A stretch of 36,247 nt of DNA, taken from positions 1 through 36,247 of the forward strand of contig JAAVBM010000080.1 of the NCBI GenBank assembly GCA_014803505.1. Direction: 5' to 3'. The position numbers and the translations under genes were made by a program. The notes under the pieces were generated by a model. That model had not been told where the DNA came from. It made no database searches and saw nothing but the letters and a program-made list of their open reading frames with translations. The stretch's first letter is position 1. The number at the start of each line of letters is the position of its first letter. The DNA is from a bacterium. GTDB taxonomy: Bacteria; Cyanobacteriota; Vampirovibrionia; Gastranaerophilales; Gastranaerophilaceae. Below, in pieces: positions 1 to 36,247 of the stretch.

Positions 1-2253
1 AATCCCAGATGGGCTGTTGTTATAGAATCTTTTGAGGTTTATCCTTGTGCATCTGTTCCAGAGAGAAGAAAGTCTATTGAGCATTTAATTCGAGTTATAA
101 AATCTGATTTGCAAAGGGAAGCTGACGAACAGCGTGAAGAGCAGGAAATGCAGGTTCAAAGAACAAAACATCCTTCTGAGGTTGATGTTATGTATATTAA
201 AGGTGTTGGGCCAAAAGTTGCTGCTAAATTTAATAAACTGGGGATTTTTACTGCTCAAGATTTGATGATGTATTTCCCTAAAAAACATATTGATTACTCT
301 TCAAGGACACTTATTAAAAACTTAAGAGAGGGGCAGACTACGACTGTTTTTGGGTATATTAAATCTGTGTCATCATTTAATACAAAAAATAATTTATCAG
401 TAACACGTGTGGTTATTGCAGATGAGAGCGGAAGATTCGAACTAAGCTTTTTTAATGCAAAAGGTAATCGATATTTATTGGAAAGAATGAAGGCTCAATT
501 CCCGCAGAATGCAGGAATAATGGTTTCCGGAGTTGTAAAACTAAATAATTATAGCGGTCAATTAACAATGGATAAGCCTACATATTCCATAATGACAGGT
601 GAATTCCTTGAAAACTCTGATTCTAATTTAAATATGGCACGTATTGTTCCAATTTATACCGTGTGCGAAAATTTGAGTATTAAAACTTTGCGCAAAGCTA
701 TATTTAATGCTGTAGAACTTTATAAAAATGATATTAAAAATATTATTCCTGATTTTATTCGTGAAAGATTAGGAATTATGGAGAAAAAAGACGCTGTATA
801 TCAAATTCATTTTCCTGATTCTATGGATAAATTAGAACACGCAAGATTTTCATTGATTTTTGAAGAATTATTTTTAGTTCAGTTAAAACTTATCAGATTA
901 CGTGAAAATACAGCAAAAAATACGTTATCATATGCTTTACAGGTTCATGAAGATGGATTGGTTCAAAAATTCATAAAGGGGTTGCCATTCGAACTTACAT
1001 CTGGGCAAAAACAGGCTGTGAATGAGATTTTGCAGGATATGAATTCTGATGTCCCAATGCAAAGACTTTTACAGGGTGACGTGGGTAGCGGAAAAACTGT
1101 TGTTGCAACAATTATGCTTCTTGCTGCAATTGAGAATGGTTATCAAGGTGCAATTATGGCTCCAACGGAAATTCTTGCTCAACAACATTATAATAATCTT
1201 GTTCAATGGCTTACACCGTTAGGTCTTAGTGTAGGGTTGTTTTTAGGAAGTCATGGAAAAAAGGTCAGACAACAATTTGAAACTGATTTAAAAAATGGTC
1301 AAACACATATTGCTGTTGGTACTCATGCACTAATTCAAGAAAATGTTGAGTTTAATAATCTTGGTGCAATTGTTGTTGATGAACAGCATCGATTTGGGGT
1401 TAAGCAACGAAATGTTCTGAAAAAGAAATCGCAAAACCCTCAAATGCTTACAATGACAGCTACTCCAATTCCTAGAACTCTTGCACTTACTGTTCATGGA
1501 GATTTGGATTTGACGGTAATTAATGAATTACCAAAAGGCAGAAAGCCTATCAAAACTGTTCTAACCGGTTCTCATAAACAAGTCTGGGATTTAATTAGAC
1601 GAGAGGTTAACGAGGGTCGCCAAGCATATATTGTTTATCCATTAATTGAAGAGAGTGAAACTCTTTCTGCAAAAGCTGCAACTATTGAAGCTGAAAAACT
1701 TCAGGCCGAAGTATTCCCAGAATTTAAGGTTGGATTGTTGCATGGCAAACTTAAAAATGATGAAAAAGATGAGGTAATGCGTGATTTTAAAGAGCGTAAA
1801 TATGATATTTTAGTTTCCACTACTGTAGTTGAAGTCGGTGTTGATGTCCCTAATTCTACAGTAATGGTCATTGAAAACGCTGAACGTTTCGGGCTTTCAC
1901 AACTTCATCAGCTTCGAGGTCGTGTCGGAAGAAATAGTCTTCAATCATATTGTGTTCTTATTACATCTTCAAGATCGCAGGAAACCCGAGAACGCTTGGG
2001 TATTATGGTTGAAACTAATGACGGTTTTGTGATTGCCGAAAAAGATTTACAACTCCGAGGTCCTGGGGAATTTTTAGGTACTCGTCAATCCGGTTTACCT
2101 GATTTGATAATTTCTGATATTGTACGCGATGCAAAAATTCTTGAAATTGCGAGAAATGAAGCAATTGATTTTGTGAAAAATTATAATATAGATGATTTTC
2201 CTGCATTGAAAAATGTTACATCCTTGGAAATGTTTACAGGCTTGGATATATAA
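1..2253 (+). CDS. recG: ATP-dependent DNA helicase RecG, 5' end cut by window
   Basis: RecG is a superfamily 2 helicase that remodels stalled replication forks and Holliday junctions. The frame is open from base 1, so the gene begins outside the window; 750 codons are visible, already more than the roughly 690 residues of E. coli RecG, so it carries an N-terminal extension as cyanobacterial RecG does. In order I see a helix-hairpin-helix-like start (YIKGVGPKVAAKF), an OB-fold wedge domain, Walker A GDVGSGKT (about 1075-1098), the DEQH box (1378-1389), TATPIPRT, and helicase C-terminal motifs including QLRGRVGR. A TTG at 109 could be read as a start, but the preceding codons are a plausible continuation of the same protein. 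It is convergent with ctpA and ends at a strong hairpin terminator. Confidence 0.96.
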   Translation, partial: NPRWAVVIESFEVYPCASVPERRKSIEHLIRVIKSDLQREADEQREEQEMQVQRTKHPSEVDVMYIKGVGPKVAAKFNKLGIFTAQDLMMYFPKKHIDYSSRTLIKNLREGQTTTVFGYIKSVSSFNTKNNLSVTRVVIADESGRFELSFFNAKGNRYLLERMKAQFPQNAGIMVSGVVKLNNYSGQLTMDKPTYSIMTGEFLENSDSNLNMARIVPIYTVCENLSIKTLRKAIFNAVELYKNDIKNIIPDFIRERLGIMEKKDAVYQIHFPDSMDKLEHARFSLIFEELFLVQLKLIRLRENTAKNTLSYALQVHEDGLVQKFIKGLPFELTSGQKQAVNEILQDMNSDVPMQRLLQGDVGSGKTVVATIMLLAAIENGYQGAIMAPTEILAQQHYNNLVQWLTPLGLSVGLFLGSHGKKVRQQFETDLKNGQTHIAVGTHALIQENVEFNNLGAIVVDEQHRFGVKQRNVLKKKSQNPQMLTMTATPIPRTLALTVHGDLDLTVINELPKGRKPIKTVLTGSHKQVWDLIRREVNEGRQAYIVYPLIEESETLSAKAATIEAEKLQAEVFPEFKVGLLHGKLKNDEKDEVMRDFKERKYDILVSTTVVEVGVDVPNSTVMVIENAERFGLSQLHQLRGRVGRNSLQSYCVLITSSRSQETRERLGIMVETNDGFVIAEKDLQLRGPGEFLGTRQSGLPDLIISDIVRDAKILEIARNEAIDFVKNYNIDDFPALKNVTSLEMFTGLDI

Positions 2254-2258
2254 AACTA

Positions 2259-2295
2259 AAGGGGACGCAGATTCTTTTAATCTGCGTCCCCTTTT
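2259..2295. terminator. bidirectional intrinsic terminator between recG and ctpA
   Basis: A 12-bp perfect GC-rich stem (2261-2272 with 2280-2291, core GGGGACGCAGAT) has a 7-nt loop and is flanked by an A run on the left and a T run on the right. It therefore works for recG on the plus strand and for ctpA on the minus strand. Confidence 0.92.
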
Positions 2296-2315
2296 TAAAT
2301 CTAATATAAATTAAA

Positions 2316-3539
2316 TTATTTGTTGTTTACTACATAAGAACCTTTAGAAAGACTTTGAGCAACTTCAATTGCTTTTTTCAATTGAGCGTCATTTTTATTT
2401 TGAATGTCTTCGTCTGTAAGTTCTACCACAATATCAGGAGTAATACCTTTTTTGTGAATATCTGTACCGCTTGGAGTTAGATATTTTTGGATAGTAATAT
2501 TTATACCTGCACTGTTTGGAAGTTTGTTAATTTCTTGAACTAAACCTTTACCAAAAGATTGAGTACCTATAAGTACAGCTCTTTTGTTGTCTTTCATTGC
2601 CCCTGAGAAAATTTCACTTGCAGAAGCTGAACCTTTGTTAAGTAGAACAACAAGAGGTTTTGTAGTGAGAACTCCGCGAGAAGCTTTTTGAGTTTCTTTG
2701 TATCCATCTCTATCAACAGTACTTACAATAGCTCCGCCATCAAGGAACATATCAGAGATATAAATTGCATTACTCAATAAACCGCCCGGATTTGAGCGAA
2801 GATCTACGATAAATGCTTTTTTGTTAGGTGAATTATTTAAGATTTCTGCAAATTCTTTTGAAGCATTTCTGCTGATGAAAGAACTCAATCTGATATAGCC
2901 GATATCATTAGGCATTGTTATATTGTCAGGAACCTTTTGTGAAATAGATTTGATTTCTATTTCTGCACGAGTAATTGTATAACTTTTTGGTTCTGAGTCT
3001 TTACGTTTAACAACAAGAGTAACTTGAGTACCTTCTTCGCCGCGAATTTGGTCAGCAGCTTTGTCAACGGTTATACCTTTTGTACTTTTCCCGTCAATAG
3101 AAAGGATTTCGTCATCAGCCATAAGACCTGCTTTTTCAGCCGGAGTATCCTCAATTGGTGCAATAACCATCAATTTGCCGTCTTTTACACCAATTTGAAT
3201 CCCGATACCTTTTAACGAACCTTTGATTGAACCGGTTTCATCTGCAAATTCTTTCGGATCAAGAAATTTTGTATATGGGTCATTCAAGCTGGCAACCATT
3301 GTGTCGATTGCAACATAAGCATCTTCGTCAGTTCTGATTACATTGTCGTATTTGTGACGCCATTTACTCCAATCTTGTTCGTTATTTGTTTGGTCAACGT
3401 ATTTTGAATTGATAAGTCGCCAAACATTATCGTACAACTCAATAGGAGTTGACGCTTGTACGTTGGATCTTACAACCCATCCAAATATAACTATAAACAA
3501 ACCAAGGAATATAATACTTTTTTTCATTATTTTTCTCAT
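2316..3539 (-). CDS. ctpA: C-terminal processing peptidase, S41 family (CtpA-like)
   Basis: A 407-residue exported serine protease. Residues about 6-29 are a hydrophobic signal or anchor. A PDZ domain (about 96-180, with GIGIQIGVKDG and DEILSIDG) is followed by the S41 catalytic core, with the Ser nucleophile in GSASASEIF and the general-base Lys in FGKGLVQ. Such proteases trim C-termini of envelope proteins in the periplasm; in cyanobacteria and chloroplasts CtpA processes photosystem II D1, which has no role in a non-photosynthetic relative, so the substrate here is unknown. The chosen ATG lies 11 nt after GGAGG; an internal ATG four codons later is possible. The gene is monocistronic, with tdk upstream separated by its own terminator. 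Confidence 0.93.
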   Translation of the reverse strand: MRKIMKKSIIFLGLFIVIFGWVVRSNVQASTPIELYDNVWRLINSKYVDQTNNEQDWSKWRHKYDNVIRTDEDAYVAIDTMVASLNDPYTKFLDPKEFADETGSIKGSLKGIGIQIGVKDGKLMVIAPIEDTPAEKAGLMADDEILSIDGKSTKGITVDKAADQIRGEEGTQVTLVVKRKDSEPKSYTITRAEIEIKSISQKVPDNITMPNDIGYIRLSSFISRNASKEFAEILNNSPNKKAFIVDLRSNPGGLLSNAIYISDMFLDGGAIVSTVDRDGYKETQKASRGVLTTKPLVVLLNKGSASASEIFSGAMKDNKRAVLIGTQSFGKGLVQEINKLPNSAGINITIQKYLTPSGTDIHKKGITPDIVVELTDEDIQNKNDAQLKKAIEVAQSLSKGSYVVNNK

Positions 3540-3647
3540 TCTTACCTAAACCTCCAATAATTCCTTCTGTATATCAAGACGAAACTTATTGAAAAAAGTT
3601 TCCGCCAATTAATAAAGGATTATTACTGAGCCTATATTAACACATAT

Positions 3648-3679
3648 AAAAAAAAATGTGAAATTTTTCATTCCACATT
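3648..3679 (-). terminator. intrinsic terminator after tdk
   Basis: Read on the minus strand, a 9-bp stem (3671-3679 with 3655-3663, one G-U pair) with a 7-nt loop is followed by a run of T (the A run at 3648-3654 on the plus strand). It lies just after the tdk stop codon. Confidence 0.75.
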
Positions 3680-3699
3680 CCTTAGTTTGTTGTATAAAA

Positions 3700-4314
3700 T
3701 TATTTATGATCAAATTGTAAAAGTTTGAAACCTGATTGTTTTTTCGGTAGAAGCTCAGGTAATTCATAGCATTTAATACATCTGGCTTCATAAGTTTCAT
3801 CTCCGCCAATCATGATTAGAGGTGAATTTTTATCAGCAGGTTTTCCATCAATCAATCTTTGAGTTCTTGTGGCGTGTTCGCATCCGCATTTCATACAAAC
3901 AGCGTGAAGTTTGTCAACTTTTGTTGCGATGCACATTAACTCAGGCATTGAACCAAAAGGTTCAGCTTTGAAATCTAATTCCAAACCGGTACCAATAACT
4001 TTTTTGCCTTCGTTCATCAATTGAGTAATAACTTTTCCGATATTAGAGTCGAAGAATTGTAACTCATCGATAGCAACTACTTCAGCGTCTCTAACCGCAC
4101 TTAAAATTTGTACGGAATGTTTGATTTTTATTGCATCAAGCCATAATCCGTTACGAGATTCAATATAATCACCTTTAGCTCTGGTGTCTACGTCCGGAGA
4201 TATAACTTTAACTTTCTTTTTAGCAATAATACATCTTCTTATTCTGCGTAAAAGCTCTTCTGTTTTTCCGCAACTCATAGGACCTGTAATTAATTCAAAA
4301 CTATATCCGTCCAT
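3700..4314 (-). CDS. tdk: thymidine kinase, type II
   Basis: A 204-residue cytosolic salvage enzyme that phosphorylates thymidine with ATP to dTMP. It shows the TK1-type P-loop GPMSCGKTEELL at the N-terminus, the Walker B/lasso region AIDELQFFD, and two CxxC pairs (CMKC and CIKC) that form the structural zinc site in this family. Length is normal for the family. A purine-rich stretch (GGGAGA and AAGGGAA) precedes the ATG and a promoter lies about 45 nt upstream. Confidence 0.95.
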   Translation of the reverse strand: MDGYSFELITGPMSCGKTEELLRRIRRCIIAKKKVKVISPDVDTRAKGDYIESRNGLWLDAIKIKHSVQILSAVRDAEVVAIDELQFFDSNIGKVITQLMNEGKKVIGTGLELDFKAEPFGSMPELMCIATKVDKLHAVCMKCGCEHATRTQRLIDGKPADKNSPLIMIGGDETYEARCIKCYELPELLPKKQSGFKLLQFDHK

Positions 4315-4358
4315 TTCCCTTCAATTTCTCCCAAAATATATATGTTCAACTTACACTT

Positions 4359-4387
4359 ATTATAGAACTTAAAATTTAAATTTTAAA
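4359..4387 (-). promoter_or_regulatory. sigma70-type promoter of tdk
   Basis: On the minus strand: -35 TTTAAA (4382-4387), 17-bp spacer, -10 TATAAT (4359-4364). It sits about 45 nt before the tdk start and leaves a short leader with a purine-rich ribosome site. Confidence 0.55.
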
Positions 4388-4424
4388 GTAAATAATTATT
4401 AAAAAAATGGCATGCTCAAAAAGC

Positions 4425-5225
4425 TTAATGTATGTAATAATTTGAGTCTTTAGTTACAATTTTGTCTTTAAGTTTTTTGAAACCAGCACCATAGAAATAT
4501 CTTAACTGTTCAGGGAATTGTTTATTAACATCTAATAAATACATGTCGTGAACAATGAATTGTTTAACTAAAAAAGCAACATCTTTGTTTTTGGTCCAAA
4601 CAACGTTTGATTCTATTTTGCCAAAGACGCTTTCTGTTTCATCTGATAGAATGTAAATCAGTCTGCTACCTAGGGAGAATTCTATTTCTTTTCCTCCGTC
4701 GTGTGGGTAAACAAGTCCGAATGGTGCTGAAAAATTGTCATAACCTACAATTTTGATATCAACCCCTCTGTCGTATGCATTTAGTAAAGTTTGTTCAAGA
4801 TGTTTGAAATCGTTTGACCAGATTTCTAAATAGATAGATTTTTTAGTATTCTTGATAACTTCTTTGAGTTTTTTAAGAATAGTTTCATAGCCAGAAACAG
4901 AGTGAATAGGTTCATTGTAGTCTTCTTTAACGTCAGGCAATTTCTTTTCTAAATAATCAATAGTAGAATTTATTTTACGTTTGAATCGCTGAGTTAATTC
5001 TTTAGGTGATATTGGCGTATATTTTTGAGGTTTGTCATCTGTGGAGAATGCTATTTTAGCAGAAACCAGAGATTTCAAAGCGTCATAGGCTCTGGATTGA
5101 GGAATATCTGCAATTTGAGCGATTTCATATCCTGTAGCGGGATATTTTTTCAGTAACGCCAAATAAACTTTTGCTTCATAAGAGTTAAATCCTAATTCTT
5201 TTAACTTTTCAAGAACATCATCCAT
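4425..5225 (-). CDS. TrmB-family transcriptional regulator
   Basis: A 266-residue DNA-binding regulator. Residues 1-70 form the winged helix typical of TrmB proteins (LGFNSYEAKVYLALL, then IAQIADIPQSRAYDAL as recognition region). A short coiled linker (about 85-105) leads into a PLD-like C-terminal domain that in this family binds sugars or other effectors. TrmB proteins often control sugar transport, and this window carries MalFGK-type transporter genes some 22 kb away, but no direct link is visible. There is no Shine-Dalgarno sequence: the -10 box ends 6 nt before the ATG, so the mRNA is probably leaderless. I see no convincing terminator downstream. Confidence 0.85.
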   Translation of the reverse strand: MDDVLEKLKELGFNSYEAKVYLALLKKYPATGYEIAQIADIPQSRAYDALKSLVSAKIAFSTDDKPQKYTPISPKELTQRFKRKINSTIDYLEKKLPDVKEDYNEPIHSVSGYETILKKLKEVIKNTKKSIYLEIWSNDFKHLEQTLLNAYDRGVDIKIVGYDNFSAPFGLVYPHDGGKEIEFSLGSRLIYILSDETESVFGKIESNVVWTKNKDVAFLVKQFIVHDMYLLDVNKQFPEQLRYFYGAGFKKLKDKIVTKDSNYYIH

Positions 5226-5231
5226 ACAAGG

Positions 5232-5260
5232 ATTTTAGCAAAAATTTTCTATTGATGCAA
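5232..5260 (-). promoter_or_regulatory. promoter of the TrmB-family gene, leaderless layout
   Basis: On the minus strand: -35 TTGCAT (5255-5260), 17-bp spacer, -10 TAAAAT (5232-5237). Only 6 nt separate the -10 from the ATG, so transcription should start at or next to the A of the start codon. Confidence 0.7.
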
Positions 5261-5273
5261 TATTTCAAAAAGA

Positions 5274-5308
5274 GAAGAGCGGAGACTACATTGTAGTCTC
5301 CGCTCTTC
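5274..5308 (-). terminator. intrinsic terminator after the 765-residue gene
   Basis: A 17-bp perfect inverted repeat (5274-5290 with 5292-5308) contains the core GCGGAGACTACA. On the minus strand it is followed by TCTCTTTTTG. It lies 25 nt after the stop codon of the large hypothetical gene and about 50 nt before the TrmB-family start. Confidence 0.88.
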
Positions 5309-5332
5309 CAATTGGCTTGAAGTTGAAGTTTA

Positions 5333-7630
5333 TTATTCTTCTTCCTCTTTACGTTTTTGTTTTTGTTTATCGATATCAGATTGAGCTGTGTCTTTATCAT
5401 ATCGTTTTTCACCTGTCCAAGTTCTTTGTTCTTCTTGGGTTTCATATGCGGTGAAGGTATCTCTGTCATATCTTGAAGCTTCACCTTTATCTAGAGGGCG
5501 ATTGTTTTTACCAACTGTAGTTTTGTAAGTTTCTTTACTCATATCTCCAGCTACATATGTTTTGTCACCAACTTGGATTTCAGGGAAGACCATTTTTCTG
5601 CCAACTTTAAGGTTATCACCTTGGTGGTAGTTGTTTGCTTCAGCCCACGCTTTGTATAATTTTTGGAATGGTGAGTTAGGATTTTTGCTGTATGGAACAC
5701 CATAGAATGCTTGAATCATACCTGCAGGAGCGTCACCACGTTTTACTGTATATGTTGGAAGATCTTCTTTGCCTTTATCGATACCGTAGTCGTATGGTTT
5801 TTTATTAACAACTGGTTCAGGTTCAACAATTGGTTCTGGCTCAACAACTGCTTCTGGTTTTGGTTTTTTCAATTCCATTTCGTTAAGAGCTTTTAGACCG
5901 GCTAATACACCTGTTAATTCTCTTTGGTTCAACTTGCCGCCTTTTTCGATTTGAGCTTCAAGTAAAGCCAGTTTGATATGTTTTTGAGTATCTGCATCTA
6001 AACCAAGTTCAGGATCAAATTCGAAATCTTTAATCTTTTGCATGATTTCTCTATTACCTGTTTTCTTGCCAGCGAACCAGTCTCTGTTTTTCAAGCAATT
6101 TGGATCTTCTAATGCATCAGCAACAGTTTTACCTTTTTCTAGGATTGTACCATCGTGGTTAAGTACGTGTTTCAAACCTTTTGTAGATAAGTCATATACG
6201 CTATAACCTAATGCTAGTGCACCTAAGTAATCACCAACACCTTTTTTAGGTTTTTGACCCGGTACTTCAACTTCGCCATTTTTAACAACATCAGGATCTT
6301 TAGTAGTTGTTGTGCTTGACCAAGACTGTTCATCGTGTTGAACAATTGTACCATCAGGAAGAGTTACATCAGTAGCTTCATAGAAGTTATCTACAGTTGT
6401 GTGTGTATTTCCTGGGATAACATAGCTGAATGCTGCTGTTATTGCGCTAGTTGTACCACCTGTCATCAAGTTTGTAGTTAATGCTGCAGCTGTTGTACCT
6501 GCACCAAGAACTCCGCCGATAGTATGTGCTAACCAAGTTTTATCTTTTTTATAGTCAATGTTTAAGCCTTTCAAGAAGTCTTTAACATCACCTGTTTTTA
6601 CACCAAGTTCTTTTGCAACTGTTTCTAATTCTGTTCTGTCACCTTTGTCACCTGTAACAGATACCATACCTCTTGCAAGAGCTTGAGCATTTTCGATATT
6701 GATACTTCCATCGTCATTTAAGATAGGGAAGCCTTTTTCTTTACCGATATCATTAAGTTTTTGAGCTACTGCAAAACCTTTTTCTGACATTACTTGAGCT
6801 TGTGGACGTTTTTTATCCCAATCGTCGCCGAGTTGAGCTTTTTGATGTTCTAAAGCTTCTTTTGCAGTCATTTCTTTGCCATCAATGTTATAAGTTTGTC
6901 CTTCAACATAAACTGTATTTAAGTTTAATTGACGAGTAATATGTTCAGCGTTTTTACGGTTAGATTTTGCAATACCGCCGGCATTAGTATTGATACCGAG
7001 GTCTTCTTTTACTTCTTTCTTTTCGTCCATTTTTTCGAACTGAGTCTTCATTTCAGTCAAACCTTCACGGGTATTGATTGTTCTAACAGCATCTTGACCA
7101 ACCATTCTATCTGAAGCTTCTTTTTCAGCTTTTGCGGCTTTTGCTTCAAATTCAGGTCTTGCGGCATCTATTTCATCAGATAATTGCTCCATGAATGGAG
7201 GTTTGCCAATGCCTTCTTTTTCAAATACTCCGGCTTTTTCTAATTTTAAATAATATTGAGCAGCAGTTTTTAAGTTGCCACTATTAACAGCATCAGTCAT
7301 ACCAAAAACTAAATCACGGTTTGCTTTATCTGTACCTAGTTGACCAACAACATCACCTGCGTACTTGTTGTTTTTAGCAGTTTCAGTTTGTTGTTTATTT
7401 GCAGCTTTTGATGCTTGTTGTTTTTCAACGTCAGCTTCTGTTGCTGGTTGTTGGGTATTACCTAAGTTAACTTCGTCTTTTTGTTGACTTTGAATTTGTA
7501 AGCCTTGGATTTCTTGTGCTAGTTTGCCCGCTTCTTCTGTTTTGCCTGCTAGCATTAGATCTGCATATTGAGCTTTTAATGCTGCAAGTTGTTGTGCATT
7601 ATTTGCACCGTTCACACCTTGTGTACCCAT
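5333..7630 (-). CDS. large hypothetical protein with LysM-like C-terminal region
   Basis: 765 residues, function not recognised. There is no signal peptide; the N-terminus (MGTQGVNGANNAQQ) is polar, then Gln/Ala-rich helices run to about residue 180. Residues 366-408 are a Gly/Ala/Thr-rich hydrophobic stretch (IGGVLGAGTTAAALTT) that could insert in a membrane. A Pro-Glu linker (VEPEPIVEPEPVV) precedes a LysM-like segment at 626-686 (TYTVKRGDAP, then LKVGRKMVFPEIQ), which suggests contact with cell-wall glycan. The tail ends in Lys and four Glu. AAAGGACAG precedes the ATG. The upstream promoter-like element matches those of three other hypotheticals in this window. Export by a non-Sec route is possible but unproven. 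Confidence 0.85.
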   Translation of the reverse strand: MGTQGVNGANNAQQLAALKAQYADLMLAGKTEEAGKLAQEIQGLQIQSQQKDEVNLGNTQQPATEADVEKQQASKAANKQQTETAKNNKYAGDVVGQLGTDKANRDLVFGMTDAVNSGNLKTAAQYYLKLEKAGVFEKEGIGKPPFMEQLSDEIDAARPEFEAKAAKAEKEASDRMVGQDAVRTINTREGLTEMKTQFEKMDEKKEVKEDLGINTNAGGIAKSNRKNAEHITRQLNLNTVYVEGQTYNIDGKEMTAKEALEHQKAQLGDDWDKKRPQAQVMSEKGFAVAQKLNDIGKEKGFPILNDDGSINIENAQALARGMVSVTGDKGDRTELETVAKELGVKTGDVKDFLKGLNIDYKKDKTWLAHTIGGVLGAGTTAAALTTNLMTGGTTSAITAAFSYVIPGNTHTTVDNFYEATDVTLPDGTIVQHDEQSWSSTTTTKDPDVVKNGEVEVPGQKPKKGVGDYLGALALGYSVYDLSTKGLKHVLNHDGTILEKGKTVADALEDPNCLKNRDWFAGKKTGNREIMQKIKDFEFDPELGLDADTQKHIKLALLEAQIEKGGKLNQRELTGVLAGLKALNEMELKKPKPEAVVEPEPIVEPEPVVNKKPYDYGIDKGKEDLPTYTVKRGDAPAGMIQAFYGVPYSKNPNSPFQKLYKAWAEANNYHQGDNLKVGRKMVFPEIQVGDKTYVAGDMSKETYKTTVGKNNRPLDKGEASRYDRDTFTAYETQEEQRTWTGEKRYDKDTAQSDIDKQKQKRKEEEE

Positions 7631-7685
7631 CTTTTCTGTCCTTTCTTTCTCTTATAGAAAACTTGTACTTTATTCACTATGTTTT

Positions 7686-7713
7686 TATAAACGTTTTTTT
7701 TGATTCAAAATTG
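7686..7713 (-). promoter_or_regulatory. shared promoter-like element upstream of the 765-residue gene
   Basis: On the minus strand CAATTT (7708-7713), exactly 16 nt including an A run, then TTTATA (7686-7691), 56 nt before the ATG. The same two boxes with the same spacing precede the genes at 16029, 17928 and 22018. Confidence 0.55.
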
Positions 7714-7779
7714 ATTAATGTTTATAGAAATTGTATATACTTTATATTTAAAATCCTTATATTACACGTATTTGAGATG

Positions 7780-7795
7780 TGTTAAGAAATGTTAA
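7780..7795 (+). promoter_or_regulatory. candidate regulator site, PhoB/OmpR-type direct repeat
   Basis: TGTTAAGAAATGTTAA matches 14 of 16 bases of the element at 17765-17782. Read on the minus strand it is TTAACAT, three bases, then TTAACAC: direct repeats about 11 bp apart, the phasing used by OmpR/PhoB-family regulators. Confidence 0.4.
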
Positions 7796-7819
7796 CAATT
7801 TCTGTTTTAATCCCTTTCA

Positions 7820-7836
7820 AACCGAATAATTCGGTT
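7820..7836. promoter_or_regulatory. perfect 17-bp palindrome, operator-like
   Basis: AACCGAAT-A-ATTCGGTT is an exact 8-1-8 inverted repeat. No T run follows, so it is more like a dimeric repressor site than a terminator. Which of the two divergent genes it serves is unknown. Confidence 0.4.
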
Positions 7837-8077
7837 ACGTTGGCTTACCTCTTACACTGATTGAAGTCATCTTTTACCTTTCTACATGTCCTTAGTAACC
7901 TTTACACGCATGTGTATTCGGCATTTGCGGCTTACGACTTTAATAAAAATTTTGTTAAATGGGGGTTGTTTTGTTGAAATGTACTCATAATGCTTGTTTT
8001 AAGTGCTTTACAAAACTTTATAAAAGATGTTAGTTTTATGTTTTTTGTTGATTTTCTCTGTTGTAGCATTTTTGTAT

Positions 8078-8083
8078 TATAAT
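8078..8083 (+). promoter_or_regulatory. -10 box of mnmE, leaderless layout
   Basis: A consensus TATAAT ends 6 nt before the mnmE ATG at 8090 and only T residues lie between. No clear -35 is seen at 16-18 bp. The position implies a leaderless transcript. Confidence 0.45.
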
Positions 8084-8089
8084 TTTTTT

Positions 8090-9439
8090 ATGAATATTTT
8101 ACAGGAATTTGATACTATAGCTGCTATTTCAACACCACTTGGTACAGGTGGAGTCGGAGTTATTCGTATATCCGGCGAAAAAAGCTTTGATATAGCTCTT
8201 AGAATATCTGACAGACAAACTCTTCCGGCCGGAAAAATTTGTCACGGATGGATTTTGGATGATGATAATAAAATTGATGAAGTTGTCATTCTGCCTTTTA
8301 AAAATCCTAACAGTTATACAGGCGAAGATGTTGTTGAGATTCAATGTCACGGCGGGGTTAATGTTGTAAGAAATATTCTGGATGTTGTGTTGAGAAATGG
8401 TGCAAGAATTGCTGAGCGTGGGGAGTTTACCAAACGAGCTTTTCTTAATAAAAAATTAGATCTTTCGCAAGCCGAAGCTGTTGATGATTTGATTCATGCT
8501 AAAACTTCTAATTTTGCCATTCAGTCAGCAAAGAATTTGTCAGGAGTCTTGGCTGCTAAAATTAACGAAATCAAGGGTGACATATTCGAAACTACTTCTC
8601 GAATTGTTGCGGGGATAGATTTTCCTGAAGATGTTGCTGAGCCTGAATATTCATATCTTATTGAACGTTTTGGCAACTCTTTGCGTGAAATTAACAGAAT
8701 TTTAGATTGTGCAAAATCTTCAGATATTCTTCGTCAGGGGATAAAAGTTGCGATTGTCGGCAGACCTAATGTCGGTAAATCTTCTCTTTTTAATGCTCTT
8801 TTGAATTTGGATAGGGCAATTGTTACCGATATTGCGGGTACAACAAGAGATATTATCAAAGAAAATCTTGATCTCGGTGTTGCTGTAACGCTTATTGATA
8901 CTGCAGGTATCCGAGAAGATGAAAATATTGATAAGGTCGAAGAAATCGGTATTGAATATTCTAAACAATCTGCTCAGGATGCAGATTTAGTATTGTTCTT
9001 ATATGATTCGAATTCAGGATTAACTGAAGAAGATCGCGAAATTTTCGACATAATAAAAGATAAAACCCATATCGTTGTCGCTAATAAAGTGGATTTATTG
9101 AATGGAAATGTGTTGCAAGAAGAATTCCAAAATACTGTTAAGCTTTCTACTTATTCAAAAGACGGGTTAGATGTGTTAAAATCTCGTATGAAAGAGATTG
9201 TATGTGATTTCTCTCCTGAAGATACAGAATTCATTACAAATAAGCGTCAGCAATCTTGCTTGCTTCGTTGTAAAGAAAGTTTAGAGCGTGCATTATTTGC
9301 AGCTGAACAAGAAGAACTTCAAGACATGATATATATTGATTTGAAATCAGCATTACTTTCACTTGATGAAATTACAGGTGAAGTTATTACTGATGATATT
9401 TTAAATAATATTTTTGACCATTTCTGTATTGGTAAATAG
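8090..9439 (+). CDS. mnmE: tRNA uridine-5-carboxymethylaminomethyl modification GTPase MnmE
   Basis: With MnmG it modifies wobble U34 of several tRNAs. The protein is 449 residues, normal for the family. The N-terminal formyl-THF-binding domain begins DTIAAISTPLGTGGVGVIR. The inserted G domain shows GRPNVGKSSLFNAL, the GTT switch in DIAGTTRD, DTAG and NKVD. It ends with the catalytic FCIGK. The frame extends 21 codons upstream to 8027, but that extra sequence is hydrophobic and absent from the family, and a TATAAT sits inside it, so I start at 8090. No Shine-Dalgarno sequence. It converges with the EF-hand gene, with only 2 nt between stop codons and no terminator. Confidence 0.96.
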   Translation: MNILQEFDTIAAISTPLGTGGVGVIRISGEKSFDIALRISDRQTLPAGKICHGWILDDDNKIDEVVILPFKNPNSYTGEDVVEIQCHGGVNVVRNILDVVLRNGARIAERGEFTKRAFLNKKLDLSQAEAVDDLIHAKTSNFAIQSAKNLSGVLAAKINEIKGDIFETTSRIVAGIDFPEDVAEPEYSYLIERFGNSLREINRILDCAKSSDILRQGIKVAIVGRPNVGKSSLFNALLNLDRAIVTDIAGTTRDIIKENLDLGVAVTLIDTAGIREDENIDKVEEIGIEYSKQSAQDADLVLFLYDSNSGLTEEDREIFDIIKDKTHIVVANKVDLLNGNVLQEEFQNTVKLSTYSKDGLDVLKSRMKEIVCDFSPEDTEFITNKRQQSCLLRCKESLERALFAAEQEELQDMIYIDLKSALLSLDEITGEVITDDILNNIFDHFCIGK

Positions 9440-9441
9440 TT

Positions 9442-9993
9442 TTACGAATTGAAGTTTTTATATTTGTAGCTTAAAATACTATAGCTTGAAACATCTGTTG
9501 ATGCGTTTTCGTTACCATAGAATAAAGACATATTCGTAGCTTTTTTATAGTTTTCTTCATCAATTTTTTCTTGCATGTTACAAGAGTGGGTAAATGCGGT
9601 GATTTCAGCACTGGTAATGCGTCCGTCGTGGTTTGTGTCCATTTCGTCAAAATTTTCCAGAATCTTTGCAACCATATCGCTTGAATAAGCTCCTGATGCT
9701 GCAAGTTGAGATAATTCTGTTCTGGATACACCAGATGTTGAAATAGTATTGGTTAAATTGTTCATTTCGTCAGCACTTATTATGCCGTCACCATCTTTGT
9801 CCAGTGTTGAAAAATTGTTTTGTAGGTATGATGCAAAAGATTGATTCAATGTGAGATAGTTGGTTGAATCGTTTCTGGCCGCAGTAATATTTTTGTATGT
9901 AACACCGTCTTCCGGATATAATGATGCTAAATATGCGTATGTGTTTGTTAAATTTGATGATATATTTGAAATTATTGATGAACCTGCTGCCAT
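9442..9993 (-). CDS. EF-hand calcium-binding protein
   Basis: 183 residues with two canonical EF-hand loops: DKDGDGIISADE (65-76) and DTNHDGRITSAE (119-130), each with acidic or oxygen ligands at positions 1, 3, 5 and 12 and Gly at 6. It probably binds Ca2+. There is no signal peptide; the N-terminus is Ser/Asn-rich (MAAGSSIISNISSNLTN), like other hypotheticals in this window. AAGGA lies about 9 nt before the ATG and a strong promoter lies about 40 nt upstream, divergent from the tsaC promoter. The partner or target is unknown. Confidence 0.87.
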   Translation of the reverse strand: MAAGSSIISNISSNLTNTYAYLASLYPEDGVTYKNITAARNDSTNYLTLNQSFASYLQNNFSTLDKDGDGIISADEMNNLTNTISTSGVSRTELSQLAASGAYSSDMVAKILENFDEMDTNHDGRITSAEITAFTHSCNMQEKIDEENYKKATNMSLFYGNENASTDVSSYSILSYKYKNFNS

Positions 9994-10032
9994 TCGATAA
10001 ATCCTTCTGTTTCTTTACTCTACCTTATTTTA

Positions 10033-10060
10033 ATAATAATGATGTTTCTAAAAATGTCAA
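10033..10060 (-). promoter_or_regulatory. sigma70 promoter of the EF-hand gene
   Basis: On the minus strand: consensus -35 TTGACA (10055-10060), 16-bp spacer, -10 TATTAT (10033-10038). It is back to back with the tsaC promoter. Confidence 0.65.
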
Positions 10061-10074
10061 TATAGGATTAAAAC

Positions 10075-10104
10075 TTGCTCTGTAGTGTTATGATTTGGTA
10101 TAAT
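10075..10104 (+). promoter_or_regulatory. sigma70 promoter of tsaC
   Basis: -35 TTGCTC (10075-10080), 18-bp spacer, extended -10 TGGTATAAT (TATAAT at 10099-10104). The short leader carries GAGGGAAG just before the ATG. Confidence 0.72.
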
Positions 10105-10121
10105 GTCCATGTGAGGGAAGT

Positions 10122-10706
10122 ATGTTAAAAAATAAACAAGAAATAATTGATGTTTTACAAAACGATGGCGTAATTGCTTATGTTACAGATACAGTCTGGG
10201 GGCTTGGATGCTTACCTGAAAGTGAAAAAGCTGTAAAAAAAATATATGAAATCAAAAAAAGAGAAGCTCAAAAACCGCTTATTCTAATGTCAAATGAGGT
10301 TTACAATCTGTTTGATTATGTAAAACCAATACCAAAAACAGGTCAGATATTAATAAAGAAGTATTTCCCTGGAGCGTTGACAATCGTTACTGAAAAAAGT
10401 GACAAAACTCCTGATTATATTACTTCAGGAATGCAAACTGTCGGAATTCGTATTCCTGATAATAAAGTATTTCAATCCATATGTGAAATTATTCCAAAGC
10501 ATGTTCTAGCAACGACAAGTGCTAATCTTTCTCATCAACCCTCTGCTAAAACTTATGAACAAGCATTGGAAAATATGACAGGCTTGGCAGATCTTATAAT
10601 TGAGGATTATGGATACCCCGCAAAAGGCTTGGAGTCTACTGTTGCCGGTGTTGTTGGGGATGAATTGCGTGTGTTTAGGCAAGGTGCAATATCTTTAGAT
10701 ATATAA
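10122..10706 (+). CDS. tsaC: L-threonylcarbamoyladenylate synthase (TsaC/Sua5/YrdC family)
   Basis: Makes threonylcarbamoyl-AMP from Thr, bicarbonate and ATP, the first step of t6A37 tRNA modification. 194 residues, so the short TsaC type without the extra Sua5 C-terminal domain. Family signatures: TVWGLGC near the N-terminus, KKREAQKPLILM (substrate-binding KR...KP), GIRIPDN, and TSANLSHQPSAKT (S/T-x-N nucleotide site). GAGGGAAG gives a good ribosome site. A membrane glycosyltransferase gene follows after 56 nt. Confidence 0.93.
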   Translation: MLKNKQEIIDVLQNDGVIAYVTDTVWGLGCLPESEKAVKKIYEIKKREAQKPLILMSNEVYNLFDYVKPIPKTGQILIKKYFPGALTIVTEKSDKTPDYITSGMQTVGIRIPDNKVFQSICEIIPKHVLATTSANLSHQPSAKTYEQALENMTGLADLIIEDYGYPAKGLESTVAGVVGDELRVFRQGAISLDI

Positions 10707-10762
10707 AAAATTTGATATTTATTTAACTTTTTTATAATATATGTATAAAAGAGGATAAAATT

Positions 10763-12328
10763 ATGGAATTTATATTATATCTGGTTTATTTATATGTTCT
10801 TATTTATACATTATATCTTTTAGTATTGTCTATTAGAAATTTGAAAGATAAACCATTTCATATAGAAAAAAAATATTCAAGATACGATGATGTTAAAAAG
10901 AACTTTGCAGTAATAATATATTGTCATAATCATAAAGATTGTTTATATTCTCTTGTTGAAGAGTTGAAAATGCAAGATTATCCACTTGCGAACTTTAAAG
11001 TTTATGCAGTGTTGGATGATTGTAATGACGGTTCTGAAAAGATTTTTGAACATGATAGTTTCGTTCATGTATTGAATATTCAAGATGTAGGACTTCTTGG
11101 TAAAAATAAAGCTGTATCTATGCTTTTGGATGAATTACAGAAAGATAGCACAATTGATGCATATGTATTTATTGATGGTACAAGAAGTATTTCTTACGAT
11201 TTTCTTACAATTGCAAATGTTTCTATAAATAAACATGATGCAATAACAGGTGAATTGAATATTGATAGAGAAAATCTCGATATTATTGATAGAATTAAAG
11301 CTGTTTATAAAAAATATCAAGCAAACTTTTTTAAACGTAGTCGAACTCTTTTGGGGCTTGCTACAAATGTGGATTCAGGTCTTTTTATTATAAAAAAATC
11401 TGTTTTAGATGAATTAGACGGTATAAATTTTAAAGATATTAATTCGGAATTAGAATTTAGTTTATTATTGTCGCAAGTCGGTCATAAGTGTGTTTATAAT
11501 CCAAATATTCAATCTTACATATTAGGGCAGGATTGTTTGTTTAAATATCCCAAATTGACAAAGAAATTTAGATTATTAAAAAATAATTTTAAAAATTTAA
11601 AAACTTTGAATTTTGGCTTTATAGAACATATATGTTCGTTGTTAAATCCTAATTGTTGTACACTTATTGCTGCATATGCGTTGTTGATTTTTTACTCTTA
11701 TAACTGGCCGTTTTTAGTGAAATGTAATGTTGTTGTGTTTACTGCAATATTATTGATTGCGGTATTTGGAATGAGTCTTGTTAATGCAAAATTGAATGGT
11801 AAAGAAATTAGTTTATTGCTGTTTTATCCACTCTATTCAGTTTGTCATATAATAAAAAACTTCCCGCCTGTTAAATTTTTACTAAAAAAAATAGGGGCTA
11901 ATCCGGATAAAGAGATAGATAAACTCCCTATTGACGTTATGGTTCAAACAAAACATGGTGAAAGAAGTTGTAAGTTAGAATTTATATCAACAGAAAACGG
12001 ATTATCAAGAATTAGATTTATTTATAAAAATAAAAAATATACAACGTCAACGCATTTAAGAATGATTGATGCTTTACAACAATTAAAATCAAAGATGGAT
12101 GATTATGGACTTATTTTGAAGATTTGCAGTTGTTGTTCAAAATTTTCATCTTGTGTAGATGGAACTACTAACATGTTAAAAGGGCAGTGTCATAATGATT
12201 ATCCTAGCCCGCGTCTTAATGAACCAAAACCAACATTGGTTTGGAATTCTTGTTCTTGTTTTGAAGCTGCAAAAATTAATAGTTTTATAGAAGAAATAGC
12301 GCAAGAAGTTGTTAATCAAAATGATTAA
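10763..12328 (+). CDS. membrane glycosyltransferase, GT2-like, with Cys-rich C-terminal domain
   Basis: 521 residues. An N-terminal membrane helix (1-24), a GT-A-type domain (about 45-260; VIIYCHNH, VLDDCNDGS, GKNKA), then two or three membrane helices (about 290-360) give the layout of cellulose-synthase-like GT2 enzymes. The usual DxD is FIDGT, lacking the second Asp, and no QxxRW is visible, so activity is uncertain. The last 70 residues hold seven cysteines (455, 457, 458, 464, 476, 497, 499; CSCC, KGQC and SCSC) that could bind zinc or an Fe-S cluster, an unusual addition. AAGAGGATAAAATT precedes the ATG. Donor and acceptor are unknown. Confidence 0.8.
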   Translation: MEFILYLVYLYVLIYTLYLLVLSIRNLKDKPFHIEKKYSRYDDVKKNFAVIIYCHNHKDCLYSLVEELKMQDYPLANFKVYAVLDDCNDGSEKIFEHDSFVHVLNIQDVGLLGKNKAVSMLLDELQKDSTIDAYVFIDGTRSISYDFLTIANVSINKHDAITGELNIDRENLDIIDRIKAVYKKYQANFFKRSRTLLGLATNVDSGLFIIKKSVLDELDGINFKDINSELEFSLLLSQVGHKCVYNPNIQSYILGQDCLFKYPKLTKKFRLLKNNFKNLKTLNFGFIEHICSLLNPNCCTLIAAYALLIFYSYNWPFLVKCNVVVFTAILLIAVFGMSLVNAKLNGKEISLLLFYPLYSVCHIIKNFPPVKFLLKKIGANPDKEIDKLPIDVMVQTKHGERSCKLEFISTENGLSRIRFIYKNKKYTTSTHLRMIDALQQLKSKMDDYGLILKICSCCSKFSSCVDGTTNMLKGQCHNDYPSPRLNEPKPTLVWNSCSCFEAAKINSFIEEIAQEVVNQND

Positions 12329-12335
12329 GCGTGAT

Positions 12336-12364
12336 TTGATACGCTAAAACTTGTGGAGTATAAT
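12336..12364 (+). promoter_or_regulatory. consensus sigma70 promoter, leaderless layout
   Basis: -35 TTGATA (12336-12341), 17-bp spacer, -10 TATAAT (12359-12364), then 7 nt to the ATG at 12372. No Shine-Dalgarno sequence lies in between, so the transcript should start at or one base before the start codon. Confidence 0.75.
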
Positions 12365-12371
12365 TATAAAT

Positions 12372-13532
12372 ATGAAGAAGATTTTAAGTTTTATATTATC
12401 GTTAATGATTTTTGTAACGAATTTTTCGCTGATTGGTCTTGCTGAGCCATTGAAGGGATCTGTTGTTGAAAATGATCAATTTCAGCAGACTCAAGAGGAA
12501 CTGTTTACCGGAAAGGTTGAATCTCTTAATAGAAAAGATGTTATAAATATGACGGTTTCTCAAGTTTTGGACTCTTCATTTTCAATTGAAGGTGATGAGT
12601 TTTTTGCAGAAGTAACATCTGATGTCTACGGAGATAAAGGTGTTATTATTCCAAAAGGAACAGTAGCTCATGGTTGCTTAAAAAATACTTCCGAGCCGGG
12701 AAGAGGTGGAAGAGAAGCTTCAATGACTTTATCTTTTGATTATTTGGTTACTCCGGACGGGCGCGAAATTCCAATCGAAGGAGAAATGACTACAAAACTT
12801 CATCCTGTTAAAACAGGGGCAAAAATATTGGCTCAAGATGTCGGATATACTGTTGCCGGAGGTGCTGTAGGCGGTTTGATGGCACTTAACTGGTTAGGAT
12901 TGGAAGCGGCTATAGCTTCTCAAGGTTATACACTTGCCGGAGGTGCTGCACTTGGTGGTGTTGCAGGGCTTGGTGTTGCTCTTATAAGAAAAGGTAATCA
13001 TGTTCTAATTGCCCCAGGTGATGAAATTAAAGTTAAAATAAATACTCAGGTTGATTTGCCGGTTTATAAAGAAGAAGCTCTTAAACAAGAGGAATTGTTA
13101 TATGATGGCTTAAATATAAGTATCAATGATATTAAACATGAAAAAGATCCTTTTGGTGAAGTTAACACAATTACTTTAACTGTGTTAATTTCAAATATGT
13201 CTGATAAAACATTGTCAGGTTTTGATATGGTTCTTGTAAATGACTATAATGCAAAATTTAGTCCATCAATTTTTGGTGATACAAAATTGATGTTCCGTCA
13301 GATCAAACCTGGTGATAAATTGGTCGCAAATGTATCTTTTGCTGTAGATAATATTAATAGAAAATTCTGGTTGACCTTTTTCGACAGAAGAAGTGGCGAT
13401 GCTATTACAAAGATTTCAGTAGATAATGCGTATCGTTCTATTCCTGAAAAGTCTAAAAAGAAAAATCAAAAAATGAAGACTTCAAAAAATAATTTTAAAA
13501 AAGATGATGATTTCATGAATATGGATTTTTAA
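12372..13532 (+). CDS. exported protein with glycine-zipper segment
   Basis: 386 residues, no family firmly recognised. MKKILSFILSLMIFVTNFSL is a signal peptide with probable cleavage near GLAEP. The following domain (PKGTVAHGCLKNTSEPGRGG) recalls the beta-barrel domain of TrbI/VirB10-like proteins, a weak resemblance. Two Gly/Ala-rich hydrophobic segments (VAGGAVGGLMAL and LAGGAALGGVAGLGVAL) are glycine zippers that could span or oligomerise in the outer membrane. The C-terminal third resembles a beta-sandwich, and the tail is Lys-rich, then acidic. A TTG seven codons upstream (12351) is in frame, but it overlaps the -10 box, so the ATG is preferred. Confidence 0.83.
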   Translation: MKKILSFILSLMIFVTNFSLIGLAEPLKGSVVENDQFQQTQEELFTGKVESLNRKDVINMTVSQVLDSSFSIEGDEFFAEVTSDVYGDKGVIIPKGTVAHGCLKNTSEPGRGGREASMTLSFDYLVTPDGREIPIEGEMTTKLHPVKTGAKILAQDVGYTVAGGAVGGLMALNWLGLEAAIASQGYTLAGGAALGGVAGLGVALIRKGNHVLIAPGDEIKVKINTQVDLPVYKEEALKQEELLYDGLNISINDIKHEKDPFGEVNTITLTVLISNMSDKTLSGFDMVLVNDYNAKFSPSIFGDTKLMFRQIKPGDKLVANVSFAVDNINRKFWLTFFDRRSGDAITKISVDNAYRSIPEKSKKKNQKMKTSKNNFKKDDDFMNMDF

Positions 13533-13595
13533 GGCTTTCGCAGGATTTGTTTTGTACGATAAATTGAAGTATTGTAAAGTTTTCAAGGAAAGCTC

Positions 13596-13632
13596 TTGTA
13601 AAATACAATCTTTATATTACAATTATAGTAAT
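13596..13632 (+). promoter_or_regulatory. promoter and candidate operator of the BlaI-type operon
   Basis: -35 TTGTAA (13596-13601), 16-bp spacer, -10 TACAAT (13618-13623). An inverted repeat ATTAC-N7-GTAAT (13616-13632) covers the -10 and start region, where BlaI-type repressors bind to block their own promoter. The half-site TTAC/GTAA resembles BlaI/MecI half-sites, but the spacing differs. Confidence 0.5.
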
Positions 13633-13652
13633 ATTAGTAATAGGAGGAAAAT

Positions 13653-13997
13653 ATGGTTTGTGGATCTCTGGAAATTGAAATTTTAAATACTTTTTGGAAC
13701 TTGACAGAAGCAGATGAAGATGTTGATATTTCAATTCAGGATGTAGTGGATAACCTTTCTCAAAATGGTATTGAAAGAGCTTATACTACAATTAAAACCG
13801 TAATGGATCGTTTGGTTTCTAAGAGTATTTTGGTCAGATATAAGGTTGGTAAAAAGTTCTTCTATAAAACAACAATGGATAAAAGAGAAATGGCTCTTGA
13901 TATGCTTCATGAGTTTACAAATAATTTCTTTAATGGGAATTATGCTGATATGATGCATTTTGTTGAACATGAAATGGATGAACTTCTTGTAAAATAG
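13653..13997 (+). CDS. BlaI/MecI/CopY-family transcriptional repressor
   Basis: 114 residues forming a winged helix followed by a dimerisation helix pair. Family features: LEIEILNTFW at the N-terminus, the helix pair VVDNLSQNGIERAYTTIKTV with the recognition helix, MDRLVSKSILVRYKVGKKFFYKT as wing, and a C-terminal helical half. Preceded by AGGAGG. In the classical system the partner is the BlaR1/MecR1 sensor protease; no such gene follows here. Instead two unknown genes form a tight operon with it (3-nt gap, then a 1-nt overlap). Probably autoregulated through the inverted repeat at 13616. Confidence 0.87.
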   Translation: MVCGSLEIEILNTFWNLTEADEDVDISIQDVVDNLSQNGIERAYTTIKTVMDRLVSKSILVRYKVGKKFFYKTTMDKREMALDMLHEFTNNFFNGNYADMMHFVEHEMDELLVK

Positions 13998-14000
13998 TTT

Positions 14001-14381
14001 ATGCCTGCAGAAATAAATAACAGATATGTTGTTGCGAGGTTACTAAAACTTGTTCGCATTGGAGAGTTGTCAGTAAGAGAAGCTTTGTTGAAATATCCTA
14101 AAGATACTGAAGATGAAAGTCTTATTGCAGCTTATCATGCGCTTATTCATTATGAAGCCGATGAAGATTTGAGACATCGTGATAGTTTATACAAAGAAGA
14201 ACAAGATGACTATATTGAATTTTTGTCGTATATTCTAGAACGAGGAGAGGATTTGCCTGAAAATATAATTCTTAATTATAAGAAATTTTATGATACGGCA
14301 CCAATTCTTCATAAAGATAATCCGCAGGGCTTTTTCAAAAGTTTTTGGAAAATTTTAAATATTGGAAAAAGGAGAGATTGA
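14001..14381 (+). CDS. small hypothetical protein of the BlaI-type operon
   Basis: 126 residues, not recognised. Mostly helical and charged (VVARLLKLVRIGELSVREA, then YHALIHYEADEDLRHRD), cytosolic, no Cys. It starts 3 nt after the repressor stop with no clear ribosome site of its own, so it is probably translationally coupled. Its stop codon overlaps the next ATG by one base (TGATG). The context makes it a partner of the repressor or of the exported protein that follows. Confidence 0.78.
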   Translation: MPAEINNRYVVARLLKLVRIGELSVREALLKYPKDTEDESLIAAYHALIHYEADEDLRHRDSLYKEEQDDYIEFLSYILERGEDLPENIILNYKKFYDTAPILHKDNPQGFFKSFWKILNIGKRRD

Positions 14382-15427
14382 TGAGAAAATTATATACAAC
14401 ACTGGCAATTTTATTTGCTTTGTTATTTGGATTTAATCAAGGGACTCTGGCTGAAGAGGCTGCAAATATAGAAGTTCTGCCGACTATGAATACAGTGAGT
14501 ACTGCTCCGAATAGAATTTGGGTAGGAACATTCCAAATTGTTTGGAATGAAGTTATGGATAAAATTGTTTATGGTCCAATAAGATTTGTTAAATTTAATT
14601 CACCAATGGCAAAAGCTTTAAATAAACAAGAATTCAAGAAAACTAATATCAGTGAAAACTCTTATTATACAAAATACGGTGCTGTATCTCCTAAATTGAA
14701 ATCTGAAATTGAAACAGGCATTAAAGAAAAATTTAATGAAACAAGTGATATTTTAGAAATGTTTGATTTTTCATATCAGCCGGATAAGCTTTTTATTTAT
14801 GCGATGCTTAAGAAAGATTTTAAATTCTTAACTCCATTTGATAAATTATCTCAAGGTGGATTTGGTAATAACTATAATCTTGTTGATTATTTTGGAATTA
14901 ATGGTGATAGTAATAAAAAATTATATAAGAATGTAAATGTTTTATTCTATAATTCATCAAATGATTTTGCGGTTAAATTGATAACAAAAGATAAAGATGC
15001 TGTCATTTTGTACAGAACAGATGATGATACAACTTTTGGAAAATATCTTGCGGATATAAATAAAAAAGATAAAAAATATACCGGCAGTCGTAAATTCAAA
15101 AGTGATGATAAATTAAGAGTTCCAGATATAAATTTATACCAAGAAGCAAGTTTTAAAGAACTTGAAGGACATGATATTAAAGGTTCAAAATTTCGCATTG
15201 ATAAAACAATTGAAACTGTTGATTTTAGAATGAATAATGAAGGTGTAAAATTGAAAAGTGAAGCTGCAATGATTATGAAATGTTTGGCTTTACCGGTTGA
15301 GCGCGGCAGAGATTTTAATTTCTCTAATTCATTTGTTCTGTTCTTGATAGAAAAGCATCAGAAGGTTCCATATTTTGCAATGCGAGTTAATGATGTTCAA
15401 ACACTAAATTCTACAGGCAAGAAATAA
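14381..15427 (+). CDS. exported hypothetical protein of the BlaI-type operon
   Basis: 348 residues, function unknown. Residues 1-23 (MRKLYTTLAILFALLFGF) are a signal peptide with likely cleavage after TLA. The mature part is Lys/Asp/Asn-rich, mixed alpha/beta, with no catalytic motif I recognise. The frame extends 12 codons upstream to 14345, but AAAAAGGAGAG six nt before the ATG at 14381 and the signal peptide fix this start. Last gene of the operon, ended by a strong terminator. Confidence 0.82.
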   Translation: MRKLYTTLAILFALLFGFNQGTLAEEAANIEVLPTMNTVSTAPNRIWVGTFQIVWNEVMDKIVYGPIRFVKFNSPMAKALNKQEFKKTNISENSYYTKYGAVSPKLKSEIETGIKEKFNETSDILEMFDFSYQPDKLFIYAMLKKDFKFLTPFDKLSQGGFGNNYNLVDYFGINGDSNKKLYKNVNVLFYNSSNDFAVKLITKDKDAVILYRTDDDTTFGKYLADINKKDKKYTGSRKFKSDDKLRVPDINLYQEASFKELEGHDIKGSKFRIDKTIETVDFRMNNEGVKLKSEAAMIMKCLALPVERGRDFNFSNSFVLFLIEKHQKVPYFAMRVNDVQTLNSTGKK

Positions 15428-15434
15428 AAAAGTT

Positions 15435-15467
15435 AAAACGGAATTTCAAATCGAAATTCCGTTTTTT
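15435..15467 (+). terminator. intrinsic terminator of the BlaI-type operon
   Basis: A 13-bp perfect stem (15435-15447 with 15453-15465, core ACGGAATTTC) with a 5-nt loop is followed by T residues, 8 nt after the stop codon. Confidence 0.9.
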
Positions 15468-15553
15468 AATTATATTTATAATCCTTTTTTCGCATTTAAA
15501 CTTATCCTCAATACTTCATAATGGATATGGAAAAAGATGAAAGGAGTATCTGT

Positions 15554-15895
15554 ATGAAAAATGAAGAAGATAAAAAGACTATGAAAGAGAATATGCACGA
15601 AACTGCTGAAAAAGTAAAGGAAAAAGTGCATGAAGCAAAAGACAAAGTTGCCGAAAAGATTGATGAAACTAAGGAAAACTTGAAAAATGAGACAGAAAAA
15701 GTAAAAGAAAAGGCGCATGAGACAAAAGATAAGATTGCAGAAAAAATAGGTGAAACTAAAGAAAATATTAAGGAGGGTGCTGAAAAAGTAAAAGAAAAAG
15801 CTCACGAAACAAAAGATCGAATTGCAGAAAAGATAGACGAAAAGAAACAAGAAATGGAAGAAGAAAAAGAGCAGAATAAAAAACGCACTGCGTAA
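15554..15895 (+). CDS. repeat coiled-coil protein, LEA-like
   Basis: 113 residues, almost entirely Lys, Glu, Ala, Asp and Thr. Three tandem 29-residue repeats of the type EKVKEKAHETKDKIAEKI, then ETKEN, make an amphipathic helix as in LEA group 3 and apolipoprotein-like stress proteins. Hydrophilic, cytosolic, no signal. Such proteins protect membranes or proteins under desiccation or osmotic stress; that role here is inference. The frame opens at 15521, but AAAGGAG seven nt before the ATG at 15554 decides the start. Monocistronic, with terminators on both sides. Confidence 0.8.
   Translation: MKNEEDKKTMKENMHETAEKVKEKVHEAKDKVAEKIDETKENLKNETEKVKEKAHETKDKIAEKIGETKENIKEGAEKVKEKAHETKDRIAEKIDEKKQEMEEEKEQNKKRTA
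15608..15868 (+). repeat. three tandem 87-bp coding repeats
   Basis: Units begin at 15608, 15695 and 15782, each opening GAAAAAGTAAA(A/G)GAAAA. They differ at many third positions, so the duplication is not recent. They encode the 29-residue repeats of the LEA-like protein. Confidence 0.85.
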
Positions 15896-15900
15896 TCTCC

Positions 15901-15932
15901 GAAAAAGAGGCTAAATATAGCCTCTTTTTCAT
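15901..15932 (+). terminator. intrinsic terminator after the LEA-like gene
   Basis: A perfect 13-bp stem GAAAAAGAGGCTA (15901-15913 with 15918-15930) with loop AATA; the 3' arm contains the T run. Confidence 0.88.
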
Positions 15933-15944
15933 TGATGTTAACTT

Positions 15945-16000
15945 TTGTTAATAGGATTTGTTCTAATATAGGCAATATTTTTTCGCTAAAATTTTTTAAT
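15945..16000 (+). promoter_or_regulatory. shared promoter-like element upstream of the 173-residue gene
   Basis: CAATAT (15973-15978), exactly 16 nt, then TTTAAT (15995-16000), 29 nt before the ATG. This is the same layout as at 7686, 17859 and 21949. TTGTTAATAGGATTTG at 15945 weakly resembles the TTGTTAAGGAATGTAAA element of two other genes. Confidence 0.42.
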
Positions 16001-16028
16001 ATTATGTAACGGGAATTAAGGAGGAATT

Positions 16029-16550
16029 ATGATTTCTGGAGTTTCAAACAGTTCTAATACTGCTGAAGTTAGAAAAACTACATCGACTGCAAAATCAGCA
16101 ACTACTAATACTGTTAAAATCGGAAAAAGTAGTAATAATGGTGTTTCGAAAGCAAAGAAAGAAGCTGCTGAAAACTTAAAAATGCGAGTTCTTCAATTGT
16201 TAAATTTGAAAGATGATTTTTTAAAGGTTTCAGTTGAGGTTATAAATAATAAATCCTATGTCAAAATTTCAAGGCCTGCCAATGATAAACGTCGAACAGC
16301 TCAAAGACGAGAATTTTCAAATGGTGCTATTAAGGAAAAACTTGGTATTAAAAAAGGTGTTTTAAAGGCAAATAATGATTTAGTAGATGTAACCGGCTCA
16401 CCTAATCTGTCCGAATCTTATGGTGCAACTATTGAGCCGGGAAAATCTCTACTTATTCCTATTTCTGATTTAGGACAAGATTATCCTTGGTATAAGTTTG
16501 GGGCAAAAGATTTGAAAAACTATGCGAATAATTATTTACAGACAGAATAA
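16029..16550 (+). CDS. hypothetical protein, 173 residues
   Basis: Function unknown. No signal peptide. The first 45 residues are low-complexity Ser/Thr/Asn/Lys (TTSTAKSATTNTVKIGKSS). The rest is a small alpha/beta domain with basic patches (RRTAQRREF) and a Tyr-rich C-terminus. AAGGAGG gives a strong ribosome site 5 nt before the ATG. It shares the promoter-like element of three other hypotheticals in the window. A disordered N-terminus on a leaderless small domain would fit a non-Sec exported protein, but that is speculation. Confidence 0.8.
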   Translation: MISGVSNSSNTAEVRKTTSTAKSATTNTVKIGKSSNNGVSKAKKEAAENLKMRVLQLLNLKDDFLKVSVEVINNKSYVKISRPANDKRRTAQRREFSNGAIKEKLGIKKGVLKANNDLVDVTGSPNLSESYGATIEPGKSLLIPISDLGQDYPWYKFGAKDLKNYANNYLQTE

Positions 16551-16572
16551 ATGTTTAAATATATTTTGGTGT

Positions 16573-16609
16573 AAAACAGATTAGAGTATAATCTCTAATC
16601 TGTTTTTTT
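16573..16609. terminator. bidirectional terminator overlapping the 3' end of the minus-strand gene
   Basis: A perfect 14-bp stem (16573-16586 with 16593-16606, core ACAGATTAGAG), 6-nt loop, T run on the plus strand and A run on the left. It ends the plus-strand gene at 16550. The minus-strand gene ends at 16595, so its last codons and stop lie in the hairpin. Confidence 0.88.
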
Positions 16610-16996
16610 AGTTAATGATAAAACGAATTCATTAAATGTTTTTAATTTTTCTGGAATATTTAGTTTTGCATCTTTTGTTTTTATCAGGTCTATTACAGAT
16701 TGAATAACACTCTCTTTGCTATGCTTTTTTGTTTTAAAACAAAAATTTTCCCACCCATCTTTTAGTTTTACTACTCCTAGTTCGATGTTGTATTCGCTGC
16801 TATAATAATTATTTGTAGGATTACTATAAATTAATGTGTCACTACCAATAGCTTCATTCTCTGCAATAGTTTTCTTTATTGATGGAGAATCTAGTACAGC
16901 TTCTAAAATTCGAGGTTCCCATTCGTTTACTTTTGGGAAAAATTTTACTCCATTGAAATTTTGATTATTGTTTTGTGTTATTGGATTTACTTGCAT
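16595..16996 (-). CDS. hypothetical protein with N-terminal NFxG motif
   Basis: 133 residues, function unknown. It opens MQVNPITQNNNQNFNGVKF, an Asn-rich stretch ending in NFNGVKF; the gene at 29349-29675 opens in the same style with NSVNFKGIQK. No signal peptide. The rest looks like a compact alpha/beta domain (ELGVVKLKDGWENFCFKT) and a Lys-rich helical tail. AAAGGA lies about 11 nt before the ATG, a rather long spacing. Its last codons lie in the terminator hairpin shared with the convergent neighbour. Confidence 0.78.
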   Translation of the reverse strand: MQVNPITQNNNQNFNGVKFFPKVNEWEPRILEAVLDSPSIKKTIAENEAIGSDTLIYSNPTNNYYSSEYNIELGVVKLKDGWENFCFKTKKHSKESVIQSVIDLIKTKDAKLNIPEKLKTFNEFVLSLTKKTD

Positions 16997-17106
16997 AATA
17001 TATATTCCTTTAATTTTTATGTTTCAGTATTATAGTTAGTCCTGAAAAGAAATAATTTTTAACAAGAGAATTATAGCAAGGTTTTATAAGGAGTTCAATA
17101 TTACAA

Positions 17107-17134
17107 TAAAAAAGAGATTGTTATAATCTCTTTT
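17107..17134 (-). terminator. intrinsic terminator after tRNA-Leu
   Basis: A 10-bp stem AAAAGAGATT (17110-17119 with 17125-17134) and 5-nt loop; on the minus strand it is followed by a T run. It begins 2 nt after the CCA end of the tRNA. Confidence 0.85.
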
Positions 17135-17135
17135 A

Positions 17136-17220
17136 TGGTGTCGAAGAAGGGGGTCGAACCCTCAAGGTGTTAACCACACGAACCTGAATCGTGCGCGTCT
17201 ACCAATTCCGCCACTTCGAC
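17136..17220 (-). tRNA. tRNA-Leu (anticodon CAG)
   Basis: 85 nt including an encoded CCA. Acceptor GTCGAAG pairs with CTTCGAC, discriminator A then CCA. The anticodon stem CACGA/TCGTG carries loop TTCAGGT, giving anticodon CAG, which reads CUG codons. A long variable arm (class II) precedes the T arm GAGGG-TTCGACC-CCCTT. The D arm has GGAATTGGTAGAC. Confidence 0.97.
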
Positions 17221-17324
17221 AAGTACTATTTAGTTTTTCGCGTCTTATTGCGGATGAGCTCTCGCTCCCTATCCTCAAAAGATACTTAATCTTTATCGTC
17301 GGCAGAGTGCCACTTCGACATATA
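17221..17324 (-). other. structured non-coding stretch 5' of tRNA-Leu
   Basis: 104 nt between an XRE-type gene and the tRNA, noticeably richer in G+C than the surroundings. On the minus strand it could fold into three hairpins: 17301-17311 (GGCA-3-TGCC), 17278-17294 (AAAGAT-5-ATCTTT) and 17252-17274 (GGAT/ATCC around GAGC-GAGA-GCTC, a GNRA tetraloop). It starts with a 12-bp exact copy of the tRNA 5' region (17309-17320 versus 17210-17221, GCCACTTCGACA). It could be a tRNA precursor leader, a tRNA duplication relic or an unknown small RNA. Confidence 0.45.
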
Positions 17325-17729
17325 TTACGATAATATTTGGAACGGACATTTTGTGCAATGCGCTTTTGGATGAAGTATTAAATTATCTTCTAAATCATAC
17401 ATTCTTGCAATTCTTGTATCTAAAGGCGCTCCACATTTTGGACATTTTAGTCCTCCGGCTCCATTTAAAATCAATTGTTTTAAACTCTCTATAATTTCAG
17501 GTGAAATTATGTCTGATGCAATGTCCTTTTCATATTTTTTGATTTCGTGAGGTTCACATTTTAAAGCTTTTGCTAATGCCTGTCTTACTGTAACCGATAA
17601 AAACAGTTCCTTACCAGCTTCTACTTCTTCTACAATTTCAACTGATATGTTTGCTGCAATTGCTAGTCCTTTTTGCGTTAAACCTAATTCGTTTCTTTTG
17701 TTTTGTATAAATCCTGCTAATGTTTTCAT
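17325..17729 (-). CDS. XRE-type HTH protein with C-terminal zinc ribbon
   Basis: 134 residues. The N-terminal helix-turn-helix (about 5-62; IQNKRNELGLTQKGLAIAA then ISVEIVEEVEAGK) is of the Cro/C1 type. The C-terminal 40 residues hold two CxxC pairs, CPKCGAPLD and CTKC, a zinc ribbon. It is probably a small DNA-binding regulator; the target is unknown. No Shine-Dalgarno sequence: an extended -10 lies 7 nt before the ATG, so the mRNA is probably leaderless. Downstream on the same strand come the structured stretch and tRNA-Leu with no terminator between, so read-through into the tRNA is possible. Confidence 0.84.
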   Translation of the reverse strand: MKTLAGFIQNKRNELGLTQKGLAIAANISVEIVEEVEAGKELFLSVTVRQALAKALKCEPHEIKKYEKDIASDIISPEIIESLKQLILNGAGGLKCPKCGAPLDTRIARMYDLEDNLILHPKAHCTKCPFQILS

Positions 17730-17736
17730 ACAAAAT

Positions 17737-17742
17737 ATGATA
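17737..17742 (-). promoter_or_regulatory. extended -10 box of the XRE-type gene, leaderless layout
   Basis: On the minus strand TGCTATCAT, an extended -10 (TATCAT at 17737-17742), then 7 nt to the ATG. No good -35, as is common with extended -10 promoters. Confidence 0.5.
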
Positions 17743-17764
17743 GCATAAATTCATTATATTTATA

Positions 17765-17886
17765 ATTGTTAAGGAATGTAAAGTAAATTTATTGCACTGA
17801 AAACCACTAAAATCAATACTTTTGTTTATTGCTGTTTAAAATTAATGATAAATGCATGCAATTTTTCGATTAAAAAATCTTTTATA
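17765..17886 (+). promoter_or_regulatory. shared regulatory module upstream of the 394-residue gene
   Basis: The upstream element ATTGTTAAGGAATGTAAA (17765-17782) matches 17 of 18 bases at 21914-21931. Read on the minus strand it is TTTACAT-TCC-TTAACA, direct repeats about 11 bp apart. The core boxes are CAATTT (17859-17864), exactly 16 nt, then TTTATA (17881-17886, part of TTTATATAAGT), 42 nt before the ATG, the same distance as at 22018. Confidence 0.55.
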
Positions 17887-17927
17887 TAAGTACGGGGAAC
17901 TAAAAATAAAGAAATGGGGAAAAAGTT

Positions 17928-19112
17928 ATGGCTGCAACAGTTCAATCATATGCAAATATACCGTTTTGGAATTCTTTGCCAATGATGTATACAAATTATG
18001 CAGGAGATACTCAAATTAGTACTATCGAGCCATATGACGGTTATAATATTCAATATGGTTTAAATCCGGTAGCTATGAGTTCTATAGGTAATTGTTTAGC
18101 TGCCCCTGCTTATTATGGAGGCGGTTCTGTAGAAATTCCTCCGGCTGCCATGGCTGCTGGTCGTGCTATGGCTGACTACTGTTTAGATAATATGACAAAA
18201 CAGAACTTTAATACTCATTTAAATAGTATTTCTCAAATGAAAATGCGTCTTAATTCAGAATTCCAAGATCCAAATAAAACTGAAGAACAACGTAATAAAA
18301 TTGAAGAAATGATAAAAAAACTTGATCAGCAAGCAGAAAAGCTTAAAGAAATAATGGAATCTACAGAGTTGGATTCTACGGGCAAGTATCAACAAGAAGA
18401 ACAACTTAGAATGGGTACTAATGTACTTATAAGAGAACTTCTAAAAGAACTTCAGGACATGAAAGCTAATTCAAATGCTGATTCTGTAGATGATGCTAAT
18501 AATGACGGTTCTGATAATGTAGGCAACGACGGTAATGCTAATAGTGCTGACGATGTTGACGGCTCTAATGATGCAGATAATGCTAATGGAGCTGATGACG
18601 ATGCAGATGTAGACTCTACTCAAAACAATAGCACAGTTGATAATTTTGATGTATCAACTAAGGCTGCAGTAGATCAATTATACGATGCAATGTATTGTTG
18701 GGGTACTGATGATCAAAAAATGGAAGAAGTATTAAACCTTGTAAATAAAGATAATGTTATGGATTTAATGTTAGCTTGGAATAAGTTCCATTCAGCAGAA
18801 AAAGGTGAATCTTTTATGGAAGCCTTTATGTGGGATGCTGATTCAGGATTCTTGTGCGCAGGCGGTCAAAAGGTTAAATATGGTAAACTAATTGCCAGAG
18901 CATTGCGTGATAAGGCTGAAGAACTTGGTGTCTATGATGAGTTAAGAAGCGATTTTGCTGCAATTGATAAAGAAATGGGCAGTATCTTCTATGTAAGTAA
19001 TGATGTTTATAAAAATTATGACAATATTATAAAAGTTATTGCTGAAAAAATGGGAAGTAAGTATGGTTCACCAACTTCTACTAAAGCTCCTGAATCAGAA
19101 GAAAACAAGTAA
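17928..19112 (+). CDS. hypothetical protein with acidic linker and annexin-like motif
   Basis: 394 residues, function unknown, no signal peptide. Residues 1-80 are Tyr/Pro/Gly/Asn-rich; 100-180 form charged helices (QRNKIEEMIKKLDQQAEKLK). Residues 181-238 are a low-complexity Asn/Asp/Ala linker (e.g. NNDGSDNVGNDGNANSADD). The C-terminal domain opens AAVDQLYDAMYCWGTDDQKM (246-265), which resembles the first part of an annexin repeat (LxxAMxGxGTDE), though the first Gly is Cys. With the acidic linker this hints at Ca2+ binding; it is only a motif-level likeness. AAATGGGGAAAAAG precedes the ATG. Ended by a hairpin at 19191. Confidence 0.82.
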   Translation: MAATVQSYANIPFWNSLPMMYTNYAGDTQISTIEPYDGYNIQYGLNPVAMSSIGNCLAAPAYYGGGSVEIPPAAMAAGRAMADYCLDNMTKQNFNTHLNSISQMKMRLNSEFQDPNKTEEQRNKIEEMIKKLDQQAEKLKEIMESTELDSTGKYQQEEQLRMGTNVLIRELLKELQDMKANSNADSVDDANNDGSDNVGNDGNANSADDVDGSNDADNANGADDDADVDSTQNNSTVDNFDVSTKAAVDQLYDAMYCWGTDDQKMEEVLNLVNKDNVMDLMLAWNKFHSAEKGESFMEAFMWDADSGFLCAGGQKVKYGKLIARALRDKAEELGVYDELRSDFAAIDKEMGSIFYVSNDVYKNYDNIIKVIAEKMGSKYGSPTSTKAPESEENK

Positions 19113-19190
19113 TAAAGATATTATAATTCCTCATATAAGAGAAATGTGAAAATATATCCTAAGGTTAGTAAAGTAGTGTAGAAATATTTG

Positions 19191-19221
19191 TCCTGCAAAA
19201 TTATTGCAGGACTTTTCTTTT
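19191..19221 (+). terminator. intrinsic terminator after the 394-residue gene
   Basis: Stem TCCTGCAA (19191-19198) with TTGCAGGA (19204-19211), loop AATTA, followed by CTTTTCTTTT. Confidence 0.88.
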
Positions 19222-19231
19222 GTGTAATCGG

Positions 19232-19286
19232 TGGTAAAATTGATGGCAAAATGCCTCGTCCGGCCGAGGACTTGATTTTTTTTTTT
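19232..19286 (+). promoter_or_regulatory. candidate rpsO leader: extended -10, hairpin and T11 run
   Basis: An extended -10 TGGTAAAAT (19232-19240) would start RNA near 19247. A GC-rich hairpin CCTCG-TCCGGC-CGAGG (19254-19269) follows, then eleven T (19276-19286), the form of an attenuator. A small alternative hairpin GGCA-AAA-TGCC (19245-19255) shares two bases with it. Ribosomal protein genes often have such autoregulatory leaders. Confidence 0.4.
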
Positions 19287-19314
19287 GACCATATTATTAT
19301 CACAAATGTAGAGT
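19285..19314 (+). promoter_or_regulatory. possible second promoter of rpsO
   Basis: -35 TTGACC (19285-19290), 18-bp spacer, -10 TAGAGT (19309-19314). This would give a transcript that bypasses the upstream hairpin. Confidence 0.4.
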
Positions 19315-19356
19315 GCTTACGCCAATAATCACTCAACAAAGAAAAGGATAACTAAT

Positions 19357-19626
19357 ATGCCAATTAACTTAAAAAACAAACAAGAAATTGTTAAAGAATT
19401 CGGAAAGAATGAACAAGACACAGGGTCAGCATCAGTACAAATTGCTATGATGACTAAAAAAATCAGTGAATTAACTGAACACTTAAAATCAAACAAAAAA
19501 GATTTCGCGACTAAAAGAGGTCTTTTGATGATGGTAGGTAAAAGAAAAAGATTACTTTCTTACGTTAAATCACAAAATCTTGACGAATACAGAGAATTAA
19601 TTAAAAAGTTAAAGATTAGAGGTTAA
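19357..19626 (+). CDS. rpsO: 30S ribosomal protein S15
   Basis: 89 residues, the normal length. S15 binds 16S rRNA helices 20-22 early in small-subunit assembly. Family signatures are TGSASVQIAMMTKKISELTEHL, with the rRNA-contacting RGLLMMVGKRKRLLSYVK stretch near the end. AAAGGA precedes the ATG. Followed closely by a strong terminator, so it is monocistronic here. In E. coli S15 represses its own mRNA; the leader hairpin upstream may serve a similar role. Confidence 0.98.
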   Translation: MPINLKNKQEIVKEFGKNEQDTGSASVQIAMMTKKISELTEHLKSNKKDFATKRGLLMMVGKRKRLLSYVKSQNLDEYRELIKKLKIRG

Positions 19627-19639
19627 TCTGAAAAAATTT

Positions 19640-19677
19640 AAGCGGCTGGCTTTTTTAAGAAAGTCAGCCGCTTTTAA
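19640..19677 (+). terminator. intrinsic terminator of rpsO
   Basis: A 14-bp stem (19640-19653 with 19660-19673, core AAGCGGCTG, one G-U pair), 6-nt loop, then TT. It lies between rpsO and hydF. Confidence 0.9.
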
Positions 19678-19690
19678 TATAGGGAGTTTT

Positions 19691-20887
19691 ATGAAAACAT
19701 TAAAATCAATGCGTTTGCATATCGGATTATTTGGAAAAACGAATGTTGGAAAGTCATCAGTTTTAAATAAAATAACTAATCAAGATGTTTCTATTGTATC
19801 TGATATTGCGGGTACGACGACTGATGTTGTTGAAAAATCAATGGAGCTATTGCCTGTTGGTCCTGTGAATTTCTTGGATACCGCCGGAATTGATGATAAG
19901 ACTGCTCTTTCTTCTGAAAGAATTGAAAAAACCATGAAGGTCTTAAATAGAACGGATGTAGGGGTTGTAATTTGTGATTTTAATGGTTTAGATGATTATG
20001 AATGGGCATTGATTGAAAAATTTAATGAACTTAAAATACCTTTTATTGTTTTAGTGAATAAAACTGATGTTAAGTCGATTGAGAATTCTGAGCTTGAACG
20101 TATTAAGTCTTTTACAGAGTATGTAATTACTACTTCTGCAAAAACTGATGACCAGTTGATATATAAGTTTAAAGAAACATTGGTAAAACTTCTTCCTGAT
20201 AGTTTTGTGAATTCACCTAAAATAGCAGGAGATTTAGTGCCTGAAAAAAGTACTGTAATTTTGGTTATACCGATAGATAAAGAGGCACCTAAAGGAAGAA
20301 TTATTTTACCTCAGGTTCAGACGTTGAGAGATTTGTTGGATAGTAATTGTGTAACGATTGCAGTTAAGGAAACAGAGTTGAAAGATGCGATAGATAACTT
20401 GAAGGTTCCACCATCTCTTGTTATAACTGATTCTCAGGCTTTTAAGAAAGTTTCGGAAATTGTACCTGATAATATTGCGCTAACATCATTTTCAATTCTT
20501 TTTGCCAGATTAAAAGGTGATTTAAATGCTTTTGTAGAAGGTGCTACGGCAATCGAAAATCTTAGGGATGGTGACAAAGTTTTAATATTAGAAAGTTGTA
20601 CACATCATGCAATTGACGATGATATTGGAAGGGTTAAAATTCCGAGGTTACTTAAACAAAAAACAGGAAAGAACTTGGTTATAGAAAATATTTCAGGTCA
20701 TGATTTTCCTGATATTTCTGATTATAAATTGATTATTCATTGTGGTGCTTGTATGACAAATCGCCGCGAGGTTCTATCAAGAATATTAATTGCTAATCAA
20801 AAGAATGTTCCAATAACAAATTATGGTATTGCAATTTCATATTGTTTAGGCATATTGCCTCGTGCGTTGAAAATTTTTGAAGTATAA
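19691..20887 (+). CDS. hydF: [FeFe]-hydrogenase H-cluster maturation GTPase HydF
   Basis: HydF is the scaffold on which HydE and HydG build the 2Fe subcluster before transfer to HydA. 398 residues, normal. The N-terminal Era-like GTPase domain has LFGKTNVGKSSVLNK, DIAGTTTD, DTAG and NKTD. The C-terminal cluster-binding domain has the conserved CTHHAIDDDIGR and, about 50 residues later, HCGACM, together giving the CxH...HCxxC [4Fe-4S] ligand set. AGGGAG precedes the ATG. It implies an [FeFe] hydrogenase and hydE/hydG elsewhere in the genome, hence H2-evolving fermentation. A glycosyltransferase gene follows immediately. Confidence 0.95.
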   Translation: MKTLKSMRLHIGLFGKTNVGKSSVLNKITNQDVSIVSDIAGTTTDVVEKSMELLPVGPVNFLDTAGIDDKTALSSERIEKTMKVLNRTDVGVVICDFNGLDDYEWALIEKFNELKIPFIVLVNKTDVKSIENSELERIKSFTEYVITTSAKTDDQLIYKFKETLVKLLPDSFVNSPKIAGDLVPEKSTVILVIPIDKEAPKGRIILPQVQTLRDLLDSNCVTIAVKETELKDAIDNLKVPPSLVITDSQAFKKVSEIVPDNIALTSFSILFARLKGDLNAFVEGATAIENLRDGDKVLILESCTHHAIDDDIGRVKIPRLLKQKTGKNLVIENISGHDFPDISDYKLIIHCGACMTNRREVLSRILIANQKNVPITNYGIAISYCLGILPRALKIFEV

Positions 20888-20894
20888 TAAATAT

Positions 20895-21890
20895 ATGAGT
20901 GGAAATAAGAATATATTGGCTATAAATTTCGGTGGAATCGGAGATGAAATATTTTTTCTTCCGACACTTATTTCTTTACGAAAAGAGTTTCCAAATTCGA
21001 AAATTACTCTTGCCTTGGAACCAAGAAGTAAGAGTGTAAAAGATTTAACAGATGTAATTGATGAGCTTTTGTTGATTGATCCTAAGGGGCGCCGTAAATA
21101 TTTTGAAATGCTAAGACTTTTATTTGAAGCTCGTAGAGGAAAATATGATATTGTAGTTTCTTCCGGTGGGAATAAGTTGATAAGTATTTTACTGTTTTTG
21201 ACCGGTATAAAGGTTCGCTGCGGTTATGATACAGGAAAGTTGAGTAAAATTCTTTTGACCAACCCAATGCCTTTGAATAAAAATCAATATGCTTGCAAAA
21301 TGTATCATGACCTTATTCGAGATTTGACAAAATATAACACAGAACTTCCGGAAGTAAACATAAATCGAAAAGAAAAAATTTCTAATTCTGTTTTAATCCA
21401 TCCCGGAGTTAGTAAGTTAAGTGTTCAGAAAAAATGTATTAAAACGATTACTCCTCAAGTTTGGGCAAAAACTATTGATTTACTTGTTGCAGAAGGTAAA
21501 AAGGTTATGTTAGTTGGCGGACCTGATGATAAAGAATGTATTGAAACAATTCTTGAAAATGTAAGAACTCATAATTTTGAAAATCTATATGGGACAACTA
21601 AAAATCTTAAAGAGTTAGGAGAATTGATTTCATCTGCTGAAAAATTCTTATGTTCAGATTCAGCACCATTGCATGTTGCAGTTGCTTTGGGCGTTAAGAC
21701 TTATGTAATATTTGGTCCTACTGATGATAATGCTCTTATCCCCAAAAATGGTAATGTTATCGCAATAAAAGCTAATGATAAATGTGAATTGAAACCTTGT
21801 TTGTGGGCAAGACGTCAAACAACTTGTGATAATCTTGATTGTTTGAATATTACAGCATCTCAAATTGTATCTGTTTTGTTGGGTTCATAG
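20895..21890 (+). CDS. glycosyltransferase family 9 (heptosyltransferase-like)
   Basis: 331 residues. GT9 enzymes transfer heptose or related sugars from ADP-activated donors to lipopolysaccharide core. The N-terminus NILAINFGGIGDEIFFLPTL carries the GDxxxxxP motif of the family. The C-terminal half has VLIHPGVS, LVGGPDDKE, SAEKFLCSDSAPLHVAVALG and a Cys-rich end (CELKPCLWARRQTTCDNLDC) like WaaF-type proteins. A TTG start 18 nt upstream (20877), inside hydF, is possible, but the ATG at 20895 starts right at the conserved domain. It follows hydF by 7 nt, so the two are probably cotranscribed, though no functional link is evident. It suggests a diderm envelope. Confidence 0.88.
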   Translation: MSGNKNILAINFGGIGDEIFFLPTLISLRKEFPNSKITLALEPRSKSVKDLTDVIDELLLIDPKGRRKYFEMLRLLFEARRGKYDIVVSSGGNKLISILLFLTGIKVRCGYDTGKLSKILLTNPMPLNKNQYACKMYHDLIRDLTKYNTELPEVNINRKEKISNSVLIHPGVSKLSVQKKCIKTITPQVWAKTIDLLVAEGKKVMLVGGPDDKECIETILENVRTHNFENLYGTTKNLKELGELISSAEKFLCSDSAPLHVAVALGVKTYVIFGPTDDNALIPKNGNVIAIKANDKCELKPCLWARRQTTCDNLDCLNITASQIVSVLLGS

Positions 21891-21913
21891 CCTCTGTTTA
21901 TAAGCTTTTTTCT

Positions 21914-21976
21914 ATTGTTACGGAATGTAAATAAATGTGCTTATTGTGCAATTTCACACAAAAAAAATACTTTATA
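21914..21976 (+). promoter_or_regulatory. shared regulatory module upstream of the 194-residue gene
   Basis: ATTGTTACGGAATGTAAA (21914-21931) differs from the element at 17765 by one base in 18. CAATTT (21949-21954), exactly 16 nt with an A run, then TTTATA (21971-21976, inside TTTATATAAGT), 42 nt before the ATG. The TGCAATTT and TTTATATAAGT blocks are identical to those at 17857-17891. Confidence 0.58.
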
Positions 21977-22017
21977 TAAGTGTATAGATAGTAGTGTGTG
22001 AAAGGTTATAGTGTTTT

Positions 22018-22602
22018 ATGGCATACAGTGATGTAGCAACCGTTGGATTTGCGCTTAGAAACATTGATAAAACCAGTTCAGGTGATTTTGGTAGATTGCC
22101 TGTTGCTGTTGGGCAAACTTATAATGCACTAAAAGCTGCTTTGAATATGGATAATTCTATTTCTAAGACGGCTAAAAATATATTTAATGCCGGTATCGAA
22201 GTTGCAAAATCAGATAAGGTATTTAATGGAGTTTCTAAAACTGTTAAGTTCGCAAGTGAACATGTAAATCCTCTAATTGTTTGTTCTAGTGGAGTTAAAG
22301 TGTTGCTTGCTGATGATAAAAAATCTGCAATTATATCCGAAGGCGGATGTCTTGCCGGTATGTTTTTAACTGAAGGTTTGATGAAAAAACACTTGAACAA
22401 AGTTTTAGATAAGTTACCTGTCAGTGCAAAATGGAAACCTATAATTAAAGGTATAATTTTTATCGCAGGTTCAATTGGCGGTTCTACATTAGGTCAAAAA
22501 TTGGGTGATAATATTGCTGAAGCTTTGAAATCTCCTGAACAACTTCTAAAAGAAGAAATAGCAGCAAGAGCAAAAGCTAAACCGATTAATGTTAAATCAT
22601 AA
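22018..22602 (+). CDS. hypothetical protein with glycine-zipper helix
   Basis: 194 residues, function unknown. No cleavable signal; the N-terminus is MAYSDVATVGFALRNIDKTS. Two moderately hydrophobic stretches occur: VNPLIVCSSGVKVLLA (about 89-104) and a glycine zipper IIFIAGSIGGSTLGQKLG (about 147-164), which may insert into a membrane. The last 30 residues are a charged helix. AAAGG lies 13 nt upstream, a weak ribosome site. Its upstream region is nearly the same as that of the 394-residue gene, so the two are probably co-regulated. Confidence 0.8.
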   Translation: MAYSDVATVGFALRNIDKTSSGDFGRLPVAVGQTYNALKAALNMDNSISKTAKNIFNAGIEVAKSDKVFNGVSKTVKFASEHVNPLIVCSSGVKVLLADDKKSAIISEGGCLAGMFLTEGLMKKHLNKVLDKLPVSAKWKPIIKGIIFIAGSIGGSTLGQKLGDNIAEALKSPEQLLKEEIAARAKAKPINVKS

Positions 22603-22615
22603 TTAAATAATTAAC

Positions 22616-22644
22616 TTGCGACAATAACGAGCTTGGGCTATAAT
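22616..22644 (+). promoter_or_regulatory. sigma70 promoter of dapF
   Basis: -35 TTGCGA (22616-22621), 17-bp spacer, -10 TATAAT (22639-22644). A short leader with AGAGG precedes the ATG. Confidence 0.78.
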
Positions 22645-22665
22645 TTACTCTAAAAGAGGTAAATT

Positions 22666-23505
22666 ATGACTAGTTTAAAAATAACAAAAATGCAAGGATG
22701 TGGAAATGATTTTGTCATTTTGGAATATTCTGAGTTTGAAAAATCCGGAATGTCTATGTCTGCGCTTGCAGAAAAATTATGTGACAGACATTTTGGAATT
22801 GGAGCTGACGGAATGATTATTCCGGATACTTCAATTTCTAGTAATATTGCTGATATTGGCTGGTACTTTTACAATTCTGACGGTACGACCGCTCAAATGT
22901 GCGGGAATGGTATGAGATGTTTTGCCAGATATGTTTACGACAAAAAACTTGTTAGTAAAAAGGAATTTAGTGTTCAAACGTTAGCAGGAATTATCAAACC
23001 TCAAATTCAAGACGACGGAACAGTTAGGGTTAATATGGGAACACCGATTCTTGAAGATGCTAAAATTCCGTTTAATGGCGAAAGAAAAGTTCAGCTAAAT
23101 GATAAGTCTTTTGATATAACCCCTGTATCCATGGGTAATCCGCACTGTATAATCTTTACGGAAGAAGATCCTATGTTTTTGGCTGAAAATTATGGCCCAT
23201 TGATGGAAAAACACCCTTATTTTCCTGAAAAAACAAATACTGAATTTGTTAAACTTATCTCAAAAGATGAAATTGATATGAGAGTTTATGAACGCGGGTG
23301 TGGAATTACATTGGCTTGTGGAACTGGAGCTTGTGCAAGTGTAGTTGCTTGTATTTTAAATAACTTAACAGAACAAACAGTTAGAGTGAATCTTCTTGGC
23401 GGGTCTGTAAGCGTTGAATGGAGCGGAACTTCCGAAAATCCAAATGAAAACATTTTTCTTATTGGACCTGCTCAATATAGCTTTACCGCAGACTACATGT
23501 TGTAA
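22666..23505 (+). CDS. dapF: diaminopimelate epimerase
   Basis: Interconverts LL- and meso-diaminopimelate, for lysine and peptidoglycan synthesis, by a two-base Cys mechanism without cofactor. 279 residues, normal. It begins KITKMQGCGNDFVIL; the first catalytic Cys lies in MCGNGMRCFARY and the second in ERGCGITLACGTGACAS. Its presence fits a meso-DAP-containing diderm wall. AGAGG precedes the ATG. The promoter of the rpsF operon starts within its stop region. Confidence 0.97.
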   Translation: MTSLKITKMQGCGNDFVILEYSEFEKSGMSMSALAEKLCDRHFGIGADGMIIPDTSISSNIADIGWYFYNSDGTTAQMCGNGMRCFARYVYDKKLVSKKEFSVQTLAGIIKPQIQDDGTVRVNMGTPILEDAKIPFNGERKVQLNDKSFDITPVSMGNPHCIIFTEEDPMFLAENYGPLMEKHPYFPEKTNTEFVKLISKDEIDMRVYERGCGITLACGTGACASVVACILNNLTEQTVRVNLLGGSVSVEWSGTSENPNENIFLIGPAQYSFTADYML

Positions 23506-23529
23506 TAATTTCTTTTTTCATGGTAGTAT
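23500..23529 (+). promoter_or_regulatory. promoter of the rpsF-ssb-rpsR operon
   Basis: -35 TTGTAA (23500-23505, overlapping the dapF stop), 18-bp spacer, extended -10 TGGTAGTAT (TAGTAT at 23524-23529). Confidence 0.5.
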
Positions 23530-23569
23530 TTAGATATTACGGTGAAAAATAGTAAAAGGAGAAAATAAA

Positions 23570-23869
23570 ATGAAAAAATATGAATTATTAACTATATTCA
23601 AACCAAATTTAGATGCTGAAGAAGTTGATAAATTAATCGAAAGAATCAGTGCTGTTGTTGTAGAATTCGGTGGAAGTGTTGAATCTACAGATAAAGCAGG
23701 AAGAAAAAAATTAGCTTATGAAATCCAAAATTTCAGAGATGGTTATTTCTCAACTAGCATTCTTTCTTTACCAGCAGATAAAATTGCTGAATTCAAAAGA
23801 CAATTAAGATTAAACGATAATATTTTAAGAACTATGTTCTTAGAAGTTTCAGCAAAAGCTTCAGTTTAG
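23570..23869 (+). CDS. rpsF: 30S ribosomal protein S6
   Basis: 99 residues, normal length. S6 pairs with S18 on the platform of the small subunit. Family features: KKYELLTIFKPNLDAEEVDK at the start, and GRKKLAYEIQNFRDGYF with the conserved K-L-A-Y-x-I. A strong AAAGGAG precedes the ATG. First gene of the widely conserved rpsF-ssb-rpsR operon, in which S6 and S18 are encoded together and SSB lies between. Confidence 0.97.
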   Translation: MKKYELLTIFKPNLDAEEVDKLIERISAVVVEFGGSVESTDKAGRKKLAYEIQNFRDGYFSTSILSLPADKIAEFKRQLRLNDNILRTMFLEVSAKASV

Positions 23870-23895
23870 TTTTAGTTTAATTTAAGGAAAATATA

Positions 23896-24306
23896 ATGAC
23901 ATTAGCAAAAGCAGTAGTAACAGGTATAGTTTACAAAGAACCAAAAACAGGATTTACATCAAATAATGTTGCGGTATCATCATTTGTTATGAATGTTGGA
24001 ACTCAAGAAGAAACTCTTGTTAGAGTTATTTCTAAAAGACAGGCTTTGGAAGAAGTTGTTTCTTCTCTTTCTCGTAATCATAAAGTCCTAGTTGAAGGAA
24101 GACTTCAATGTGGTGTTAGCAAAATGGATGATGGTACTGAAAAGAAAGTTTTTGAAATCGAAGCTGCAACTATTGAATTGATGGGCGCTTCTTCAGGAGT
24201 TTCTTCAGGATCTTCTGAAGGTGATATCCTTACTTTTGGTGATATGGAATCTTCACCTGAGTCAAATACTGATGTTTTAATGGATGATGAAGAAGTTCCA
24301 TTCTAG
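23896..24306 (+). CDS. ssb: single-stranded DNA-binding protein
   Basis: 136 residues: one OB fold (about 1-100; VTGIVYKEPKTG, then HKVLVEGRLQ), a Ser/Gly-rich linker (ASSGVSSGSSEGD), and the acidic partner-docking tip DDEEVPF, the local version of the usual DDDIPF. It binds ssDNA in replication and repair and recruits partners through the tip. Shorter than the roughly 160-180 residues common in other bacteria because the linker is short. AAGGAAAAT precedes the ATG. Confidence 0.95.
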   Translation: MTLAKAVVTGIVYKEPKTGFTSNNVAVSSFVMNVGTQEETLVRVISKRQALEEVVSSLSRNHKVLVEGRLQCGVSKMDDGTEKKVFEIEAATIELMGASSGVSSGSSEGDILTFGDMESSPESNTDVLMDDEEVPF

Positions 24307-24373
24307 GAACAAATCAAAAATAAATAAAAAGTAAAATAGTAGAAATATAAGGCTAGAAAGGCAAATTAACAAA

Positions 24374-24601
24374 ATGGCAAGACAAGAAGATAAGAAAAAA
24401 CGTAAAAATTGTAGTCTTTGTGCTGATAAAGTAGAAGCAATTGATTACAAAGATGCTGCAAAGTTAAAAAGATATTTAACTGAAGCTGGTAAAATCATTC
24501 CTCGCAGAATTACAGGTAACTGTGCTGCTCACCAAAGAATGATTGCTAAAGCTATTAAAAAAGCTAGAGAAGCAGCTATCATCAGCTACGTTTTTGACTA
24601 A
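24374..24601 (+). CDS. rpsR: 30S ribosomal protein S18
   Basis: 75 residues. Family features: CSLCADKVEAIDYKDAAKLK and RYLTEAGKIIPRRITGNCA, then AAHQRMIAKAIKKAREA. CxxC and a later Cys/His pair suggest the zinc-binding version of S18. It follows ssb by 67 nt with only a loosely spaced AAAGG and ends the operon at a strong hairpin. Confidence 0.97.
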   Translation: MARQEDKKKRKNCSLCADKVEAIDYKDAAKLKRYLTEAGKIIPRRITGNCAAHQRMIAKAIKKAREAAIISYVFD

Positions 24602-24622
24602 TAATTAAAAACTATAAATGAT

Positions 24623-24658
24623 AAAAGAGCGATTTTGAAATTTCAAAATCGCTCTTTT
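24623..24658. terminator. bidirectional terminator between rpsR and atpC
   Basis: A perfect 18-bp inverted repeat (24623-24640 with 24641-24658, core GAGCGATTTTGAAA) has A and T runs at its ends. It serves both convergent operons. Confidence 0.9.
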
Positions 24659-24674
24659 TATTTAATAAATTTCA

Positions 24675-25067
24675 TTATTTAGAAAGTTTCGCTTTTAATC
24701 GGGCTTCAGCTCTGGCAATTGCTGCTTCAGCTCTTTTTGCATCCATTCTGGCATCTGCTTCTCTGAGATTTCTTCTTGCTCTTTCTAAAGCTTCTCGAGC
24801 TCTGGCTTCATCGATTTCTTCATCTGCTTCCGCCAGAGTTGTAAGAATTAAACACTCATCATCTTTGAATTGAAGAATTCCACCCATTGTTGTGAACATT
24901 TTGACTTCATTTCCAATCTTAACTCTTGTTACGCCAATATCAAGCGGAGTCATCATTGGAACGTGATTTTTTAATATTCCGAATTCTCCGTCGATTCCTC
25001 GGGAATAAATTTCATCAACTTCTTCGTCAAAAACAATTCTTTCTTGTGTAATAATTTTTAGTTTCAT
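24675..25067 (-). CDS. atpC: F-type ATP synthase epsilon subunit
   Basis: 130 residues, normal. Rotor-stalk subunit that couples F1 to the c-ring and can inhibit hydrolysis. An N-terminal beta sandwich (SRGIDGEFGILKNHVPMMTP) is followed by the C-terminal helical hairpin, here long and Ala/Arg-rich (ARREALERARRNLREADAR type). It starts 3 nt after the atpD stop. No other ATP synthase gene adjoins, the arrangement known from cyanobacteria and chloroplasts. Confidence 0.96.
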   Translation of the reverse strand: MKLKIITQERIVFDEEVDEIYSRGIDGEFGILKNHVPMMTPLDIGVTRVKIGNEVKMFTTMGGILQFKDDECLILTTLAEADEEIDEARAREALERARRNLREADARMDAKRAEAAIARAEARLKAKLSK

Positions 25068-25070
25068 AGA

Positions 25071-26492
<1,422 letters not shown>

Positions 26493-26511
26493 TTATCTTA
26501 GTCTCCTCTTA

Positions 26512-26526
26512 GTTGTATTATACAAC
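26512..26526 (-). promoter_or_regulatory. atpD promoter -10 box inside a perfect palindrome
   Basis: GTTGTAT-T-ATACAAC is an exact 7-1-7 inverted repeat. Its centre contains TATAAT (26517-26522 on the minus strand), about 36 nt before the atpD ATG. No good -35 is visible. It could be an operator, or chance in an AT-rich promoter. Confidence 0.5.
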
Positions 26527-26628
26527 AAGAAAATTTTTTATATAATATAGTAAAAAATATTAATATTTTTCGAAAATAGTGGCAAAAAATTTTTTTCTCG
26601 TGTATTATGACATGCATATCCCACAATT

Positions 26629-27498
26629 ATGGAAAAGAATATGCAACTATTAATTGATAAAGAATTGAATTCAACGGATAAGATATTAAAGCCCGACTTT
26701 AACTCAAAATCCGGTCGTGAGTTATTAGCGTTTTATTTGCAAACTAAGTTTAGACAAATATTTTTATATGATAAAAAACAAGAAGTTCCTATTATCAATT
26801 CGGTTAATCCTGATTTTGTCAGTAGATTTTGCAGAAGACTTATTAATAATCCGACAAAACGTCTTTTAATAGGAGTCACAGGTGAATCTGCTTCCGGTAA
26901 ATCCACAATATGTCACGAAATTAAAAATGTTATTGAACAATTATCTATGCCTGTGACAGTACTTAGTACCGATAATTATTTTAACGATATATCAAAACTT
27001 ATTAGTAAATATGGCTCATTTGATCATTTAAGAGATAACGGTTATGACGTTGATGCTCCAACAAGTTTTCAACTTGATATTTTGAAATCTGATTTAGAAG
27101 ATTTATCTGATGGCTTGGATATTAAGGCTCCAATGTATTTACCTAATGGTACTGGAGTTTCAATTCCAAAAGCTTTTGATGTTCATTCTCAAAAAATAAT
27201 CGTAGTTGAAGGTATTGCGACTATGTATGAAGAAGTTAAAGATGTATTTGATATAAAAATTTATGTTGAAACTGAAAATGAATTACGTAAAGAACGTTTT
27301 ATAAACAGAGCAATTGAAGAACGTAATCAAAGCGAAGAAAATGCTTTAAAACATTGGCATTATATTACTGATGCCGGTGAAAAATATGTTAAACCTTTCC
27401 GTAAAGAGTCCGATTTAGTGATTAATGGAAATTCTGATTTAAAATATTTTGCTCAAATATTAGAGTATATTTATACCATTACAAATAATTTTCAATAA
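26629..27498 (+). CDS. uridine kinase/phosphoribulokinase-family P-loop kinase
   Basis: 289 residues. An N-terminal extension of about 80 residues precedes the kinase core with P-loop GVTGESASGKSTI, DNYFNDIS, the substrate region DVDAPTSFQLDIL, and VVEGIATMYE; the lid is RFINRAIEERNQ. This fits uridine kinase-like enzymes, which phosphorylate uridine or cytidine, more than true phosphoribulokinase, but the substrate cannot be fixed. The core is family-typical; the extension is not recognised. The start is uncertain: ATG at 26629, or at 26641 where GGAAAAG of the first codons would serve as ribosome site. Divergent from atpD. Confidence 0.8.
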   Translation: MEKNMQLLIDKELNSTDKILKPDFNSKSGRELLAFYLQTKFRQIFLYDKKQEVPIINSVNPDFVSRFCRRLINNPTKRLLIGVTGESASGKSTICHEIKNVIEQLSMPVTVLSTDNYFNDISKLISKYGSFDHLRDNGYDVDAPTSFQLDILKSDLEDLSDGLDIKAPMYLPNGTGVSIPKAFDVHSQKIIVVEGIATMYEEVKDVFDIKIYVETENELRKERFINRAIEERNQSEENALKHWHYITDAGEKYVKPFRKESDLVINGNSDLKYFAQILEYIYTITNNFQ

Positions 27499-27521
27499 AT
27501 TTGTTTATAGGTTTTCTAAGC

Positions 27522-27556
27522 TTGACTAACCCAAATAATAGTGTAATAATTGGGTT
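27522..27556 (+). promoter_or_regulatory. promoter and operator-like inverted repeat of the sugar ABC operon
   Basis: -35 TTGACT (27522-27527), 16-bp spacer, -10 TAATAA (27544-27549), 7 nt to the ATG. A 13-3-13 inverted repeat (27528-27540 with 27544-27556; 11 of 13 pairs; ends AACCCAA and TTGGGTT) fills the space between the -35 and the start codon, where a bound repressor would block transcription or a hairpin would mask the ATG. Confidence 0.5.
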
Positions 27557-28429
27557 ATGTTTAAGTATTATGGGAAATTTGCACCTTATTTATTTTTGTT
27601 GCCTGCGGGTATTGTTTTGCTAATTTTCTTTTTTATTCCTTTTTTTCAAACAATAGGACTAAGCTTTTTCGATTATTCGGAAAGTATTTACAATGCTCAG
27701 TTTGCAGGGCTTCAAAATTATATTGGAATATTGCATAATCCGATATTTTATAAGGTTATGATTAATACTTTAATTTATTTGGTTGTTGCAGTTCCTGTAC
27801 TGGCGATAGTACCGTTATTTTTGGCTATACTTATCAATCAGAAAATCAAAGGAATTACTTTATATAAAATACTTATATATCTTCCTGTTATTGTTTCTAT
27901 TGTTGTAGCTGCAATAGCTTTTAAATGGTTATATGCTGAGCAAGGGATTCTAAATTATATATTAAATGTGTTGAATATTCATTCAATAGGTTGGCTTACT
28001 GATCCAAAATATACAATTTATTCAGTGATAATTGTTACGATTTGGAAAGGTATCGGATATTACATGATGATTTATCTTGCGGCATTAATGAGTGTTCCGA
28101 AAGAATTGTATGAAGCTTGTGATATTGATGGTGCAGGATTTTTGACTAAACATTTAACGGTAACAGTTCCGCATATTATGCCGACTATTGCGCTTGTTAC
28201 TACAATAAGTTCAATTTCTGCTATGAAAATTTTTGCGGAAATCTATGTAATGACAAAAGGTGGTCCGTTGAATTCCACAAAAACTATTGTTTATTATATC
28301 TATGAAAAAGCATTTGAGAACCTTGATTTAGGCTATGCATCTGCAATGGCAGTTATATTATTGGTTATTGTAATGGTATTTTCTTTGGTAAATATTTTCT
28401 GCTTCGAGAGAGGGAAATATAATTTATGA
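27557..28429 (+). CDS. sugar-type ABC transporter permease (MalF/UgpA family)
   Basis: 290 residues, six membrane helices. Family features: start YYGKFAPYLFLLPAGIVLLI and the EAA loop YEACDIDGAGFLTKHLTVTV followed by PHIMPT, which docks on the ATPase. It forms a heterodimer with the next gene for uptake of a sugar or sugar phosphate; the substrate cannot be read from the sequence. No Shine-Dalgarno sequence; the promoter is next to the ATG. The stop overlaps the next start by 4 nt (ATGA). No substrate-binding protein gene is nearby. Confidence 0.92.
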   Translation: MFKYYGKFAPYLFLLPAGIVLLIFFFIPFFQTIGLSFFDYSESIYNAQFAGLQNYIGILHNPIFYKVMINTLIYLVVAVPVLAIVPLFLAILINQKIKGITLYKILIYLPVIVSIVVAAIAFKWLYAEQGILNYILNVLNIHSIGWLTDPKYTIYSVIIVTIWKGIGYYMMIYLAALMSVPKELYEACDIDGAGFLTKHLTVTVPHIMPTIALVTTISSISAMKIFAEIYVMTKGGPLNSTKTIVYYIYEKAFENLDLGYASAMAVILLVIVMVFSLVNIFCFERGKYNL

Positions 28430-29271
28430 TGAGAAAATTTAGCAAAAATATTTGGATACATATAATACTTATATTTGTTTCTATATTGTCTATATTTCCA
28501 TTTATATGGCTTCTTTCAACTTCATTAAAAGGTGCCGGTGAAAATATTTTTGCATATCCTCCGACAATTATTCCAAAAGATTTTACGTGGGATAATTATG
28601 TTGGAGTTTGGCATAAAGTTGATTTAATGCGATATTTTATAAATAGCATGATTGTTGCCGGTGGAACTGTTTTATTGAATCTTATTTTGTCTTCGCTAGC
28701 CGGATACCCGCTTGCAAGAATGGAGTTTAAAGGTAAAAAAATAGTATTTTTTTCTATTTTGGCAACTATAATGGTTCCGTTTCAGGCTATTATGCTTCCT
28801 GTTTATTTGATTACATTAAAATTACACCTTGTTGATACTGTAAGCTCAACTATGGGGTTTATTGGTTTGGTTATGCCTTTTGCTGTTAGTGCGTTTGGAA
28901 TCTTTTTAATGCGTCAGGCATTTTTAGCTATACCGAGAGAAATGGAAGAGGCAGCTATTGTTGATGGTTGTAATGTATTTCAGGTATTTTGGAAAGTTCT
29001 ATTACCTATGGTCAAACCGTCACTTGCGGTATTGGCTATCTTTACATTTATAGGTTCGTGGGGTGAATTCCTTTGGCCAAGTATTGTTTTAACTAAAGAA
29101 GCAATGTACACTCTTCCTGTTGGGGTAAATAACTTACAGGGTATGTTTTCTTCAAATTGGCGATTTATTGCTGCCGGTTCAATAATTTCAACAATACCAA
29201 TAATAATATTCTTTCTTGCAATGCAGAAATATTTTATTTCAGGCGAAAACGAAGGTGCTGTTAAAGGTTAA
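28426..29271 (+). CDS. sugar-type ABC transporter permease (MalG/UgpE family)
   Basis: 281 residues, six membrane helices. Family features: FPFIWLLSTSLK near the N-terminus, a NSMIVAGG region, the EAA loop EEAAIVDGCNVFQVFWKVLL followed by PMVKPSLAV, and a C-terminal Gly/Glu-rich end. Translationally coupled to the previous permease by ATGA; a second ATG directly follows the first (MM), so the start is 28426 or 28429. The ATPase partner is probably the gene at 30979, separated by a small minus-strand gene and a kinase-like gene. Confidence 0.92.
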   Translation: MMRKFSKNIWIHIILIFVSILSIFPFIWLLSTSLKGAGENIFAYPPTIIPKDFTWDNYVGVWHKVDLMRYFINSMIVAGGTVLLNLILSSLAGYPLARMEFKGKKIVFFSILATIMVPFQAIMLPVYLITLKLHLVDTVSSTMGFIGLVMPFAVSAFGIFLMRQAFLAIPREMEEAAIVDGCNVFQVFWKVLLPMVKPSLAVLAIFTFIGSWGEFLWPSIVLTKEAMYTLPVGVNNLQGMFSSNWRFIAAGSIISTIPIIIFFLAMQKYFISGENEGAVKG

Positions 29272-29281
29272 TTTTGGAATT

Positions 29282-29321
29282 TTAGGGGGCAGAACTCTAT
29301 AACTTACTCCATTAGGGGCAG
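29282..29321 (+). repeat. short direct repeat TTAGGGG(G)CAG
   Basis: TTAGGGGGCAG (29282-29292) and TTAGGGGCAG (29312-29321) start 30 bp apart in the short gap between convergent genes. The G run is unusual in this AT-rich sequence. No hairpin is evident and the function is unknown. Confidence 0.4.
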
Positions 29322-29348
29322 TCACGTGTTTATTTTAGATTTTTCGTG

Positions 29349-29675
29349 TTATTTTTTTACAACAAACTCTTGGTGCATTTTTTCAAGCATTTGAATTGTT
29401 TCTTCTTCGCTGTGAGTTTCAGCGTATTTATCAATTGCTTTATTTAATTCTGCAGCCAACTGAGGATTTTTTTCTAAAAATTTCATATCACTTTCAATTG
29501 AATCGGATGAAATTTGAGATTTTCCTAACACTGCGCTTGGCATAGCAGACAAATCTTTAATTTCTTTTGATTCAACAGGAGCTGCAGCAGGTTCTTGAAT
29601 AACTGTTTCTTCGACTGCAGGTTTTTGGATACCTTTAAAGTTTACACTATTGATGTTTTTGTCAATTTCTCTCAT
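29349..29675 (-). CDS. small hypothetical protein with N-terminal NFxG motif
   Basis: 108 residues, function unknown. It begins MREIDKNINSVNFKGIQKP, matching the NFNGVKF style of the protein at 16595-16996. A Pro/Glu/Ala-rich disordered stretch (25-45) follows, then a charged helical C-terminus (KFLEKNPQLAAELNKAIDKY, then EEETIQMLEKMHQEF). No signal peptide. TAAGGTGATACA precedes the ATG and a TATAAT lies about 30 nt upstream. It interrupts the permease-ATPase gene order on the opposite strand. Confidence 0.75.
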   Translation of the reverse strand: MREIDKNINSVNFKGIQKPAVEETVIQEPAAAPVESKEIKDLSAMPSAVLGKSQISSDSIESDMKFLEKNPQLAAELNKAIDKYAETHSEEETIQMLEKMHQEFVVKK

Positions 29676-29790
29676 TGTATCACCTTACTTTCAGAAAATT
29701 ATACGTTTCTCTATCATCATGTTGGTTTTTTGTTAGAAAACCCCTAAATAATATTTTTTGCTACTTTTTGATAAAAAAAATTACAAAAAT

Positions 29791-29800
29791 TTACATGTAA
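29791..29800. promoter_or_regulatory. palindrome TTACATGTAA between divergent genes
   Basis: A perfect 10-bp palindrome about 50 nt before the kinase-like gene and 115 nt before the minus-strand gene. Likely promoter elements for the kinase-like gene follow (TTCATG, 18-bp spacer, TATAAA). Operator role is a guess. Confidence 0.3.
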
Positions 29801-29852
29801 TTGTCCAAGCATTTTTCATGTTATGATGTATTATATACTATAAAAGGATGTA

Positions 29853-30986
29853 ATGCAAATTATGAATCTGAAAATTTTAGCTAAGAATTTCTGGTGGTTT
29901 TTGACAGCTTCAAATACAATCAATAAATTGCCTGATTCTGTTATTTCAATTGATAAAAACGGTATAATACAACATGTAAATGCTAAGGCTTGTGAATGTT
30001 TTGGTTTATCAAATAAATCTGAAAAAGTTGTAAATATTGATAAGATTATTAAAGATGGTATGGCTGTAATAAAGTCTTCTGTTAGAACTCAAAATCCTGT
30101 TACTGCATTTGCAACAATACCTGGACGAGATTTCCATATTGAATTAAATGCAATTGAGCGTAAGTTTGGGTATCTTCTTACAATAAGAGATTTAACTGCT
30201 TTAACAAATGAAATTGTGACAGAAGAAAAAATAGCCAGACTAAATGGTGAAAAAAATGCTCTTCTTGTTAAGTTAGAAGATGAATTTAAGTCTCCGGTGG
30301 TATCAATAAAAGGATTTTCTCAAGGACTTTTAGATGGACTTGGTGGAGAGTTGACCGATAAACAAGCTAAGTATATTAAAATCATTAAATCTAATTCAAA
30401 TGATCTTCATGATTTTGTTGAAAACTTTTTAGATTTTACACAGGCAGAATCATCTTTGTATGAACCTGAATATAAAAAATTTGATATTGTAGATGTATTT
30501 AGAACTGTTATAAAAGATTTTGAACCTGAAATTGAGGCTAAAAATCTTGCATTTGACTATGATCATTCAAACATAGAAAAAAGAACTATATATTCAGATA
30601 TAAAAGCTGTTCAGAAAATCCTTCGTAATATAATGGAAGTTTCAGTTTCTTTGACTGAATCAGGTTATATCATGGCTCGTCTATCACGTCCTGATGAAGA
30701 CGCTTCCGCAATGGTAAGATTACTTCCTGAAGATGCGGCAAAGGCTTATTTGCAAATTACTATAAAGGATTCAGGTGTTGGATTTACTCCGGAAGAAAAA
30801 AGATTTGTATCTGATCCATATGCTCAATTTGATAAGGGCAAGAAAAATTTCCTAAGATCATTAAAGTTAGGAACTGCAAGTATTTTAACTAAAAGAACTA
30901 ACGGACATATTACAATAGCTTCCGATGTTATGAACGGAACAAGATATGATGTTATAATTCCGATTGAAAAGGGTGCAGATGAGTAA
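29853..30986 (+). CDS. degenerate sensor histidine kinase with PAS domain
   Basis: 377 residues, no membrane helix. A PAS-like domain (about 20-115; LPDSVISIDKNGIIQHVNAK) is followed by a dimerisation helix pair and an ATPase domain. In the H-box, HELRTP is replaced by DEFKSP: Asp143 (codon 30279-30281) stands where the phosphorylated His should be. In the N-box, NxxxN reads N259-IME-V263, losing the second Asn. The G1 box DSGVG (306-310) survives; the G2 box is poor. So it probably cannot autophosphorylate and may act as a ligand sensor or scaffold. Its end overlaps the ABC ATPase start by 8 nt. AAAGGATGTA precedes the ATG. Confidence 0.85.
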   Translation: MQIMNLKILAKNFWWFLTASNTINKLPDSVISIDKNGIIQHVNAKACECFGLSNKSEKVVNIDKIIKDGMAVIKSSVRTQNPVTAFATIPGRDFHIELNAIERKFGYLLTIRDLTALTNEIVTEEKIARLNGEKNALLVKLEDEFKSPVVSIKGFSQGLLDGLGGELTDKQAKYIKIIKSNSNDLHDFVENFLDFTQAESSLYEPEYKKFDIVDVFRTVIKDFEPEIEAKNLAFDYDHSNIEKRTIYSDIKAVQKILRNIMEVSVSLTESGYIMARLSRPDEDASAMVRLLPEDAAKAYLQITIKDSGVGFTPEEKRFVSDPYAQFDKGKKNFLRSLKLGTASILTKRTNGHITIASDVMNGTRYDVIIPIEKGADE

Positions 30987-31977
30987 TGTAATTCTCAAAA
31001 ATGTAAGAAAAACTTATGATAACAACAAAACTGTTATTAATAATGTGAATCTGGAAATAAAAGATAAAGAATTTGTTGTTCTTGTTGGAGCTTCCGGTTG
31101 TGGAAAATCTACATTATTGCGAATGATTGCAGGGCTTGAAGATATTTCTGATGGCGAAATTTTTATTGGTGACACTAAAGTTAATGATATTCCGCCAAAG
31201 GATAGAGATATTGCATTTGTTTTTCAAAGTTATGCATTGTATCCGCATATGACAGTTCGTGAAAATATCGCATTTGGTCTGAAAATGCGTAAAGTTCCAA
31301 AGGATGTTATTGATAAAAAAGTTCAAGAAGCTGCAGAAATCCTAAATCTTGGTGAATATCTTGATAGAAAACCAAAACAACTTTCAGGCGGTCAAAGACA
31401 GCGTGTTGCTTTAGGACGTGCTATTGTCAGAAATCCAAAAGTTTTTCTTATGGATGAACCGTTATCAAATCTTGATGCAAAGTTAAGGGTTCAAATGCGT
31501 TCTGAAATTAAAAAATTGCATGAGAAACTTCAAACTACATTTATATATGTTACGCATGATCAGACTGAAGCCTTGACTATGGGTGATAGAATCGTTGTTC
31601 TGAATAATGGAGATATTCAGCAGGTTGATACTCCTTATGAAATATATAATAATCCTAAAAATACCTTTGTCGCTGGTTTTGTAGGGTCTCCGCAAATGAA
31701 TTTTATTGATGGCGAAAGTTTAGGACTTGATAAAGATATTATTTATGGTGTTCGTCCTGAAAAAATGATAAGACCTGATGGAAATATAAAACTTACTGTT
31801 GATATTGAAATTTCAGAAATGTTAGGCAGCGAAACAATTGCTTATTTTAATATCGGTGAAAATAAGTGTTCCGCAAGGTTGGAAGCCGAAGTTCGCCCTG
31901 AAAAAACTCTGAATTTATCAATATCTGAAGCTGATTTGTTTAAATTTAATAAACAAACCGGTGAACGTATTTATTGA
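30979..31977 (+). CDS. sugar-type ABC transporter ATPase (MalK/UgpC family)
   Basis: 332 residues. Walker A LVGASGCGKST, signature LSGGQRQRVALGRA, Walker B VFLMDEPLSNLD, H-loop VTHDQTEA, then a shortened TOBE-type domain (GVRPEKM). It powers the permease pair upstream. Family members usually have about 360-380 residues, so the regulatory domain is smaller. The frame can be extended to a TTG at 30964, but AAAAGGG five nt before the ATG at 30979 fixes the start. Overlaps the degenerate kinase gene by 8 nt, so it is coupled to it, and its 3' end overlaps the convergent small gene by 7 nt. Confidence 0.93.
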   Translation: MSNVILKNVRKTYDNNKTVINNVNLEIKDKEFVVLVGASGCGKSTLLRMIAGLEDISDGEIFIGDTKVNDIPPKDRDIAFVFQSYALYPHMTVRENIAFGLKMRKVPKDVIDKKVQEAAEILNLGEYLDRKPKQLSGGQRQRVALGRAIVRNPKVFLMDEPLSNLDAKLRVQMRSEIKKLHEKLQTTFIYVTHDQTEALTMGDRIVVLNNGDIQQVDTPYEIYNNPKNTFVAGFVGSPQMNFIDGESLGLDKDIIYGVRPEKMIRPDGNIKLTVDIEISEMLGSETIAYFNIGENKCSARLEAEVRPEKTLNLSISEADLFKFNKQTGERIY

Positions 31978-32135
31978 TAAAAGTCTTGATCTTGGTCATC
32001 TACCCATATAACTGTCACTTCAGGCTGGTTATAAAACGGATTTAACCAATGACTTTCGTCCGTAAAGTCTATTATTGCGTCATAGTACGAGATCTTTTTC
32101 GCAATCTTTTTTGTGTATTCAAATAAATCTGTCAT
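31971..32135 (-). CDS. possible small protein, convergent with the ABC ATPase
   Basis: 54 residues from the ATG at 32135 (AGGA just upstream), beginning MTDLFEYTKKIAKKISYYDA and ending acidic (VIWVDDQDQDFYQ). The frame extends to a TTG at 32207. Not recognised; composition is protein-like rather than random, with aromatic residues spread evenly. The 3' end overlaps the ATPase gene by 7 nt. If not real, the 330 nt between the ATPase and rubrerythrin hold only the rubrerythrin promoter region. Confidence 0.45.
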   Translation of the reverse strand: MTDLFEYTKKIAKKISYYDAIIDFTDESHWLNPFYNQPEVTVIWVDDQDQDFYQ

Positions 32136-32263
32136 AAATTTCCTAACTATCATAACAGTTTTATTTTCCGCTATTTTATATTGTAAATAATCCCCATAAA
32201 GTATCAAATCGCTTATATTTATACTCCTCTAACAGGCTAATACTGGTATCAGATGTTGTTTTT

Positions 32264-32278
32264 TTATATGAAATATAA
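32264..32278. promoter_or_regulatory. PerR/Fur-like box upstream of rubrerythrin
   Basis: TTATATGAAATATAA: outer TTATA and TATAA match the 15-bp PerR box TTATAATNATTATAA, while the five central bases differ. It lies 32 nt before the rubrerythrin ATG. PerR control of rubrerythrin is known in clostridia. Confidence 0.45.
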
Positions 32279-32309
32279 GCTGAAATAGATTATAAAGGAG
32301 GATTTATTT

Positions 32310-32888
32310 ATGGTTGAAAAAATCAAAGGAAGCAGAACTGAACAAATTTTGATAAATGCTTTTGCGGGGGAATCTCAAGCCAGAAACAGATATACTTATT
32401 TCGCTAAAGCTGCAAAAGAAGAAGGTTACGAACAAATTTCCGCAATATTTCTTGCAACAGCAGAAAATGAATTGGAACATGCAAAATTGTTCTACAAGCA
32501 TGTTTGTAATAATTCTAACGCACATGTTGATGGCTTTTATCCGTTCGAGTTGGGTACAACCGAAGAAAATTTGAAAAGTGCAATTGCAGGTGAAGAAGAA
32601 GAATTCAGTGTCTTGTATTACAATGGCGAATTGATTGCCAAAGAAGAAGGTTTTGATGAAATATCCGATACATTCAGGCATGTCAGAGTTTCTGAACAGC
32701 ATCATGCTAATCGTTATAAAGAGTTATATGAGCAACTTGTTGAAGGGACTCTATTTAAGAAAAATAAGAAAGAAGAGTGGATATGTAGAAAGTGTGGTTA
32801 TGTTGCTGTTGCAAATGAGCCTCCTCATTCTTGTCCGGCTTGTTGTCATCCAAGAGGATATTTTGAACTTCTGTGCGAAAAATACTAG
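32310..32888 (+). CDS. rubrerythrin
   Basis: 192 residues: a four-helix ferritin-like domain with diiron ligands (ExxxR at NAFAGESQARNRY, ENELEHAKLF, then SEQHHANRY) and a C-terminal rubredoxin-type domain with CRKCGY and CPAC. It reduces hydrogen peroxide in the cytosol of anaerobes. The second half of the rubredoxin site reads SCPACCHPRGYF, with an extra Cys. Very strong AAAGGAGG before the ATG suggests high expression. Monocistronic, possibly PerR-controlled. It supports an anaerobic lifestyle. Confidence 0.95.
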   Translation: MVEKIKGSRTEQILINAFAGESQARNRYTYFAKAAKEEGYEQISAIFLATAENELEHAKLFYKHVCNNSNAHVDGFYPFELGTTEENLKSAIAGEEEEFSVLYYNGELIAKEEGFDEISDTFRHVRVSEQHHANRYKELYEQLVEGTLFKKNKKEEWICRKCGYVAVANEPPHSCPACCHPRGYFELLCEKY

Positions 32889-32908
32889 ATTTGGAGGAGT
32901 AATTTTTA

Positions 32909-32938
32909 TTGCACCGGAAAGGCATATTATACTATAAT
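32909..32938 (+). promoter_or_regulatory. promoter of the AsmA-like gene, near-leaderless layout
   Basis: -35 TTGCAC (32909-32914), 18-bp spacer, -10 TATAAT (32933-32938), then 9 nt to the ATG. No Shine-Dalgarno sequence follows. Confidence 0.62.
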
Positions 32939-32947
32939 AAATATAAT

Positions 32948-35900
32948 ATGAAACAAAAGTGGAAAATAGTAACTGTAGTAGGAATATTAGCAGCAACCTG
33001 CGGAGCTTATACGTGGGGCATTCCTGCTGCAGTTAATATAAAAGCCCGAAAAAAAATTATTGAACAGAAAATATTAGAAAAATCAGGCTATATTGTTGAT
33101 ATAGGAAATCCTAAATTGAAAATGGGAGCTTTTCCTTCTATATGGTTGGAAAGTAATAATATTTCGATTTTAAATAAAGATAATTCTAAGGCTTTATCTA
33201 TTGATAATCCTAAATTGAAAATAAAATTATTACCGCTTATTTTCAAAAAATTTGATGTAACTAATGTTTCCGCAACTCAAGAAGATGTGTTTTTGACATT
33301 AACAGAAGATTCAAAATTTCTTCTGGGAGAATATCAATTCTCTAAAAGTCAGAAAAAAGAAGGTAAGTTTACATTAGAAAAGATAGACTGGAATCTCGGT
33401 CCTTACAATGTAATTCTTGATGATAAGTTAAATAAACAGGCTGTTAAACTTATAGGTAATAAGTTTGAGCATGGGAAATATATTCAAAATAAACAGGTTA
33501 GAGTTGCAACTGACGGACAGTTCTATGTTGGTGATAAAGCTACTGATTATATGACGGATATTTCTATTAACTTGCCGATAAATTCTTTTTCTGAAGATCA
33601 GTTAAATATTGCTGCGAATATTCAGAATTTCGATATTTCTTCAATTTCAGACTATGTGAATATTTTAACTGCTGGTAAGATTAAGTCATTGAATGGTATA
33701 GTCAATTTTAATGCTGATACAAAGGATGATAAGTTTGGTCATAAAAGTATTCATACAAAACTTATAACCAAAAATCTTGAAATTATTGGTCTTGATAAAC
33801 CTTCATCTATTATTTATAAAGATAAACTAACTGCAAGAATTAATTTTGAGACAGTTGAGGGCGGAGTTAATTTTAAAGATTCTTCAATTGAATCTGATAA
33901 AATCCATGCATTTGTGGAAGGTAAATTATTTAATATTGGTGAAAAACTGCCTTATTATAATATTACAGCTGAAGTTAAAAATACCAGATTAGAAGATGTT
34001 GTTGCAATCCTTCCAGGGTCTGAAACCTTACTTCAAGATTTTAATTTATACAGATTAAAAAAATATGGTTTTTACGGTTTTGGTGAAGGTAAATTGCATT
34101 TTCAAGGTAAAGGTAATCGTCCAAAAGTTAACGGTAATGTAAAACTTAGGGATGCTTATTTGCTTCATCCGATAAAAAATTCTCCAGCAAATGCCTCTGT
34201 CGATATGTCATTTAAGGGGCAAAAAATGCATATAGATGTTTTTGTGCCAACAGGAAAAAATCAAAATGTAAGTGTTATTGGTGATGTTAAAATTGATGGT
34301 TCAAAATATTCCGAACTTAAAGTGAAAAGTACTGATTCTATTGATATAGCTTCTGCTGTTGAAATCTTGAATCCGTTACATGAAATATTGAAGTTCCAAC
34401 TTGGTCCGGTTCCAATGATGACAATTTCAGGTATTGGGAATATTGATATGCATTCGGCAGGAAGAAAAATTGATCCTCATTTATGGGGTGAAATTAAGTT
34501 TCGCAATGCAACGGCAGCTTTTAATGATGTCCATAATCTTGAAATAAAAAATGGCTCCGGAGAAGTGATATTTAATGATACGCAAACTACTTTTAAAAAT
34601 TATACAGGTACAATAAATGGTAAACCTGTAGAAGTTAAGGGGGACTGTTCTGTTCTAGGTAAGCTTAATGTTTATGTAAAATCTAAAGGGCAAAATATTC
34701 CGCTTTTAGTAAAAACTATTAATTCATCTCCGATTCTTGTTGATGTTCAAAAAGCGATTTCTCCGTTTATCAAACCAAACGGTACTGCTGATGTATTTTT
34801 AAATATTTATGGTACTGCAAAAAATGCTGAAACGGTTGAGTTTAATAAAGACTTATTTGCTAAAGGTACTGTTACTTTGCATAATGCCAGTACTGTTTTG
34901 CAAGATACATTTTTACCGTTTACTAATGTAAATGGTGTTGTGAATTTTGATCAATACAATTCAGATTATAGTGTTAATGGTTTTGTTAGAAATTCCAAGG
35001 TATTTGTAAAAGGTACAGGTAATCAATCAAATATAAATTTAACTGCTAAATCTGACAAATTCTTAATAAAAGATTGTAATGACTTATTGTATCCGAATAT
35101 GGAGCTTCCTTTCAAACATGAAATTGGTAACTTACCGGCTTCGTTTGTTGGAACTTATAATGGACCTGTAGATAATAATCAACTTGATTATAATAAGGTA
35201 AAAGTCGACGGAAAGTTTATTCCGAATAAGTCTTCTTCTAATCCTATAAAACTTAATGGCGGAACTTTTAGCATACGAAATGGAGTTTTGAAAACTTCTA
35301 ATCTTGTAGGTTTATTTAATAATAATCCTTACAATTTAACATTAACTGTTTCTGATATTTATAATTCAATGGTTATTTCGAGTGCTGATTTTAATTTCAA
35401 GGATTTTAATATTAGTACAGTAAACGATATTAAAAACCAAATGAAACTTCCGAAGGAAGTAAAAAAAGAATTGGATAATATTACTGATATAAAAGGTATT
35501 ATTGATATTAAGGGCTCAATCAAAAATGGTCACATTCAAGCTGATACAAACCTTAAGGACACAAGTTTTGTCTATAAACCATATGGTGCAATTATAGGTA
35601 TTATGAATGGTGATGCCCATGTTCATGGTAATGTGCTTCGTTTTAATAAAATAAATTCAAGAATCAGTTCAATGCCTGTATTTTTAGATGGATATGTTTC
35701 TAATATTTATAATATGCCTGATTTGAATATATCAGTCAGTGCAAAACCTACACAAGCTTTCTTTGACAGATTCTTTAATAATAAATCTGTTTATCCTGTG
35801 AAACTTAAAGGTGATGTGAATTTTAATACAAAATTAAAAGGTCCTTTAAATAAAATATCTGCGATTTCAAATTTAAATATAGGTGAAAATTCTTCTATAT

Positions 35901-36247
35901 ATTATATGGGTGCAACTCTGGCAGGAGCTTCAACAGGAAGTATGGGGGAAGATGGAATGACAACCAATCCTGTATCTGTTGTATCTAATGTTATTTTGTA
36001 TCCTGATAGAATTAAAGTTAATTCTTTGAATTACAATCAAATAATTACTTCACAAAATAAAAAAAGATCTATACAGAACCAGTTGAATGCTTCAGGGGAA
36101 GTTCAATTCTTAAAAAATAATATTCTAGGGTTTAAAAATTTTAAAATTGTAACCTCTCAACCAACAAATGCAAAAGTATTTAATGTGCTGCTTAAAAAAC
36201 CAACAATTAAACAGGGTGTTTTTACTTCCGATCTTTTACTTAATGGA
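32948..36247 (+). CDS. large AsmA-like envelope protein, 3' end cut by window
   Basis: 1100 codons, open to the last base. Residues about 5-27 (VTVVGILAATCGAYTWGIPA) are an N-terminal membrane anchor. The rest is predominantly beta, with repeated short strands of the type NGVVNFD, GEVIFND and GSIKNG, as in the AsmA/TamB-like bridge proteins that carry lipid or outer-membrane cargo across the periplasm of diderms. Early motif: ILEKSGYIVDIGNPKLKMG, matching the AsmA-style start domain. The identification rests on fold-level pattern, not catalytic residues. It is probably well over 1100 residues in full. Confidence 0.75.
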   Translation, partial: MKQKWKIVTVVGILAATCGAYTWGIPAAVNIKARKKIIEQKILEKSGYIVDIGNPKLKMGAFPSIWLESNNISILNKDNSKALSIDNPKLKIKLLPLIFKKFDVTNVSATQEDVFLTLTEDSKFLLGEYQFSKSQKKEGKFTLEKIDWNLGPYNVILDDKLNKQAVKLIGNKFEHGKYIQNKQVRVATDGQFYVGDKATDYMTDISINLPINSFSEDQLNIAANIQNFDISSISDYVNILTAGKIKSLNGIVNFNADTKDDKFGHKSIHTKLITKNLEIIGLDKPSSIIYKDKLTARINFETVEGGVNFKDSSIESDKIHAFVEGKLFNIGEKLPYYNITAEVKNTRLEDVVAILPGSETLLQDFNLYRLKKYGFYGFGEGKLHFQGKGNRPKVNGNVKLRDAYLLHPIKNSPANASVDMSFKGQKMHIDVFVPTGKNQNVSVIGDVKIDGSKYSELKVKSTDSIDIASAVEILNPLHEILKFQLGPVPMMTISGIGNIDMHSAGRKIDPHLWGEIKFRNATAAFNDVHNLEIKNGSGEVIFNDTQTTFKNYTGTINGKPVEVKGDCSVLGKLNVYVKSKGQNIPLLVKTINSSPILVDVQKAISPFIKPNGTADVFLNIYGTAKNAETVEFNKDLFAKGTVTLHNASTVLQDTFLPFTNVNGVVNFDQYNSDYSVNGFVRNSKVFVKGTGNQSNINLTAKSDKFLIKDCNDLLYPNMELPFKHEIGNLPASFVGTYNGPVDNNQLDYNKVKVDGKFIPNKSSSNPIKLNGGTFSIRNGVLKTSNLVGLFNNNPYNLTLTVSDIYNSMVISSADFNFKDFNISTVNDIKNQMKLPKEVKKELDNITDIKGIIDIKGSIKNGHIQADTNLKDTSFVYKPYGAIIGIMNGDAHVHGNVLRFNKINSRISSMPVFLDGYVSNIYNMPDLNISVSAKPTQAFFDRFFNNKSVYPVKLKGDVNFNTKLKGPLNKISAISNLNIGENSSIYYMGATLAGASTGSMGEDGMTTNPVSVVSNVILYPDRIKVNSLNYNQIITSQNKKRSIQNQLNASGEVQFLKNNILGFKNFKIVTSQPTNAKVFNVLLKKPTIKQGVFTSDLLLNG

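Follow-up and report, generated by a model that had tools for sequence, protein, structure and literature searches.

The stretch of DNA analysed here (the window; 36,247 nucleotides) is contig 80 of a 2.26-Mb genome in 128 contigs, and it carries three exact copies and one weak copy of a two-box, promoter-like motif, CAATWT-N16-TTTAWA, each in front of a gene for a protein of unknown family. On the minus strand, the motif at 7686..7713 precedes the gene for a 765-aa protein (5333..7630); on the plus strand, the motifs at 15973..16000, 17859..17886 and 21949..21976 precede genes for proteins of 173 aa (16029..16550), 394 aa (17928..19112) and 194 aa (22018..22602), respectively. The second box lies 28–55 nt before the ATG at the four sites. 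An earlier note on this DNA had described four exact copies. Those at 7686, 17859 and 21949 are indeed exact, with profile E-values of 1.8e-6, 3.4e-9 and 5.8e-10 over 41,846 bases, but the one at 15973 (CAATAT-N16-TTTAAT) has a mismatch in the second box and is weak by profile (E = 0.012 over 41,846 bases and 0.86 genome-wide). Single weak sites such as this could still be due to chance. The description of the four downstream proteins as lacking known domains was borne out, in that no Pfam family was recognized in any of them at E ≤ 0.001. Their lack of signal peptides, claimed likewise, holds by a crude rule for the 765-, 394- and 194-aa proteins; the 173-aa protein is outside the set to which this rule was applied, because its core scores too low. 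The 194-aa protein has a homologue of 38% identity, likewise of 194 aa, in another genome of the same order (locus L137 in G038), preceded by the same promoter at the equivalent position, and a 54% homologue in G101 also stands behind a motif match; both loci were retrieved via the motif. A viral origin was also considered and rejected: protein P0004 has no relatives in viral contigs and one relative in the genome collection.

The exact pattern occurs three times in the window, against 0.41 expected (three or more were seen in 2 of 100 shuffles), and 16 times against 9.7 expected if one mismatch is tolerated. For TTGNNN-17-TATAAT, counted irrespective of genes, there are five matches in the window against 1.58 expected. 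In the whole genome 45 exact matches to the short pattern were found, compared with 19 for the reversed pattern. Manual sorting placed 21 of the 45 within ORFs of at least 198 codons, where they look like chance matches, 20 in intergenic regions and four in neither, so that the short pattern by itself detects true sites poorly. All 20 intergenic matches share a longer core, GCAATTTTT-N8-AAAATACTTTATATAWATGTAAGGGA. A first extended pattern (36 matches, versus 21 for its reverse) exceeded the motif by one base and did not separate true sites from others, and a profile was used instead. The profile built from 26 sites of the genome itself yielded 93 matches in the genome at E ≤ 10; 32 of these remain at E ≤ 0.002, namely 25 training sites and seven new ones.

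In a gapless alignment, the 26 sites read GCAATTTTT, a variable stretch, AAAAATAC, TTTATATA and ATGTA.GG; TTTATATA is without the terminal T of TATAAT in any register. The consensus of 87 sites from relatives is tAgGCAATTTTTtAa.a.AAAAATACTTTATATAtATGTAAGGGAaA, in which the TTTATA positions are conserved at 98–100% and GGG at 86, 75 and 70%, percentages that are partly a product of construction, as the 87 sites (69 loci) were selected by profile. The core is thus far what an alternative-sigma regulon would be expected to have, being unlike the housekeeping promoter and conserved over scattered genes. At 53 of the 87 relatives' sites, an ATG with a Shine-Dalgarno sequence and an ORF of at least 40 aa is located 15–60 nt past TTTATA, whereas an equivalent ATG on the other strand behind CAATTT exists at one of the 87. 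No such start was found within 250 nt at 21 sites, some of which lie at the end of a stretch.

Matches to profile R1 at E ≤ 1 exist in all 40 genomes searched with it (the genome itself, 24 of the same genus and 15 of the same order), and the best match per genome was 1.4e-4 or better. Based on a 52-nt profile at E ≤ 0.01, the motif was recognized in all 85 genomes of the own family, with 15–30 matches each (no more than 30 candidates being scored), whereas seven of the other 109 genomes of the phylum (194 in total) showed one marginal match (E = 0.004–0.01). This comparison is a non-circular test of the motif. In six sister families, each of the 15 genomes has 2–16 matches at E ≤ 0.001. The motif-bearing clade is the Gastranaerophilales, gut bacteria related to cyanobacteria but non-photosynthetic.

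A second element, overlooked in the earlier note, is present upstream of the core: a direct repeat with a 10-bp period, TGTWAH-N4-TGTWAH. Scored at 10 or more of its 12 positions, it is present in 107 of 130 own and relatives' sites, the corresponding figures being 30% for shuffled windows and 23% for the 141 other upstream windows. It is wanting at that level in about 22–23 of the 130 sites. Many of the sites are orthologues or paralogues of one another, so that neither these counts nor those of the core and of the spacing are independent. Period 10 was the best of 12 periods tried, the other eleven giving 42–60%. Because a repeat of this period is also recognized on the other strand in 63% of the sites, its orientation is not sharply fixed. 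The gap between the repeat and CAATTT is mostly 17–20 or 27–30 nt, that is, two classes one helical turn apart. These two classes, which were picked after the repeat scan had been inspected, account for 20 of 36 sites in the own genome (mean 1.3 and maximum 7 in 1000 shuffles) and 63 of 94 in the relatives (mean 3.0 and maximum 8 in 300 shuffles).

Five exact repeats exist in the window, four of which precede the four sites by less than 100 nt; if one mismatch is tolerated, the number of repeats in the window (22 versus 17.5) does not exceed chance. The exact repeats at 15936..15951 and 21916..21931 (both +) have the HLR1-like form discussed below and end 21 nt upstream of the 15973 core, at the usual spacing or adjacent to it, and 17 nt upstream of the 21949 core, at the usual spacing. 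The spacing is unusual for the exact repeat at 17767..17782 (+), 76 nt upstream of the 17859 core, and a degenerate copy, TGTTTA-N4-TGTTTA, was seen by eye at 17823..17838 (+), 20 nt upstream of the same core. At the 7686 site no repeat was seen by eye at the usual spacing; the exact repeat at 7780..7795 (+) is 66 nt upstream of that core (7713), on the opposite strand and at an unusual spacing, and its role is doubtful.

RpaB is a regulator of light responses in true cyanobacteria. Its binding site, HLR1, consists, according to PMC9241938, of two (G/T)TTACA(T/A)(T/A) repeats 2 nt apart, and an HLR1 located between -45 and -60, as for atpT, is judged compatible with activation. Read on the other strand, this form is the TGTWAH repeat found here. 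Of the four OmpR-type regulators encoded in the genome, only that at L079 passes the NCBI cut-off for the RpaB equivalog (NF045944; 360.6 bits, cut-off 330), and the other three score 154–203. Thus, both features of an RpaB/HLR1 regulon that were looked for, HLR1-type repeats with a 10-bp period and an encoded RpaB orthologue, are found. At the level of sequence, the promoter class is real and spread across the order, its upstream repeat is phased, and RpaB is present. The phased repeat together with the RpaB gene suggests regulation by an activator, with RpaB as the most likely one; binding of RpaB to the repeat is quite probable, and its effect there would most likely be activation. Repeats of a similar kind may also be sites of other OmpR-type regulators.

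Eight sigma70-family genes were found in the genome, which by manual reading comprise SigA, three group-2-like, two group-3-like and two ECF-like factors. One group-2-like factor, P0005 (contig 127), has orthologues at E ≤ 1e-74 in 84 of the 85 own-family genomes, whereas the best P0005 match in the other 109 genomes is 5e-66, the level of SigA, and none is above it. In the sister families it was found in 13 of 15 genomes; in G038 there is a fragment at the end of a contig, and G027 has none. The motif is present without a P0005 orthologue in G219 and G027. Another, P0006 (contig 52), also exists in 84 of the 85 own-family genomes and is absent from G101, which has the motif; in a tree with 40 further sigma loci, it was recognized in 14 of the 15 sister-family genomes and not seen in G039. 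The P0005 clade in this tree comprises 43 entries at 100/100, and three loci with P0005 matches (L201, L206 and L208) lie outside the tree. The -35 helix reads GVTKECIRQ in P0005, GVTRERIRQ in SigA and SKERIRQ in P0006. The P0005 reading recurs in all 30 own-family loci, and KECIRQ in all 12 deeper loci among those listed. The two altered residues of P0005 are at positions that contact the -35 box in known sigma structures. The co-occurrence of sigma factor and motif reflects one clade rather than independent events, and the tracing in relatives covered the group-2-like factors P0005 and P0006.

The alternative sigma factor suspected in the earlier note is therefore plausible in that two clade-specific group-2 factors fit, but each is missing in one or two genomes that bear the motif. 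It is rather likely that a factor other than SigA reads the core; P0005 is the best candidate, at slightly less than even chances, and P0006 fits nearly as well. No motif was found within 350 nt upstream of any of the eight sigma genes (for L078, upstream of its operon), and autoregulation of a sigma gene by the motif, which is common but not required, was rejected on this result. GGAACTT is an ECF promoter box. An origin of the core from an ECF promoter was considered since GCAATTTTT resembles that box, yet the one ECF-like self-promoter noticed, upstream of the L078 operon, reads, by eye, TGAACTTTTTT...CGTTA, and the idea was dropped.

Weighing these features together, we propose, with evenly balanced confidence, an activator-dependent promoter class in which RpaB acts at the HLR1-type repeat on a dedicated core that is probably read with a clade-specific group-2 sigma factor. 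RpaB would bind the 10-bp repeat, the centre of which is about 60 or 70 bp upstream of the predicted transcript start, both placements being on one face of the helix. It would then recruit RNA polymerase to a core in which an A tract separates GCAATTTTT, near -35, from ATACTTTATATA, near -10. Most likely, this polymerase would carry a factor of the P0005 family, with its -35 helix different from that of SigA, and a set of proteins that lack Sec signals and mostly have no known function would thereby be co-expressed.

The strongest alternative, which we nevertheless consider somewhat unlikely, is that these are ordinary SigA promoters with a poor -35 box, activated by RpaB or a different regulator of the OmpR type. 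No alternative sigma factor would then take part, and the conserved core would represent activator contacts and bending by the A tract. A phased repeat suits an activator, no sigma gene lies under the motif, and the absence of P0005 and P0006, each from some motif-bearing genomes, also agrees with this explanation. The core is, however, more uniform than an activator alone requires, as seen in the near-invariant TTTATA of the 87 sites (partly by construction), and it has no counterpart to the last T of TATAAT. Still less likely is that an alternative sigma factor alone defines the regulon and that the repeat belongs to another regulator, either one of the three other OmpR-type proteins or a 62-aa ribbon-helix-helix protein. 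Those three regulators are present and ribbon-helix-helix proteins stand behind motif copies; however, the period of the repeat, 10 bp, is that of HLR1, and L079 is alone in passing the RpaB cut-off. Chance similarity of AT-rich boxes, which the earlier note wished to see excluded, is favoured by the short-pattern matches inside long open frames and by those of the reversed pattern, but for the promoter class it is refuted by the contrast of 85/85 with 7/109 genomes, the distance to genes and the phased repeat, and is highly improbable.

The proteins encoded behind the motif share features of their N-termini rather than a common domain. In the own genome, none of 28 ORFs after the motif has a Sec-like N-terminus by the crude rule, compared with 18 of 131 other ORFs, where the 28 represent 27 genes (L065 and L098 are two cuts of one) and the lower size limit was 35 aa for regulon ORFs and 200 aa for control ORFs. 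This result and the order-wide promoter class support the dedicated regulon of mostly undescribed proteins that had been suggested in the earlier note. The first 30 residues of the 18 targets of at least 100 aa contain 21% Asn plus Ser and 1.9% Glu, compared with 13% and 7.1% in others. Many of the strongest sites belong to small genes, namely those of a 54–57-aa MRNDYEM type and of 62-aa ribbon-helix-helix proteins, which are often side by side, each with its own motif copy. A common domain as the theme of the regulon was rejected, for a Pfam search of 40 downstream proteins (own and relatives') gave scattered matches only: ribbon-helix-helix in two, and YkuD, CHAP (below cut-off), an EDR1-type peptidase and NolX in one each. 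The NolX-type domain is a partial one; it belongs to L141, a protein from a sister family, and scores 31.0 bits against a cut-off of 26.1.

As would be expected if type III or flagellar-type export were involved, an export apparatus (FHIPEP, FliE, FliF and FliH) is encoded in the genome, and an FHIPEP gene exists in all 40 genomes, the own included. Here a 695-aa FlhA-like protein, which is below the FlhA and SctV cut-offs, adjoins FliH, FliF and FliE; a second, short FHIPEP is on contig 21. The fliE–flhA operon showed no profile match for the motif. Melainabacteria with partial flagellar sets, in which no working flagellum is expected, are described in PMC4040986. It is conceivable, if unlikely, that a clade-specific sigma factor and a repurposed RpaB jointly run a large export regulon, whose products, rich in Asn and Ser and poor in Glu at the N-terminus and lacking a Sec signal, would leave through a flagellar-type apparatus retained by non-motile gut Melainabacteria after the loss of flagella. 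Export of the regulon products by this route is speculation of low probability, its basis being the N-termini and the one partial NolX-type domain.

The analysis provides a predicted list of RpaB targets, with sites at base level, in the non-photosynthetic Melainabacteria, in which rpaA, rpaB and nblS have been reported and another function has been suggested for them (PMC3787301 and PMC4040986). The list makes the question of RpaB function in Melainabacteria, raised in 2013 and 2014, open to direct test. In addition, many unannotated proteins of this widespread lineage of the gut can be grouped under one label, and a candidate for a new sigma specificity emerges. We found no description of this promoter class in the open-access literature searched, mostly at the level of listings.

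Several known systems resemble parts of this one. In the HrpL regulon of Pseudomonas syringae, one promoter box likewise serves many scattered genes whose proteins lack Sec signals; HrpL is, however, an ECF sigma factor with another box, and exported products are only putative here. The WalR/YycF and PhoB boxes are also direct-repeat sites of OmpR-type regulators, and TGTWAH is like the WalR half-site, but their period is 11 bp instead of the 10 bp found here. P0005 and P0006 group with SigA-like sigma factors and have no long N-termini, as is the case for cyanobacterial group-2 factors; P0005 differs from these in having KECIRQ for RERIRQ and changes in region 2.4–3.0, and the cyanobacterial factors mostly use TATAAT-type promoters (PMC2758279). 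RpaB/HLR1 control in photosynthetic cyanobacteria is alike in that an HLR1-form 10-bp repeat upstream of the core, at a distance described as suitable for activation (PMC9241938), and an RpaB orthologue are present here as well. A link between RpaB and sigma factors is known there too, since RpaB represses the group-2 sigma gene rpoD3 via HLR1 (PMC2758279). Here, by contrast, the host does not photosynthesize, the core promoter is a special one confined to the order, and unknown proteins take the place of photosynthesis genes among the targets.

In the window, a fifth exact TGTWAH-N4-TGTWAH repeat was found at 29780-29795 (minus strand), ahead of an unknown ORF of 108 aa (29349-29675), with no accompanying core motif of the CAATWT-N16-TTTAWA type. 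The 183-aa protein encoded at 9442-9993 (minus strand) is likely an EF-hand protein; it matches the XopAW calcium-binding family weakly, at 40.8 bits against a cut-off of 120. A Pfam search with the 277-aa regulon protein of contig C52 (L020, 637-1467) found no family, and by eye this protein resembles ADP-ribosyltransferase folds.

Runs of several small genes, of the MRNDYEM, ITVKEY and ribbon-helix-helix types, are recognized at loci L113, L115, L118 and L121, with one promoter copy per gene. Strong motif copies of the CAATTATATA variant at L140 and L130 have no normal-sized ORF shortly downstream, and small RNAs possibly lie behind them. Repeated GTATATAC-like palindromes exist ahead of many of the genes encoding P0005, a clade-specific group-2 sigma that is the best candidate for reading the core, and its orthologues (L160-L189); TATATAC stretches resembling these palindromes stand between the repeat and the core at several regulon sites.

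On contig C71 (L080), the proteins of an ABC transporter with a two-component pair gave the impression of being foreign to this genome, and on that impression this is possibly contamination from binning; the stated contamination of the genome is 3.16%.

Contig C88 harbors a flagellar-type export cluster (L284, 13247-19116) in the order FliE-FliF-(329 aa)-FliH-FlhA-like, of which the FlhA-like protein falls below both the FlhA and the SctV cut-offs; sister families have an extra FlhA match, a better one. A second protein of the FHIPEP (FlhA/SctV export-protein) family, of 492 aa (contig C21; L287, 10080-11558), aligns to family positions 310-653, namely the C-terminal half only, and similar short forms were found in many relatives.
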